Below are positions 1 through 58,868 of a stretch of 58,868 bases of DNA, one piece after another. The position numbers and the translations under genes are program-made. Below the pieces are notes generated by a model. That model had not been told where the DNA came from. It was given only the letters and a program-made list of their open reading frames with translations, and did not search any database. Within the stretch, counting starts at the first letter, position 1, and every line of letters begins with the position of its first letter. Origin of the DNA: a bacterium (GTDB taxonomy: Bacteria > UBP14 > UBA6098 > 4484-93); NCBI GenBank assembly GCA_021158465.1, contig JAGGUN010000042.1:1-58868 (forward strand), written 5' to 3'.

Positions 1-1529
1 GAGTATGTGCAGGAGAAAGGAGCAGAAACGGTGGCACTGGTTATTACAAGGTCAGCTCCTCCCGTGTTGGAGATTATTATCTCGACGCTGTCCGTTGTTC
101 CCACCTCGACAAATCCGATATCGAATGTGTCCTGCGAGATGACAATCTGAGGGGTAGTCGGTATCTCCTCGATGGTTATATCGTCGATAATCGCCTTGCA
201 TCCATACAATGATTCAAAGTTAAACCCTATATATACTGTATCTGAATAAGCAGAAAGACTTATTGTGAACGGCTGGAACTCATCCGTCCAATCGGTGTAG
301 ATGTTAGCCCAGCTCTCGATGACCGTCGAGTCGGACATATCTGCATTCTCGGAAACGACAACATTGAACTCTCCACTGGGTGAAGAATAGTGTCTTCCCC
401 AGAATGTAAGCCTATAGTCCCCGCCTGAAAGGTCGATTGCAGGTGTTATAAGCCAGTTGCCGGCTGTCCAGTTGCACATAGCAGATGCATCCCCCGTGTG
501 GTAGTATGATGTTGTCCTATCCCAGCCGGTGCCCATTGTGCTCCAGTGTGCAGGTGGGAATGTCTCATCCTCGAACCCCTCTGTCCAGGGGAATGTGTTC
601 ACAACGAAAGGATTAACCAGTAGATACCCTGAGACATATGTTGTTCCATCCCAGAAACCGCCGCCTCCAGCACTGTATCCACCGTAGGTATATGGTCCAT
701 CGTTCAGCCTGAATCGGCTTGCATAGTAGTAAGCCCCAGGGGAAAGGATAGCACCGAGATTTGCCTTATACTCGTCGTTGTTGTCGACATCGGTATTGTA
801 TGTTCCCGGTTCCCAGTTTGTCCACGAATTGGGAGCAATATCGGCATCACTCCAGCCGATCCAGGACTCGATTCCGGTGCCCGGTCCCGGGTAATTGGTG
901 ACCCCATCCTCCCAGCACTGGGCATAGACCCAGAAATCGTCGCCCTCGGTGATGGTATCGGATGGTGGCCACTGAAGGTTGCACCAGTCGACCGAATCGG
1001 TTGAGACATAAAGCTCAGGTCCAGCAAAGTCATCAATATAAAGGTAATATGAAAAATTGGAGTGGTAGTGCACTGCTACATATTTTGTCCCGACAGGGAG
1101 GTCGGTTTTCGTATACTGCTGCCAATCTGTTGTAGCGTCTGTTATATCTTCTGTCCAGGTGAAGTCTGTCGAGACATCCGTCCCTGTGGATGACCAGCCG
1201 ACATTGAAAACCTCGGTGCCAGAGCTATATTTCTTATACCAAAAAGAGATTGTCTGGTCACCCGAGGTTACATCGAGCCGTGGGGTGATGATATATTCGT
1301 CATAGCCATCTCCACAGGAATAATAAGAGGAAAACCTCAGCGAGTATGTCCCCGTATGAGCCTCATCGCTCGTCTGGATGATGTCGTTTGTCGGTGAGCA
1401 GGGACCCTGAATGATTGTCCAGCCATCCGGTGGGAATGTCCCCTCGAACCCCTCGGACAACGGCTCTGCCAAAGTGGATACAGAAAAAAGCAAAACAAAA
1501 GATAGTGCAAAAACCAATCCCCTTCTCAT
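1..1529 (-). CDS. Secreted choice-of-anchor J-type protein, 3' end truncated
   Basis: This reading frame runs open from an ATG at 1529 to the window edge, so the C-terminus is missing. A strong AGGAGGG Shine-Dalgarno lies just upstream. The N-terminus (MRRGLVFALSFVLLF...) is a clear signal peptide ending near AEP. Two modules of the 'EGFEGTFPPDGWT ... DDF/DDITI' type follow, which are choice-of-anchor J (MAM-like, jelly-roll) domains: one near residues 22-170 and one near residues 290-420. The visible end (FVEVGTTDSVEIIISNTG) opens a choice-of-anchor D or ASPM-like Ig domain. Such proteins are usually secreted and end in a PNPFN sorting module; that end is outside the window, so the anchor is inferred. 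No substrate can be named. Confidence 0.88.
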   Translation of the reverse strand, partial: MRRGLVFALSFVLLFSVSTLAEPLSEGFEGTFPPDGWTIIQGPCSPTNDIIQTSDEAHTGTYSLRFSSYYSCGDGYDEYIITPRLDVTSGDQTISFWYKKYSSGTEVFNVGWSSTGTDVSTDFTWTEDITDATTDWQQYTKTDLPVGTKYVAVHYHSNFSYYLYIDDFAGPELYVSTDSVDWCNLQWPPSDTITEGDDFWVYAQCWEDGVTNYPGPGTGIESWIGWSDADIAPNSWTNWEPGTYNTDVDNNDEYKANLGAILSPGAYYYASRFRLNDGPYTYGGYSAGGGGFWDGTTYVSGYLLVNPFVVNTFPWTEGFEDETFPPAHWSTMGTGWDRTTSYYHTGDASAMCNWTAGNWLITPAIDLSGGDYRLTFWGRHYSSPSGEFNVVVSENADMSDSTVIESWANIYTDWTDEFQPFTISLSAYSDTVYIGFNFESLYGCKAIIDDITIEEIPTTPQIVISQDTFDIGFVEVGTTDSVEIIISNTGGADLVITSATVSAPFSCTY

Positions 1530-1574
1530 CATACCCTCCTATAGGTTAAGGTGTGCTTTATCTCAACTATTATA

Positions 1575-1604
1575 AAAATATATGCCTCTAAATATAAAAG
1601 TCAA
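1575..1604 (-). promoter_or_regulatory. Probable sigma-70 promoter of the truncated secreted protein
   Basis: On the minus strand TTGACT (1604-1599) is followed after 18 bases by TATTTT (1580-1575). The predicted start near 1568 leaves a leader of about 40 bases before the ATG at 1529. The -10 is weak and a TATAAT-like hexamer lies a few bases further on, so the exact start is uncertain. Confidence 0.5.
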
Positions 1605-1654
1605 GATTATTTGTGAAAACGACCGGAGTTGCTTTTGCCTGGGAATTTTTTCTG

Positions 1655-1683
1655 TTGACAAGATAGGCTATTTTGTTTATATT
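1655..1683 (+). promoter_or_regulatory. Sigma-70 promoter of the tRNA-Gly/tRNA-Cys unit
   Basis: TTGACA (1655-1660), 17 bases, then TATATT (1678-1683). Predicted transcription begins about 1690, four bases before the tRNA-Gly, as expected for a tRNA operon promoter. Confidence 0.8.
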
Positions 1684-1693
1684 TTAGAATCAA

Positions 1694-1766
1694 GCGGGAG
1701 TAGCTCAGGTGGTAGAGCGCTACCTTGCCAAGGTAGTTGTCGCGGGTTCAAGTCCCGTCTCCCGCT
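1694..1766 (+). tRNA. tRNA-Gly (anticodon GCC)
   Basis: The full cloverleaf can be read. The acceptor is GCGGGAG/CTCCCGC with discriminator T. The anticodon stem CTACC/GGTAG holds the loop TTGCCAA with GCC. The T arm has GGTTCAAGTCC. The 3' CCA is not encoded. The tRNA is probably co-transcribed with the tRNA-Cys 16 bases downstream. Confidence 0.97.
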
Positions 1767-1782
1767 TAAGGATTTATTTTAT

Positions 1783-1854
1783 GGCGGCATAGCCAAGTGG
1801 TAAGGCGGCGGTCTGCAAAACCGCTATTCACCGGTTCAAATCCGGTTGCCGCCT
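1783..1854 (+). tRNA. tRNA-Cys (anticodon GCA)
   Basis: The acceptor is GGCGGCA/TGCCGCC with discriminator T. The anticodon stem GCGGT/ACCGC holds the loop CTGCAAA, giving GCA. The T arm is CCGGTTCAAATCCGG. CCA is not encoded. A short TTTT run follows but no terminator hairpin beyond the tRNA itself was seen. Confidence 0.97.
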
Positions 1855-1933
1855 TTTGTCTTATCAGAGTTATCCCTGTGTATTGATGGGTTTCCCGCGC
1901 TTATATCTTATTTGGGTGCGGTTTTGGAAGTGG

Positions 1934-2776
1934 CTACAGCACAGTTTCCTTATGTCTTGCGGCGTGGCAGTTGATATTCACTGCTACAGGGAATGTGGCG
2001 ATATGTCGCGGGTAGAACTCTATATGGACATCGAGCATTGTCACTTTGCCGCCGAGTCCCATAGGTCCGACGCCTGTTTTGTTCACCAGTTCGAGGATCT
2101 CCTCCTCGAGGGCGGCGTAATACGGGTCGGGGTTGCGTGAGCCGACAGGACGGAGCAGTGCCTTCTTGGCGAGGTATGCGACATACTCGAATGTTCCACC
2201 TATTCCGATGCCGACAATACCTGGTGGACAGGGGTTACCACCTGCCTGTGTTACCCAGTCGACGACGAACTTTTTTATCCCCTCGACACCATCTGCTGGG
2301 GTCATCATACGCACTGTTGACATATTCTCGCTTCCACCGCCCTTCGGGGCAACGACTATCTTCACTTTGTCCCCTGGAACGATGCGGGTGTGAATGACAG
2401 CAGGCGTATTGTCGTTTGTGTTCCCACCTCGAATAGGGTCTTTTAGTATGGATTTCCTGAGATAACCGTCAATATACCCCTGTCGGACCCCCTCATTTAT
2501 TGCGTCCTCGAGAGCGCCGCCCGTTATATGTACCTCTTGACCAACCTCAACGAACACGACAGCGAATCCTGTATCCTGGCAGATGGCAATCTGCTCATTT
2601 TTGGCTATCTCGGCGTTTTCGAGAATCTGCTTAAGAACAGCCTTCCCGTATGGGGATTGCTCTTCCCTGTATGCTTTTTGCAGTGCCGTAAGCTCCGGCT
2701 CATTCAGGTAGTAGTTTGCCTCTATACAGAGCCTTTTGACGGTGTCTGTGATACATTGAGCTGGAACCTCTCTCAT
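1934..2776 (-). CDS. Fumarate hydratase class I alpha subunit (TtdA/FumA N-terminal type)
   Basis: This is the 280-residue 4Fe-4S-dependent hydro-lyase subunit of the class I fumarase/tartrate dehydratase family, which interconverts fumarate and malate in the TCA cycle in the cytoplasm. The three cluster cysteines expected in the family are visible: C66 (CQDTG), C183 (NPCPPG) and C270 (NINCHAARH). Length is normal for an alpha subunit. Its start codon overlaps the stop of the ElbB-like gene (ATGA, 2773-2776), so it is translated as the last gene of the L27 operon. The beta subunit that carries the other half of the active site is not next to it: the gene is followed by convergent tRNAs. A tartrate dehydratase role cannot be excluded from sequence. 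Confidence 0.93.
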   Translation of the reverse strand: MREVPAQCITDTVKRLCIEANYYLNEPELTALQKAYREEQSPYGKAVLKQILENAEIAKNEQIAICQDTGFAVVFVEVGQEVHITGGALEDAINEGVRQGYIDGYLRKSILKDPIRGGNTNDNTPAVIHTRIVPGDKVKIVVAPKGGGSENMSTVRMMTPADGVEGIKKFVVDWVTQAGGNPCPPGIVGIGIGGTFEYVAYLAKKALLRPVGSRNPDPYYAALEEEILELVNKTGVGPMGLGGKVTMLDVHIEFYPRHIATFPVAVNINCHAARHKETVL

Positions 2777-3441
2777 CTTTGCACGCTCCTTGTGATTTTC
2801 TTTGCCTTTGCGAGTGCATCGACAATCGTTTCTATTCCGTGTGCTCCCCTAACTACGCTCCCTGACAGATCGATCCCAGGGGTGGAGAATACACCGTTCT
2901 CCTCATCGTAGACGACTTCCCAGTTGTTGACCTTGACGAAGGTTGCTCCTTTTTTCTCCAGCTTTGACAACATCTCCAGCTCATTTGGTAGGGCGAGGAT
3001 TAGGGGAGCCAATTTACAGAGTGTGTACCCTGCAAGGAGGATACCGTGTCCGATAGCGCCTATGGGTTTGCCGCGCAGAAACATTGATCGGATAAGCCTT
3101 GCGACCGGTGGATAGACCGACTCTTGATCTGTTATGTAGTGCTTGACAGTTCCCAGTCCACCGGGGATGATGAGAAAGCTTGCTGACTCAGACTTAATCC
3201 CGGATATTGGCAGGACCTCACCCCTGACGATGTGAGAAGATTCAGCGAGTATATTCCTCTTGCCTATCTTGAAGGGCGGGTTCTTTGTGTAATCGTGTGC
3301 GGTGTAGGTAAGCTCATCGGGAGCTGTCGGCTGAGCGATGACTCCAAGCCTCTCCAGCTGGGAGATAATGAATGCGATCTCCCATGGATTAGTCCCCTCG
3401 TGGTAGCCACAGCCGGAAAGCAGAATTACTGCCTTCTTCAT
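2773..3441 (-). CDS. elbB: ElbB-like DJ-1/PfpI superfamily protein
   Basis: This 222-residue protein matches the ElbB (glyoxalase-like, formerly 'isoprenoid biosynthesis protein') branch of the DJ-1/PfpI fold. The N-terminal [12 protein letters not shown] and the middle FLIIPGGLG are typical. Where ElbB has the nucleophile-elbow cysteine (GFMCIAP in E. coli), this protein reads GAIGHGI at residues 128-134, so the cysteine aligns with G131. The usual nucleophile therefore seems lost and a glyoxalase-type activity is doubtful. The gene overlaps rpmA upstream (ATGA, 3438-3441) and the fumarase downstream, so all three are coupled. Family assignment is fairly firm, function is open. Confidence 0.85.
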
Positions 3442-3692
3442 CTCACCTCGAGGATGTTGACGAAGGTCTTACCGCCTTTCTTCTCAAATTTGACAAGTCC
3501 GGACTTCAAAGCGAACAATGTATCATCACTGCCTCTACCAACATTTCTTCCAGGATGCCATTTTGTGCCACGCTGACGGACGATTATGGCACCGCAATTG
3601 ACATACTCTCCACCGAAAGCCTTTATCCCGAGCCTCCTGCCGATGGAGTCCCGACCATTCTTTGCGCTTCCTCCGCCCTTCTTGTGCGCCAT
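3438..3692 (-). CDS. rpmA: 50S ribosomal protein L27
   Basis: This 84-residue L27 begins [16 protein letters not shown] and keeps the [13 protein letters not shown] core, a bacterial L27 without the cleaved N-terminal extension seen in Firmicutes. It sits near the peptidyl-transferase centre of the large subunit. An AGGAGG Shine-Dalgarno lies six bases before the ATG, and a promoter is visible 26 bases upstream of it. rplU (L21), its usual partner, is not upstream: the neighbour there is a divergent surface-protein gene. It is the first gene of the rpmA-elbB-fumarase operon. Confidence 0.98.
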
Positions 3693-3724
3693 AGCAAACC
3701 TCCTAAACCAGAGTTTGTTTGACT

Positions 3725-3753
3725 ATAATATAACTTCTTTAAGATAAAATCAA
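3725..3753 (-). promoter_or_regulatory. Sigma-70 promoter of the rpmA operon
   Basis: TTGATT (3753-3748), 17-base spacer, TATTAT (3730-3725) on the minus strand. The predicted start near 3718 gives a 25-base leader that carries the AGGAGG of rpmA. Spacing and fit are very good. Confidence 0.75.
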
Positions 3754-3783
3754 GAAGATTTTTCCGATAAAGGTTGTTTTTAC

Positions 3784-3812
3784 TTGAAATGATACCTAAT
3801 TTCGATTATTTT
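3784..3812 (+). promoter_or_regulatory. Sigma-70 promoter of the PorV-OmpA/surface-protein pair
   Basis: TTGAAA (3784-3789), 17 bases, TATTTT (3807-3812). The predicted start near 3819 leaves about 33 bases before the ATG at 3852 and includes the AAGGGG Shine-Dalgarno. It is back to back with the rpmA promoter. Confidence 0.6.
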
Positions 3813-3851
3813 TTAATAAGGTCGAAGAAATAAAAAGGGGTGTTAGTGCCA

Positions 3852-5330
3852 ATGCGAGGCTTTATGTATGGTTTCCTCCTTCTCATCATTGTGTTTGTTG
3901 TTTCGGGTTCACTTTTTGCCAAGTATGAAGCAGAATTCTTGGACCTTGGTGCGGGAGCGAGGGCACTTGCACTGGGAGGGGCGTTCTCCGCCATCTGTGA
4001 TGACCCGACTGCTTCTCTCTACAATCCAGCAGGGCTCGTTCAAACACGCTTCCTCTCATTCAACCTGATGCATACATCGCTTTATTCTGACACTTATAAG
4101 TATGAGTCATTCTCGTTTGGAAAGAGGTTGGGCTTCGGGGCAATTGGAGCTGTTCTACAGTATCTCAGCACAGATAATATCCCGTTCACGACAGGACGCT
4201 TCTATGACTGGGGAGTCGATATGCTTCCTGGAACAGCCGATGCAGGCGAAGGGAACGGTATCTGGGACCCCGGTGAGAGGGCGATATACGATGTCGTGAT
4301 GAAGAAGGATACCGATATTGCAGGCGGGGTATCCTTTGCCCACAGGTTTGGCAGATTATCTTTCGGCACAACAGGAAAATATCTCCATCAGGATATAGGT
4401 GGATACACAGCGAGTGGTTTCGGTGCAGACATTGGAGCATTATACGATATATCGGACAGAGGCAGATTAGCTTTTGTGCTAAAGGATGCCTTCGGAACGC
4501 GCATCTTCTGGAGCACCGGACACAGGGAGATAAAGTCACCGGTTGCCCGGCTTGCCGGGGCATACAAAATCCCTGTGGAGAAAATTCACGGTGAGGCAAC
4601 GGTTGCAGTCGACCTCGAGACGCATTTCACAAATATTCCCGATGCCCCCATAAGAAGCAACATCCTCTCTGTCGAGCCGCACATAGGGGCAGAACTTGCC
4701 CTGTTTGATATATTCTTCATACGAGGAGGACTGGATAGAAGATATCCGACAGCAGGTGCAGGGCTCAGATTCTTTATATTCGAGGTAGATTACGCTTTCG
4801 GAGGGCATAGCCTCGGAAATACGCATAGGGTCTCTCTCACAGTGGATTTGGACGAGCCGAAGAGAGAGAAGGTCGAAGAGGTTCCTGCACCGGTCGAGAC
4901 GGTTGCTGTTGCACCAGAGACAACGAGGGCGGAGGTTGAGGAGATTGTCGAGCCAGAACCTGAGATTTTACTCCCGCTCGGTGAGAGAATAGGGCTTCTT
5001 CATTTCGAGACGGCTGTCGTCGAGTGTGATATACCGGATACATTGGTTGAGTGTATTAAGAATTTCCTTTCTCATTGCCCCGAATGTTTCATCGAGATAC
5101 AGGGGCATGCAGACGATAGGAAACCGAAACCGACGGTTCCTTTCAAGGATAATCTTGAGCTGTCCATAGCCAGAGCAGAGTGGGTGAAGGGATATTTGGC
5201 TGAGAAGACAGGTTTCCCTGCAGACCGTTTTCACACGAGAGGTTTTGGGGACACGAAGCCCGCGGTGCCTGGCAAGACAGAGGAAGCGAGGGCGGAAAAC
5301 CGCCGAGTAGAGATTTATCTGAGGAAATAG
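3852..5330 (+). CDS. PorV/PorQ-type outer-membrane barrel fused to an OmpA-like domain
   Basis: The protein has about 492 residues counted from ATG 3852; in-frame GTG codons at 3840 and 3846 are alternatives, and the AAGGGG at 3835-3840 fits 3846 or 3852. A signal peptide is followed by the PorV/PorQ family opening (LGAGARALALGGAF, DDPTASLYNPAGL) and a beta-rich barrel of about 310 residues. A Pro/Glu/Val-rich linker comes next, then an OmpA-like peptidoglycan-binding domain (IEIQGHADD, LSIARAEWVKGYL, NRRVEIYL). PorV is known to pass T9SS cargo to the sortase PorU; the OmpA tail would anchor this copy to the cell wall. The gene directly precedes an 1824-residue sorting-domain protein (22-base gap), so a helper role for that neighbour is inferred. 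Confidence 0.85.
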   Translation: MRGFMYGFLLLIIVFVVSGSLFAKYEAEFLDLGAGARALALGGAFSAICDDPTASLYNPAGLVQTRFLSFNLMHTSLYSDTYKYESFSFGKRLGFGAIGAVLQYLSTDNIPFTTGRFYDWGVDMLPGTADAGEGNGIWDPGERAIYDVVMKKDTDIAGGVSFAHRFGRLSFGTTGKYLHQDIGGYTASGFGADIGALYDISDRGRLAFVLKDAFGTRIFWSTGHREIKSPVARLAGAYKIPVEKIHGEATVAVDLETHFTNIPDAPIRSNILSVEPHIGAELALFDIFFIRGGLDRRYPTAGAGLRFFIFEVDYAFGGHSLGNTHRVSLTVDLDEPKREKVEEVPAPVETVAVAPETTRAEVEEIVEPEPEILLPLGERIGLLHFETAVVECDIPDTLVECIKNFLSHCPECFIEIQGHADDRKPKPTVPFKDNLELSIARAEWVKGYLAEKTGFPADRFHTRGFGDTKPAVPGKTEEARAENRRVEIYLRK

Positions 5331-5352
5331 CATTTTATTAAAGGAGTGAAAG

Positions 5353-8300
5353 ATGAAAAGCTGGCTGCTTGTTTTTCTGGTATCGATAGTTGTTGTTTCC
5401 CCAGCTTTTGGTGATGTGGCTGTTATCCCGACGGATGAGGGGCAGGATAATCTCCTGTCGGCGTACAGATTTGCAACGACAAAGGGGCTTGACTCCTGGG
5501 TTAGATATGGTGCAGTCGACTCTGCATTCGCTAACCTGTACGGTGAGGTGCCTATCCTGTGGTCGGCGGAGGGTGCAACGAGGGGAAGTTTCATCTATCC
5601 AGCTGAGGTCTCCGGGGATTTTGACTTCTCGTCCGCCTCAATCAGACCTGAAGAGCTTGGTAACGGGTATTCCATTAGTCTATTATCGGGAACACGCTTT
5701 GCTGTTTACAGAAGCGCTGTCACAGACTTCTTTGGTCAGTCTGCTACCTGGGAATTCTCTTACTTCTATGACCTTCTGGACAACTATATCGATTTCGCTG
5801 GCTACACGGTTTTCGACGAGACGACATTTGCTGATATCCCATCCTCGGTGAAGATAATTATCATCCCGGCGTTCGAGATAGGTGATTCTGCGACCGAGTA
5901 CTTCGACCGTGTGGCAGAGGAATTCCCGGAGTTCGGAGAAGCTCTTGCAGGGTTTTTATCGAGCGGGAAGACCATCTATGCCGAGGGGAACGGATGCTAT
6001 CTGCTCGAGAAATTCGGATTGCTCGCACCTGGGAGCGTGGATTTATCCGACCCTGTCGATGGCGGCGGAGAGCGTATGATAGCCGGCGTGGAGGCAGTTG
6101 ACCCGTCCGTTCCGATGGGGTTTCCGCTGAAGGGGAGTGGAATTTACACGGTCTTCGGTCCGACACTTTCTGCGAGGCTGCCTGCTGTTGTCCGTTTTAC
6201 ATCGACATTAGATGCGGCAGATTCTGGCAAGACGGCGATCGCTCTGCTCGAGGGTGAGGATGCTTTCGGTGGCAGGATAATCCTCTCTGCCGGAATGCCA
6301 ACAGCAGGAATTGTCCTCGCTCCGGGGGAGTATCAATGGCAGGTTGTCGCAAATGCTCTGCTCTATCCGTTCTGCTATCGGGTGAATAGCTCGAGACGCG
6401 TCTACACAGGAGTCGACATCGATTCCGTTGATGTAGCAAATTTTGCGCTCCCTGTCGATGACTGCGATACATTCACGATAACTGTCCGCATCAGAAATCT
6501 CTGGGATATACCTGTCTCGGATATAACCATCGAGGAAAATTTTAAGTCATATTTCGATTTTGTCGATGCTGTGGGAGCTGGGTATTCGGTCTCCGGGAAC
6601 AGGATAACATTTAGCATTCCGAGTATCCCTGCACACTCCGAGCTGGTGATTGGATACAGGCTCGCAACACCGCCGGAGGGAGATGAGCGGAGGGAGAATA
6701 TCAATTCATATCTCGACTATTATGAGTATATGCATCCGTCGAACTCGACATTGGAATACACCGACCCGGTGAACTTGCTTGCCTATTCATTCTATCGGAA
6801 CTCGCTCTGGACGCTTATGCTGTTCGAGGCAAACATTGTCGCTGACACCGACCTCAACTGGAAGAATATCCTCGGTGAGTATTTCCAGCCGTTCAAGATA
6901 TTCGTAATAATGGAGAACAAGGAGCGCACATCGGCGGTCAGGACACGCTATGAACAATATATTCCACTGGATGTTCCGGTCTTGTGGGTCGACCCGATGA
7001 GCATTCCGATAATCCGAACACCAGGTGGTGAATTTGTCGACCTTCTGCGGGGAAGTGCCGATAGAAACCTGAACGGTGTTCTCGACCCCGGCGAGCTGGA
7101 ATACGATATGGATGCCGATGGCGACCCCGATGCCTGGGTGGATTTCTCTACATTCTACCCATACCCCGATACGATTGAACTCGACACGATATACTGGTTC
7201 AATCCGTGGAAAGGAGGATATGAGGATATTGATGGAGATGGTCTGATTGCCCGCGATGACGATGGCGACGGTGTATTCGAGGTCGAGGACCCGGATGATA
7301 GAATTCGTGCATACAGATGCGTCTGGAATATAGACGAGGTGCCGGGTTATCAGTTCTACGACCCGTATGCCTCCTGGGAGATATGGATTGACCCGCCACC
7401 GCTTGTCGATATGGCGATTGGTGCACCTGACACCCTCGGATATGACGGACCAGACACGGGTGGATTTTACTATCCCGGCTGGACAAACTGGATGGCAAAA
7501 GATGATGGCGATAACATTATATTCCGAAGGCTTGTTTATCAGACAATCGATTCATACGAGGGGTTTGCATTTGTCGATTCAGACTATGTTCTCCGTCCCG
7601 GTGATACAGACTACGGCTGGGTGCCGTATCCGAGGCGGGAGTATATCTGCGTTCTGAATCTTGGTGGCGAGGAGCCGACGATGACATCGCCAACACCGGA
7701 TTCCTCGAAATATGCAAATATCTATTATAAGACAATCTGGGGAAAAGAGAAAATAACTCCCATCAGAACGACATATACATACTATGCTCCTTTGCCGAAC
7801 CCGCTTCAGTTCGAGTATATCTCCACATCGTACAAGATAGAGGACCCAGGGACAGGCAGGGAACTTCGAAAGCTTCCTGGGTCGGAGACGGCGAATCTGC
7901 AGTTCAAGATAACGGCGTCAACAGAATACTCCTACTACTGGATAGCGCTTGCCGGTCAGGACTGGGGAACATACCGCTACGATGCTGACGGGAACTGGGT
8001 TCAGGTGTCAGCTGAGAAGGATACGCTCGGTGATGGCGTCTTTGGGTATATCATACTGAACATACCAAAGGGGCTTGGTGGATACGAGATAGACCTACCG
8101 AGGGATGCTGAAGGGGAGTTCGATATAAGCGCAATCTGCCCTGATTTTGTTCCGTTCGTCTTCGATGACCCGGAGATAGGAACGGAGGTCGAGGTCTGGG
8201 AATTCCCATTTTATTATTCGATTTATATCCCACAGGTCCTTATACCGCCTGCGTTAGACGATGATAACCACGATGGAGTTGACGACTGGCTCGATGATAA

Positions 8301-10827
8301 AGGTGATAGATTTGAAAGTGAAACAGGGTATCTTCACGATTTCTTCCCGCCGATGACGGGTGAAGAGGCGGAAGCAGTCTACGGGGTCGGTTGGTATGAG
8401 GGAGAGGATGGGGAGCGTGGAGATGACGATGTTGAGAAACTTGGTAGCACGAGTTTTACCGTGAACGCTATCTTTCGCGGACATGGCAGGGAGGGGATAT
8501 TGAAGATAAACGACGGTGCCTGGCTGGTCAACGAGGAGATATTCGGCGGCTCACCTTGGGTGCAGTTCTCACACGCACAGAGTGCAGAGGCGATTGCAAA
8601 CAACATTGCGCTCACACGCAAGGTCACGCCGACTATGGTATCGCTGCAGAGGGATACTCTGCTTCTGAAGTACCGTATATACGACTGGAACGAGCCGCAC
8701 ACATTCAACGAGCAGTTTGACCCGTATGTTGCATCGTATGGTTATGGAGATGTAACAATTTCAACACATACAGGTGGGAAGGAGGCTCTGTCGCTTTTGA
8801 CACCTGACATAGTCACGAGGGCGAGGATAGACCCGACAATCGATGAGGTGACCGTCACCGCCATACCGGGTGCTGCCGGAAACGATACGCTTCTTGCAAG
8901 AGGCTATCCGAAAACGGAGACAGGGGCGTTCCTCTTCACACTCGTTGAGATAGATAACGGAACGGATAATCACTTGGTGGATGTTCGTGTCAGACCGGAT
9001 TTATCCGGGCTTGGCGCGACCGAGGAGTTCTTGTGGTATGCCTGTTACCCGAGACCGCTTGTTCCCGCTCACTACAATCCTGAGACGGGGGAGTGGGAAG
9101 CTGGTGATACCCCGGGTTCGTTCATCGCAGGATGGCGGTTCAACCCATCAGCGAATGAGGTCTGGACAAAGATAGGTGATCCCGACGGCACTGCATCCAT
9201 ACCTGAGATACTTGCATCGAGAAGGGGATACTTCGTCTTCGTCTTCAAGATTGACCCATCACTCCCTGTGGGGGTATATGAGATACCGTTCGAGCTTACG
9301 GCAGGGGAGATGTATTACACAGATGAGGTTCCGACCCCTGTTTCCTACGAGATACCACCCGCAAAATTCGCAATCGTGAGAAAGAACAGATCCGGGATAA
9401 CAACCACACCAGCGTATTTTGTTATAGGAGATGCAGAGCTGTCTGAGCTCGAGACTCAGCTTGAGGATTATGTGACTCTCCCTGATGCAACAAGCTGTGT
9501 CCGCTACTCCATCTCCGAGCCGAGGCTCGAGGAGTTCGATACATACTCTCCGCTTCCAGCCTCCGTTCTTCCTGGGAACATACTGTCTACTTCGCTTCCG
9601 TATTCCTCTGCGTTTCCACCTGCACCGACGCTCACCTCGTTCTGGGTATCGGCGTTCGTTGAGACCGAAGCACCGTATGGAACGGATAACCTGTTAATCG
9701 ATAACGGCGCTCACATAAGATTTACCGACTATTTCGGGATTGCACGGGAGCGCTCGACATCCGCCATCAGGGTCGTAGCAAGGGGGGCGGATGTGAAAGT
9801 GGATAAGCTCGTCTCCGAGGTGAACGGCGAGCCAGTCGGTAGGGATGGATACTATCAGCTGGCAGAGGGAGAGAACTGTATGACTGTCCTCCTGCTTATG
9901 CAGAATGTCGGGAACGACATAGCCGCATCACCATCGCTCTATGTGCAGCTGCTCGATGATGAGGTAACATTCGACAGCTCGGCTGTTTATCCCGCAAGGT
10001 ATGTCCCTGAAGAGAGGAGAGTTTACTGGGATGCAATCCCGGACATTGCTCCAGGTGAGAGGAGGACCATTCCCGTTTACCTCAGCATAAACAAGTCTGA
10101 GGGGATACTGCATATTCTCTCGACATTCTCAGCCGAGTATGGGTTATATCGTGCTGCAAGCAACGATACAATCGCATACAGCCTGGATTTGGCGGTCTCA
10201 GACGATGATATTTCCATCTATCCAGAAGAGCTGACGGCAGGACAGAACGGTATCGTGTCGGCAGTGGTGCATCACAGCGGGCTGGTCAACGCAAAAAATG
10301 TCCCTGTCAGGATTTATCTTGGCGATCCCGAGGTAGAATCGAACCTGCTCGGTGAAGAGATTATCCCGAACCTTGATGTGAGAGATTCTGTTGCAACGGT
10401 CTCGGTCGAATTCACTGTGCCGGAGGTGTCAAGTGTGCTTGAATTCTATGTCCTCGTCGACCCAACAGACCTATTCCTCGAGGAGAACGAGAAGAACAAT
10501 ACCGCCTACGCTGTTCTCTCCATTGCAGGTAGAGAACCGATTGTGGAGGTTGTTAACTATCCGAACCCGTTCGATGGCTATACCGAGTTCACCTACACGA
10601 TAACCTGCCCGGTGGATGAGGTAACCATCAAGGTGTACACATCCAGGGGTCGACTCGTGAAGAAGTTCGAGAATGCACCAGCATCGGTTGGCTACAATCG
10701 ACTCCCCTGGGATGGAAGAGACGATGCGGGGGACCAGATAGCGAACGGAACATACACTTATACCATCACGGCAAAGGGTGAGGGAGTCAACTACACGGTG
10801 AAGGAAAAACTGGTCAGGATGAGATAA
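5353..10827 (+). CDS. Giant secreted surface protein (1824 aa) with CARDB-like and C-terminal sorting domains
   Basis: An AAAGGAG Shine-Dalgarno precedes the ATG. A signal peptide (to about residue 20) is followed by a region of about 300 residues resembling glutamine-amidotransferase-like/ThuA folds (SGKTIYAEGNG) and by DUF11-like Ig modules. Asp-rich calcium-binding-like stretches follow (DRNLNGVLDPGEL, DADGDPDAW, DIDGDG, DDDNHDGVDDW). Near residues 1600-1720 there is a CARDB-like module (TAGQNGIVSAVV ... ENNTAYAVL). The last 90 residues form a FlgD-Ig-type sorting module: NYPNPFD, then WDGRDDAGDQIANGTYTY, ending in KEKLVRMR. This is a cell-surface or secreted protein, probably exported by a T9SS-like route and co-expressed with the PorV-OmpA protein upstream. 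Ligand or enzymatic function is unknown. Confidence 0.88.
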   Translation: MKSWLLVFLVSIVVVSPAFGDVAVIPTDEGQDNLLSAYRFATTKGLDSWVRYGAVDSAFANLYGEVPILWSAEGATRGSFIYPAEVSGDFDFSSASIRPEELGNGYSISLLSGTRFAVYRSAVTDFFGQSATWEFSYFYDLLDNYIDFAGYTVFDETTFADIPSSVKIIIIPAFEIGDSATEYFDRVAEEFPEFGEALAGFLSSGKTIYAEGNGCYLLEKFGLLAPGSVDLSDPVDGGGERMIAGVEAVDPSVPMGFPLKGSGIYTVFGPTLSARLPAVVRFTSTLDAADSGKTAIALLEGEDAFGGRIILSAGMPTAGIVLAPGEYQWQVVANALLYPFCYRVNSSRRVYTGVDIDSVDVANFALPVDDCDTFTITVRIRNLWDIPVSDITIEENFKSYFDFVDAVGAGYSVSGNRITFSIPSIPAHSELVIGYRLATPPEGDERRENINSYLDYYEYMHPSNSTLEYTDPVNLLAYSFYRNSLWTLMLFEANIVADTDLNWKNILGEYFQPFKIFVIMENKERTSAVRTRYEQYIPLDVPVLWVDPMSIPIIRTPGGEFVDLLRGSADRNLNGVLDPGELEYDMDADGDPDAWVDFSTFYPYPDTIELDTIYWFNPWKGGYEDIDGDGLIARDDDGDGVFEVEDPDDRIRAYRCVWNIDEVPGYQFYDPYASWEIWIDPPPLVDMAIGAPDTLGYDGPDTGGFYYPGWTNWMAKDDGDNIIFRRLVYQTIDSYEGFAFVDSDYVLRPGDTDYGWVPYPRREYICVLNLGGEEPTMTSPTPDSSKYANIYYKTIWGKEKITPIRTTYTYYAPLPNPLQFEYISTSYKIEDPGTGRELRKLPGSETANLQFKITASTEYSYYWIALAGQDWGTYRYDADGNWVQVSAEKDTLGDGVFGYIILNIPKGLGGYEIDLPRDAEGEFDISAICPDFVPFVFDDPEIGTEVEVWEFPFYYSIYIPQVLIPPALDDDNHDGVDDWLDDKGDRFESETGYLHDFFPPMTGEEAEAVYGVGWYEGEDGERGDDDVEKLGSTSFTVNAIFRGHGREGILKINDGAWLVNEEIFGGSPWVQFSHAQSAEAIANNIALTRKVTPTMVSLQRDTLLLKYRIYDWNEPHTFNEQFDPYVASYGYGDVTISTHTGGKEALSLLTPDIVTRARIDPTIDEVTVTAIPGAAGNDTLLARGYPKTETGAFLFTLVEIDNGTDNHLVDVRVRPDLSGLGATEEFLWYACYPRPLVPAHYNPETGEWEAGDTPGSFIAGWRFNPSANEVWTKIGDPDGTASIPEILASRRGYFVFVFKIDPSLPVGVYEIPFELTAGEMYYTDEVPTPVSYEIPPAKFAIVRKNRSGITTTPAYFVIGDAELSELETQLEDYVTLPDATSCVRYSISEPRLEEFDTYSPLPASVLPGNILSTSLPYSSAFPPAPTLTSFWVSAFVETEAPYGTDNLLIDNGAHIRFTDYFGIARERSTSAIRVVARGADVKVDKLVSEVNGEPVGRDGYYQLAEGENCMTVLLLMQNVGNDIAASPSLYVQLLDDEVTFDSSAVYPARYVPEERRVYWDAIPDIAPGERRTIPVYLSINKSEGILHILSTFSAEYGLYRAASNDTIAYSLDLAVSDDDISIYPEELTAGQNGIVSAVVHHSGLVNAKNVPVRIYLGDPEVESNLLGEEIIPNLDVRDSVATVSVEFTVPEVSSVLEFYVLVDPTDLFLEENEKNNTAYAVLSIAGREPIVEVVNYPNPFDGYTEFTYTITCPVDEVTIKVYTSRGRLVKKFENAPASVGYNRLPWDGRDDAGDQIANGTYTYTITAKGEGVNYTVKEKLVRMR

Positions 10828-10856
10828 GAGCCGATAGGCGCTATGCCGCTCCGCTA

Positions 10857-12803
10857 CTACCTCATATACACAACCTTCGTGCAGAAGTTTCCTTTGTCTG
10901 TTTTCAGTCTAACGAGATAAATTCCCGACGGAAGATTGCGGGCTGTCCAAAGTGCAGTTTTACTCCTGGCAAGGTTCCCGCTTGAGACCATATCGCCCGA
11001 AAGATTGTATACCTCAAACCTGCCTGATATAGCCTCGTTGAACGAGAGCATCACGGATGAGTTGAACGGATTGGGATAAACCAAGATAGAGAATCTCTCC
11101 GGCGTTTTCTCTTCAATCCGTGTTAAAGGTGAGATGTGGACAATATTGCTTCTTTGGGTCTCAACGCCGGCGTCAAGGAAGGCAGTGACAAAGTAGTAGT
11201 TGTCCGCACTGCGGTCGACCGTTGTGTCGGACGCCACTGTGTCATACCGGGTTACAGTGATGATTCTTCTCCAGTCGAGGCAGGTGGAATCGGAGCATCG
11301 GTAGATGTTGTACCCTGCAATGTCAACTGCAGGATGCTTTGTCCAGTGCAGCTCCACCGATGTTGTGCAGTCGAAGGCGAAGAATGTGTCCACAGGCTCT
11401 GCCCGGAAGAAGCCTGTGTTCCAGTTGTCAAAATGACAAGTTCCCCAAGGGATAAGCCCCGGCTGGTACCTCCACGGAAGGCTCCAGAGATGTAGAATGT
11501 AGTTCATATCCAGATAGACGATATCCACATAGCCGTCGTTGTTGATGTCGGCAATGGCAGGGGCAGTTAGTGCCGCTCCCGAGTTGACCGATATAGGGAA
11601 AGAATCGGCAGGGACCCCAGTGTATGTGTAAGCCGCAAGCAGCCCAGGTGATACATTTGTCCCGAATAGTAGCTCGAGATGCCCATCGGAGTTTATATCA
11701 CCGATGACTATACTCCCTTCGCAGTTGGTGAAGCCTGTATATACAGGATATGGAGAAGCTTCTGTCCCATCGTGGTCGTAGCCATAGATGTAGCTTCGGT
11801 GAGAGAGAAAATATAACTCATATTCTCCGTCCTCGTCCACATCGCCAACCGCAGGTGTGGAGTAGACCCAAGAACCCGTTCCAGAGATAACTACAGGCCA
11901 GCCGGATGATGGAACTCCGTCATGCTCCCACATACCTACCTTCCCTGCCCAGTCTCCGCCACCAGATTCATGATAACCCGCCACGATCTCATAACAGCCA
12001 TCCCCATCAAAATCGACAAGGACAGGAGCGGAGTATGAGAAACCATCGTACTCACCTGTGAGAGCAGACCTCCATTCTACTTCACCATCCTCGCGGAAGC
12101 AGTAGAGTGTATCCCATCCCTCAACTATCATATCGAACAGCCCATCGGAGTTTATATCACCGACAGCTGGGGTCGAACAGACCCCGACGGGTGTATTAAA
12201 GTGAAATTCGGAGATGACGCTTCCATTTCCACGAAAGGCGACGACCGTTGTGTCGATTGCCATAACGATATCGCATTTCTTGTCACCGTCGACATCGAAT
12301 AGAACAGGTGAGTTGAAATCGTTTGAATGATATGGGTCATGCGGGATGAAACACGGAAACCCTGGTTCCTCCGTGCCCTCGACGCTAAAGACATGGATGT
12401 AACCATCTGTGGTATGGACCACAATCTCGAGAAGCGAATCCTGGTCGATGCTCCCGACAGCAACTGCCGAGCGACATGGAGAGGAAAGGTGAATGGGCCA
12501 GCCGTCCAGATCTGTCCCATCGTAATGCTTGACGAATAGAGTATCGAATGCGGCAACGATTATCTCGCGCTCTCCATCCAGGTCAATGTCGGCAACCTTC
12601 GGACCACCTGCCTGACCATAAGGCGTGGATGGGTCATAAAGTGTGTCGGGAAAACCAGGAACCTCCGGTATTTCCATTATATCCGCTATGGAAAAAACTG
12701 TACCAGAAAATGATGTTGGCATGATGCCTTTCGCATCCGGCGTAGCAGATACAGGAACTACAAGGGAAAGCAGAAGAAGTCCTACGAGAAATATTCTAAT
12801 CAT
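10857..12803 (-). CDS. Secreted FG-GAP/VCBS-repeat beta-propeller protein with type A sorting domain
   Basis: The start is set at ATG 12803 (MIRIFLVGLLLL, 648 residues) because GAGGAGGAGAAAG lies directly before it; the upstream in-frame ATG at 12833 has no such signal and would spoil the signal peptide. About eight FG-GAP-type repeats fill residues 60-460, each with an Asp-rich calcium loop (DIDLDGEREI, DVDGDKKCDI, DINSDGLFDM, DFDGDGCYEI, DVDEDGEYEL, DINSDGHLEL, DINNDGYVDI). They imply a seven- or eight-bladed integrin-like propeller. An FN3-like domain follows and then the sorting module YPNPFNSSV ... LPSGIYLVRLKT. The first codons overlap the end of the ROK gene (12796), so translation is coupled. 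It is probably a calcium-dependent adhesion or binding protein on the surface. Confidence 0.9.
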   Translation of the reverse strand: MIRIFLVGLLLLSLVVPVSATPDAKGIMPTSFSGTVFSIADIMEIPEVPGFPDTLYDPSTPYGQAGGPKVADIDLDGEREIIVAAFDTLFVKHYDGTDLDGWPIHLSSPCRSAVAVGSIDQDSLLEIVVHTTDGYIHVFSVEGTEEPGFPCFIPHDPYHSNDFNSPVLFDVDGDKKCDIVMAIDTTVVAFRGNGSVISEFHFNTPVGVCSTPAVGDINSDGLFDMIVEGWDTLYCFREDGEVEWRSALTGEYDGFSYSAPVLVDFDGDGCYEIVAGYHESGGGDWAGKVGMWEHDGVPSSGWPVVISGTGSWVYSTPAVGDVDEDGEYELYFLSHRSYIYGYDHDGTEASPYPVYTGFTNCEGSIVIGDINSDGHLELLFGTNVSPGLLAAYTYTGVPADSFPISVNSGAALTAPAIADINNDGYVDIVYLDMNYILHLWSLPWRYQPGLIPWGTCHFDNWNTGFFRAEPVDTFFAFDCTTSVELHWTKHPAVDIAGYNIYRCSDSTCLDWRRIITVTRYDTVASDTTVDRSADNYYFVTAFLDAGVETQRSNIVHISPLTRIEEKTPERFSILVYPNPFNSSVMLSFNEAISGRFEVYNLSGDMVSSGNLARSKTALWTARNLPSGIYLVRLKTDKGNFCTKVVYMR

Positions 12804-13737
12804 CTTTCTCCTCCTCGGATTTTGTTTTGGCAAGGAATATAGCCCCCTTGACTACCGCCTGCTCAGAGTGTTTAACGAGTCTGAACTTGATGCGCCGTCG
12901 TGGTGAGGATATGTAACCTCGCGTAACCTCGAATACCCTCCTGTAAAACTCAGGATACTGACTCAAAAACCCTCCCCCTATGAATATATATTCAGGGTCA
13001 AATATTTCCACCATATTTGCTATACCGATTGCAAGAGCCTTCTGCGAGATGGAGATGGCAGTGTTGAAAGCCTCGTGTCTATCCTTCAGTCGGTATATCT
13101 CATCGGGGTAGAAGTGGAAATCATAAGGGAGGGGTTCTCTTGTCCGTTTAAGCTGTTTCTTGGCAATCTTCTCGAGAGCAAGCCCTCCAACATAAGCCTC
13201 GAGACAGCCTCTCTTACCACACCCGCAGGGTTCGCCATCCATATGGATTATTATGTGACCGGGTTCACCTGCAAACCCCTTTGTACCGATATACACCTTC
13301 CCGTCCAGGATTATTCCGCCTCCAATACCGCTCCCAAGGACGAAGCAAACAGCGTTTGTACGCATAAGCTTCAGCTCGTGAAATAACACATATAAAGCGA
13401 ACAGATTCGCATCATTTTCGATGTAAGCGGGCATACCTGTTTCATGTGAAAGAACAGTTGTTGGGGCGATGCCTTGCCAACCTGTGAGATTGGTAAGTCG
13501 GATAATCTTCCCTGTCGTTCTATTGAAGAAGCCGGGAACACCGATACCTATTGCTCCTCTGTCGTTTGAACAAAGATCTTCCCGAAGCTCCCGTATCTGT
13601 TTCCCAATTTTCCTCAAAAGTGTCCGGGGAGAGAGTTTTCCTGTCTCGAACCTATCGGATATATACCGGTTGCCCTCGGTGTATAAGGCGAGTTTGGTGA
13701 AGCTTGCGCCTATGTCGATACCAAAAAAACAGGGCAA
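12796..13737 (-). CDS. ROK-family sugar kinase (glucokinase-like)
   Basis: 313-residue cytoplasmic kinase of the ROK family. The N-terminal phosphate loop is DIGASFTK (residues 7-14), the catalytic base is D109 in ENDAN, and the zinc-binding signature is complete: H161 in GEPGH and the cysteines of CGCGKRGCLE at 171-180. GSGIGGGII (residues 135-143) is a typical glycine-rich segment. There is no N-terminal helix-turn-helix, so it is an enzyme rather than a ROK repressor. It probably phosphorylates a hexose such as glucose or N-acetylmannosamine, but specificity is not readable. It sits among secreted-protein genes, nine bases after the OmpA-like gene, and overlaps the FG-GAP gene by eight bases. 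Confidence 0.92.
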   Translation of the reverse strand: MPCFFGIDIGASFTKLALYTEGNRYISDRFETGKLSPRTLLRKIGKQIRELREDLCSNDRGAIGIGVPGFFNRTTGKIIRLTNLTGWQGIAPTTVLSHETGMPAYIENDANLFALYVLFHELKLMRTNAVCFVLGSGIGGGIILDGKVYIGTKGFAGEPGHIIIHMDGEPCGCGKRGCLEAYVGGLALEKIAKKQLKRTREPLPYDFHFYPDEIYRLKDRHEAFNTAISISQKALAIGIANMVEIFDPEYIFIGGGFLSQYPEFYRRVFEVTRGYISSPRRRIKFRLVKHSEQAVVKGAIFLAKTKSEEEKDD

Positions 13738-13746
13738 GGCAACTCC

Positions 13747-15282
13747 TTATCTTGTTGTTTCTCTCTGAAGGTGGATATAGACACAGCGTGAAAGCACGCT
13801 CTTTTCGGGGGAGTCGGGCTCGAAGCAAGCCGAAGGAATAGCCTGGGAGACCTCGAATGTTATACCTTTTGAGATAAGCCAGCTGTCGAATTCGAGCGGG
13901 TCTTCCTTCCCTGAGAAGAACATAAGGTAGTTCCTCACGCACTCAACGAACCCATCTGCTCGCTTCCTCCAGAGCTTGTCTGGTTCCTCGTCCGACTGAG
14001 ACCCTTCAATTGTTACAATCTGCCTCATCCCTTTCACACGGGAGCCATCGTAGAGCTTCTTTGCCACCTCGAAACAACCAGTCTTGATGATATTTGAGGA
14101 GGCGATGTATTCCCCTGGTTTCCAGAGCCCAGCAACCGTTCTTTCCTCCTCGCTTAGCACCCCTCTGAAAGAGAAGCTGACTGTACTCGACGAAATGGTG
14201 GCAAGCTGGCTGTCGGGCGAGAGATATCGTAGTCTCAAGCGATATTCCTCTCTTGGGTCGACGAGGGCGCCTTTGTAATCCCTCAAATTCCAGGAAACTG
14301 CCTCCGGAAGAGTATCGCCCTCATATAGGTTGATGATGAACCTGCCGTTCGTATCCTCAATCGATGCGGAAACCCTTCTTAGGTTATTCTTCTTCTTTAA
14401 CCTGAAGGTAACGGATGTATCTATTATCTCAGCCCTCTTCACAACGGGTTCTCTGTTGGGGTGGAAAAGGATTCTGTCGGTGCAGGGGCTTATCTCGATC
14501 TTCCTGTCGCGGGTGTTGCCTGATCGAATGACGGAAACCTTTATCCTGTTGGACAGCTTTTTTCCTAATCCTTTGCAGAGCTTTTTGTATATCTTATTTA
14601 CCATCTTAAGAGAGAAGACGGTGTTTGTGTCGAGGTTGTATCCTGTGAGGAGTATATCCACATCCGGGTTTGAGCATAGGATTTCTCGTATCTCATCTAA
14701 GGCGCTCTCAATGACCGCGTCGGCATTGGCACGCCATTTTCCCCTCTTCTCCGATGCATATATCACCCTCGGGTTAAACTGGACGAGGGTTGGCACAAGC
14801 TCGACCCTGCAGTTTTCATCTCCCAGGAATGGCTGATACCCGAAGTCATATCCCGACTCGATAACAGAGCTTTTAAGGGAAAACCTTTTCTCCCGGAGAA
14901 AATCGTTCACAGCGTTCGCACGGGCAACAGCAAGAGCCCTGCCCTCAGAGATGGAGAAAACAGGCTCAACATCGGGTGAATAGTACCCATAGAGCCTGAG
15001 CGTGAGAAATGGGTTCTCAAAGATCCTACCAACAAAAAGCTCCAGTCTATCGAAGAATCTTACAGGAAGACGGGAACTCCCAGGTTCGAAGAATACATAA
15101 GGGGAAATAGGGCAGGGGGTGTCCTGAACGGAGACGCTCCCAAGCCGAATGCGCTCTGGTGACACGGATATCGAAACCTCACCAGCAAGAAGCGTCCCAA
15201 CGAGTGGAAAAAGCACTAAAAGCACTATTTGATATACAAAAGCTTCTTTGATAGGAAGAAAGAATTTCCTTCTACCGTGCAT
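13747..15282 (-). CDS. Exported protein with repeated degenerate OmpA-like modules
   Basis: The protein has 511 residues from an ATG preceded by GGGAG. The first 58 bases overlap the end of the carboxypeptidase gene. After a signal peptide (VLLVLFPLVGTLLAGE) I see three stretches with the layout of OmpA C-terminal domains. Residues about 45-120 have FFEPGSS, LYGYYSPD and ARANAVNDFL. Residues about 175-260 have VDILLTGYNLD and MVNKIYKKL. Residues about 385-460 have IVTIEGSQSD and RADGFVECVRNYL. Between the second and third is a FlgD-like Ig stretch (NGRFIINLYEGDTLPEAVSWNLRDYKG). This tandem arrangement suggests a periplasmic protein with several peptidoglycan contacts. The later copies are weak matches, so binding is inferred. 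Confidence 0.7.
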   Translation of the reverse strand: MHGRRKFFLPIKEAFVYQIVLLVLFPLVGTLLAGEVSISVSPERIRLGSVSVQDTPCPISPYVFFEPGSSRLPVRFFDRLELFVGRIFENPFLTLRLYGYYSPDVEPVFSISEGRALAVARANAVNDFLREKRFSLKSSVIESGYDFGYQPFLGDENCRVELVPTLVQFNPRVIYASEKRGKWRANADAVIESALDEIREILCSNPDVDILLTGYNLDTNTVFSLKMVNKIYKKLCKGLGKKLSNRIKVSVIRSGNTRDRKIEISPCTDRILFHPNREPVVKRAEIIDTSVTFRLKKKNNLRRVSASIEDTNGRFIINLYEGDTLPEAVSWNLRDYKGALVDPREEYRLRLRYLSPDSQLATISSSTVSFSFRGVLSEEERTVAGLWKPGEYIASSNIIKTGCFEVAKKLYDGSRVKGMRQIVTIEGSQSDEEPDKLWRKRADGFVECVRNYLMFFSGKEDPLEFDSWLISKGITFEVSQAIPSACFEPDSPEKSVLSRCVYIHLQRETTR

Positions 15283-16745
15283 ATATACACTCCCGATGAG
15301 CTTCCCTGAGGTTCAAAAATGCACTCCCCAGAGGGAAAGGAAAGCTTTTGTTCGTATATCTTCGCTCCATAAAGGTTGAATATCTTGAGAGTTGCCTCTG
15401 AACGAGGCAGAGAATACACTATCTTCACCTGGGAATTGAACGGGTTCGGGAAAGATTCGAGTGATGCTATTTGGGGAAAGGGCTGTTCTTCACCTATGCC
15501 GACATAGCGTAGACCGACATCGAGCTTCACAGGGGAATCTCCTATATGTACGGAGATTGTGTCCACTGCAAAGTGCCGTGCAGAGACAACCACAGTATAA
15601 TCCCCTGGAGCAAGCAGTCTATAGTGTGCGCCGAATGTAGAGTCGGTCGTCCTTGGAGAGAGTAGTTCATCGTCGTAGATCTCAAGCACACGGATGATAG
15701 CATGTACTGGCTCACCGCTGGAATCGTTGTATGTATGGATCCACAGACCTGGTCCAAGGCTGCGCTCGAGCAGATACTTTATACCGGCGAGCTGGTTCTC
15801 ACATACCGAGTTCACACGCCATCCCTCGGGACGCAGGCAGGTATCCACCTCAACTATAAACGGAATCGTCCCGATCTCGCTATACTGCCAGTCATTGGCG
15901 TTCCCTGTTCTGGATGTCGAATGTCTCGGATTATAGCTTCCACCGTCGTGAGCAACCAACCTTTCTGCGAACTCGTACGCTATATCCCGTATCGTCTCAT
16001 AATCAGGTGAGTAAACAGGACCTGACCAGCGCCAGGGATATATCACCCACTCGTTGTATGTTCCATATGCAGATGAATGATAGAAGACCGATGTAACAAA
16101 CCTCTCCCGCCTGCATAGAGAGATAATAGCCTTCGTCTCCGACTCGCTTCCCGGTCGAGGACCTCGATAGGTCGTAGCATCCCAGTTAGGGTTGCCGAAC
16201 TCCCAGTTGTAAGGAAAGTTTCGATTTATGTCGACACCATCGGTATCGCCGCCATCACCCGGAGTAAAGTCAAATATCCCGTTTCCGTTGTTGTCATGCT
16301 TGTTCTTCCGGAAATACTCGTCCAGTCCGTCGGTAACAACCTTATGCCCATCGGGGTTGACAATCGGTATAATCCAGACCTTAAGTGAATCAAGGTATCG
16401 GGTAACCGCAGGGTCCTCTCCATAATCTTCAAGAAGTGAGCGCGCCGCAAAGAGTACAATCTCCGTGCCAATCAACTCCTCAGCGTGGATTGAACCGGTG
16501 AAAAGAACGGATGGTTTGTCAACCTCTTCTTCTGCGTTGCTTGTAATCTTTAGCCCCCATATGATCCTCTTGTCTACCTCGGACACACCAAGTGATTCCT
16601 TTACGCACAGACCAGGGAACTCCTCCACAAGAGAATCAAGTGCTGCACATACCTCCTCATAGGTGTGATACCTCGAGTCGATGGAGGCAAAAGCACTGCC
16701 CACAAGGAGAATAGAAAACAGCGATATGAGAACTATTTCCCTCAT
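15225..16745 (-). CDS. Secreted M14 zinc carboxypeptidase with type A sorting domain
   Basis: This 506-residue exported peptidase has signal peptide residues 1-20 and an M14 catalytic domain at about 25-330. The zinc ligands are H87 and E90 (SIHAEE) and H224 (FYHSSAYG). NPDG (131-134) and DINRNF (173-178) supply substrate-binding Asn/Arg, and E300 (FIVEVDT) is the general base. The triad is intact, so it should be active. A carboxypeptidase regulatory-like beta domain follows (APGDYTVVV), then the sorting module SFPNPFNSQV ... SSGVYICTV ... KKLLYIK. It would remove C-terminal residues from peptides outside the cell or at its surface. It is nine bases downstream of the M36/M4-like protease gene, which suggests joint action in protein digestion. 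Confidence 0.94.
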   Translation of the reverse strand: MREIVLISLFSILLVGSAFASIDSRYHTYEEVCAALDSLVEEFPGLCVKESLGVSEVDKRIIWGLKITSNAEEEVDKPSVLFTGSIHAEELIGTEIVLFAARSLLEDYGEDPAVTRYLDSLKVWIIPIVNPDGHKVVTDGLDEYFRKNKHDNNGNGIFDFTPGDGGDTDGVDINRNFPYNWEFGNPNWDATTYRGPRPGSESETKAIISLCRRERFVTSVFYHSSAYGTYNEWVIYPWRWSGPVYSPDYETIRDIAYEFAERLVAHDGGSYNPRHSTSRTGNANDWQYSEIGTIPFIVEVDTCLRPEGWRVNSVCENQLAGIKYLLERSLGPGLWIHTYNDSSGEPVHAIIRVLEIYDDELLSPRTTDSTFGAHYRLLAPGDYTVVVSARHFAVDTISVHIGDSPVKLDVGLRYVGIGEEQPFPQIASLESFPNPFNSQVKIVYSLPRSEATLKIFNLYGAKIYEQKLSFPSGECIFEPQGSSSGVYICTVEGNSFFLSKKLLYIK

Positions 16746-16754
16746 CTTTCTCCT

Positions 16755-19700
16755 TCACTTCAGGAGGAGCAGTTTTGTCGTGGCTGCTCTCCCTGATGCC
16801 TTAAGTTTTGTCAGGTAGACCCCGGATGGGAGTGAGCTGGCATCCCAAACAGTTCTGTATGTCCCAGCCGGCAGGAAATTGTCGAGGATTGTAGCGACTA
16901 TCTCACCACGGATGTTGTAGACTGAAACCGTTACCATCCCCGACCTTGGAACGAAGAGCTGGATAGATGTCTTCGTGTTGAACGGGTTCGGATATGCATG
17001 GATGCTTATCTTGTCTGGAAGGCTGAGCTCTTCCTCGACACCGGCGAGCCTGCTTTGGACAGTTATACAGTCGATGTACCACCCCTCATCGGTAACATGT
17101 GCATCACTGCCGAATCGGAAGCGGAACTTAACATCACCGGGATGCCCTGTCACAAGGAATGTTTCATATCCCCAGCCGGGTGATGTGCCGCCGAAACAGG
17201 GGGTATGTGGGTCAAACGGTGAGGCTTCGTTCGGCTCAATCTGAAGCGGGTAACCATCCGTCGGGAATATCTGCTCCCAACTTATCCCCATATCGGTGGA
17301 GAGTTCAACTATGCCGCCATCCCAGGTGTGTGTCGGGTCGTCTCTGACCATCTCCGTTAAGATATACGAGTAGAACTGTAGGGTGGCTGTCTCACCTATT
17401 GTCAGAAGTGGTGTCTCCAATGCACAATCAAGGAGGTCGTCATAGTTTCCTCCTTCTGAAACCGAACCACATTTCCACGAGTATTCCCCATCAGGGTAGC
17501 TTCTGTAGTCGCAGATATGCCAGTTGTCACCATAGCCTCCGGTTATCGTATAGTGCCGGTATTCTGTTCTACCGTGGTCGAAATCCTCGATGTAGCGCTC
17601 GGTTATCGGGAAATTGTAAAATCCCTCCTCAGGCAGTATCGTGCTATTCAGGGCAGGTGAGCTGTCTACCACAATTATCCTGTAAAGGATTGTATCACCC
17701 ACCTCAATTGGGAAGTTCATTGTTCCCTCGTAAACCTCATACCGCTCCTCATCGTCTGTGTGCACCATCTCCAGATGGTCAATTAGCCTACCATCTCGGT
17801 AGAATTCGACAGATGCAGAGGAGATACCTGTATTGTCCAAAGCCTTCAGATATATTTTCCTGGGCCAGTATATCGGGGACTGCTCGAGAAGCGGAGTGAA
17901 CTCAACAATCGGTGGATCAGCATCAGGCTGAACGAAGAAGGTGAAGAAGCTGTCTGGAGCACCGTCAGGGAGGGTGTCAGAGAGCCCAAAAAGGTCACTA
18001 CCTGTGATGTAGTAGTCTATCCGCGTTTCAAGAGGTTGCGCTGGTATGAAGCCTGAATACCCTGTAAATCCACCCCCTACGCAGGTGACATCCGTCCAGC
18101 TACCGCCATCTATACGGTAGTGAAGCACAATCCCACCAGAGGCAACATCGAATGTATGTTCAGCATCCACAACGACCCTGTATGAGTGAACCGTATCCAT
18201 TGTGTTCATAAGCGGGGTATGTATTAATTCAAATCGGATTCCTGGTCCTATCGTGTGGTTGTAGAAACCGGTGTATATCCCCACAGCATTTGGCGTTCCG
18301 TTTCCGATATAACCATCATTGTCATCCACATCGAGCATCGCATAAAGGAACTCCTCGAACTCGTTCGGATACCCGTCGAAGCGAGCAAGGTGAACAAGTG
18401 AATCGCACCTCGGTTGTCCAATTAGCTCCCTTGTATCCCAGAAGGCACCTCCTATTATCCTGCCATCAGCGTGAGCCTCACCACTCATGTCGTCAGGGTA
18501 GCAAAGGTGATTATCTATCGTTCTGAACATACCAGGATAGTAAAGGTATATTCCATCGGCAACCCTTGGGTCATCGGTTAAGGAACAGGCAAAATAATCC
18601 GAAAGAGCCTCATCGATCGCTCCAGGCTCACCAGAGTATGGAAGCTGGTAGTCGGGATATATATGGTGCGTCACGCCGTGGGTGTACTCGTGATAGATTA
18701 TCTCGGCGAAAAGGGCAAAACTATACATCGTTGCCCCTCCATCACCGAAGTTTACCCCCCGACCGTCCCAGTAGGCGTTGTCGTAGTTCTCTATGAGAAC
18801 CGTAACAGGCATCTGATAATCCATTGCGTTGTAACCAAGAAAATATTTGACATACTGATGGATGAAGTTTGTGTGATAGTATGCATTTATCTCATCAATT
18901 TCGGCATAGGCTCTTGTGAAATGTGCCGAGTATGGGGAGTCTGCCAGTGTTACCGAGCTGTGGTATGCTCCGTCCTCTCCGGATGCGTTGTCCACATCGG
19001 CGTATATCCCCTTGAGATGTGCCTGAAGGGAGAACGATGAACCCGAAACAGAAGAGAATTCAAAACTACCAGCTTCATCGGCGTAGATGCCAGAGCTACC
19101 AAGCCATACCTCGATGTATGGAAGCGGGGCAATTGCTATCTCGTCGAGTGCGTTGTACGGGTAAACCTCGCCGTCGAAGCTACCGCTGAAGGTGTCAAAA
19201 CGGCAGAGAGAAAACAGGGCAAGCAATTCACCAGTCTTGGCGTCGACTAAAGCCTCTGCCCGAACCCCATCAAATGATACAACAAAGTCGAATGCAAGAT
19301 GTGTTCTACCAGACTTTTTCAGTATCACCTGCCGTATCTCAGAGTCGATGGCAACCTCTCTGCCAAGATACCCCTCAACAGAGGATTTTACCTCCTCCTG
19401 CCCGATTGCAGGAACAGTCGGTATCTCCTCAACTGTCTTTATGTGTGAGGTTATAGAATACAGCCTCCCTCTTTCCGTTATCATAGCCGTTATGTATCCG
19501 TCATATACAGGGATATGATGGATTTCCTCCCTGTAGGTCAGAATGTATTTGTTCTCGAAATGAACCTCCTTATATGGCGAAAGTGTTGCCTTGCCCAGTC
19601 CGAGTGCATCCGAGTTGTTAATGAGAAAGGAAAGGACCCTTTCCTGATGATCGCTTGTTATTCCCGTCTCGATATAGCCTCCCCTCGCTCGGCGAAGGAT

Positions 19701-19892
19701 ACCTGTCTTAGGGTCGATGAATATCTGCCAGTTTCCACCACCACCTGCGAGAAACTCAGGGATATTACCTGCCCTGACCATCTTTTCAGCCTCGAGCCCT
19801 ATCTCGGGGAAGTCCGTATCCTGCGGAACAAAAGCAAACAGTGGCAAAGCAATCACGAGCACAAGAACAGATATAGGAAGTAGCCTTTTCAT
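16755..19892 (-). CDS. Secreted thermolysin/fungalysin-like metalloprotease with type A sorting domain
   Basis: This 1045-residue protein begins with a signal peptide and a fungalysin/thermolysin (FTP) plus PepSY-like propeptide (about residues 30-235; LTYREEIHHIPVYDGYI, EALVDAKTGELLALF). The catalytic domain carries HEYTH near residues 401-405 and the downstream glutamate in DEALSDYF near 425, the zinc site of clan MA proteases (M4/M36). A beta-rich region with a jelly-roll (MAM-like) module follows (about 770-945; IEDFDHG ... DEGWYIDCITV). The C-terminal sorting module is AYPNPFNTKT ... LPSGVYLTKLKA. It is a secreted endoprotease that would feed peptides to the neighbouring M14 carboxypeptidase. 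M36 versus M4 family cannot be settled by eye. Confidence 0.93.
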   Translation of the reverse strand: MKRLLPISVLVLVIALPLFAFVPQDTDFPEIGLEAEKMVRAGNIPEFLAGGGGNWQIFIDPKTGILRRARGGYIETGITSDHQERVLSFLINNSDALGLGKATLSPYKEVHFENKYILTYREEIHHIPVYDGYITAMITERGRLYSITSHIKTVEEIPTVPAIGQEEVKSSVEGYLGREVAIDSEIRQVILKKSGRTHLAFDFVVSFDGVRAEALVDAKTGELLALFSLCRFDTFSGSFDGEVYPYNALDEIAIAPLPYIEVWLGSSGIYADEAGSFEFSSVSGSSFSLQAHLKGIYADVDNASGEDGAYHSSVTLADSPYSAHFTRAYAEIDEINAYYHTNFIHQYVKYFLGYNAMDYQMPVTVLIENYDNAYWDGRGVNFGDGGATMYSFALFAEIIYHEYTHGVTHHIYPDYQLPYSGEPGAIDEALSDYFACSLTDDPRVADGIYLYYPGMFRTIDNHLCYPDDMSGEAHADGRIIGGAFWDTRELIGQPRCDSLVHLARFDGYPNEFEEFLYAMLDVDDNDGYIGNGTPNAVGIYTGFYNHTIGPGIRFELIHTPLMNTMDTVHSYRVVVDAEHTFDVASGGIVLHYRIDGGSWTDVTCVGGGFTGYSGFIPAQPLETRIDYYITGSDLFGLSDTLPDGAPDSFFTFFVQPDADPPIVEFTPLLEQSPIYWPRKIYLKALDNTGISSASVEFYRDGRLIDHLEMVHTDDEERYEVYEGTMNFPIEVGDTILYRIIVVDSSPALNSTILPEEGFYNFPITERYIEDFDHGRTEYRHYTITGGYGDNWHICDYRSYPDGEYSWKCGSVSEGGNYDDLLDCALETPLLTIGETATLQFYSYILTEMVRDDPTHTWDGGIVELSTDMGISWEQIFPTDGYPLQIEPNEASPFDPHTPCFGGTSPGWGYETFLVTGHPGDVKFRFRFGSDAHVTDEGWYIDCITVQSRLAGVEEELSLPDKISIHAYPNPFNTKTSIQLFVPRSGMVTVSVYNIRGEIVATILDNFLPAGTYRTVWDASSLPSGVYLTKLKASGRAATTKLLLLK

Positions 19893-19904
19893 AATTTACT
19901 CCTG

Positions 19905-20054
19905 TTATTTTAACATAGCTATCATAAAGATAACAATTATTATCACTATTGCAACCAAAACCCATTTCAGCCAGAAGAACCTTGGATAGTGTGAGCGGTC
20001 AGGTCTTGGGACAGAAACATATTTCCCGCTTTTTGAGTGTCTGAATCTTACCAT
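19905..20054 (-). CDS. Small single-pass membrane protein (49 aa)
   Basis: ATG 20054 begins a 49-residue protein that starts MVRFRHSKSGKYV. A GGGGGTG ribosome site precedes it. The N-terminal half is basic and the end is one strong membrane helix (WVLVAIVIIIVIFMIAMLK). The longer in-frame start at 20093 lies inside the upstream protease gene and is less likely. It sits between the site-2 protease and the secreted protease, two bases and twelve bases away. I do not recognise the family. It may be a small partner or substrate of the protease, which is a guess. Confidence 0.55.
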   Translation of the reverse strand: MVRFRHSKSGKYVSVPRPDRSHYPRFFWLKWVLVAIVIIIVIFMIAMLK

Positions 20055-20055
20055 T

Positions 20056-20700
20056 TTACACCCCCGCAAATATCTTCGTGAAGAAACCGACAAAAGGGTA
20101 TATCAGGGCGGAAAGTATCGGCAGACCGGAGAGCTCCGAGAATATTATCAATCCGATGAGTAAAAATGGTCCCATCATTTCCAGCTGGTAAAACATCCTG
20201 TCGTATTCTCTGGGCAGAAGCCCGAACAGTATCTTCGAACCATCGAGCGGCGGAATCGGTATCAGATTGAAGACGGCAAGTATCAGATTTATTCGAACGG
20301 TGACAAGAAGCATCGCTGCGAGGATGTGGAGCGTGCTGCCATCGATATAGATACCGGGAGGAAACAGATTAACCCATAATCGGTAGAGCAGCCCGAACAA
20401 GAATGCAAGCAGCATATTCGATGCAGGACCCGCAACGGATGTGAGAAGTATTCCTCTTTTTGGGTTTTTGAAATTTCGCGGGTCTATCGGGACAGGCTTT
20501 GCCCAGCCTATGTGGGCGAATAGGAGCATGATAGTCCCCAGCGGGTCGAGATGGCGCAGGGGGTTGAGGCTCAACCTCCCAGCATAAGCCGCGGTCGGGT
20601 CACCGAGCAGATAGGCGGCATAACCGTGCGAGAACTCATGAAATGTTATAGCAAGAAGTATCGGTGGAACCCAGATAAGAAAAGATCCAATACCGGTCAT
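20056..20700 (-). CDS. Site-2 protease family membrane metalloprotease (M50)
   Basis: 214-residue polytopic membrane protein of the compact M50 class. The zinc motif HEFSH is at residues 21-25 in the first helix, and the third ligand is D153 in NLIPIPPLDG. The region GRLSLNPLRHLDPLGTI is highly typical of this subfamily. It cuts substrates within the membrane, but no substrate is known for this type. The start codon overlaps the stop of the glutamine amidotransferase gene (ATGA, 20697-20700). Confidence 0.94.
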   Translation of the reverse strand: MTGIGSFLIWVPPILLAITFHEFSHGYAAYLLGDPTAAYAGRLSLNPLRHLDPLGTIMLLFAHIGWAKPVPIDPRNFKNPKRGILLTSVAGPASNMLLAFLFGLLYRLWVNLFPPGIYIDGSTLHILAAMLLVTVRINLILAVFNLIPIPPLDGSKILFGLLPREYDRMFYQLEMMGPFLLIGLIIFSELSGLPILSALIYPFVGFFTKIFAGV

Positions 20701-21425
20701 CCTCTTCCTTTGGCACTATTTACAAGATACTCGAAAAGAGCGAGGGCATTCCTGTCTTCCATCTCCTCCGGGTGCCACTGAACGGCAATTAGCTTACCAT
20801 CCTCTGTTTCCACCCCCTCTGGCACTCCATCATCGGCGTAAGCACTTACCTTGAGCACATCGGGAACATCCTTTGCTATCTGATGATGAGAAGAATTGAC
20901 TGTGATTCTATCGCTACCCAGAATCTTATACAGTATGCTGCCTCGAACGATGGAAACAGAGTGATTTACCATCTTCTTCGTCTTGGAAGAGCGGGTGTGC
21001 TTACCTGTATGTTCCCTTTCGGAGACATCCTGATAGAGTGTGCCCCCCATGGCAACGACAACCATCTGGAAACCGCGACATATCCCGAGAACAGGAAGCC
21101 CTATCTTAACTGCTGCGATAACTATCCTCCGCTCAAACTCATCACGCCTATATGAAGCAGGTCGAACGGCGTCAGAGGTCTTCTCTTCTCCATACAAGGA
21201 CGGAGCGACATCGAGCCCGCCTGTTAGAATCAGACCATCGAGGCAAGCAAGATAATCATCCACATTCTCCGGAATATTGGGCAAAAGAAGGGGCAATCCA
21301 CCAGCTGATCTTACACTCTCAATATATGACTCCTTGAGGTAATCGAAGGATTCCCCGTATAAGAAGCTTATCTTGTTGGGAGCTTGATACCCAACAGTTA
21401 ACCCTATCTTGGGAGTGGCTACCAT
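20697..21425 (-). CDS. Class I glutamine amidotransferase, PuuD/gamma-Glu-GABA hydrolase family
   Basis: 242-residue peptidase C26-type hydrolase. The nucleophile is C116 in GICRGFQ; the H218/E220 pair lies in QWHPEEMED, completing the triad. GLILTGGLDVAPSLYGEE is characteristic of the PuuD branch, which hydrolyses gamma-glutamyl bonds such as gamma-glutamyl-GABA. No other putrescine genes are nearby, so the natural substrate is unclear. It overlaps the lipoprotein gene by seven bases upstream and the M50 gene by four downstream. Confidence 0.93.
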   Translation of the reverse strand: MVATPKIGLTVGYQAPNKISFLYGESFDYLKESYIESVRSAGGLPLLLPNIPENVDDYLACLDGLILTGGLDVAPSLYGEEKTSDAVRPASYRRDEFERRIVIAAVKIGLPVLGICRGFQMVVVAMGGTLYQDVSEREHTGKHTRSSKTKKMVNHSVSIVRGSILYKILGSDRITVNSSHHQIAKDVPDVLKVSAYADDGVPEGVETEDGKLIAVQWHPEEMEDRNALALFEYLVNSAKGRG

Positions 21426-22459
21426 TCGAAGCCGTAATACCTAAAAAACCCTGTGTTAAGAACGGTTTCCTCAGCTGTGGAAATGTCCATACAGCAGATT
21501 GAGTAGGAATAAGTTCCACCGGAAGATACTCCCTTTATGTAGGCAATCTTCTCGTTGTCAGAGGGAGAAAACTTAAGCGAGGTATATGTGATGTTCGGGT
21601 TCACACGGAAATTGCTCGTCAGAGGATGAATATTTGTGGCGTCGGCATCAAGTGTATAGATGTCGTTGTAGAAGTATCCACCATCCTGTCTTATGTGGAC
21701 GAGGGCAACGCTCCCCCCGTTGGGGGAGAAGTCTATTCCCTTGCAGACACCATCAAAATCGGTAATCGAGGCAAATGTGTCGTTCGCTATATCGGCAAAA
21801 AGCAGTCCGTAGCTTGTTCCAACATAACAGAAAAGCCCAAGTGGGGAGAAGGCGAAATCAGAAGCGAGGTTCGGGAAACCAAGAATTGTTTCCTCTACAC
21901 CATCAGACAGGCGAACGGTGTGAAACAGTTTCTGAACCCCAGAAGAATAATACCCTATCCGGGAGTCGTCATAGCTCCACTCGAGGTCTGAGACTATGTT
22001 CCGACCACTTATGAGAACTTGCTCATTCCCTGTGGATACCTGGTAAATCACGATAGAATAAACCGAGCCTGACGGGGAATCGGCACGCAAGAAAGCGATC
22101 CTATCCCCAGACGACGAGAAAGCTGGTGATTTCTCCTCGTCAGGTGTACTCGTTATCTGGACTACATCTGTTCCATCATAGCTCACGGTGTATATGTCAC
22201 CCCAGCTGGCATAGACGATCTTCGCTCTGTCAGGTGAAACAGATAACTCCGATACATTCACACCGGATACCACCGTGTCAACCTTACCTGTTGCGGCGTC
22301 CAGGGAGTATATCCACTTCTCACCCATGGATTCTGTCGATGCCGAAAATATTATCCTGTTCGGTGGCATAGAGTTGCTGTTATTGTTGCTACTCGTCGGG
22401 TTTTTGGAACATCCTGTCAATACAAGGAGAACGAGCAAAAAAGCAAACAGGTTCCTCAT
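21419..22459 (-). CDS. TolB-like PD40 beta-propeller lipoprotein
   Basis: 346 residues with a lipoprotein signal peptide (MRNLFAFLLVLLVLTGC; lipobox LTGC, Cys17) followed by an Asn/Ser-rich spacer. The rest is made of WD40-like PD40 blades (SPDRAKIVYASWGDIYTV, SPAFSSSGDRIAFL, SPNGGSVALVHI, SPSDNEKIAYI) that form a propeller like the C-terminal domain of TolB. It lacks the TolB N-terminal domain, so it is not TolB itself. It is likely attached to a membrane facing the periplasm and binds a protein partner. It is the first gene after the promoter overlapping the heptosyltransferase end. Confidence 0.85.
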   Translation of the reverse strand: MRNLFAFLLVLLVLTGCSKNPTSSNNNSNSMPPNRIIFSASTESMGEKWIYSLDAATGKVDTVVSGVNVSELSVSPDRAKIVYASWGDIYTVSYDGTDVVQITSTPDEEKSPAFSSSGDRIAFLRADSPSGSVYSIVIYQVSTGNEQVLISGRNIVSDLEWSYDDSRIGYYSSGVQKLFHTVRLSDGVEETILGFPNLASDFAFSPLGLFCYVGTSYGLLFADIANDTFASITDFDGVCKGIDFSPNGGSVALVHIRQDGGYFYNDIYTLDADATNIHPLTSNFRVNPNITYTSLKFSPSDNEKIAYIKGVSSGGTYSYSICCMDISTAEETVLNTGFFRYYGFEW

Positions 22460-22496
22460 CTCTTCCCCCTCTCACTTAGTAACTATTTTGCAACTT

Positions 22497-22524
22497 ATAA
22501 TATAGTTTATAAAAAATTTTTCAA
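22497..22524 (-). promoter_or_regulatory. Probable promoter upstream of the PD40 lipoprotein
   Basis: TTGAAA (22524-22519), 16 bases, TATTAT (22502-22497) on the minus strand. The -35 lies in the last codons of the glycosyltransferase gene. It could separate the housekeeping run from the secreted-protein run. Confidence 0.5.
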
Positions 22525-23541
22525 GAGATTTTTCTCTATTGTGTAGAATATCCTTTGTGGGGTAATGCTCTTCATACAGAGGAAGTGCCCCTTGGGGCAG
22601 TGCATACCACCGTGAGGAGCGCAAGGACGACAGGGAAGGTTTTTCGGTTGGACAATAATATTTTTCTCTCCGACGGGTGCAAATCCGAATTCAGGCACGG
22701 TTGGACCGAAGATCGAGACTACAGGTATACCAGCGGCAGATGCTATGTGCCCCGGTGCGGAATCGTTTGAAACGAGAAAAAGCAGGTTTTTCATCAGTGC
22801 AAATGTTGCAAGTATTGAACCAGCTTTGGCAAAAACAAAAGCGCTCTTGCCTATTCCACTTGCAATCCTCTGACATAGGGAGTAATCCCCTTCACCGCCC
22901 ACAATAACCAACGCGTCGACAAGAGGTTTCCTGATAAGCAGTCTGCCAAGCTCAATGTAGCCCTCTTCAGGATACCTCTTCGTCCTCCAGACTGAACCAG
23001 GTGCAAACCCTGCAATTCGCTTTCCAGAAAGGGAGTGCGCTTGCATAAAATTCTGTGCAATAGATATATCCTTGTCTGAGGGGAACAGCTCAGGCGAGGG
23101 AGGGGTATCTGTTTCCAGTCCGAACACAGACAGAAGCTGCATTATACGGAGGATTTCGTGTTTACGGGGATCTCTTTTTACCTTTCTTGTGTAGAATATT
23201 GAACCGGGAGCGGGTTTGTATCCTATTCTTTCGGGAATGCCGGCCAGGTAGGCGAGTAGACCGGAGCGGAAGGAGCGGTGTGGCAGGAAAGCGATATTGA
23301 ACCTCTTCTTCCTGATCTGCTTTGCGATAGAAAGTAGGCTTGTTATTCCTTTGTCCTTGCCGTGTTTGTCGAATATTATGTATTCGTCTATATTGGGGTT
23401 GTTGGCGAGTGCTTCCGCTCCAACGGGTGTCGTAAGATAGGCGAGGAAGGAGTCTGGGGAATTTTTCTTGACTGCTCTGATGAACGGGGTGGTGAGTATC
23501 TGGTCGCCTAAGAATGCCGTCTGGACAATGAGCAGTTTCAT
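22507..23541 (-). CDS. Glycosyltransferase family 9 (WaaF-like heptosyltransferase)
   Basis: 344 residues with the GT-B fold of family 9. MKLLIVQTAFLGDQILTTPFIRAVK is replaced in parts only slightly from the family N-terminus, where the acidic residue in FLGD is the proposed base. FAPGSVWRTKRYP and SNDSAPGHIASAAGIPVVSIFGPT form the donor site. Near the C-terminus CRPC and HCPKGHFLC are the usual cysteine clusters. It transfers ADP-heptose (or a related sugar) to the lipopolysaccharide inner core, on the cytoplasmic side, which points to a didermic envelope. No other LPS genes are in the window. It follows rnhB by 32 bases. Confidence 0.92.
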   Translation of the reverse strand: MKLLIVQTAFLGDQILTTPFIRAVKKNSPDSFLAYLTTPVGAEALANNPNIDEYIIFDKHGKDKGITSLLSIAKQIRKKRFNIAFLPHRSFRSGLLAYLAGIPERIGYKPAPGSIFYTRKVKRDPRKHEILRIMQLLSVFGLETDTPPSPELFPSDKDISIAQNFMQAHSLSGKRIAGFAPGSVWRTKRYPEEGYIELGRLLIRKPLVDALVIVGGEGDYSLCQRIASGIGKSAFVFAKAGSILATFALMKNLLFLVSNDSAPGHIASAAGIPVVSIFGPTVPEFGFAPVGEKNIIVQPKNLPCRPCAPHGGMHCPKGHFLCMKSITPQRIFYTIEKNLLKNFL

Positions 23542-23573
23542 AGTTCTTGAAAGATAACTTTGGATGACCAGAT

Positions 23574-24182
23574 TTACAAGATAAAAGAAGCGACGGCGTG
23601 GAATGTTTTTCTGTGGATTGGTGATGGACCGAGCCTTCTTATTGCTTCTTTATGTTCCTTTGTTGGGTATCCTTTGTGGTTAGCGAAACCGTATCCTGGG
23701 TACTCCTTGTCGTAGCGGAGCATAATCCTATCTCGGATTACCTTTGCAACAATCGAGGCAGCGGAGATGGCAAGTATCTTATCATCACCGGAGATGATCG
23801 GATGTTGTTTTATTGGGAGGGCTGGAATAGCGTCTCTGCCGTCGACAAGAACCACTTCGGGTGGGATAGAAAGTCGTTCCACTGCTTTTCTCATTGCCAG
23901 AAGCGATGCGTTGCGGATGTTAAGTCTATCTATTTCCTCTGGTGAAACGATTGCGACGCCGATGGAGGCAGCGTTTTCGCGGATATAGTCGAAGAGAATC
24001 TCTCTTCTCTTCTCGGATAGTTTTTTGGAGTCTTTTATCCCTGGGTTGAGGATAGAGTAATCCCAGACCACGGCGGCAGAGACAACAGGACCTGCTAATG
24101 GTCCCCTTCCTGCCTCATCGACGCCAGCTATGACAATCTTTTGCGAGGAAAGTTTTTCTTCTATGCGGGAAAAAGTCTCCAT
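23574..24182 (-). CDS. rnhB: Ribonuclease HII
   Basis: 202 residues. The catalytic DEAG motif is in GVDEAGRGPLAGPVV, with KDSKKLSEKRR and SIVAKVIRDR further on and the later acidic residues in place. The enzyme removes single ribonucleotides from DNA. It lies six bases downstream of rplS in the common rpsP-rimM-trmD-rplS-rnhB order. Confidence 0.97.
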   Translation of the reverse strand: METFSRIEEKLSSQKIVIAGVDEAGRGPLAGPVVSAAVVWDYSILNPGIKDSKKLSEKRREILFDYIRENAASIGVAIVSPEEIDRLNIRNASLLAMRKAVERLSIPPEVVLVDGRDAIPALPIKQHPIISGDDKILAISAASIVAKVIRDRIMLRYDKEYPGYGFANHKGYPTKEHKEAIRRLGPSPIHRKTFHAVASFIL

Positions 24183-24187
24183 ACTTG

Positions 24188-24547
24188 CTACTTGCTGATT
24201 TTTTTCTTCTCCTTTATCCTAGCTGACTTGCCGACCTTCCCGCGGATGTAGTATATCTTTGCTCGTCTGACTTTACCCTCGCGAACAACCTCAACTTGTT
24301 TAACAAGAGGGGAATGCAAAGGGAATGTCTTTTCGACGCCTATTCCCTGGGAGACCTTCCTAACGGTGAAGTTGCGGTTCACTCCTCTGCCGCGTATGGA
24401 GATAACGATCCCCTGGAATATCTGGACCCGTTCTTTGTCGCCCTCATTGGTTTTGAGATGCACCTTGACGGTATCCCCGGGACCGAACTTATCCGGCTCC
24501 TTTTTTAGGTAAGGAGCTTCTACCATTCTGATTATCTGGTCTAACAT
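24188..24547 (-). CDS. rplS: 50S ribosomal protein L19
   Basis: 119 residues with the family pattern FGPGDTVKVHLK, RVQIFQGIVI, RKVSQGIGVEKTFPLHSP and RRAKIYYIR. The start MLDQIIRMVEAP aligns with the normal L19 N-terminus and has GGGGGAATAG before the ATG, so the 59-base overlap with the end of trmD appears real. L19 sits at the 30S-50S interface. Confidence 0.97.
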   Translation of the reverse strand: MLDQIIRMVEAPYLKKEPDKFGPGDTVKVHLKTNEGDKERVQIFQGIVISIRGRGVNRNFTVRKVSQGIGVEKTFPLHSPLVKQVEVVREGKVRRAKIYYIRGKVGKSARIKEKKKISK

Positions 24548-25274
24548 CTATTCCCCCTTTTTTATCCTTTATCATTTTGAGGAGTTCCTTCTCCTCCTCT
24601 GTGAGCTTTTTCTCTTCGACGAGTTCGGGGCGGTATTTTAGGGTATCTGCGAGCCCCTTCATCTTCTTCCACCGCAGGACCCTTTTATGGTCACCTGAGA
24701 TAAGCACATCTGGGACCTTGAGTCCCCTGAATACCCTCGGTCTGGTATAGACAGGTGCGCCGAGATGCCACTTGCCGTAAAACGAGTCAAGCTCTGCCGA
24801 CTGAAAATTTCCGAGGACATTGGGTAAGAGTCGAACTATGGCATCTATCATAACAAGTGCTGGCAGCTCTCCGCCCGTTAGGACATAGTCACCGATGGAG
24901 TAGCGAACGGCACCCGTCAGCTCGAACACCCGTTCGTCTATCCCTTTGTAGTGAGGACAGATGAAGGTTATGGCTTTCTCTTTTGAGAGGGCAGCGGCGT
25001 CCTCCTGGCGGAACAGCCTCCCTCTTGGTGTCGGTATGATGACCTTTGCCCTCGCCTCCTCTGGCAGCGAATCGAAGGCATCCATAACCACCTCCGGGAG
25101 TATCACCATGCCACCGAACCCGCCATAGGGAGCATCATCCACAGCCCGATGCTTGTTTGTTGCAAAATCACGAATGTTTATGACCTCGAACTGGGTCCTA
25201 CTTCTGCCTATCACACCGCAAGAGAGGACGGAGGAGAATATCTCAGGAAATATTGTCAGGATATATATCTTCAT
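24489..25274 (-). CDS. trmD: tRNA (guanine-37-N1)-methyltransferase
   Basis: 261 residues of the SPOUT trefoil-knot family: MKIYILTIFPEIF, DDAPYGGFGGM, ICPHYKGIDER and YSIGDYVLTGGELPALVMIDAI are all present. It methylates G37 of tRNAs that read CNN codons, which protects the frame. The last 20 codons (from about residue 243) overlap the start of rplS by 59 bases; the tail (IDVRPDNQNGRSS) is extra relative to typical TrmD and may exist only because of the overlap. The start codon overlaps rimM (ATGA). Confidence 0.97.
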   Translation of the reverse strand: MKIYILTIFPEIFSSVLSCGVIGRSRTQFEVINIRDFATNKHRAVDDAPYGGFGGMVILPEVVMDAFDSLPEEARAKVIIPTPRGRLFRQEDAAALSKEKAITFICPHYKGIDERVFELTGAVRYSIGDYVLTGGELPALVMIDAIVRLLPNVLGNFQSAELDSFYGKWHLGAPVYTRPRVFRGLKVPDVLISGDHKRVLRWKKMKGLADTLKYRPELVEEKKLTEEEKELLKMIKDKKGGIDVRPDNQNGRSSLPKKGAG

Positions 25275-25774
25275 AGCTTGAGCAGATCCTCACCCAACGG
25301 ACTGATTTTCATTTTTCTTTTTTCGAGGTCGAGCTCGGAGATAAATATCCCGTATGAAGGGATAAGGTACTCCTTCCCTTTGTGTAGGACGGCGAAGTAA
25401 TCCTCACCGTGGATACGCTCTACCCTGAGAACTATTCCAAGAAGGTTTCCATCGCTCGATTCCAGATCGAGCCCCTCAACCTCCTGGAAATAGAACTCAC
25501 CCTCCTCTAACGGGGCGAGCATATCTTCTGTTACCTCGAGAAATCTGCCAGAGTATTTTCTCACCTCCTCGGGGGAGTCGATCCCCTTAAGTTTTACAAA
25601 GGCGAACTTCCCCTTTACCTTTATTTTCTCGACTTCGAACGGGCTCTCGACACCTGAGATATAAAGTCTCTTCAGCTCCTCGAGGTAGGCAGGGGAATCT
25701 GTTATTATTCTGGCACGGAAGGTACCAGAGATACCGAAGGTTCTGCCTATTCTTGCTACAATGAATCTGCTCAA
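25271..25774 (-). CDS. rimM: 16S rRNA processing protein RimM
   Basis: 167 residues: an N-terminal RimM barrel (ARIGRTFGISGTFRARIIT) and a C-terminal PRC barrel (GEFYFQEVEGLDL, VLHKGKEYLIPSYG). It binds S19 and helps 30S head maturation. It begins directly at the end of khpA and overlaps trmD by four bases. Confidence 0.95.
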   Translation of the reverse strand: MSRFIVARIGRTFGISGTFRARIITDSPAYLEELKRLYISGVESPFEVEKIKVKGKFAFVKLKGIDSPEEVRKYSGRFLEVTEDMLAPLEEGEFYFQEVEGLDLESSDGNLLGIVLRVERIHGEDYFAVLHKGKEYLIPSYGIFISELDLEKRKMKISPLGEDLLKL

Positions 25775-26044
25775 CTATCTCGAGGAGAGTCCCTCTGTTC
25801 CGCTTGATGGGGACGGCTCAACTATTTCAAGGACAGCCCTTTTGCCGTGCTTAGCGGAGACAGCGGTCAGGAGTGTCCTCATAGAGCGGGCAGTCTGTCC
25901 TCCTCTGCCTATAACCTTGCCCAGGTCCCCTTCTCCTACTGTGAGCTCGTAAACTGTTGTTTTCTCCCCTTCAATCTCTTTTACAGAAACGAGCTCTGGA
26001 TGGTCCACAAGTGCTTTGGCGATGAACTCGATGAACTCCTTCAT
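25775..26044 (-). CDS. khpA: KH-domain RNA-binding protein KhpA (YlqC family)
   Basis: 89 residues consisting of one KH domain with the loop [16 protein letters not shown]. The family binds RNA, often with KhpB/Jag, and affects division and envelope growth in other bacteria. It sits in its usual place between rpsP and rimM. Confidence 0.94.
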
Positions 26045-26045
26045 T

Positions 26046-26330
26046 TCACTGTACCTCCTGCTGTTGAGTTTCAGCTTGCTTCTTCAGTCCCGTAAGATAT
26101 TTATGTTTCTTAAGGAGACTCCTGACGGTCGCGGTCATCTGGGCACCCTTGTTGAGCCAGAATGTTAGCCGTTCAGATTTTGCCTTTACCTCCTCGGGCT
26201 CGGTTAGGGGGTTATAGTAGCCGAGCTTCTCTATATACTTCCCGTCCCGTGGGGCTCTATCGTCGGCTACCACTATTCTGTAAAACGGTTGCTTCTTCTT
26301 CCCAAAGCGGGTGAGCCTGATACGTAACAC
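26046..26330 (-). CDS. rpsP: 30S ribosomal protein S16
   Basis: The start is placed at the GTG at 26330, giving 94 residues beginning [21 protein letters not shown], which matches the S16 N-terminus. AGGAGGGAAAG lies just before it. The longer ATG start at 26366 would add an atypical extension. The core [14 protein letters not shown] and [14 protein letters not shown] is normal. It lies one base from khpA and heads the ribosomal-RNA-maturation block after ffh. Confidence 0.95.
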
Positions 26331-26375
26331 TACCTTTCCCTCCTTTTTAATCTTGCAATTTATCAAGATTTTTTA

Positions 26376-27692
26376 TTAATGCAACGGAAATCCTCGAATT
26401 TTTGGCATTTTGGGGATGGTTTTCATCATTTTTTTCATTATCTTGAAATCTTTCAGGAGCTTGTTAACCATCTGGACGGATGTTCCAGAACCCTTTGCAA
26501 TCCTTTTCCTTCTGCTGCCGTCGATTATTTCCAAGCATCGGCGCTCCTTCGGTGTCATTGAGTTTATTATCGCCTCGATGTGAGCAAGCTCCTTTTCATC
26601 GAATGTTACTCCCTTAAGCTTCTTGCTCATACCGGGTATCATAGCAAGGAGTTCGTCGATTGTTCCCATCTCTTTTATCTTTTTTATCTGGAAGAGGAAG
26701 TCCTCAAGGGTAAATTCCTGCCGACGGAGCTTCCTTTCCAGTCTTTTTGCTTCTTTCTCATCGTAAGATTTCTGTGCCTTTTCAACCAGTGTAACAACAT
26801 CTCCCATACCGAGGATGCGGTTTGCCATCCTGTCGGGATAGAACGGTTCGAACCTGTCCAGTTTTTCACCCGTTCCGACGAAGAATATCGGTTTACCAAC
26901 CACCTCTCTGATGGAGAGTGCTGCTCCTCCCCTGGCATCGCCATCGAGTTTGGTGAGAACAAACCCGTCAACATTTAGTGCTTCATCAAACATCTCAGCG
27001 ACGGAAACTGCCTCCTGTCCTGTCATTGCGTCGAGTACGAGAACAGTCTTTGTGGGTGAAAACTGCTTCTTGAGCTGTTTTATCTCGTCCATCATCTCGG
27101 CATCTATCTGGAGTCTACCTGCAGTATCAAGAAGCACAACATCGTAGCCGTTTTTCTTTGCAAGGTCGAACCCCCTTTTTGTTACCTGAAGTGCGGTTTC
27201 GTCTTTCTCTGGCATAACCGTCGGAAGATTAAGCATCTCTCCGAGCTTTGCAAGCTGCTTTGGGGCTGCTGGTCTGTGGACATCTGCTGCTACAAGAAGA
27301 GGATTATATCCTTTCTGTTTTAGAAAAAGAGCGAGTTTTCCCGCTACGGTTGTCTTCCCAGAGCCTTGGAGTCCAGCGAGCATGACGGAGAGCGGGAGTT
27401 TGCCGTGAAGTTCAAATCTGGCAGGTTCGCCGCCGAGGAGCTCAACGAGCTTATCGTGTACGATCTTCACGAACTGCTGGCTCGGTGTAATGGACTCTAT
27501 TACCTTCTCGCCGAGAGCCTCTTCCTCTACAGACCTTACGAAATGTCGCGCGACCTTGTAGTTGACATCCGATTCGAGCAGTGCCCGGCGGACATCTCTT
27601 AGAGCATCCCGGATGTTGCTATGGGTCAGTTTCCCTCTACCAGCAAGCTTGCGGAATATGGTTGTTATCCTGTCTGTCAGCTCCTCAAACAC
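26376..27692 (-). CDS. ffh: Signal recognition particle GTPase Ffh
   Basis: 438 residues from a GTG start with GGAGGTAGGA before it. The N domain is followed by the G domain (Walker A GLQGSGKTT, DTAGRLQID, TKLDGDARGGAAL, GTGEKLDRFEPF) and by the methionine-rich M domain (IPGMSKKLKG, SRRKRIAKGSG, MKKMMKTIPKMP). It binds 4.5S RNA and signal sequences and targets proteins to the membrane. The RNA gene is not visible here. It is followed by rpsP as in many bacteria. Confidence 0.97.
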   Translation of the reverse strand: MFEELTDRITTIFRKLAGRGKLTHSNIRDALRDVRRALLESDVNYKVARHFVRSVEEEALGEKVIESITPSQQFVKIVHDKLVELLGGEPARFELHGKLPLSVMLAGLQGSGKTTVAGKLALFLKQKGYNPLLVAADVHRPAAPKQLAKLGEMLNLPTVMPEKDETALQVTKRGFDLAKKNGYDVVLLDTAGRLQIDAEMMDEIKQLKKQFSPTKTVLVLDAMTGQEAVSVAEMFDEALNVDGFVLTKLDGDARGGAALSIREVVGKPIFFVGTGEKLDRFEPFYPDRMANRILGMGDVVTLVEKAQKSYDEKEAKRLERKLRRQEFTLEDFLFQIKKIKEMGTIDELLAMIPGMSKKLKGVTFDEKELAHIEAIINSMTPKERRCLEIIDGSRRKRIAKGSGTSVQMVNKLLKDFKIMKKMMKTIPKMPKIRGFPLH

Positions 27693-27740
27693 TCCTACCT
27701 CCTACGCCAAGAGTAAATTATACCCGATGAAACAGGAAAA

Positions 27741-28244
27741 TCAAGTATTTTCTTCCTTTTCCTTTAGTTCCCTGTAAAGCTTCTTGAGTATTGGAGAATT
27801 CTTAAGAACCTTTGTCATTCCTGGTTCGGTCATCCTTTTGACAACAAACCTTATAACCTCTCTTTTTTCCTCGTTGGAGAAGTCCGCTGGGAAGAGGAGA
27901 GCTGGGAGTTTTTCGGGAGTGTGTAGGTAGCTTGGCTGAGGTTCCTGGTAGTCTTCTTTTAAAAGGAACCGATAGTAGTTCTCGAAGGCGAGCTGGGTTG
28001 TTTCTGCAAATATGATAGCATCGGGGTATTTTTCTGCCAGACGTTTTATACCATCAGCGATGGTGGACGCGAGGCTGGGGCTCATCCGGATGATGATTAT
28101 GTTGAATTTCTTCTCACGGAGTTTATCGAACAGCTCCCGTAGCGAGCTTGCGTAGTCAACATCGGCAAGCCCGAGCCCCTTTATCCCTTCGGCAAATAAT
28201 TTCGCCTTCTCGCGGTCATAATTGAGGTAGATCACTGATGCCAT
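27741..28244 (-). CDS. Degenerate receiver-like (pseudo-REC) protein
   Basis: 167 residues. The first 120 have the alternating pattern of a response-regulator receiver: strand VIYLNY, helix REKAKLFAEGIKGLG, strand NIIIIRMSP, then ADGIKRLAEKYPDAIIFAET. The phospho-acceptor aspartate that should end the third strand is R53, and the acidic pair after strand one is mostly lost (YLNYDRE). A highly charged tail of about 45 residues follows (RFVVKRMTEPGMTKVL ... KKLYRELKEKEENT). It would bind a partner without phosphorylation. Similarity is structural in style only, so the assignment is tentative. The location between queH and ffh gives no clear role. Confidence 0.6.
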   Translation of the reverse strand: MASVIYLNYDREKAKLFAEGIKGLGLADVDYASSLRELFDKLREKKFNIIIIRMSPSLASTIADGIKRLAEKYPDAIIFAETTQLAFENYYRFLLKEDYQEPQPSYLHTPEKLPALLFPADFSNEEKREVIRFVVKRMTEPGMTKVLKNSPILKKLYRELKEKEENT

Positions 28245-28277
28245 CGTTCCCGATAGTTATGTAGATACAAGGGTTTG

Positions 28278-28817
28278 TCAACTTCTGAACCGTTCCTCCT
28301 CGCTAAAGACACAGCCGCAGTATTTCTGTCGATACATTCCTTCTGCTTTTGCAAGCTCGACACCCTTTCTATACCCATCTCGGAAGTCTCTGTATAGGAA
28401 GCCAACTCCGGATGTTCTCGAGATCTGTTCACCGAGTTGTTTTATCATCTTATGGTTCTGGAAGACGCTATAGAGTAATGTTGTGGTGAAGAGATGGTAT
28501 CCGTTTTTCTTTGCCACTTGTGCAGTTTTCTCGAGGCGGCAGAAATAGCAGAAATTGCATCGGACGCCGAAGAGTGTATTCGAAGAGACATTCGCAAGGA
28601 AGTACCTCAGCCCATAGAAATCTTTTTCTATTGTTGGAAGGTTGTGTCGGGTAGCGAACTCCCTGAAGGCAAGAAGCCTATTCTTATACTCAGTGAACGG
28701 ATGGATGTTTGGGTTATACCAAAAGAGGGTGGGTGAGTATCCGAGTTCGAGTAGAGCTTGGACGGTGTAGGTTGCGCAGGGTGCACAGCAGGTATGGAGG
28801 AGTATCCTTTTACGCAC
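28278..28817 (-). CDS. queH: Epoxyqueuosine reductase QueH
   Basis: 179 residues (GTG start) of the QueH/DUF208 family, which reduces epoxyqueuosine to queuosine in tRNA without cobalamin. The cysteines are visible: C10, C11, C14 (HTCCAPC), C87, C90, C93 (RCNFCYFC) and the C-terminal YCGC. Other family marks are LFWYNPNIHPFTEY and GFLYRDFRDGY. The first eight bases overlap dnaB. No other queuosine genes are in the window. Confidence 0.96.
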   Translation of the reverse strand: MRKRILLHTCCAPCATYTVQALLELGYSPTLFWYNPNIHPFTEYKNRLLAFREFATRHNLPTIEKDFYGLRYFLANVSSNTLFGVRCNFCYFCRLEKTAQVAKKNGYHLFTTTLLYSVFQNHKMIKQLGEQISRTSGVGFLYRDFRDGYRKGVELAKAEGMYRQKYCGCVFSEEERFRS

Positions 28818-30177
28818 CGCCTATATCCTCCGTGGTGTAGCTATCGTCTCCTGGGGTATAGTTTTCAAATGAGCCGTATTCTTTCAGGAATGTGAGTTTG
28901 AACGATGTCAGCGGTCCGTTTCTCTGTTTGGCGATGATAATCTCCGGTGTAGAGCTTTTTTTGTTTGCCTCTTCTCTGGCTTTTGGGTCATGGATGAACA
29001 TAACGAGGTCGGCATCCTGTTCAATAGCTCCGGACTCTCTTAGGTCGGACAGGCGTGGTCGTCTCTCTTTTGTCGGACGCTTTTCCACATCACGGGAAAG
29101 CTGTGATAGAGCCACGATTGGGACGGAAAGCTCCCTTGCCAGTGCCTTGAGTGAGCGTGATATGAGGGATATCTCTTGCTGGCGGCTCTCTATTCTTTTG
29201 CCTGCCGACATAAGCTGGAGATAATCAACAAAGATAACCTCTACACCTTCTGCCCTTTTAAGTCGTCTTGCTTTTGCCCGCAGTTCGAGAGGGGTAAGAG
29301 AGGGGGTATCGTCAATAAATAATGGAGCCCTTGCAATGGTCGGTGCTTTGCTCACAACCTTCTCGATCTCCCGTTCGGAGAGATACCCTTTCCTCATCCT
29401 ATCGTGGTTTACCTTAGCAACACTTGTTAAGAGCCGCTCCACCACCTGCTCCTTGGACATCTCGAGTGAGAAGAGCGCACTGGGTCTGCCGTGTTCCACA
29501 GAGATATAGCGCATAATGCTGAGTGCGAGGGTCGATTTCCCCATTCCAGGACGCCCTCCGATGACGATGAATTCTGAGTTGTGAAACCCGCCTGTTGCCT
29601 CGTCCAGCTTTTCAAACCCTGTGGGAATACCAAGCACAGCACCGCCACGAGTGTGGTATTCCTGTATCACCCTGACACGGTCATGAACAATCTCGCCAAC
29701 CTGAACAAAGTCTCCTTTTAGTCGTTCCTCCGCTATAGAGAATATCTCCTTCTCTACCCAGTCGAGCAACTCCTGCACCTCTGTGGACTCGTCATAAGAT
29801 CTATCTATTATCTCGGTTGCGATGGTTATAAGCTTGCGCAGGATGGATTTATCCCTAACTATCTCAGCGTGATATTCGAGGTTCGCTGGGGTGGTGACGG
29901 TCTCGCAAAGCTTACGGATGTATGAACTCCCACCGACTGCTTTCAACTTTTTCTTCTTCTTGAGAGCGTCGACAACCGTATAGTAGTCTATCTGTTTTCC
30001 CTCCTCATACATCCAGGCCAGTGTTCCGAATATCTCACGATTGGCTGTACTGTAGAAGGATGAATCTTTGAGGATACTAAACACCTTGTCGGAGAAGTTG
30101 GGTGCGATAATCATCGCACCGAGGATTGCCTTCTCCAACTCGATTGCCTGCGGTGGTAGTCTACCAGGTATTGCCAT
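28810..30177 (-). CDS. dnaB: Replicative DNA helicase DnaB
   Basis: 455 residues. The N-terminal DnaB domain (PPQAIELEKAILGAM) is followed by the linker and the RecA-type motor. Walker A is GRPGMGKST at 208-216, Walker B is VIFVDYLQLM, and SLKALARELSVPIVALSQLSR is motif H3-like. No intein is present. It unwinds the fork as a hexamer. It lies two bases from the uracil-DNA glycosylase gene. Confidence 0.98.
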   Translation of the reverse strand: MAIPGRLPPQAIELEKAILGAMIIAPNFSDKVFSILKDSSFYSTANREIFGTLAWMYEEGKQIDYYTVVDALKKKKKLKAVGGSSYIRKLCETVTTPANLEYHAEIVRDKSILRKLITIATEIIDRSYDESTEVQELLDWVEKEIFSIAEERLKGDFVQVGEIVHDRVRVIQEYHTRGGAVLGIPTGFEKLDEATGGFHNSEFIVIGGRPGMGKSTLALSIMRYISVEHGRPSALFSLEMSKEQVVERLLTSVAKVNHDRMRKGYLSEREIEKVVSKAPTIARAPLFIDDTPSLTPLELRAKARRLKRAEGVEVIFVDYLQLMSAGKRIESRQQEISLISRSLKALARELSVPIVALSQLSRDVEKRPTKERRPRLSDLRESGAIEQDADLVMFIHDPKAREEANKKSSTPEIIIAKQRNGPLTSFKLTFLKEYGSFENYTPGDDSYTTEDIGGA

Positions 30178-30179
30178 AG

Positions 30180-30845
30180 TTACGTGCCTTCCTTCAAAAT
30201 CCTCATCACCTTCTGCATATCTTCCCAGAGTGGTCGTTTTAGTGCTGGATTCCTCAAGAGTGCCGCAGGGTGATATGTGACGATAGCGGGGATGCTTCCT
30301 TTCCAGCGGTAGATATTACCCCTCATAAGTTTCATCGGTAGTTTCAACCGTAGGAGATACAGTGCGGATATCCTTCCGAGACAGCAGATAATATCAGGTG
30401 CGATTATTTCAATCTGTTGCTCGAGGTATGGTAAGCACTTTGCTACCTCCTGTTGGAGTGGGTCGCGGTTGCTCGGAGGACGGCACTTAAGGATATTGGC
30501 AATATATACATCCTCACGAGAAAGGCTCATCGCTGCGAGTATCCTGTCCAGCAGTTTCCCTGCCCTTCCGACGAAGGGAACGCCTGTTCTGTCTTCCTCA
30601 TATCCTGGAGCTTCTCCGATGAACATAATGGATGCGTTTGGGTTGCCTGCACCGAAGACAAGGTTGGTTCTTGTCGCACCAAGCGGACATCTCCGACATC
30701 CCTTTATGCGGTTGTAAAGCTGTGAGAGCAGCTCAGCCTTCGATTGCTGACGGGTTTTCTCCGTGGCTGGCGCTTTTGGGAGGATTAGCTCCTCTTCGCC
30801 CGTATCCATAAGAAACCTTAAATATTCTCTAAAAAGATTTCTCAT
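30180..30845 (-). CDS. Uracil-DNA glycosylase, family 4 (4Fe-4S)
   Basis: 221 residues. The active-site motif GEAPGYEEDRTGVPFVGRAG (77-96) and HPAALLRNP mark family 4/5-type UDG; the cluster cysteines are C50 and C53 (CRRC), C137 and C154 or C155. It removes uracil from DNA and is typical of thermophiles and deep-branching bacteria. The first about 45 residues form a charged extension. The gene overlaps coaBC by four bases (30842-30845). Confidence 0.95.
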   Translation of the reverse strand: MRNLFREYLRFLMDTGEEELILPKAPATEKTRQQSKAELLSQLYNRIKGCRRCPLGATRTNLVFGAGNPNASIMFIGEAPGYEEDRTGVPFVGRAGKLLDRILAAMSLSREDVYIANILKCRPPSNRDPLQQEVAKCLPYLEQQIEIIAPDIICCLGRISALYLLRLKLPMKLMRGNIYRWKGSIPAIVTYHPAALLRNPALKRPLWEDMQKVMRILKEGT

Positions 30846-32002
30846 CGCAAAAGCTTACATATCCTGTCCACAAGGAGCGTGGCAAACTCCGACTTTTTCA
30901 TCCTCGATACGGGAATAGCTTCCTTTCCTCTCTCGATTATAACCCCTTCCGTCTCATCGGAGGAGATGCTATTGGGGCTGTTTGCGTATACGATGTCCAT
31001 ACCCTTTTCCTCAAGCTTTTTCTCGGCGTTTTCTTTCAGATTTTCCGTCTCGAGGGCGAACCCGACAACGATCTTACCTGTTCTCTTCTTCAGGCTCGCA
31101 AGGATGTCCCTATTTGGCAGGAGCTGAAGGGTTAAACCTTCCTTTTGTTTTATCTTAGCATCGGATTTCTTCGGTAGAAAATCTGAGACAGCAGCAGCCA
31201 TCACGAGGATATCTGTTTCTGGAAGCTTCTGGGTGAGTAACCTAAAAAGCTCCTCTGAGTTCGTGAATCTGATAATTCTAACCCCAGGTGGAGGGGAGAG
31301 TTCCGTTTTCCCCGATATGAGCAGAACATCTGCATACCTTCTCCAGCACTCTCTTGCAACCGCATACCCTGTCTTCCCGGAGGAGAGGTTCCCGATAACC
31401 CTTACAGGGTCGATATTCTCGAATGTTGGACCAGCTGTTACGATGACACATTTCCCCTTGAGGTCCGGCTTGTTATACAGGATGCGATCAACAGAAGCGA
31501 TGATATACTCCACAGGTGGAAACCGCCCCTTTCCAGTGGTACCACAGGCAAGCTCACCTGTGTCTGGCTCTAAGATATTCCATCCGGATAGTCTGAGATT
31601 TCCTATATTCCGCTGTGTTGCAGGTGAGTTAAACATCCTCTCGTTCATTGCAGGGACAAAGAGTGCGGGCGAATCGGCGGCAAGGATGATAGTTGAAAGC
31701 AAGTCGTCTGCAATACCCGATGCCACCTTCGCTATAATATTTGCCGTTGCTGGAGCAACCAAGATGATATCTGCCCAGTTGGTAAGCCTAATATGAGGAA
31801 GCCCATCGAACATCTCCGTATATACATCCTCAGAAGATAGGACAGAAAATGTGAGCGGAGAGACGAACTTTTTTGCATTCTCAGTCATAACGACCCGCAC
31901 AGAGGCTCCGTTCTGCACAAGACGACGCACAAGCTCACAGCTCTTGTATACAGCTATGCTACCCGAGATGCCAAGAAGAATCTTCTTCCCAGAAAGGCTC
32001 AT
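30842..32002 (-). CDS. coaBC: Bifunctional phosphopantothenoylcysteine decarboxylase/phosphopantothenate-cysteine ligase
   Basis: 386 residues from ATG 32002. The in-frame ATG at 32038 cannot be used because it lies upstream of the predicted transcription start (about 32034). The CoaC half has GISGSIAVYKS, VAPATANIIAKVASG, NERMFNSPATQRN and the clamp ACGTTGKGRFP. The CoaB half has ITAGPTFENIDPVRVIGNLSSGKTG and KSDAKIKQ. It makes 4'-phosphopantetheine, a step of coenzyme A synthesis. panD, which supplies beta-alanine for the same pathway, is also in this window at 55477. Confidence 0.96.
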   Translation of the reverse strand: MSLSGKKILLGISGSIAVYKSCELVRRLVQNGASVRVVMTENAKKFVSPLTFSVLSSEDVYTEMFDGLPHIRLTNWADIILVAPATANIIAKVASGIADDLLSTIILAADSPALFVPAMNERMFNSPATQRNIGNLRLSGWNILEPDTGELACGTTGKGRFPPVEYIIASVDRILYNKPDLKGKCVIVTAGPTFENIDPVRVIGNLSSGKTGYAVARECWRRYADVLLISGKTELSPPPGVRIIRFTNSEELFRLLTQKLPETDILVMAAAVSDFLPKKSDAKIKQKEGLTLQLLPNRDILASLKKRTGKIVVGFALETENLKENAEKKLEEKGMDIVYANSPNSISSDETEGVIIERGKEAIPVSRMKKSEFATLLVDRICKLLR

Positions 32003-32040
32003 AATACTTCCATTAAATTGATATGAATTGATGATCAAAC

Positions 32041-32069
32041 ATTATAATAAACAGAAGGGCATATGTCAA
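32041..32069 (-). promoter_or_regulatory. Perfect consensus sigma-70 promoter of the coaBC operon
   Basis: TTGACA (32069-32064), exactly 17 bases, TATAAT (32046-32041) on the minus strand: both hexamers are perfect. The predicted start near 32034 gives a 32-base leader with GGAAG before ATG 32002. It may drive the housekeeping run down to the glycosyltransferase at 22507. Confidence 0.88.
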
Positions 32070-32081
32070 TTGAATAAGTTC

Positions 32082-32109
32082 TTGACTTACGGCATCCCTT
32101 AGATAATAT
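32082..32109 (+). promoter_or_regulatory. Probable promoter of mrp
   Basis: TTGACT (32082-32087), 16 bases, TAATAT (32104-32109). The predicted start near 32116 leaves about 26 bases, which include AGGAGGGGGAG before the mrp ATG. It is divergent from and only 12 bases away from the coaBC -35. Confidence 0.6.
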
Positions 32110-32141
32110 AGTAGCAATAGCCACTGGTAAAGGAGGGGGAG

Positions 32142-32972
32142 ATGGAGAAGTCAAGGGGCGTTAGGGCACCGAACCCCAAGGTAGAGGCGACACTTAGAAA
32201 GATAAAGTACGAGATACTCATCATAAGCGGTAAGGGGGGAGTTGGTAAGAGCACCCTTGCAGTGAACCTTGCGTATTCCCTTGCTGCAAAGAGGAGGAAA
32301 GTTGGACTTCTGGATGTTGACATTCACGGTCCGTCTATCGGCAAGATGACGGGGATTGAGGGGATGCGTCTCGCGGTGAACGAGGATAAAAAGATAGAGC
32401 CTGTGGTAAAAGGCGGGGTGAAGATTGTGACGATGGCATCGCTTTTGCAGTCCCCGGATGCCCCTGTTATCTGGCGTGGGCCGTTGAAGATGAAGGCAAT
32501 CGAGCAGTTTTTGGGGGATATTAACTGGGGGGAACTGGACTATCTTATAATCGATGCCCCCCCTGGAACAGGTGATGAGCCGCTTTCGATATGTCAGCTG
32601 ATACCGAAGCTCACAGGCTCAGTCATTATCACCACACCGCAGGATGTTGCCCTACTTGATGCCAGAAAGACGGTCGGCTTCTCCAGGGCGCTTGGAGTTC
32701 CTGTTATCGGTGTCGTCGAAAATATGAGCGGTTTTACCTGTCCATACTGTGGGAAGGAGATCGACATATTTAAGACCGGCGGTGCAATGAAGGCGGCGAG
32801 GCAGATGAACCTGAATTTCTTGGGTGATGTGCCGCTTGACCCGGAGATCGTTGACTCAGGCGATGACGGCAGACCGTTTATCACGACCGTGAAGAATAAT
32901 CCAAACGCAAAGAAGCTCGAGCAGATTGCAGAGAATATTATGGAGATCGTTGAGAAAGGCGAAAAAGCTTGA
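32142..32972 (+). CDS. mrp: Mrp/NBP35-type ATPase, iron-sulfur cluster carrier
   Basis: 276 residues. Deviant Walker A SGKGGVGKST (29-38), DVDIHGPSIGKMTG, LIIDAPPGTGDEP and a CPYC pair in MSGFTCPYCGKEI that would bind a bridging cluster. It belongs to the ParA/MinD superfamily and delivers Fe-S clusters to client enzymes; clients in this window would include fumarase, UDG, ThiC and QueH. It lacks the N-terminal MIP18/DUF59 domain found in many Mrp proteins. A clear AGGAGG site sets the start. Confidence 0.95.
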   Translation: MEKSRGVRAPNPKVEATLRKIKYEILIISGKGGVGKSTLAVNLAYSLAAKRRKVGLLDVDIHGPSIGKMTGIEGMRLAVNEDKKIEPVVKGGVKIVTMASLLQSPDAPVIWRGPLKMKAIEQFLGDINWGELDYLIIDAPPGTGDEPLSICQLIPKLTGSVIITTPQDVALLDARKTVGFSRALGVPVIGVVENMSGFTCPYCGKEIDIFKTGGAMKAARQMNLNFLGDVPLDPEIVDSGDDGRPFITTVKNNPNAKKLEQIAENIMEIVEKGEKA

Positions 32973-32997
32973 CATAGAGAAGATATTATTTTACTTT
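32969..32997 (+). promoter_or_regulatory. Promoter predicting a leaderless mRNA for the LytM peptidase
   Basis: TTGACA (32969-32974) overlaps the mrp stop codon; after 17 bases TACTTT (32992-32997) follows. The expected +1 is 33004 or 33005, the A of the ATG itself. No Shine-Dalgarno is present before this ATG, which fits a leaderless transcript. Confidence 0.6.
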
Positions 32998-33004
32998 AGT
33001 TAAA

Positions 33005-33889
33005 ATGAAAAAATATTCTATACTGATAGTTCCGACCGTTGGGAAGCCTTACCGGTGCGAGATAAGTAAGCGAAGGTTGATACTCTTCTCCTCTATTGCG
33101 GCTTTTGTAATTTTTTCCCTTGTTCTATGCAGTGTTCTTTTTTTCGTCCAGAGGAAGAATGTTTGGACAGATAGGAGTTTGCGGGAAAGGAACAGGCGTT
33201 TATCTGCGGAGGTTTCTCAGATAAAGGAGCGTTTTGATTCGCTTCAGGTTGCCTTCGGTGAGATGCGGAAGCTCGTAGATGTATTTATGGAGATTGCTGA
33301 CCTTTCTCCCCCTGATGAGGCAGTTCGTTTACTGGGGTATGGTGGGACGGAACTGGAGAGGCATACTACCCCCGTTGATTCGCTTTATGCCTCTGTTAAT
33401 ATGCTCCTTGAGATGGCGCGGTTTGAGAGAAGGAATCTTGAGGCTGCCTGCTCCTCATATGTAAAGAAGAAGAGGATATTTCAGCACACGCCGAGTGTGA
33501 TGCCGATGAGAGGGTACATCACATCGAGGTTTGGACCGAGAAGGGACCCTTTTACTGGTGAGATTAAGATGCATGAGGGGATAGATATTGCTAACAGGCG
33601 TGGGACACCGGTTCGTGCCACTGCCGATGGCAGGGTGAGGTTTGCTGGTTGGTATCACGGCTACGGTAAGATGGTTATGATAAACCATATCTATTATGAA
33701 ACCCGCTACGGTCATCTGGATAAGATAAAGGTAAAGCCCGGGCAATATGTAAAGCGTGGTGATATTATCGGTACCTGTGGAAGAAGTGGCAGAACTACTG
33801 GCTCTCATCTGCACTACGAGGTGAGGGTTGGCGGTAAACCCGTCGACCCGATGAACTATATCCTGCCGAAGAGAATAGTCCTCAGCTGA
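33005..33889 (+). CDS. Membrane-anchored LytM/M23 family peptidase
   Basis: 294 residues. A short cytoplasmic N-terminus is followed by one membrane helix (about 25-48), a coiled coil (about 55-95; RSLRERNRRLSAEVSQIKE) and a C-terminal M23 domain (about 165-285). The zinc and catalytic residues are present: HEGIDIA, HLHYEVR and the RYGHLDK histidine. It either cuts peptide cross-links in peptidoglycan or, as EnvC/NlpD-like proteins do, activates amidases; the intact residues favour activity. It follows mrp by 32 bases but seems to have its own promoter and converges with the TPR gene. Confidence 0.93.
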   Translation: MKKYSILIVPTVGKPYRCEISKRRLILFSSIAAFVIFSLVLCSVLFFVQRKNVWTDRSLRERNRRLSAEVSQIKERFDSLQVAFGEMRKLVDVFMEIADLSPPDEAVRLLGYGGTELERHTTPVDSLYASVNMLLEMARFERRNLEAACSSYVKKKRIFQHTPSVMPMRGYITSRFGPRRDPFTGEIKMHEGIDIANRRGTPVRATADGRVRFAGWYHGYGKMVMINHIYYETRYGHLDKIKVKPGQYVKRGDIIGTCGRSGRTTGSHLHYEVRVGGKPVDPMNYILPKRIVLS

Positions 33890-33891
33890 TG

Positions 33892-35631
33892 CTATGGAAC
33901 AGACGGCTGTTCGATAGATTTTATCCAGCCTTTTACCTCTTTTACTCTCCTTCCGCCGAGATTGAGATATTTCCTGTATTCCTCCACGGCAAGTTCGGGC
34001 TCATCTAACCTCTCGTATATTATCCCAAGGTTCAGATGGACCTCGGGGTTTTCTGGTAGTATCTTTTCTGCTTGTTTGAAAGACCTCATAGCATCGCCTA
34101 TTCTCTCGGCACCAAAGTATATGAGCCCGATGTTGAAGTAGCCCCAGAAATCCTCTCGGCTTTTGAGAATGGTATATGCGGAATCGTATTCCCCTGTGAG
34201 CTGGTAGCTAATCGCTTCCAACATGCTGTAGTCAGAGATAGCTTCTCGGTACGGTGCAAGCCTCTGGGCAATGACAGGGAGGGAGTCGTATTCACCTGCA
34301 CAATACAGACTATCAAAGAGGAGAAGGTTCTCGACAATGAGATGCAGCTTATCTTGGGGAATGCCCTTCACATCGAGTGGGAAATTCGGAATAGTATCCT
34401 CTTTCCGAGCGGATGAGAAAAAATCCTCCATATACTTTGCGATCTTATCCCTCGGGCTGATACCGAATGCCGAGTAGGCAACCAGAAAAAGGGAATCAGC
34501 CAGCTCTGGCGTTTTCACCGAATACTTTGGCATTGACCTTGTAGTTATGGATGTTTCCCCCTCCGCAATGTATTCCACCTCGAGAAGCAGATTGTAATTC
34601 CGCAGGGCAAAATCCGTGTTGAGCAGTTGTTTTGTGGTATCTGTATCGATTACGAACGCAAACTCTGGTGAGAATATCTCCTTCTCTGGTGGAAGGAATG
34701 CAGTGCCTAATATATCGGTTATCTCATCTATGTCTATGTCTCCACAGGGAATCCTCTGGCCGTCCGAAAGGACTGTTATAAAGTGAATGTTCCACACTAT
34801 AAGGTTTCTATCTCCGCGATTTATGAGATCAAGCCCGAAGGTAATAGCCCCATCCGTGTCGGGACCACGAACGGAGAAGAGTTCGGCATCGAGGACGAAT
34901 GACCCTTCGGGTGCGTGAGGAACATCGTAGAACGAGCGGTAAAGCGAGAACGCCTTGTCGAATTTACTCGGGTTTCCAGAAAGGATAGCTTCTTTCACAA
35001 ACATATTTGCCTCTAAGTTGTTGAGGAGCCTCTGGGTAAGGGGGAGTTCCTTAAACCGTTTCTTTGCTTTCTTTATTATTTTTCTGGCAGATGAAAAATC
35101 TCCTGTCTGTTCCTTTATTCGTGCCGCCAGTATAGAATAATCTGGCAGTGCATCACGAGATTTCAAAGCCTTATTGATGTATTGTTCGGCATCTTTGTTG
35201 AGTCCCAGCTTGAACAGGCAGAGCGCAATGTTGTAAAAGAGCGGAGGAGAGTATCCATCCAGTTCCCCAAATGTTGTATAGCATCCGAGGGCATAGGCAA
35301 AGTTTCCGTTGTGAAAGAGTGAATCGGCGACGGATAGGAAATCGATACCTGTATCGCCTGTGGATATCGAGAGAGTGGCGAAGCTTTTGGCGACCTCATC
35401 TGTTCTCGGTTCGAGAATGCCCTCTCTGTCAACTGTTTGTAAGAACTCACGAGCGAGTTCACGGGCAGATAGAGGGTCGGTTTTCTTTTGGAGATTGATC
35501 TGGAAATAGAGGTAATCTGTACGGCTTACCCTGGTATGAGCTGGGGATAAGGTAGCACAAACAAGTATGAACAACATTGGGGGGATAACTCCCCCCAGAG
35601 TAGCTCTCTTTAACATCGATAGTTCCCACAT
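33892..35631 (-). CDS. Exported TPR-repeat protein, last gene of the Exb-type operon
   Basis: 579 residues from an ATG directly after the previous stop; ATG 35616 (MLKRATLGGVIPPMLF) is an equally good start with a cleaner signal peptide. TPR units occur near residues 110-215 (PPLFYNIALCLFKLGLNKDAEQYINKAL) and 480-570 (WGYFNIGLIYFGAERIGDAMRSFKQAEK, PEVHLNLGIIYERLDEPELAVEEYRKYL), on either side of a beta-rich middle domain (about 240-400). It is probably a periplasmic scaffold. Its place at the end of the ExbB/ExbD operon and its TPR content recall PorW/SprE of gliding bacteria, which is inference only. Confidence 0.78.
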   Translation of the reverse strand: MWELSMLKRATLGGVIPPMLFILVCATLSPAHTRVSRTDYLYFQINLQKKTDPLSARELAREFLQTVDREGILEPRTDEVAKSFATLSISTGDTGIDFLSVADSLFHNGNFAYALGCYTTFGELDGYSPPLFYNIALCLFKLGLNKDAEQYINKALKSRDALPDYSILAARIKEQTGDFSSARKIIKKAKKRFKELPLTQRLLNNLEANMFVKEAILSGNPSKFDKAFSLYRSFYDVPHAPEGSFVLDAELFSVRGPDTDGAITFGLDLINRGDRNLIVWNIHFITVLSDGQRIPCGDIDIDEITDILGTAFLPPEKEIFSPEFAFVIDTDTTKQLLNTDFALRNYNLLLEVEYIAEGETSITTRSMPKYSVKTPELADSLFLVAYSAFGISPRDKIAKYMEDFFSSARKEDTIPNFPLDVKGIPQDKLHLIVENLLLFDSLYCAGEYDSLPVIAQRLAPYREAISDYSMLEAISYQLTGEYDSAYTILKSREDFWGYFNIGLIYFGAERIGDAMRSFKQAEKILPENPEVHLNLGIIYERLDEPELAVEEYRKYLNLGGRRVKEVKGWIKSIEQPSVP

Positions 35632-38600
35632 CTATTGTGGGATATAGGTGTTATCCCAGCTTGCCTTGTAGAACGAGACGCCGGCTTCTCCTGATACGAA
35701 GAGCGTTGCATCAGGTCCCTCTCCTATCATAGTGATTCCTCTCGGAGAAACGGCATCTGTGGCTGCCGGTGGGAGTGGAGTCATATCTGGGGCGAACATA
35801 TAGACAGTGTCGGATAAGATATCGCAGGTGAAGATGAACCCGCTTTTGCTTATATAGATGCCGACGGGATAACCACCTATTTCGTACTTCTTCACAAACT
35901 CGCCTGCTGGAGTATATACCTTTACGGAGCCGTCGCCCCAGTCGGTAACATAGATGTTACCATCCACAGGGTTGATAGCGACTCCGTATGGCTGGATAAG
36001 CTCATTACTGCCGAAGTTATCGCGGTAGCTTGTTCCCTCGAACTTGAGAATTCTCTTATTTCCGCTATCGACTATGTAGAGGAGTCCGTTCTCCTCGTCA
36101 AAGGCGACACCTGTTGGTTTATTCAGCGGAGCCTCACCATACTCTTCACCAGGGTATACCATAGCCTCTTGCATCTCGGCATTCACATCTGTTCTTATCA
36201 CACGGTTTCGCCTCGAATCGACAACGATAAGATTCTCCCCGTCGATGGCAAGCTCTGTCCCGTAGCCGAGCTTGAGAGTATCATATCCAATGGCAGATTT
36301 ATAGGAGCCTGACTTATCGATAATAGCGATCTTGTGCTGGAGATTGTCGAGGACAAACAGCTCCTCGCCGGTTGTGACAACCCCTGCACACTCCTTACCG
36401 AGATGTTCCACTTCACCCGCCTTCGCGAACCTGACTGCCTTGGCAAGAGTAATCGTCTCCGTCTCAGCTTTGGACACTTTGACCTGACCCTTCCAGGTAT
36501 AGAATCCCCTCACCTTGACTGTAACAGTGTGCCTGCCACGGGTGACATCAGCCTTGTAGACGCACCCTTCACTCTTCTTCGCCAGGGCTGTGTCACCATC
36601 GATTGCAACGCTCGCGCCAACGCAGACAGGCTCAACCAGAAGGGTGAGTGTAACATTTGTCTTTGGTGGTTTATCGGTGATCACCTTATCGAGCTCGATT
36701 ATCGGATTGAAGCTTGAGATCTTCTGCCAGAGGAATTTACATTCCTTCTTCTTTCTTGCCTGGTCAGCCTTCTTATCGACCAGGTTCTCGTATGTCATAG
36801 GTGCGTCCTTTAAGCCGGATGGGATACTTATTGGGCTTGCAGTGGACCTACAGGCGAGCTTGGCAAGCTCCAACTCAGCAGATTGGTACCACCAATCGGA
36901 GCGGTCCTTGATGACATTTTTGATCCCCATAAATATCCCTGCCTGGGTGTTGCAGTCTCCACGGGAGCAGAGTGCATAGTAGAAAGCTGCTCGAACATGT
37001 CCCTTCGCTTTTAGGGTAGAGAATATCGCCTTCGCATCCGAGTAGTTATTCTCGATAAAGTAGGACATTCCCTTCACATATTTTGCCTCGTTTGTGTAAG
37101 GCGCACGACATTGGTCAAGCACAGCCCTGGCGCGCTCAGCGATCTCAGCCTGCTCTGCGCCCTCATATAGGGTCGAGAGCTTGACGATTGTTACCCCCTT
37201 CAGGAACCGGGCAACATTCTTTGTATCCTCATCTACGCCACCGGAGGCAATGACGAGGTCAAACGCTTTCTGCGCAAAGCTCAGAGCATCAGCCCGCTCC
37301 TCCTTGGCAGTGTTTATACCCTTCTCGAGGAAGTATCTCCCCGTCTCGATGTAGGTATCTGCATCACCAGGGAGCTTGATGTCGTTCATCTCCATGGCAG
37401 CCTTAAGCATCTCGGGGTTCTTTTCACCCGACAGTGTAGTTTCAATCTGGATGAGGAAGTTCCGCAGGTTTGCGATGCTTATCTGCTTGCTGGTCAAGTA
37501 ATTGAAGTATACACCCTTTGGATTTGCGAGAGATTTGTATATTGTAGAAGCCTGGGACAGCAATGTTAGATTGTTCTCCTTGACCCCTTTCCAGAACATA
37601 CATTCAGCCTGTCGAAGCTTTGCATCTGCTTCCATGTACTTAAATCGGATTTCACCCTTCGGTAGATGGGCAAGGAAGGAGTTAAAGTTAGAGAGGGCGT
37701 TGTCGAACTCTCCAAGGGAGAAGTATGCCCATCCAAGCCAGTATTTCCCTTCAGGGAATTTGGAGGATACACGGCTGTATGTTGTAGAGACGCTGTTTAC
37801 GCTTCCCTCGAAGATAAGGAACTGTAGGAGTTGGGCATCTGCGATTCTCAGGGCAGCGAAATCACCATAGCTCTTACTGCCTTTCAACTCCAGGAGGGCA
37901 GAGAGGGCGTCGTTTACCGAGGATTTATCGCCTATAGAACCGAGTGCTACCCTGTAGCTGTTGATGTTTAGCTTGGCGAGCCTCTGGATGTCCTTGTATC
38001 CGCTCGATTTCGGGACAACCTTCTGCATCGTTTCGATAGCGGATGTAAGTTCCTCTTCTATGGCGTCGGGGCGGGCTTTTTTCGAGAGTTTTGCTTCCTT
38101 CCATCCTTTGTCATCCACCTGCATATATAGCCTGGCGATCATATAATGGAGCTCAGCCTCTAAGAACTGGGATGCGATGGCGATTATCTCCGTCGATGCC
38201 TTCTCGAGTGCACTGAACTCGTCGAGGGCTTCGGAAAACATCGTCTTAGCATCGTGGAACCCGGACTTGTTGTCCATCTTGAGGGAGCCGATCTTGTATT
38301 TACAGAATGCCTTGAGAAACTTTGCGTTCTCAATGATGTCGATTAGGTCCTCTTCTCTCCCCTCCAGTTGCTCGTCGGAGAGAAAATCCTCAAAGTCCCC
38401 GATTGCACCTTCGAGGAATCTTATCTGGCTTCTCGTCCCGCGTTCTGTCTGGTACTGACGGAAGGAGCAAAGTCCCCTCATATACTTTGAGCGGAGGTAT
38501 TCTTCGCCGAGTAGGTCTATCGCTTTGAACCCCTGGATAGCCTTTTGGAAATCTTCTGATGCCTCGGAAAACAGCTCCTTCTGTTTCTTTATCCTGCCGA

Positions 38601-38853
38601 GGTAGTACTTTGCTGTGGCAAGGTAATAGTTGGAGTAAGCCTTGTCCTCCTGCGGTATCACCCCCTCCAATATGGTGGCAAAGGAGGTGGCTGCTGACTC
38701 GAACTTCTCGGTAGCTTCCTCCATCTTGTCTTCTTGGTAGAACCCTATGCCTGCATTCAGGACATCGATAGCGTCCTTCATTCCCACTTGGGAGAGGGCT
38801 CCTATACTGCAGAGAAGTACCAGGAAGATTGCTATTCCTACCCTTTTTAACAT
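35632..38853 (-). CDS. Exported TPR, PEGA-like and six-bladed NHL-type beta-propeller protein
   Basis: 1073 residues. Signal peptide 1-21; then about 650 residues of helical TPR-like repeats (EDKMEEATEKFESAA, YYLATAKYYLGRIKK, YWLGWAYFSLGEFDNALSNF). A PEGA/regulatory-like beta domain lies near 735-800 (ASVAIDGDTALAKKS, GRHTVTVKVRGFYTW). The C-terminal 260 residues are an NHL-type propeller (VVDSRRNRVIRTD, LLYIVDSGNKRILKF, NIYVTDWGDGSVKVY). The order TPR, small beta domain, propeller is close to that of PorE from the T9SS, though PorE ends in an OmpA domain which is absent here. It follows the TonB-like lipoprotein gene by 29 bases. Confidence 0.82.
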   Translation of the reverse strand: MLKRVGIAIFLVLLCSIGALSQVGMKDAIDVLNAGIGFYQEDKMEEATEKFESAATSFATILEGVIPQEDKAYSNYYLATAKYYLGRIKKQKELFSEASEDFQKAIQGFKAIDLLGEEYLRSKYMRGLCSFRQYQTERGTRSQIRFLEGAIGDFEDFLSDEQLEGREEDLIDIIENAKFLKAFCKYKIGSLKMDNKSGFHDAKTMFSEALDEFSALEKASTEIIAIASQFLEAELHYMIARLYMQVDDKGWKEAKLSKKARPDAIEEELTSAIETMQKVVPKSSGYKDIQRLAKLNINSYRVALGSIGDKSSVNDALSALLELKGSKSYGDFAALRIADAQLLQFLIFEGSVNSVSTTYSRVSSKFPEGKYWLGWAYFSLGEFDNALSNFNSFLAHLPKGEIRFKYMEADAKLRQAECMFWKGVKENNLTLLSQASTIYKSLANPKGVYFNYLTSKQISIANLRNFLIQIETTLSGEKNPEMLKAAMEMNDIKLPGDADTYIETGRYFLEKGINTAKEERADALSFAQKAFDLVIASGGVDEDTKNVARFLKGVTIVKLSTLYEGAEQAEIAERARAVLDQCRAPYTNEAKYVKGMSYFIENNYSDAKAIFSTLKAKGHVRAAFYYALCSRGDCNTQAGIFMGIKNVIKDRSDWWYQSAELELAKLACRSTASPISIPSGLKDAPMTYENLVDKKADQARKKKECKFLWQKISSFNPIIELDKVITDKPPKTNVTLTLLVEPVCVGASVAIDGDTALAKKSEGCVYKADVTRGRHTVTVKVRGFYTWKGQVKVSKAETETITLAKAVRFAKAGEVEHLGKECAGVVTTGEELFVLDNLQHKIAIIDKSGSYKSAIGYDTLKLGYGTELAIDGENLIVVDSRRNRVIRTDVNAEMQEAMVYPGEEYGEAPLNKPTGVAFDEENGLLYIVDSGNKRILKFEGTSYRDNFGSNELIQPYGVAINPVDGNIYVTDWGDGSVKVYTPAGEFVKKYEIGGYPVGIYISKSGFIFTCDILSDTVYMFAPDMTPLPPAATDAVSPRGITMIGEGPDATLFVSGEAGVSFYKASWDNTYIPQ

Positions 38854-38882
38854 AGCCTCATCACCCCTTGTTTGCTGTTTTG

Positions 38883-39428
38883 TTAGATCGAGATCTTGCC
38901 GGCGACTATCGAGAAACCGTTTATCTTGACAAGGGAGCGGGTTGGACCGATAGTTGGCTCCGGTCTACCTGGCTCCTGTGGATTAAGCCTGATGCTCGAT
39001 GCGTCGACAGTCGCCTTCCTCTTGGGAACATCTATCTTTACCCTCATAAGTCCTCTGCCACAGTTGTCGTATCCCCAGGTCCTTATGGCGTTGAGGACAT
39101 ATGTGTCGAACTTGGCGTTCCCGGACCTCTGAGATATGTATGCCGACATAACAGCGACATCCACAAGGTATTCAACGATGCACGGTTTGTCCGGGATACC
39201 TATATCTCGCTGTATCTTATCGAAATCTATTGCTTCCGAATAGTTCACTACAGCAAAGACAGGCGGTGGTGGTGGCACATAACGGATAGTGATGAGTCCG
39301 TATCCAGGCTTCAGGAGCAGGTCTTTGTCTTCTATCTCTGGTGGCAGGTCTATAATTGTTTCACCCGTCCCGCCGCAGGAAAGGAGGAAAGGTATCAACA
39401 TCAGGCAGATAAAAAGAATATCCCTCAT
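38883..39428 (-). CDS. Lipoprotein with TonB-like C-terminal domain
   Basis: 181 residues. The signal peptide ends in a lipobox (FLLSC, Cys18). A proline run (VPPPPP) lies near residue 50. The C-terminal part (about 80-150) has the TonB-box-binding fold pattern: VEYLVDVAVMSAYIS, SGNAKFDTYVLNAIRTWGY and MRVKIDVP. Normal TonB is anchored by an inner-membrane helix; here lipid replaces it. It overlaps the second ExbD by four bases, which supports a TonB role in this motor. Assignment rests on pattern and context. Confidence 0.72.
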   Translation of the reverse strand: MRDILFICLMLIPFLLSCGGTGETIIDLPPEIEDKDLLLKPGYGLITIRYVPPPPPVFAVVNYSEAIDFDKIQRDIGIPDKPCIVEYLVDVAVMSAYISQRSGNAKFDTYVLNAIRTWGYDNCGRGLMRVKIDVPKRKATVDASSIRLNPQEPGRPEPTIGPTRSLVKINGFSIVAGKISI

Positions 39429-39979
39429 AATCTTCTCACCTTCTTCTTTATAATCTTTGCCTTCAGGTCTGCCAGTGTTCCGCCGACCCAGCCGTATTTA
39501 GTGATGCCCAGTTCCTGTAGCCAGCTTGCTATCTTTACAACCTCTTCGTAAGGTATCTTTCTGTCAGCACGAATGAGAACCTTTGGCTTTGTGTATTTGA
39601 GCTGGTCGAGTAAGACCCTCAGCCCGGTCTCGTCGTAAAGGACGTTGTATACCCTTGCACGGTTGCGGAATAGTGGGCTTGTGGTGAAATTTCTACCTGT
39701 TTTGTCGAGAAACTCGTAGAACTCACCAGAGCTATCGTTCCCCTGGAGAACATAGTAATCCATTCCTCCTTCGGGTGACCTCTGAAGCTGGATTACCAGT
39801 GAAACCTCCGTCCCCCCTGGTATTGGGGTTGCAAGCGTTACCCCTCCCTCTACCTGTGGAGCACTCTTCACCGATGGCATAATCGACATCGTTACGAGGA
39901 AGAATATCATCAACTGGAATGTTATATCGACCATAGAGGTTAACGGCATCTTCTCCAGTGCCTCAACCCTTCTTTTCAT
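39425..39979 (-). CDS. ExbD/TolR family proton-channel subunit (second copy)
   Basis: 184 residues. One membrane helix (about 14-36) has the family motif LTSMVDITFQLMIFFLV with the proton-carrying aspartate D18. The periplasmic part ends with IRADRKIPYEEVVKIASWLQELGI, the typical ExbD fold. The C-terminus is long and basic (KAKIIKKKVRRL). It lies three bases after the first ExbD gene, so both copies probably form one heteromeric or paired complex with the ExbB upstream. Confidence 0.93.
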   Translation of the reverse strand: MKRRVEALEKMPLTSMVDITFQLMIFFLVTMSIMPSVKSAPQVEGGVTLATPIPGGTEVSLVIQLQRSPEGGMDYYVLQGNDSSGEFYEFLDKTGRNFTTSPLFRNRARVYNVLYDETGLRVLLDQLKYTKPKVLIRADRKIPYEEVVKIASWLQELGITKYGWVGGTLADLKAKIIKKKVRRL

Positions 39980-39982
39980 CCC

Positions 39983-40519
39983 TTATTCTCCTTTCTTCCA
40001 CGACAGGCGAAACTTAACCGCTTCCACCGAGTCCTCCCTGGCGTAGTTCATTACATCGAGTATGAAACCGAACTGGGTATCCTTGTGAGCTCTTATCTCT
40101 ACAGCTGGCATCTCTTCTCCCATATAGAAGATATCATCCAGTCTCCGCTTAAACCTCTTTTTAGTCTCCTTCAGTGGCCACGGACCGTGGGTGTGCAAGG
40201 TATCCTTTTTAGCCTCCTCGATGGATGGGACCATCTGATCAAGGATATAACCTACCAGTTTCCCTGCGTACTTTCCTTCCTTCTCAATCTCTGTATGAAG
40301 AAGGAGCCCTGCGGGAAGATTTTCAACCTCCGAGAGCTTCTCCATCTCAGGGAGTGCCGGCAGATTCTCTTCCATCTCTCCCTTCACCCTCTGAGTAGCC
40401 CTTGTCTCCATTGTTCCCAGAGACATTGTTACCATAAAGAATATCAAAAGTTGAAATATGATATCGATCAAGGAAGTCCATTCCATCTCCGGTAGAGGTT
40501 CTTCTATCCTTTGTGCCAT
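39983..40519 (-). CDS. ExbD/TolR family proton-channel subunit (first copy)
   Basis: 178 residues with the helix WTSLIDIIFQLLIFFMVTM and proton-carrying D19. The periplasmic part has an insert rich in Glu/Lys (about 75-130) before the conserved AVEIRAHKDTQFGFILDVMNYARE end. It lies 12 bases after exbB. Duplicated ExbD genes next to a single ExbB are common in FCB bacteria. Confidence 0.93.
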   Translation of the reverse strand: MAQRIEEPLPEMEWTSLIDIIFQLLIFFMVTMSLGTMETRATQRVKGEMEENLPALPEMEKLSEVENLPAGLLLHTEIEKEGKYAGKLVGYILDQMVPSIEEAKKDTLHTHGPWPLKETKKRFKRRLDDIFYMGEEMPAVEIRAHKDTQFGFILDVMNYAREDSVEAVKFRLSWKKGE

Positions 40520-40531
40520 CGATTCTCCCGT

Positions 40532-41878
40532 TTAAGCCTTGTTGGTAATATCTATAAGTATGTTCTCCCAGCATGAATATATCCAGTCGATCTTGCCGCG
40601 ATAATAGTAGTATATAAGCATAAACGGAATCCCGATAAGGAGCCCTGTGATCGTGGTAATAAGTGCGATCTGAATACCCTTCGCCAGCTGGGGGACAATC
40701 TTCGTCGTCTGAATATCAGGATTTTTCTCAATCTGTTCCTGTATTTGCATAAAAGCCATCCTGATGCCGACCACTGTCCCGAATAGTCCGAGCATCGGCT
40801 CGACCGAACCGACAGCCCATAGGGCTGTAATAGACCAGCCCTTAAGAGCATCTATCTCCTTGACGGATGTATTTTCCGTTGCTCTGTCAACCTCCTGCGA
40901 TGTCCACCATTCGTTCGTATTGTTCCGAATATTCTCGAGTGCAGCGAGAAATATCCTTGTTATCGGGTACTCATCCACGCGCTTGGGATACTTCATTCCG
41001 GGAACACCGTTTTTGCAGACAGCAATTGCCTTATCGATATTGGGGAGTCCGATCTCGAGCCACATCTTCTTCTTTGTGATTTCTACCTCGTCTCGGGTCG
41101 CTTTCAGAAATTCCTCGGTAGACTTGAACTTATCCACATTTGTCCCCATGGATTTCAGAGCTGCTATCCAGTATTTGGCGACTTCCTTCATAAATATATT
41201 TCCGTTTTCGCCAAGCCCTGTTTTTCCTTCTCTATCGATAGGTAAGGCTCCATACCAGAAGCTGCATTTGTTCGGCGGGAAGATATTTGCAAGGCGGAGG
41301 CGCCACCAGGTTGTCGGTATAACCACGAGAAGCCCAAATAGAGCAAGTATGTACATAGGTATAAGTATCCGTGGACCGCCCATCTTGGTAAAGGCAACGA
41401 ACCGCGAGAATATATTCTTTTTCCCTTTTTCTCCTGCTGCGCTGATAGCCCTTTTTGCCACCCTTACATGGGCGGAATCGCTCCTCGAAGGGAGTGTGGC
41501 GTTCACAGGCTCAACCCGAATCCAGTAGTCTACATCAAAATCGAGTCCCATTAGCATGTAGTTCATTTCCGCGGTCTCAGGGCTTTCCTTAACGAGCTGG
41601 GTAAGAGCGGAATCAGCATAGACCTTGACCTTGTAAGTCAATGACTCGTCCCTGAACTCCTTGGGAGATGTGTACTTCCCGGTCTTCTTGTAGAAAGAAC
41701 TCTTGTAAAGGATCCAGGAGACATTCAGGGTCAATTTCCCGCCTTCCTTGCCCTCCTTTATGTTGTCTATGTGCACAAGCAAGGAATCGGGCATCTTCTG
41801 TGCAAGAACGAGCTCTGCTCCGCTGAGCAGGAAAATTGCTACAACAGACACCGCGACCAGAAGCAAGAAGTTCCTCAT
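40532..41878 (-). CDS. ExbB/TolQ/MotA-family proton channel with an N-terminal exported FN3-like domain
   Basis: 448 residues, about twice the normal ExbB length. A cleavable-type signal peptide (1-26) is followed by an FN3-like beta domain (about 30-145; KLTLNVSWILYKSS, LMGLDFDVDYWIRVEPVNA). The ExbB part begins with a membrane helix (about 170-192; ILIPMYILALFGLLVV), then a cytoplasmic helical domain, then two helices with the family motifs VEPMLGLFGTVVGI and ALITTITGLLIGIPF. The pentameric channel would use proton flow to drive the ExbD/TonB-like partners encoded next. The FN3 domain would face the periplasm, where it could contact the surface machinery. Placement in the operon is 17 bases after the PorV-TPR gene. 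Confidence 0.9.
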   Translation of the reverse strand: MRNFLLLVAVSVVAIFLLSGAELVLAQKMPDSLLVHIDNIKEGKEGGKLTLNVSWILYKSSFYKKTGKYTSPKEFRDESLTYKVKVYADSALTQLVKESPETAEMNYMLMGLDFDVDYWIRVEPVNATLPSRSDSAHVRVAKRAISAAGEKGKKNIFSRFVAFTKMGGPRILIPMYILALFGLLVVIPTTWWRLRLANIFPPNKCSFWYGALPIDREGKTGLGENGNIFMKEVAKYWIAALKSMGTNVDKFKSTEEFLKATRDEVEITKKKMWLEIGLPNIDKAIAVCKNGVPGMKYPKRVDEYPITRIFLAALENIRNNTNEWWTSQEVDRATENTSVKEIDALKGWSITALWAVGSVEPMLGLFGTVVGIRMAFMQIQEQIEKNPDIQTTKIVPQLAKGIQIALITTITGLLIGIPFMLIYYYYRGKIDWIYSCWENILIDITNKA

Positions 41879-41895
41879 CGTTTCTCCTTTTCTTT

Positions 41896-43719
41896 TTATA
41901 TTTTGCTAGCCTTCTCCCTTAATCTGCTTGCCATGTCGGGCATACCAAGTTCCTCAAAACAGGTAGCAGCACCCTCGAGAGCCTGTTTTAGGTTCTCGAC
42001 CGATAGGTCAGGATAGAGCAGATATAGCTTCATATATTCTGCTAAGGCTTCTCTGGTGGCTTTCTCGCCACCGAAGGAGTGCTTAATCTCTGCTATCATA
42101 AGCTGTGCATCATCCGCTATAGTGTTATCCTTGAACTTCTTTGGAAACATCGGGTAGGAGATCCGTCCAAGCTCTTCATTGTAAAAGCCCATCTGATACT
42201 CGGATGTAATCTTCTCGAGGTATTCCAGAGCCTCCTCCTTCTCCTCATCGGAGCCGTCTTTGAGCATCTCTGCCATAATGAAAAGCGCGCAAGGACGCTC
42301 TCTCGTATTGTCCTCGTCGGCTATTATCTTCTTAAATATCGCTTTTGCAGAGTCCAGTTCACCGAGTTGGTAAAGGGTATAAGCCAGGTCGAACTGCAGT
42401 CTAACATCGTACTGGACGCTATCGCCGCCAACGAATATCAGGTCCTCTATGAGCTGGCGCGTCTCAGGGGTATAGCCTTTCTTGTGCATATAGCTCTCTG
42501 CATACATGTAGTGAGTTTTCTGGCTGAAGTATGACATCGCCTCAGGGATTGTGAGTAGCTCATTCTTCCAGTTGTCGCCGAACTTTCCCTGGTAGGCTTG
42601 ACTGAAGTAATAGCAAGCGTCAGAGAATGACGGATTGGCGGAGAACGGTGCTTCCAACCACTGGTATCGGAACGAGCAGTACCCAAAGATGAGGTTTGCC
42701 CTTGCTCCAGTTAGCCAGTCTTTGTCGAGCAGGAGCTCAAAATCGGACAGTCGCGTGCAGGGGTCGGAGACTGTGTCAAGCTCCGCAAAATACTCTGGCT
42801 CGGTTCCCCTAACAGCGAAGGAGACCCTTGCGTAATCGTTTCCAGCGGGGTTCATAAGACCGACCGCGTAGTCAACCGTTGTTTGCTTTCCCTTGAGGTC
42901 CAGCTTGCCGAAACGGTCGAAAGCAAAACCAACCCCAGCTGAGAGCTCGTTCCCGTCATACCCTGCCCGAAGACGCAAAGACCTCGAGAACTTATACTCC
43001 GCACCGAATCGCGGAAATATCGAGCGCCCAGTGATGATGTCAATATCGGATGTTAGCCTTAGCCTCTTGAACAGAAGATAGCTTAAGCCAGTTCTTATCC
43101 CTATGGGAATCTTCTCTCCCTGGATCTCGGATGCCCCAAGATTAAATACGCTGAGAGCAAGTCGCACCCCAGATATATCTTTTGTGATGATTCCAAGGTC
43201 GACTCCTCCCCAGCCGGATGCGGACTCATTGTTCATATTCTCGAGCAGGAACTTCGTTGAGAAGCCGACCCGTAGCCGCTTATGCCAGAGGTACCTCCCA
43301 TATCCTACATATATCGCCTGTTTCATCAGGGAAAATTTGCCGGTAGGGAGGTTATACTCATCGCGCCCGTCGAAATCGCTCATCCCAAGGTTCGTGTATC
43401 CGAGAGCAAACACTCCCAGCTTCTTCGTCGGATAGGCAAACGATGCGAAGTTGTAGCGTGAGTCGACATAGAGCATCGAATGCATAAAGGAAAGCTCCCA
43501 GCGTTCTGTGGAAGCGAGTCCCGCGGGGTTCCAGACGAGGGCGTCTCCGCCCGAGGTTATGCAGGAATACGCCCTACCCATACCGAGAGCCCTCGCTCCA
43601 ACGCCCCATCGAAGGAACTCACCCGGCTGTCCAGCACTTCCCTCACCACAATATCCATAGGAGGGCAGAAGCAGTGCCGCCAGGAGTGTCAGCGTCAGGA
43701 GTTTTACAGATTTTATCAT
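41896..43719 (-). CDS. PorV/PorQ-type outer-membrane protein with TPR tail
   Basis: 607 residues. Signal peptide 1-24, then the PorV/PorQ opening (RWGVGARALGMGRAY, DALVWNPAGLAS) and a barrel of about 290 residues (FASFAYPTKKLGVFALGYTN, LRAGYDGNELSAGVGFAF). Residues about 320-607 are helical TPR-like repeats (QFDLAYTLYQLGELDSAKAIFKKII, ALFIMAEMLKDGSDEEKEEAL) that would lie in the periplasm. In T9SS systems PorV carries cargo after translocation; the TPR tail could link it to the TPR/propeller proteins of the operon. AAGGGG precedes the ATG. Confidence 0.85.
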   Translation of the reverse strand: MIKSVKLLTLTLLAALLLPSYGYCGEGSAGQPGEFLRWGVGARALGMGRAYSCITSGGDALVWNPAGLASTERWELSFMHSMLYVDSRYNFASFAYPTKKLGVFALGYTNLGMSDFDGRDEYNLPTGKFSLMKQAIYVGYGRYLWHKRLRVGFSTKFLLENMNNESASGWGGVDLGIITKDISGVRLALSVFNLGASEIQGEKIPIGIRTGLSYLLFKRLRLTSDIDIITGRSIFPRFGAEYKFSRSLRLRAGYDGNELSAGVGFAFDRFGKLDLKGKQTTVDYAVGLMNPAGNDYARVSFAVRGTEPEYFAELDTVSDPCTRLSDFELLLDKDWLTGARANLIFGYCSFRYQWLEAPFSANPSFSDACYYFSQAYQGKFGDNWKNELLTIPEAMSYFSQKTHYMYAESYMHKKGYTPETRQLIEDLIFVGGDSVQYDVRLQFDLAYTLYQLGELDSAKAIFKKIIADEDNTRERPCALFIMAEMLKDGSDEEKEEALEYLEKITSEYQMGFYNEELGRISYPMFPKKFKDNTIADDAQLMIAEIKHSFGGEKATREALAEYMKLYLLYPDLSVENLKQALEGAATCFEELGMPDMASRLREKASKI

Positions 43720-43744
43720 ATCTATACCCCTTAGGTTTTTGTGG

Positions 43745-46700
43745 CTACTCTGTTCTCTTCCAGACAGCTATCTTATGCCTGTAAACTTTGTTCCCTATCT
43801 TCACGACACAGATATATCCACCGTTGCCGACGGTCTTGCCTTTGTCATTCTTGCCGTCCCATACAATGTCGGTCAAACGCTCAGAGAGGGTTATCTCTTT
43901 TGACCAAACAAGGTTCCCGAATGCATCGAAGAGCTTCACATCTGCCTTCTCTCCGGGAGAACCTGCTTTTATCCTTATTGTTGCTGTTTCGGTGTTCGGG
44001 TCAAACGGATTGGGAAAGTTGGATACCTCTGCCTTCTCCACATCGACAATGATCTCGTCTGTCACAGTTCCGGATGGGTTCTCGGCTCTGTCAAGCACAC
44101 GGGCATATATCGTCCTCTTGTCCCCCAATGTTCCTCCAGATTCCGGTATATATTTTTGTTCCTGGCAGGTGTAGTAAACTGTTGGGTCGTCGAGGGTGAA
44201 AGGCAGAATCTGGCGGTTCACAGAGAAGTCCTCGCTCTCCGAGACGAGCAATGATGCAACCTCTCCTGGTGGGACATCTGCTGCGCCTTCAACGACTATC
44301 TTCACACGGTAGTCATCTGACCAGTTCTCGTCATCGGTTGTGGCGTCCATAACCCGGATTCCATCGACTGTTGGCGGGATCGTATCGAGAATTATCGTTG
44401 CGCTGTCTATCCCGCTTGGATAGGCACCTTGCATTATCTGGCAATACACTGTCTTCGGCTCGTTTACTGGAGTGGCAAAGGTATATGTTGAGTCTGAGTA
44501 ACTGAACGGTACCCATCTGACACCTCTGAAGCGCCTATCCTCGCTTATCCTCATCGAGTCAGGAACGGCATCGAGGTCGCTGAATATCACAACCCTTACC
44601 GTCTGGTTGTTCGTGAACTCTGAATCGGTTGTATCAACCATATCGAAGAGTACAAAATTGTATGAGAGCGTCTCGGGGACAACCCACATCTTCAGCGTGT
44701 CGATATTCGATGGGTTCCCGGCGGAGTCGACGGCAAGCGCATAGATGTGGTATAATCTATCAGGTGTTACAAGGTCGTGCAGTCCGAACGGAACATTAAC
44801 TATTTCACTTCCTGCCCAGGTTGAGTCAGCACGGATAAGGACGGTATCGGGCAGCTCATCTGCCCAGAAATATACCCTCGATATAAAGCCGGGAGCAGGT
44901 CTGTCGAGCATACGGATCTCGACGGTCGGTGGATTCACCGTTACAATGGAGTCGATGCTCTCACCATCCTGCGTGAAGTCTATAACCGGCGGAAGCATAT
45001 CAAGCTTCATATCAGCAACGATGAGTGAGTTGAAGTCAAGATTGTTCCCCCAGTTGTCCGCTGAGTCTCTCGCTGCAATCCCGACAGGACGAGACACTTC
45101 GGTTGTATCGTACATAAGAATGAGGTTTATTGTATCGATTGCAGGGTCATAGTCGAACGAGAGGGTATCACCGTTCACGGTGAACTCCAGTTCCTGATGC
45201 CAGAGGGAATCCTCGATACTTCCCCAGAAGCGGAGCGAGTCAACGCCGGAGAGGTTATCCTCGATATCGCCGAACACTGCCCAGATATAAGGCGAATTCG
45301 ACCATGAAGTGTCGGCAAAGAATATATCAGGGAAATGCTCAACGGTAGTCGTATCGACACAGACAAACCCTGATGCAAGCTCAGGCGCGGTCTTGTCCAG
45401 CACAATACTTGCACTCTCAGGTGGGGATACTTCTCCTGATACCGATTTTACCCAACCGTATACAAGCTTCTCTCCTTCGGAGACATCGGAGAATGTGTAT
45501 GTAGTCTCCCCGTCCGCAGGGAAAGGAATCCACCACTCGATCGTGTCTATATCCTCGACGAAGCTCTCAGAAAGGTAATAATACCCAGGTGGAGGAGCGG
45601 AAGGTGGAATGTTGAACTGCACCTCTACAACATTGTTGTTGGCATAGATTGAGTCCGGTACAGGAGAATCGTAATCGAACAGTGTGAACTTGAAGCGAGC
45701 GCCTCTTAGATAAACAATGGATGAGGAATCGAGCAGACTTATGTTTCCTGCTCTATCCTTCAGTGCGGCATACACTATCTTTTCTCCAGGTGTTGCGGTG
45801 TCCTCGAGTGTATAATCGAGGCTCGTCGAGTAATCACGCCAGATGTCGGACAGCTCGGCAGGGTAAGCGGACCTTCTCTCGAATATCGCAATGTACGCAG
45901 GAGTAAGCTCTCCGTCCTCGCCAGCTATCTCGACGATGATGTCAGGTGAATCGGTGTAGTCGTACGAGCCACTTGTTGCATCCTTCAGCTGCACCGATAT
46001 AATGGATGGGTCGTGGGTATCGAGTGTAATGATCGATGTAGCTCCCTCATCGAACGGGCTTGACCAGTTCCCCGCGGAGTCCTGTACCCAGCCCTGGACA
46101 TACTTGGCTCCGTCACCTGCTGGTAGGTCAAAATGGACGAACGGGGAATACTCTCCCTCCTCCTCGGTAGACTCACAGCGAAGTTTATACCAATAAATTC
46201 CGGAACCTGCAATGTCTGTCGGGTCGTTGAAATACACCTTTATATGCTCATCGTTTGTCCAGCCAGCATCTGCAACCTCGGATGTGTCGGCGTATGAGAA
46301 TTCGGTCGTTACATCCCTTGTCGATATGCTCGGAAGGCGGGGATTAGTCAGGTCGAGGAATATACTCAGGCTATCCCAGGCGGTTGGATGAAGCGGGTCG
46401 CCGGTATCAAGACCGCGAACGCTTATCCACCTGTCACGATTGTCTGCCTCGGGATGCGATATCTCATACTCAAATACTATCGTTGTCTCGGGAAGGGTTA
46501 TATACGGCAGGCGTACCCTCACCGTATCGGCTGAGCGGTCATCGGTGATGAACATAGAGTCGATGTCGTTCCCGTATCTTATGGTGAGTTCCACGAGCAC
46601 GCTGTCTGTGAAGCGACCTGTGGTGTCGGGACCGTCTATATCCCGAATTCCCAGGAGAGCTATTTCCTTATGGTCGGCAGGGTCATAATAGACGGAATCA

Positions 46701-48418
46701 ACGACGATATTGGACAGACTGCCTGCGCTATCCTTCACGACACAGTAGATTTTAAGCCAGCTGTTTGGAGTTGAGGCATCGTCGAAATCGAATGTTGTTG
46801 TGAGTGAGAAATCGAGCCAGGCGTCATCCGGGATCGAGCCGATAGAGGTTGAATCCTCGGTTAGATACATCTTGTAAGGTGCGCCAACGGTTCCATCGGG
46901 GACTATGTTGACGAGGTTTGCAGCGGTGAAAGCGGTTGTATCCGCCCCAAATGGGCTGGTAACGGAAACGGATAGCAATGCTGGTGGCTGGGTGTCGAGG
47001 TATATTGCTGAATGGTGAACATCGCTCATATTCCCTGCAGAATCCTTTATAGCCGTGTAGGTATCCTTTAGCCCATCACCCTCGGGGAGCGTGTAGGGAT
47101 AGTCCACATCCCCTATGTAGTCGAGTCGAGCTACATTCTCCGTGAGAGCCTCATCTGTTGCAATTATGACAGAATCTATACCGGAGGCGAAGTACTCGCC
47201 GTTTATCGGGTCGCAGGGGTCGACAAGGTCGATATGTATCTCCTCGGTGTTGGTATACCCTGGCTCAGCCACAGCCTCCGTCCAGGACGGGGTGTCGGTC
47301 ATATCTTGTGCTACGGTATGCATCATCTCGGGAGCTCTCGTATCCACATAGAAGGATGCGTCATAATCGGCAATCAACTCAATGTTCCCTGCCGAATCCA
47401 CAGCCATCGTGTATATACGATACTCTCCGTCCCCTCTCGGCGGGACGAAACGCATAGAATCAGAAACCTCTGTTGCACCCTCGTAACGCTTGATATTGTA
47501 AACCGTGTCTTCCTCGCCATGGTAACTGTACATAAGCTTCAGTGTGTCGATGCCGGACGGAAGTGAACCGGTATCTGAGCCTGTGTAGTATATAGGGATG
47601 TCGATATCGGTGTAGTACAGCGGGACGGAGTCTGCTATAACAGAGGATACCGGTTCCACCGTGTCAAACCGAGTCCAGAGCTGGGCCTCATCCAGCTCAG
47701 GGTCGGGTTCCCACTCATTGCCGAGTGAATCCGTGCCGGCAAGGAAGAACTCGTAGTAAGTGTCACCGGAAATATCCGAGGAGTTGAAGACAATAAAGCC
47801 TTCAATAGGTGAGGTAACAGACGGGACATCGTATGTAGCATAGTAATTCCAGTCTTCTCCTGTGGTGAGACGGTAGTAAAGCTTGACGGTGGAGACACCG
47901 GAGCAGACGGCATCCTCAGCTGTAAAGTTTATAGTAAGGGATGCCCTGTTTGTCCATACCGAGATCTCATCTGGAGAGACCAGAGGTGGCGAGTTATCCT
48001 GTGTGGAGCAGACGGTGTCCGACCAGGGGCTAAAGCCATATTCTCCGGTGCCTGTGACATATCTGTATCGGATGCGGTAGCAGTACTCGACGCCATCACG
48101 GAGTGGGTCATCTGCTGGCACTCCGTCGAGCAGATCCACCCCTACCTCGAAGCAGTTGTCGGTAACATCGGAAGCGGGTATGGGCCATATGGAGAAGTTC
48201 GGATCGGTCGAATCGGGGAATTCTCCGGTAGATGAGACCTGTAGCTCATAAGCACTTATCGTTGGATGCCCCTCGGGAATTGTCCAACAGATAGTGTTGG
48301 TTGTTCCCTCTGTGTACTCAGGCTCCGGCAGTAGTGTCGGAGCAGGTTGAGCAGAAACCGATACACTAACTGCCAGAGCAATAAGCGTAACCAAAGGTAT
48401 TCCTCTTGTTATCTTCAT
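43745..48418 (-). CDS. Giant secreted Ig-like repeat protein (1557 aa) with sorting domain
   Basis: Signal peptide 1-23. An N-terminal module with the phrase PEYTEGTTNTICW is followed by about a dozen bacterial Ig-like repeats of roughly 120 residues. Each opens with a 'LDTxPP' or 'LDxTxP' phrase, carries 'DATS/TxxxYTDS', and ends with 'VKDSAGN/DRAGN' (for example LDTHDPSIISVQLKDATSG, LDTIPPTVDGIRVMDATTD, GWVQDSAGNWSSP). The end is a FlgD-Ig-type sorting module: NFPNPFDPNTE, then WDGKNDKGKTVGNGGYI. It is probably a long stalk-like surface protein. The gene is flanked by the PorV-TPR gene (25 bases) and by the second giant gene (15 bases). Confidence 0.9.
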   Translation of the reverse strand: MKITRGIPLVTLIALAVSVSVSAQPAPTLLPEPEYTEGTTNTICWTIPEGHPTISAYELQVSSTGEFPDSTDPNFSIWPIPASDVTDNCFEVGVDLLDGVPADDPLRDGVEYCYRIRYRYVTGTGEYGFSPWSDTVCSTQDNSPPLVSPDEISVWTNRASLTINFTAEDAVCSGVSTVKLYYRLTTGEDWNYYATYDVPSVTSPIEGFIVFNSSDISGDTYYEFFLAGTDSLGNEWEPDPELDEAQLWTRFDTVEPVSSVIADSVPLYYTDIDIPIYYTGSDTGSLPSGIDTLKLMYSYHGEEDTVYNIKRYEGATEVSDSMRFVPPRGDGEYRIYTMAVDSAGNIELIADYDASFYVDTRAPEMMHTVAQDMTDTPSWTEAVAEPGYTNTEEIHIDLVDPCDPINGEYFASGIDSVIIATDEALTENVARLDYIGDVDYPYTLPEGDGLKDTYTAIKDSAGNMSDVHHSAIYLDTQPPALLSVSVTSPFGADTTAFTAANLVNIVPDGTVGAPYKMYLTEDSTSIGSIPDDAWLDFSLTTTFDFDDASTPNSWLKIYCVVKDSAGSLSNIVVDSVYYDPADHKEIALLGIRDIDGPDTTGRFTDSVLVELTIRYGNDIDSMFITDDRSADTVRVRLPYITLPETTIVFEYEISHPEADNRDRWISVRGLDTGDPLHPTAWDSLSIFLDLTNPRLPSISTRDVTTEFSYADTSEVADAGWTNDEHIKVYFNDPTDIAGSGIYWYKLRCESTEEEGEYSPFVHFDLPAGDGAKYVQGWVQDSAGNWSSPFDEGATSIITLDTHDPSIISVQLKDATSGSYDYTDSPDIIVEIAGEDGELTPAYIAIFERRSAYPAELSDIWRDYSTSLDYTLEDTATPGEKIVYAALKDRAGNISLLDSSSIVYLRGARFKFTLFDYDSPVPDSIYANNNVVEVQFNIPPSAPPPGYYYLSESFVEDIDTIEWWIPFPADGETTYTFSDVSEGEKLVYGWVKSVSGEVSPPESASIVLDKTAPELASGFVCVDTTTVEHFPDIFFADTSWSNSPYIWAVFGDIEDNLSGVDSLRFWGSIEDSLWHQELEFTVNGDTLSFDYDPAIDTINLILMYDTTEVSRPVGIAARDSADNWGNNLDFNSLIVADMKLDMLPPVIDFTQDGESIDSIVTVNPPTVEIRMLDRPAPGFISRVYFWADELPDTVLIRADSTWAGSEIVNVPFGLHDLVTPDRLYHIYALAVDSAGNPSNIDTLKMWVVPETLSYNFVLFDMVDTTDSEFTNNQTVRVVIFSDLDAVPDSMRISEDRRFRGVRWVPFSYSDSTYTFATPVNEPKTVYCQIMQGAYPSGIDSATIILDTIPPTVDGIRVMDATTDDENWSDDYRVKIVVEGAADVPPGEVASLLVSESEDFSVNRQILPFTLDDPTVYYTCQEQKYIPESGGTLGDKRTIYARVLDRAENPSGTVTDEIIVDVEKAEVSNFPNPFDPNTETATIRIKAGSPGEKADVKLFDAFGNLVWSKEITLSERLTDIVWDGKNDKGKTVGNGGYICVVKIGNKVYRHKIAVWKRTE

Positions 48419-48433
48419 TCTACCCCTCTTTAT

Positions 48434-51400
48434 TTATTTGACAAGTACCATCTTCCTGGTTTCGCTAATGTCATCAGCTACTACTCTATAAAGGTAGACA
48501 CCGCTTCCCACGGGTGCCCCGAGGTCGTCGCAACCGTCCCAAATGACCCAATTCTCGCCCGGAGGAAATACTGACGAAACGAGATTTCTGATGAGCTTGC
48601 CGTCGATTGTGTATATCGATATTAGGACCATCTTCTCCTCTGGCAGAACGAAGCCGAGCCTCGTCTCGAGGTTGAACGGATTGGGAACATTCCCCAAAAC
48701 CGTCATACGACGGGGAAGAGCCTTCTTGTAATAAATCGCTATCTCCCCTGAAAGCGAAGCAGAGGTTATGTCCCTCATATCGTATCTGTTCCCTTCGGCA
48801 TCCTCGAGGATAAATTGCCCGTTGATATCAGGCAGGGACCAAGATACCTGCATCCTGTGAGGAAGGGCAATCTTGAATGTTGCTTCATTACCGGTTTCTG
48901 CAATATCCCTTAGGAGTCCACCGTTGAATGAAACATATTGCATCCCAGGAGTAGCGGGGGGCATGGGTAGGTCAAACCTATCGCCGTTTTCTGCCATACC
49001 GAACTCGAGCCTTGTTCCGCTCTGCTCGGTACCAAGCAAGATCCCTGCAAGCCATTCTGGTGAAAAGGTCTCGAACTGCTTATCCTCGGCAGGTAAGATA
49101 ATATCTCCCTCTTCTCTGGCAAGGACCCAGTACCCGTACCCCGGGTGAGCAGAGGTATGTGTATCGTATCTTCCCTCCCAAGGGTTATACCAGAAAAGAT
49201 ATGGTGAGATGAGTAGCCCGGCAGGGTCGGTGGAGAAACCTGACTCCTCGGATATCGAGCCTACGAGGTTCCAACCACGATACAAATGACGCGTCATAGA
49301 GTGGGAGGGCATTCCTTTTACCCAGTATGTTCTGCTTTCAAGAGAGAGAACAAAATATCCCCTTCCCGTTTCAAGTATATCCTCGGAAACAAAGATTCTG
49401 TCCACGGGGTCCCACCAGAAGCAGGTGTCTGCCCCTGGGAAGAGGATGTTGAAATGTCTGTTCCTTGGATACACAGGAACGGAGACCATATTCCAGCCCT
49501 CTGCCAGGTCGATCCTCACGGAGTCCATCTCGACCCCCTCCAGTTCGTAATAGTATGGGTGGGAGAATCCGCTCTCATTCCCTGACAGGTCGATGGCAAC
49601 AAGTGAGAAGTACATATCGGGTGAGCCAGAAAATATCTCGATCGGAAGGACCATTCTTGTTGCGGCGACAGGTTCTTCCTGATAGAATAGGAGCGGGTCA
49701 CCAAGCCATATCCAGCTCTCTTCCTGGGCATAATATAGTGAATACCTGTTTCCGAAGGGCGAACCGTAACCAGGAGGTGTCGTATCCTGAAGCTCGATTA
49801 TAATGTTCTCCCTTAGAGGAGAAATATACACAGTGTCGATAACTGGAACTGCAGGAGGTGTTCCATCCCAGAGTGAGATTTGGGTACCTGTTGAGTTCTC
49901 CTGACCGAAGCTGTCAACGGCAGATACCGTATAGTAGTTGTCATGGAAATAGTTACCCGGGTTCGGCGAGTAATCTGTCCAGACAAATGGGCAGGAAGAT
50001 GCAGGGAAGCTTGCAACCTCCTCGCCGAGGGTTCCTGGTGTATCTGAACGGTAAACTATGTAACGGGATACGCCTATTCCGTAGTCGAACGATGGTTTCC
50101 ATCCGATCGTCAGGTTGACTGTCTCGACACTGTCTGCCTGAGAATAGATTGTGTCGATGTGAACAGCATTAGGAGGGGAGTTGTCGAGCCTGGTGTGGAC
50201 AACATTCGACCACTCAGATACATTGCCGAGGGCGTCGATCCCCTGAACCCTGATATAGTAGCGCGTCTCCATAAGTCCGCTGATTGTAAATGTCAGTGTA
50301 TCGATGTCCTCATCGTCGAAATCCTCAGGGTTGGAGAAGACTGGATCGTGGACCGAGCGCCAGATGCTCGATGTCGCTGTATGGAAATCGGGGAAAACAT
50401 CGTGTTCTATAATTATGGAATCGGCGTCGCCATGTGATGTATCGATGATTGTCAAGGTAATGCTGTTCCCTGGTGTCCAAAGCGGTAGAGCATCAAGTAC
50501 GAAAGCAGGACAACTGTTATCAACACAAGCTTCCGCATAGTCCCTCGGGTAGGGAGATAACCTACCAAGCCTGTCCTCAGGCACGACGGTGTAGATATAG
50601 CATTCGCCATCTGTGAGGTCAGCATCTATGTAGTGGAAGAACCTTTCTTCTCCAGTTGTTGGATAAAAGTAGCGAACGAGGTAAATATCATCTTCAGGAC
50701 CGATTGTCTCGAGTGCGTCCAGTTCATCTGGGGTCACACGATATAGCCTGTATCTCATAAGTCCGACACCGCAGTCCATCGAATCAGGGTGATCCGCCCA
50801 GAACTCAATCTCAATCCTGCCATCATCAAGGGGCTCAGCGTGTATGGAATCTATCGCCTTTGGACCCTCCAGGTCGAACCTTGTAAAGACAGGCACAGAC
50901 CAGGAAGAGGTCAACCAACCGACATCCTGAGCCTGAGCTTCATAACCGTACCTCTCACAGTTCGACCCATAGAATGTGTATTCTGGAAGATCACTCCAGC
51001 CAGTGGAGTCGATATATACTCTCGTGCTGTCGTCGTAAACGATAAACCTGCGGAACCTATAAAGCCTCGTGTAATACCCACAGCTCGGGCATTCATCGAG
51101 GTTCACCCGAACGGTTACGAACGGTGTAGTAGTTATAGAGTCAATAGATAGAAGATTTGCGCAGGGGGGGAAACACGGATAATGACGAGTACACTCTCTG
51201 ATAACAATATTCCCTCTGTTGGGGAAGTGTCCTACCCTGTCGACAGGAACAACGGTGTAATAGTAGCAGGTATTACTGTCGAGGTCGATTATGTGGTCTT
51301 CCGGACCATCATCTGTGAAGAAGAATCTCTCTCTGCCGTCATCGGTAACGGTGGCGACAAGGTAGTCCCTATCATCGATTATGTTGAGCTCGCTTTCTAT

Positions 51401-51904
51401 CTCCGAACGGTAAATTCTGTAGTACCCAACACCGCTTGCGGAATCGTGCGTCCTGCGCCACTGAATCTGTATCTGATTCCCTGGTAGTGCGGATGCATCG
51501 ACACACTCGACAGGGTCCGGGTCATAGATATCCTGCATTGTAATCTGTGGACTCGACCAGGCAGTTGTATCTCCAGCAGAATTCATTCCCTGAACATAGT
51601 AGGCGTAAATCTCGGCATCAAGCATATCGTGGAATATGTAATCTATCGTGGGGAACCAGTCAGTAACCTCGTTTAACTCGGGTCTGCCAGATATTGCTTC
51701 CCTCTTGAAACGGAACATAACATCATCGGCTGGCGTGATGGTCGTATCCACCACAAGATGAACGGATGTTCCCGCGGTGTACGCTGGGAGTGGCTCAAGC
51801 TCAGCTACAAAGGGTGGTGGTGGAGAGTCCGCAAAAACACCACTTGTCAAGGCGAGTATAAAAACTCCCAGGAACCCAAAGGAATATAGTATTTTATTCA
51901 CCAT
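48434..51904 (-). CDS. Giant secreted FN3-repeat protein (1156 aa) with sorting domain
   Basis: Signal peptide 1-25. Like its neighbour it begins with a module containing PAYTAGTSVHLVV. Several FN3-type repeats follow, many containing 'YRIYRSE/YIVYRSD' and 'YYTVVPVDRVG/YYTVSAVDSFG' phrases. Near residue 780 comes a GWNMVSVPVYP domain with CFWWDPVDR and GRGYFVLS, a module often seen before FCB sorting domains. The end is VPNPFNLETRL ... WDGCDDLGAPVGSGVYLYRV. It is the first gene of the operon, downstream of a promoter at 51956-51984. The function is likely adhesion or a surface layer role, unknown in detail. Confidence 0.9.
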   Translation of the reverse strand: MVNKILYSFGFLGVFILALTSGVFADSPPPPFVAELEPLPAYTAGTSVHLVVDTTITPADDVMFRFKREAISGRPELNEVTDWFPTIDYIFHDMLDAEIYAYYVQGMNSAGDTTAWSSPQITMQDIYDPDPVECVDASALPGNQIQIQWRRTHDSASGVGYYRIYRSEIESELNIIDDRDYLVATVTDDGRERFFFTDDGPEDHIIDLDSNTCYYYTVVPVDRVGHFPNRGNIVIRECTRHYPCFPPCANLLSIDSITTTPFVTVRVNLDECPSCGYYTRLYRFRRFIVYDDSTRVYIDSTGWSDLPEYTFYGSNCERYGYEAQAQDVGWLTSSWSVPVFTRFDLEGPKAIDSIHAEPLDDGRIEIEFWADHPDSMDCGVGLMRYRLYRVTPDELDALETIGPEDDIYLVRYFYPTTGEERFFHYIDADLTDGECYIYTVVPEDRLGRLSPYPRDYAEACVDNSCPAFVLDALPLWTPGNSITLTIIDTSHGDADSIIIEHDVFPDFHTATSSIWRSVHDPVFSNPEDFDDEDIDTLTFTISGLMETRYYIRVQGIDALGNVSEWSNVVHTRLDNSPPNAVHIDTIYSQADSVETVNLTIGWKPSFDYGIGVSRYIVYRSDTPGTLGEEVASFPASSCPFVWTDYSPNPGNYFHDNYYTVSAVDSFGQENSTGTQISLWDGTPPAVPVIDTVYISPLRENIIIELQDTTPPGYGSPFGNRYSLYYAQEESWIWLGDPLLFYQEEPVAATRMVLPIEIFSGSPDMYFSLVAIDLSGNESGFSHPYYYELEGVEMDSVRIDLAEGWNMVSVPVYPRNRHFNILFPGADTCFWWDPVDRIFVSEDILETGRGYFVLSLESRTYWVKGMPSHSMTRHLYRGWNLVGSISEESGFSTDPAGLLISPYLFWYNPWEGRYDTHTSAHPGYGYWVLAREEGDIILPAEDKQFETFSPEWLAGILLGTEQSGTRLEFGMAENGDRFDLPMPPATPGMQYVSFNGGLLRDIAETGNEATFKIALPHRMQVSWSLPDINGQFILEDAEGNRYDMRDITSASLSGEIAIYYKKALPRRMTVLGNVPNPFNLETRLGFVLPEEKMVLISIYTIDGKLIRNLVSSVFPPGENWVIWDGCDDLGAPVGSGVYLYRVVADDISETRKMVLVK

Positions 51905-51955
51905 CGAGGATTCCCCCTTCTTGGTTTATTTATATTCCCAGATACAAGGTTTCTC

Positions 51956-51984
51956 AATAAATCAACTTTCCAGTTCAAAGTCAA
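51956..51984 (-). promoter_or_regulatory. Probable promoter of the giant-protein/Exb operon
   Basis: TTGACT (51984-51979), 17 bases, TTTATT (51961-51956), in the 90-base gap after the LytM gene. The predicted start near 51949 leaves a 45-base leader with AAGGGGGAATCCTCG before the ATG. The -10 matches only in part. Confidence 0.5.
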
Positions 51985-51994
51985 GAAAAAAGTT

Positions 51995-53248
51995 CTATAT
52001 CACCTCATCAAAGAGCATTTTCGCAAGGCGCGTTTTTGTTGCAAAGTCATCACGGTATTTCCTCGGTATAGGTGGTCCAGGCGGTGCAACATACTTTAGA
52101 GGGTTGACATTCTTGCCGTTGATCCTTATCCGATAGTCAAGATGGGGACCGGTCGCATACCCTGTGTGCCCAACGAAGCCGATGACCTGCCCCTGATTAA
52201 CCCTTTTCCCTCTTTTTATCCCCCTGGCAAACCTGGACAGATGCCCGTAGCAGGTGACGATCTTGCCTCTGTTGTGACTTATCTCAATGTAGTTTCCAAA
52301 CCCCTTCTTCCAGCCAGCAAATATAACCTTGCCGCTTCCTGCGGCAACGACTGGAGTTCCCTCCGGAGCCGCCAGGTCCACCCCGAGATGCGGGCGATAG
52401 ACCTTGAATATCGGATGAAGTCTCCGGTGAGAAAAATAGGAAGAAATCCTCGAGTAGTTCAATGGAGATCTCAAGAGTGTGCGCTTCAGAGCCTGCCCAT
52501 TGCTGTTATAATACCCCTTCTTCCCAGAGGGGTCCTCGTAGTAAAACGCCCAGAACGCTCTGTTCTCTGTTATATACTCTGCTGCAACGATATTCCCAAT
52601 CCTGACAGGTTTGTTCTTGTATAGATACTCCTCATACAGCACCTTGAACTTCTGACCGTTGCGTGTCTCAGTCAGAAAGTCTATGTCGTATGAGAAGACA
52701 TCGGAAAGCTTAGCGACAAGAACAGGTGGAATCTTCTGGTTTATCATCGACTCCCAGAGTGTATTTTTTACCTCTCCCTTCAGGAACCTCAGGCATTTTC
52801 CGAGTGGGACGCTGTCTCTCCTGGCGATATAAGTGTCACCTACTCTCTTCACATTGAACCCGTTCCATGGATGCCTCTCGTATCGGAATTCTTTGACCTT
52901 TCCGTTATGAGAGAAACGAGCGAAGAATCTGTCTCCCGGGCGGAGTGAGCGCATGTCGAGCAGGTTGGACAGTGCCGAGACTATCTCAAACGCATCCTTG
53001 TAGGGTAAACCAGAAAGGATGAGAGCCTCCGAAAGTGTTTCACCTTCCTGAATTGAGCCCGACACCTCGCAGGTAAGGGAGAAACGGTCATCGGAGGAGA
53101 TAACGGTTCTCCCAGAGAGGCGGGATACATAGTTCACGCAGATAGCTATATATATGGTGAGTGCGAGGAGGAAGTATAGCCTGATCAAGAGGTTATTCCT
53201 TGACCTCGATAACCTGGAATTTAAACAGTTGCGCATCACCATCCTCAA
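51995..53248 (-). CDS. LytM/M23 peptidase with OapA/LysM-like N-terminal domain (NlpD/ShyA type)
   Basis: Up to 417 residues. The longest start is a TTG at 53248; ATG 53236 (after GAGG) or TTG 53188, just after the previous stop with AAGGA, are more plausible, so the start is open. A membrane anchor (LLIRLYFLLALTIYIAICV) is followed by an OapA/LysM-like domain (SIQEGETLSEALILSG, LDMRSLRPGDRF), a central domain, and the M23 domain (about 275-400) with HLGVDLAAPEGTPVVAAG, CYGHLSRF and GPHLDYRI. The zinc residues are intact. It is a peptidoglycan endopeptidase of the type needed for cell growth in didermic bacteria. It overlaps the MEMO-AMMECR1 gene. Confidence 0.9.
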   Translation of the reverse strand: MRMVMRNCLNSRLSRSRNNLLIRLYFLLALTIYIAICVNYVSRLSGRTVISSDDRFSLTCEVSGSIQEGETLSEALILSGLPYKDAFEIVSALSNLLDMRSLRPGDRFFARFSHNGKVKEFRYERHPWNGFNVKRVGDTYIARRDSVPLGKCLRFLKGEVKNTLWESMINQKIPPVLVAKLSDVFSYDIDFLTETRNGQKFKVLYEEYLYKNKPVRIGNIVAAEYITENRAFWAFYYEDPSGKKGYYNSNGQALKRTLLRSPLNYSRISSYFSHRRLHPIFKVYRPHLGVDLAAPEGTPVVAAGSGKVIFAGWKKGFGNYIEISHNRGKIVTCYGHLSRFARGIKRGKRVNQGQVIGFVGHTGYATGPHLDYRIRINGKNVNPLKYVAPPGPPIPRKYRDDFATKTRLAKMLFDEVI

Positions 53249-54650
53249 AACAGGAAGAAGGAAGCCCTGCCTTCATACAGGTCCTTCTGACAAAGGTTAG
53301 TGGTCTCCACCCGTTTTTCACTGCAACATCGGGGAGGTTTGCACCAAGCTTGTCCAACCTTTTGGCTATGAGTCCGTCACGACCGATTTCTATCTCGTCG
53401 ATGCTGTTTACCTCTTCGATATTCACAAGCAAGATAACCTTTACGCTAATGTGAGATAGATCCGATGCCTGAACTGGGTTGTGCATCGGGTCGCATGTAG
53501 CCGCATTTGCTGCAACCCTAACAAGCGTCTTGTACAGCGGCCTTCTGGGTAAGAGTTCGGAAGCGACGCCGTAGATAACCTCACCGTTCGAGAGCTCGAC
53601 AATAACCCCTGCTTGCCTGTTCATAACGGGGTAAGCCGAACCTCTGACTACTGGACGCTCTCCGTTAAGTGTAAGCTGTATTGCTTCCTTCGCTGTGTTA
53701 AGAATGTATTTCTTCTCATCATCTGAGATAGAGAAGGATGTTGAAGCTCTCTCTTTTTCACTCGTGATAGCGGCAGCTATATACCCTGTATGCGGCTGAT
53801 TCCGCCCAAGTATCTGTGATGAGCTGGAGTAATTAAGCAGCTCCAAAGAAGCCCCCACTTCTTTGGGAAACGCACAGGAGAGAGCGAATAGAACCCCTTT
53901 CCCCGTGACGAAGTAGTTTGGTGAGAATATTCTGGCGACTGATGTGGGGGAGAACTCTTTGAGGATTGAGATGACCTCTCCGTCATTTCTGCTGCCGCTT
54001 TCAGTGGATAGCCCTTCACCCAAGAGAACACTTGCAACTATGAGCGGCTTTCCAATCGTTGCCTCTTGCCTTATGAATTTTCCGATCAGTCTTGCCCTGC
54101 TCGAATCTTCTGGCACGAGGATTGCGAGGTATTCGACATTGCCGAGCCTCTCCTGAATGAACGGTAGTTGAGCAAGCACCCCTGGCTCCTGAGAGCAAGA
54201 CGCTGTGTTGCAATACCTTTTGGCTCTCTTTGCGGCAGCCAGGTCGAGCCGGACAATTCCTATCGGGGTATTGAAGAACTCCTCCTCGCAGACAACTGGC
54301 CGAGATATAGGGTTTACCTTTGGTGGTGCAAGAATTATTACCCTGTTAAAGTCGTATGGATTGATGAATCTATAGGCGCAAGCAGCGACTCCCCCAGAGA
54401 AGAGTATCTTGTCGAAAGGAACTATTATGGCATCAGCTACTCCACCAGATTCGGGACTCTTCTCTAAAAGCTCGTCTATAAAGCCGGAAAGCTCACTAAG
54501 GCTACCGGAGTAACCGGTTATGGAAGAGAAATCCGCTTCCTCACCCAAAAGCGGATAGCAAATAATCATTGAAAAAGAAAGCGTAAGCAGCAGAATCAAC
54601 CAGGATGTCAACACACTGTTCATTAACGGGAATCTCTCATCCTTTTGCAA
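53193..54650 (-). CDS. Exported, degenerate MEMO-AMMECR1 fusion protein
   Basis: 485 residues from TTG 54650; ATG 54623 is an alternative that overlaps the stop of a five-codon ORF. A signal peptide or anchor (LTSWLILLLTLSFSMIICYPLLG) comes first. Residues about 70-300 match the MEMO family (FSGGVAACAYRFINPYDFNRVIILAPPK, SQEPGVLAQLPFIQERLG, QPHTGYIAAAI). Residues about 305-485 match AMMECR1 (EEVNSIDEIEIGRDGLIAKR, LPDVAVKNGWRPLTFVRRTCMKAGLP). Key residues differ: the MEMO APHAGY histidine motif reads VPFDKI (77-82), GPSHH reads APPK, and the AMMECR1 LRGCIG motif reads VIYGVAS. No radical SAM partner is nearby. It is probably a periplasmic binding or structural derivative of the AmmeMemoRadiSam proteins. 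Confidence 0.85.
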   Translation of the reverse strand: MQKDERFPLMNSVLTSWLILLLTLSFSMIICYPLLGEEADFSSITGYSGSLSELSGFIDELLEKSPESGGVADAIIVPFDKILFSGGVAACAYRFINPYDFNRVIILAPPKVNPISRPVVCEEEFFNTPIGIVRLDLAAAKRAKRYCNTASCSQEPGVLAQLPFIQERLGNVEYLAILVPEDSSRARLIGKFIRQEATIGKPLIVASVLLGEGLSTESGSRNDGEVISILKEFSPTSVARIFSPNYFVTGKGVLFALSCAFPKEVGASLELLNYSSSSQILGRNQPHTGYIAAAITSEKERASTSFSISDDEKKYILNTAKEAIQLTLNGERPVVRGSAYPVMNRQAGVIVELSNGEVIYGVASELLPRRPLYKTLVRVAANAATCDPMHNPVQASDLSHISVKVILLVNIEEVNSIDEIEIGRDGLIAKRLDKLGANLPDVAVKNGWRPLTFVRRTCMKAGLPSSCFEDGDAQLFKFQVIEVKE

Positions 54651-54701
54651 ACCTACTGTTTATTTTCCCCTTTCGCACCTCCTTATTTGAAGTTTCTACA
54701 T

Positions 54702-54730
54702 AAAGTAAACCAGGGAAGTAGGGTTGTCAA
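54702..54730 (-). promoter_or_regulatory. Sigma-70 promoter of the MEMO-AMMECR1/LytM unit
   Basis: TTGACA (54730-54725), 17 bases, TACTTT (54707-54702), starting one base after the glmU-type stop codon. The predicted start near 54695 gives a 5' leader of about 45 to 72 bases depending on the start used. The leader contains AAGGAGGTG that is too far from either start to serve it simply. Confidence 0.7.
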
Positions 54731-55480
54731 CTATTTTTTGCAACTCCTTTCAGAAAGGTAATTTTCTGCCATAGCCAGTTGCTCCGGGGAGTTTATGCCC
54801 AGGACCTCCATCGGTTCGGAGGCAGGGTAAACAAAAGTTCGTCTTCCTGCTGCCTTCAGGATACCGATCATGTCGGTCAGATATTTCTCACCCTGTGCGT
54901 TCCTTGTATCAACATCGTCTATGTGAGCGAATAGGTCTTCCTTTTTGAATATTATAACGCCTGAGTTAATCTCTCTAACTGCTCGCTCATCCTCCGTTGC
55001 ATCCTTGAATTCGACTATCCGCTCCAGTTCCCCTGATGGGCTTTTTATTATTCTTCCGTATTCCTTTGCATCAGGCAGAACAGCGGATAGAACCGTTGCG
55101 GAAGCTCCGTTTTCCCTATGGAAACGGACCAACTCCCTTATGGTTTTCTCACGGATGAACGGGACATCCCCGCAGAGAACAAGTATGTCCCCGTTGAACT
55201 CTGAGAGGATTTCCTTCGTTCTCAAGACAGCGTCTCCCGTGCCGAGCAGTTTGTCCTGATAGGCAAACTCAATACCGTGGAAACGCGAGAGGTATTGTTT
55301 GACCTTGTCGTGCATAAATCCGACGACAACGATGAGCCTTTCCGGGGCGAGTGCATACACCGTTTCGAGTAGATAGTATATTATCGGCTTGCCCTTTATT
55401 TGGAAGAGAACCTTTGGATACTCCCCCCCCATCCGTTTTCCCTTGCCGGCTGCAAGGATAACGACAGCGAGCTCTTTCAT
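54731..55480 (-). CDS. GlmU-type nucleotidyltransferase, N-terminal domain only
   Basis: 249 residues. LAAGKGKRMGGEYPKVLFQIKGKPI is the sugar-nucleotide pyrophosphorylase signature; YQDKLLGTGDAVLRTKE, LVLCGDVPFI and KEYGRIIKSPSGELERIVEFKDA match the uridyltransferase half of GlmU. The left-handed beta-helix acetyltransferase half of about 200 residues is missing, and the protein stops after EVLGINSPEQLAMAENYL, the exact domain boundary. It should make UDP-GlcNAc from GlcNAc-1-P and UTP, but a different sugar is possible, and acetylation must be done elsewhere. It overlaps panD by four bases. Confidence 0.88.
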   Translation of the reverse strand: MKELAVVILAAGKGKRMGGEYPKVLFQIKGKPIIYYLLETVYALAPERLIVVVGFMHDKVKQYLSRFHGIEFAYQDKLLGTGDAVLRTKEILSEFNGDILVLCGDVPFIREKTIRELVRFHRENGASATVLSAVLPDAKEYGRIIKSPSGELERIVEFKDATEDERAVREINSGVIIFKKEDLFAHIDDVDTRNAQGEKYLTDMIGILKAAGRRTFVYPASEPMEVLGINSPEQLAMAENYLSERSCKK

Positions 55481-55824
55481 CTCTTGATTATATTGTTATT
55501 GTCGTCCAGTTCCACAACGGTTGGGGCTGAGAACTCCTCCGGCTTACCTATGCCGTATGCAACAATCATTACTTTGTCGCCGACACTTCCTTTTCTTGCT
55601 GCAGGTCCGTTCAGGATAATCTCCCTCGAGCCGGCTTTACCGGGGATAATGTAGGTTTCGAGGCGTTCACCGTTGTTCAGATTAAGCACTTGAACCCTCT
55701 CGTACGGATACATCCCGACGGCATCGAGTATCTCCGTATCGATGGTGATGCTGCCGGAGTACTGGAGCTCTGTCCCTGTGATTGTTGCTTTATGTATCTT
55801 AGCTATGCAGAAAACCCTTAGCAT
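55477..55824 (-). CDS. panD: Aspartate 1-decarboxylase (pyruvoyl-dependent)
   Basis: 115 residues. The self-cleavage site G24-S25 in YSGSITID generates the pyruvoyl cofactor; K9, and Y58 in ETYIIPG, are also conserved. It makes beta-alanine for pantothenate and coenzyme A. The start overlaps nothing upstream, 16 bases after thiC; the stop overlaps the glmU-type start (ATGA). It joins coaBC in this window as a second CoA-pathway gene. Confidence 0.97.
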   Translation of the reverse strand: MLRVFCIAKIHKATITGTELQYSGSITIDTEILDAVGMYPYERVQVLNLNNGERLETYIIPGKAGSREIILNGPAARKGSVGDKVMIVAYGIGKPEEFSAPTVVELDDNNNIIKR

Positions 55825-55840
55825 ATCTCTTTAATTTAGG

Positions 55841-57127
55841 TTAGCTTTTTAGTCTCCTGATTTCTCCAAGCCTCTTCAATGCACAGTATTCACCACACAT
55901 TGTGCAGACATCCTCGTCGGTTGGCGGAGCTGCTGAGCGCAGTTTGGATGCTCTTTTGGGGTCTATTGCGAGTGAAAGCATCTTCTCCCAGTCGAGGGCA
56001 TGGCGGGCTTTTGACATCTCGAGGTCCTGCTCATATGCTCCTTTAACACCCTTTGCTATATCTCCTGCGTGTGCTGCAATCCTTGCTGCTATAACCCCCT
56101 CTCTGACCGCATCGACATCTGGCAGTGAGAGATGCTCTGTTCTTGTGACATAACATAGGAAGTCGGCACCTGCTGCCGCCGCTATTGCTCCTCCGATGGC
56201 TGCGGTGATGTGGTCATATCCTGCGGCGATGTCTGTTACAAGAGGACCCAAGACATAGAACGGTGCATTGTGGCAGAGCTTCTTCTCGAGCTTGACATTC
56301 ATTTCTATCTCGTTGATCGGGATGTGTCCCGGTCCCTCGATTATCGCCTGAACGCCCTTTTCCCTTGCCTTCTTTACCAGTTCTCCGAGAAAGATCATCT
56401 CCTGCACCTGTGGTCGGTCGGTGGCGTCTGGTAACCCTCCTGGTCTCAACCCATCCCCAAGCGATAGCGTGACATCGTATCTGTGGGCGATTTCAAGCAG
56501 TCTGTCGAAGTATTCATATAGTGGGTTTTCCCTCTTGTTGTAATACATCCACATAATTAGGAATGCTCCTCCCCGGCTGACGACATCGACTATCCTGCCC
56601 GATTTCTCCAGTCTCTCAACGGTGGAGCGTGTAACACCGCAGTGGACGGTCATAAAGTCGACGCCTTGCTCTGCCTGTGCCTCGATAGTATCGAATATCT
56701 CGTCGGGGGTCATCCGTATCATCCCCTCGCCACTGCGGAACTTGTTGACAGATACCTCGTATATCGGGACGGTCCCGACAGCCACGGGTGAGTTTTTGAT
56801 AATCTGCTCGCGGATACTTCTCAGGTCACCTCCCGTCGATAGGTCCATCACAGCGTCAGCTTTCGCATCAACCGCTGCTTTAAGTTTCTCAAGTTCCAGT
56901 TTTACATCGGCAATGTCTTCCGATGTCCCGATGTTTGCGTTGACCTTTGTTCTTAACCCCTCGCCGACTGCGAGCGGCTTGATTTCCCTTTTGTTGTTCT
57001 TGATGATAGCGATCGTCCCCGAGGCGACCCCTTTCCTTATGAACTCGGGGGAAAGGTTCTCCTCTTCTGCTACGAGACGCATCTGCTCTGTTATAATCCC
57101 TTTCTGGGCTTTCTCGATGATGGTCAT
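55841..57127 (-). CDS. thiC: Phosphomethylpyrimidine synthase ThiC
   Basis: 428 residues, the compact form without the N-terminal extension of proteobacterial ThiC. TVHCGVTRSTVERLEKSGRI, SLGDGLRPGGLPDATDR and IEGPGHIPINEIEMN are characteristic; the C-terminal radical-SAM cysteine set is CTMCGEYC. It converts aminoimidazole ribotide to the thiamine pyrimidine HMP-P. It overlaps the HD gene by four bases, so there is no room for a TPP riboswitch directly before it, and none was seen upstream in the operon. Confidence 0.97.
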   Translation of the reverse strand: MTIIEKAQKGIITEQMRLVAEEENLSPEFIRKGVASGTIAIIKNNKREIKPLAVGEGLRTKVNANIGTSEDIADVKLELEKLKAAVDAKADAVMDLSTGGDLRSIREQIIKNSPVAVGTVPIYEVSVNKFRSGEGMIRMTPDEIFDTIEAQAEQGVDFMTVHCGVTRSTVERLEKSGRIVDVVSRGGAFLIMWMYYNKRENPLYEYFDRLLEIAHRYDVTLSLGDGLRPGGLPDATDRPQVQEMIFLGELVKKAREKGVQAIIEGPGHIPINEIEMNVKLEKKLCHNAPFYVLGPLVTDIAAGYDHITAAIGGAIAAAAGADFLCYVTRTEHLSLPDVDAVREGVIAARIAAHAGDIAKGVKGAYEQDLEMSKARHALDWEKMLSLAIDPKRASKLRSAAPPTDEDVCTMCGEYCALKRLGEIRRLKS

Positions 57128-57663
57128 CTTTCCTTCTTTGTAAGTGTTATCGATTCAAAGTTTGCGAAGTCTGCTTTGTTAACGATTATCGCTTCCGGTG
57201 TTCTTCTTCTCCCGTCCCCCTCTTTCGCGTGTGTTGCAATGATATGTATCACCTCGAGCGGCAAACCGAACTCTCTTGCCAATGCGGAGCCGCTGAACGG
57301 GTGTCGATACATCCTCCCAAGCCGTGTGAACCTATATCCATCCTTTGTTTTCTCGTATTCTAACATCTTCCCGACATCGTGCAGGATAGCGCCGGATATA
57401 AGATGATCGAGATTTATCGGTAGCTTATCCTTATAGACCTCCTGCATTGCTTTTGCGATACCGAGTGAGCTTTTAACGACCGCCTGTGTATGCTCGAGTA
57501 GGCTGATATCCGTTTCCACAAGCAGTGTGAACGGGACAGAGAGAAGCGACTCATATGTGAACCCGCCGCGACGCATCGCCTCTTCCCAGCAGACGCGGGT
57601 TAATTCCCTGAGACCTTCGTCGGTTATCTTGTTTGCTTCCGGAAATGCAGTGTAGAAGTCCAT
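57124..57663 (-). CDS. HD-domain phosphohydrolase
   Basis: 179 residues. The metal site residues are H58 (EHTQ), H95-D96 (LHDVGK), H121 (HPFSG), H145 (THAKEGD) and the late D in NKADFAN, the layout of small HD hydrolases. It probably cuts phosphate from a nucleotide or nucleic acid, but the substrate is unknown. Coupling to thiC through ATGA might suggest a link to thiamine metabolism, which is only a guess. Confidence 0.88.
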   Translation of the reverse strand: MDFYTAFPEANKITDEGLRELTRVCWEEAMRRGGFTYESLLSVPFTLLVETDISLLEHTQAVVKSSLGIAKAMQEVYKDKLPINLDHLISGAILHDVGKMLEYEKTKDGYRFTRLGRMYRHPFSGSALAREFGLPLEVIHIIATHAKEGDGRRRTPEAIIVNKADFANFESITLTKKER

Positions 57664-57671
57664 CTTTTTCT

Positions 57672-58070
57672 CTATATATCAAGTTTTTCTGGTATGTTTC
57701 CAATGAGAGGTATCTTCCAGGTCTTCCCACGCAGAACATTCACGACACCTGCGATTGCGGCGATAGCAACTAAGAACAGTGCTACCTTCCAGAATAAGGC
57801 GCTGATAACAGCGATAATCTCGATAAGGAAGAGTATCACTCCCTGTCGCGCATGCTGGTATGCAAAGCGGTTCTCTTCCTTCCCTTGGAGGTACGGGATG
57901 AGACAAAGGAACGGAACATAGGCGAGAATTGCTAACCCCTTGCCTTCCTCTACATCGTCGGACGATATATCCTCTTCTTCGCTCCCCAATTCTTCGTCGG
58001 AGAAGAACTTGTCTATGATCCGTCTGCGGTGATACCCCTTGAACGGCTCGAAGTCCTTTTCTCTCGGCAT
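57672..58070 (-). CDS. DUF4870/Tic20-like small membrane protein
   Basis: 132 residues from ATG 58070, preceded by GGGGTGG; a TTG at 58076 is less likely. An acidic, charged N-terminus of about 45 residues is followed by three hydrophobic helices with LAYVPFLCLIPYL, RFAYQHARQGVILFLIEIIAVIS and WKIPLIGNIPEKL, the usual DUF4870 motifs. Its function is unknown; members are inner-membrane proteins. It overlaps the end of the TPR gene by a few bases of leader only. Confidence 0.85.
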   Translation of the reverse strand: MPREKDFEPFKGYHRRRIIDKFFSDEELGSEEEDISSDDVEEGKGLAILAYVPFLCLIPYLQGKEENRFAYQHARQGVILFLIEIIAVISALFWKVALFLVAIAAIAGVVNVLRGKTWKIPLIGNIPEKLDI

Positions 58071-58072
58071 TA

Positions 58073-58750
58073 TCAACCACCCCGGGTGATTAGTTCCTGA
58101 TAAGCGAGCTTGGCGTCGTAGCCGATATCTGTCTCGCCAAAGCCGTCGATAACCTTTCTGTAAAACTCCTTTGCCTTCTCCGTGTCTCCGGAAAGTTTAT
58201 ACGCCTCTGCGGTGTAGTAGAGGAGTTCTGCCTGTTTGAAGCTGTTCGGATATTTTTCCATTGTCTCCACAAACTTCTTTGCAGCTTCCTTTGCCTCTCC
58301 CTTCTCCATAAGACAGACACCGATTCCCTCCATAGCATTAAGCCTCATTTCGTCGTCTCCGGCGTCGGTGGCGAGGAATTTCTCGAAGTTCTCGATTGCT
58401 ACATCGTTTGCGCCTGTCAGGAAGTTCAGATAGCCGATATAGTAATAGCCAAGTTTTGCCGCCTTCTGCCCCTTAAAGTTCTCTGTGAGATAAGTGAGGC
58501 TGTCCATAGATGCCTGGAAATTGCCGAGCTTGAAATCGAGCAGTGCCTTCCCGAGCAATGTATAGGCGTCTTCTGCCTCCCTCTTGTTTGCCTGGGAAAC
58601 CCCCAAAACAGCGATAACCGCTATGATAATAGCAACCGCCCCCGCAGCGAAATACTGCCAGTGCCTCTGGATATAGATGTAGACTCGGGTGATGCCGGTA
58701 ATGAGCTTGTCCTCCTTCATCTCGCGCTTGGTAATACGCCTTTTTGCCAC
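58073..58750 (-). CDS. Membrane-anchored TPR protein (YfgM-like)
   Basis: 225 residues from a GTG preceded by AGGAGGCAGAA. A basic N-terminus and one membrane helix (about 34-52; FAAGAVAIIIAVIAVLGV) lead into TPR units (AYTLLGKALLDFKLGNFQASM, LGYYYIGYLNFLTGANDVAIENFEKFL, ELLYYTAEAYKLSGDTEKAKEFYRKVI). YfgM of E. coli has this layout and works with the Sec translocon and periplasmic chaperones. It lies 22 bases downstream of tRNA-Arg on the same strand and is probably co-transcribed with it. Confidence 0.85.
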   Translation of the reverse strand: MAKRRITKREMKEDKLITGITRVYIYIQRHWQYFAAGAVAIIIAVIAVLGVSQANKREAEDAYTLLGKALLDFKLGNFQASMDSLTYLTENFKGQKAAKLGYYYIGYLNFLTGANDVAIENFEKFLATDAGDDEMRLNAMEGIGVCLMEKGEAKEAAKKFVETMEKYPNSFKQAELLYYTAEAYKLSGDTEKAKEFYRKVIDGFGETDIGYDAKLAYQELITRGG

Positions 58751-58772
58751 TTCTGCCTCCTGGCAAGTACCT

Positions 58773-58846
<74 letters not shown>

Positions 58847-58868
58847 GGATGTAATTCAATTCCCAAAA

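Follow-up and report, generated by a model that had tools for sequence, protein, structure and literature searches.

A phylum-wide operon combines an ExbB/ExbD motor with a PorV-type barrel and two giant sorting-tail proteins and encodes a candidate force machine of the cell envelope

A nine-gene operon and its products

The stretch of DNA analyzed here, hereafter called the window, comprises 58,868 nucleotides and lies on contig C27 of a 2.04-Mb bacterial genome (G000) that is 97.6% complete. Nine open reading frames occupy positions 33892 to 51904 on its minus strand (Table 1). Their coordinates, strand, and close packing agree with an initial annotation of this DNA, with gaps of 0 to 29 bp between the genes and a single overlap of 4 bp. 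That annotation also placed a probable promoter at positions 51956 to 51984, but a consensus scan of positions 51850 to 52100 identified no sigma-70 site.

Table 1. Genes of the operon and of the two positions upstream, in order of transcription of the nine-gene unit followed by the upstream genes
Gene product	Coordinates	Strand	Length	Features
giant1	48434..51904	-	1156 aa	signal peptide, fn3/Ig repeats, C-terminal T9SS type A-like sorting tail
giant2	43745..48418	-	1557 aa	Ig/OmpL47-type repeats, C-terminal sorting tail
PorV/TPR	41896..43719	-	607 aa	PorV-family outer-membrane barrel with C-terminal TPR domain (predicted periplasmic)
ExbB	40532..41878	-	448 aa	ExbB/TolQ family; added N-terminal secreted Ig/fn3-like domain, long cytoplasmic segment
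ExbD1	39983..40519	-	178 aa	PF02472, 48 bits
ExbD2	39425..39979	-	184 aa	PF02472, 43 bits; paralogue distinct from ExbD1
TonB-C-like lipoprotein	38883..39428	-	181 aa	lipobox Cys18, proline-rich stretch, TonB-like C-terminal domain, no transmembrane anchor
TPR/PEGA/NHL protein	35632..38853	-	1073 aa	signal peptide; predicted periplasmic
Terminal TPR protein	33892..35631	-	579 aa	last gene; variable accessory
M23 peptidoglycan endopeptidase with Csd3_N2 domain	51995..53248	-		PF01551, 113 bits; directly upstream of giant1
Memo-AMMECR1 fusion	53193..54650	-		PF01871, 100 bits; PF01875, 52 bits; N-terminal hydrophobic/signal-like segment; upstream of M23 gene

The PNPFN and PNPFD tails by which the initial annotation described the two giant proteins are indeed present in the sequences. 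A domain search with giant2 returned FlgD_ig (28 bits) and the sorting-tail model TIGR04183 (23.6 bits), both above cut-off, whereas giant1 matched fn3 and scored 22.4 bits with TIGR04183, just below the cut-off of 23 bits. Orthologues of both proteins match this model, including 10 of 10 for giant1 and 8 of 12 for giant2. The protein encoded next scores 100.1 bits against NF033709 (PorV_fam; cut-off 90), which places it in the PorV/PorQ family, and together with its C-terminal TPR domain this score upholds its description as a PorV-type barrel with a TPR tail.

The assignment of one ExbB and two ExbD proteins likewise stands. ExbB matches PF01618 (MotA_ExbB) with 70 bits, and this match and those of the ExbDs to PF02472 are over cut-off. 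The pore threonines T368, T408, and T409 of ExbB are invariant in 15 sequences, and the membrane aspartates Asp19 of ExbD1 and Asp18 of ExbD2 are also invariant. These five residues correspond to proton-path positions of the ExbB/TolQ family. The additional Ig/fn3-like domain of ExbB sits ahead of the first membrane helix, and in four genomes of one family (f2) such a domain plus a helix is also encoded as a separate gene of 180 to 186 aa.

The lipoprotein had been called TonB-like, a description that is supported by profile-profile comparison and by fold, but is weak when judged by a single-sequence match to TonB (E 0.098). When its C-terminal half was aligned with TonB C-termini using hhalign, the resulting score was 32.8 (E 1.9e-5), compared to 17.6 for the best of 50 shuffled decoys. 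A fold search with a low-confidence AlphaFold2 model (pLDDT 43) placed the TonB C-terminal domains 1u07 and 2gsk at ranks 2 to 3, and a HMMER search against the PDB returned nothing useful. The lipobox cysteine is aligned in 14 of 14 orthologues, and no other N-terminal anchor was seen.

The large protein that follows was modeled by AlphaFold2 with a pLDDT of 87.6. It consists of a TPR portion extending to about residue 720, a PEGA domain (737 to 803), and a six-bladed NHL-type propeller (820 to 1073). The TPR part matches YbgF/CpoB models, and the C-terminus matches NHL propellers in a fold search. We found that its proposed resemblance to PorE is limited to architecture, wherein TPRs are followed by a β-propeller in a periplasmic protein, as in the PorE family (NF052230). 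Unlike PorE, the operon protein carries a PEGA domain and has neither an OmpA nor a carboxypeptidase-regulatory domain, and NF052230 matches neither the window protein nor its 12 orthologues. PDB profile and fold searches with this protein recovered generic propellers only, with neither PorE nor SprE among them.

Conservation of the operon across the phylum

We retrieved and read the flanks of 14 other loci from the 17 genomes that the phylum comprises. All 14 of these readable loci, which represent four families, preserve the order giant1-giant2-PorV/TPR-ExbB-ExbD1-ExbD2-lipoprotein-TPR/PEGA/NHL, which is cut short only by the ends of contigs. For this eight-gene core, the co-occurrence and gene order expected by the initial annotation were found, and the loss of order among relatives that it had named as evidence against its proposal was not. 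Chance clustering can be rejected, since the order is preserved in every readable locus.

Full-length orthologues of ExbB (46-92% identity) are present in 15 of the 17 genomes, as are full-length orthologues of PorV/TPR, which are 42 to 50% identical beyond the genus. The remaining two assemblies, G007 (83% complete) and G015 (92% complete), are without full-length versions of either protein, which reflects loss or an assembly gap; both genomes still encode C25 peptidases along with sorting tails, and SprA is present in G015. Orthologues of giant1, 30 to 38% identical, occur in every locus with room for the gene. Those of giant2 are 36 to 44% identical over the full length in 11 other genomes, a degree of conservation that is unusual for a surface protein.

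The conserved cluster reaches upstream beyond the nine genes. Specifically, the M23 endopeptidase gene and the Memo-AMMECR1 gene precede giant1 in 10 of 10 loci that extend far enough upstream, and the M23 orthologues are 41 to 46% identical. A gap of 80 to 250 bp is found ahead of giant1 in most relatives. At the opposite end, conservation is lowest for the terminal TPR gene (33892-35631), with a gene at a similar position in five relatives that scores only 16 to 54 bits and an absent or unrelated gene in others.

Mean column identity is 45% for giant1, 54% for giant2, and 53 to 65% for the other machine proteins. The giants thus come close to the machine proteins in conservation, and they fit better as structural parts than as ordinary cargo. 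Adhesins usually diverge in sequence, and the strong conservation of the giants, giant2 in particular, therefore argues against a reading in which the ExbB/ExbD/ExbD motor drags them as giant adhesins mounted on PorV/TPR, much as, in principle, GldLM drives SprB on SprF. The presence of a barrel with a periplasmic tail and of a motor, both dedicated, alongside a pair of giant Ig/fn3 surface proteins would fit a motor for surface motility or adhesin movement, but no track protein was recognized, and we consider this reading unlikely. A precedent is found in Flavobacterium, where a moving track is coupled to outer-membrane barrels and the barrel SprF, which bears an adhesin, has a physical link to the moving GldK track (PMC12635249).

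Secretion and energy-coupling systems elsewhere in the genome

A genome search for SprA, PorU, and GldL/M, which the initial annotation had proposed, revealed SprA and C25 peptidases, whereas GldL and GldM were not detected. SprA (TIGR04189) is over cut-off in 15 of the 17 phylum genomes and is found in G000 on contig C31 (23972-29578; 1943-aa frame). C25 peptidases are present in all 17 genomes, with nine C25 matches in G000 that represent putative PorU-type peptidases, and the genomes carry 61 to 150 matches to the TIGR04183 sorting tail (127 in G000). To judge from these genes, G000 is a heavy T9SS user. Neither the SprA translocon nor the C25 peptidases are encoded on the contig that carries the operon, and the original idea of a self-contained machine was rejected because SprA is encoded elsewhere.

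The definition of the T9SS comes from Bacteroidota, in which GldLM is its power source. With the Bacteroidota system, G000 shares SprA, PorV-family barrels, cargo with sorting tails, and C25 peptidases, as well as a proton-driven motor of the 5:2 family that would be expected to power a process at the outer membrane. The difference lies in the motor genes. Models for GldL and GldM (TIGR03513, TIGR03517, and PF22827) gave nothing above noise in the 17 genomes, and GldN (TIGR03523) was found in none of them, whereas the NCBIfam models for GldL, GldM, and GldN score 195, 363, and 105 bits, respectively, on a Bacteroidota-type locus used as a positive control. What the operon has is ExbB, two ExbDs, and the TonB-C-like lipoprotein.

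Elsewhere, G000 carries a regular operon for TonB, ExbB, and ExbD, and contig C5 holds a complete set of Tol-Pal genes in one operon. Given these separate loci, the third motor encoded by the operon is not needed for Ton or Tol tasks and is free for another. On the same grounds, this ExbB/ExbD set is distinct from the ordinary Ton or Tol motor. The second development that the initial annotation had set against its own proposal, namely an intact canonical gldKLMN set handling these proteins together with an ExbB/ExbD serving ordinary Ton uptake, did not come to pass either.

A cluster for ordinary TonB-dependent uptake would nevertheless bring ExbB, ExbD, and a TonB-C-like protein together, and the operon resembles the Ton system in its invariant proton-path residues and its TonB-C-like domain. 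Moreover, in other SprA-positive lineages, the PorV-ExbB-ExbD-TonB clusters labeled L145, L146, and L174 follow proteins with a C-terminus that resembles an outer-membrane barrel, which are putative receptors. However, the operon has two unlike ExbDs, an ExbB with an extra secreted domain, and a lipoprotein in place of a membrane-anchored TonB, and no TonB-dependent receptor is found among its families. With no receptor gene in the operon and a regular Ton operon elsewhere, we rejected this very improbable explanation.

The Tol-Pal system (TolQRA-TolB-Pal-CpoB) also places TPR and β-propeller partners near a TolQ/TolR-type motor. By this likeness, the operon products could serve in Tol-Pal- or PorE-like tethering or in envelope remodeling, and carry a surface layer only incidentally, with a CpoB-like TPR part, a TolB-like propeller, and a TonB/TolA-like lipoprotein. 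The YbgF/CpoB matches of the TPR part and the linked M23 endopeptidase are consistent with this function, and one published interpretation treats PorE itself as a fusion of CpoB, TolB, and Pal to which a TolA/TonB-like protein may pass force (PMC12204202). In contrast to Tol-Pal, the operon has a propeller of the NHL type that is fused to TPR and PEGA domains, along with a PorV barrel and the giants, but encodes no TolB and no OmpA/Pal domain. These differences, and the complete Tol-Pal operon elsewhere in the genome, leave a tethering or remodeling function with a small probability.

A candidate trans-envelope machine and its distant relatives

We propose that the operon probably encodes a dedicated, proton-driven force machine that spans the envelope and acts on the PorV/TPR barrel and on two T9SS-exported giants. 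In this machine, ExbB and the two unlike ExbDs would form a 5:2-type inner-membrane motor driven by the proton-motive force. The motor would pull or turn a periplasmic chain, composed of the TonB-C-like lipoprotein and then the TPR-PEGA-NHL protein, through which force would reach the TPR tail of the PorV-type outer-membrane barrel. We infer a direct contact at this last step. The barrel would then carry, mature, or anchor both giants, which would be exported by the separately encoded T9SS (SprA and C25 peptidases), and the linked M23 endopeptidase may open the peptidoglycan for assembly. The work performed could be either energized export and assembly or movement of the giants. The force-receiving role suggested for PorE (PMC12204202) would represent a close parallel to this mechanism.

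Several observations count against the dedicated machine. The sorting-tail score of giant1 is just under the cut-off, and the core is absent from the G007 and G015 assemblies. The proposed force path is challenged by the ExbDs, which at 178 to 184 aa are too short to bridge the periplasm alone, and by the lipoprotein, whose lack of an inner-membrane anchor is a point against its taking force from ExbD.

Another possible, though rather doubtful, reading is that the operon is the general T9SS energizer of the phylum, wherein ExbB/ExbD/ExbD and the connectors do the job of GldKLMN for SprA and the giants are structural. The presence of SprA, C25 peptidases, and about 127 tails in a genome without GldL, GldM, or GldN, despite models that work on the control, speaks for a general energizer. 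So does a wider sample of 193 genomes spread over bacteria, wherein SprA is over cut-off in 55 and GldL_N is found in only one. Moreover, ExbB loci are near a PorV barrel or large TPR protein in 11 of 30 cases from SprA-positive genomes and 0 of 20 from SprA-negative genomes (p = 0.0015), although this contrast is confounded by relatedness among the genomes and comes from a nonrandom set of loci, such that it is support, not proof, for a tie between ExbB and the T9SS. For proximity to PorV alone, the corresponding values are 5 of 30 and 0 of 20, which is not significant (p = 0.067). The dedicated giants and dedicated PorV point instead to a specialized task. The genomes also hold many further PorV paralogues. 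Furthermore, G015 has SprA, C25 peptidases, and tails without the core, and in most phyla with SprA the ExbBD genes are arranged differently.

Earlier profile surveys found the T9SS only in Bacteroidetes (PMC4793230), and according to a 2024 paper, other FCB phyla may possess it as well (PMC11285876). The literature that we searched contains no description of ExbB/ExbD tied to PorV or powering a T9SS. A precedent for part of the gene set is the ExbB-ExbD-ExbD-TonB operon FSU_2400-2403 of Fibrobacter succinogenes, which has been read as serving TonB-dependent uptake (PMC6851124). By its description, that operon likewise contains ExbB, a pair of ExbDs, and TonB, and its host has T9SS tails, but no PorV or giants are reported in it. 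While the parts of the operon in the window belong to known families, what is new is how they are combined, how strictly the operon is conserved, and that it occurs in genomes lacking recognizable GldLM.

SprA occurs in genomes of many phyla and GldL in only one of the 193, which raises the question of what powers these T9SSs; a conserved operon that links ExbB/ExbD with PorV and with proteins bearing sorting tails allows this question to be tested directly. The dedicated force machine, if correct, would add a role in outer-membrane protein export or surface assembly to the Ton/Tol motor family, and the operon may show how the T9SS is powered outside Bacteroidota. There is a real chance that it, or one of its relatives, is the missing energizer in these lineages. 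The replacement of GldLM by ExbB/ExbD as the T9SS energizer, as suggested in the initial annotation, is a plausible but unproven inference that we hold only tentatively. More generally, dedicated ExbB/ExbD motors with TonB-like and TPR-propeller connectors might energize the T9SS outside Bacteroidota via PorV-type barrels, an idea that we judge to be conceivable rather than likely and for which this operon would be the clearest, phylum-wide case.

Distant versions of the operon are recognizable in two lineages. In G094, the order is giant-giant-PorV/TPR, three ExbB genes, ExbD-ExbD, a 258-aa protein, and a large protein, followed by another ExbB. In three further lineages, a protein whose C-terminus resembles a tail is followed by the order PorV-(GWxTD or similar)-ExbB-ExbD-TonB. 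In G164, the order is PorV/TPR-ExbB-ExbD-TonB-TPR-TPR-PEGA/NHL, wherein TPR and propeller are separate proteins. The fusion of TPR and PEGA-NHL in the phylum studied here and their separation in G164 suggest that these domains act jointly.

Sorting-tail proteins and the SprA search

A whole-genome search of the 2.04-Mb genome that carries the window returned 127 matches to the C-terminal T9SS signal. For a genome of this size the proportion of T9SS-type cargo is exceptionally large, and the window itself includes a run of such proteins. The SprA search gave no match in genome G077, despite the complete, Bacteroidota-type GldKLMN locus present there (L179); the absences of SprA that this search reports may be imperfect. 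Separately, the window holds a second PorV/giant pair, in which the giant directly follows the PorV/OmpA-type fusion gene and has a tail-like C-terminus.

Features discussed in this part (L-numbers, fetched DNA stretches)
Feature	Position	Strand	Remarks
PorV-family barrel fused to OmpA-type peptidoglycan-binding domain, then giant	3840-10827	+	496 aa; 1824 aa
Sorting-tail protein run	10857-19892	-	
Run member	16755-19892	-	M36-like metallopeptidase match
Memo-AMMECR1 fusion	53193-54650	-	N-terminal hydrophobic/signal-like segment
ExbB-N-terminus-like genes, family f2	L035:9226-9783, L036:8478-9020, L037:3866-4426, L039:9204-9755		180-186 aa
ExbB cluster, G094	L115:10772-15266 and L116:489-2087		
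giant2, G001	L046:82-4646		two ORFs

Variation within the operon

Genomes of family f2 have an additional gene immediately before ExbB, which duplicates the ExbB N-terminal domain and first helix. The distant lineage G094 carries four long ExbB paralogues (461-532 aa) and two ExbDs in a single cluster. In the nearest relative (G001), giant2 is broken into two ORFs, through either a frameshift or a mistake in the assembly.

A putatively exported Memo-AMMECR1 protein

Each of the 10 extended loci keeps the Memo-AMMECR1 gene on the upstream side of the M23 gene. Because Memo and AMMECR1 proteins are cytoplasmic as a rule, an exported version with a signal-like segment is odd.
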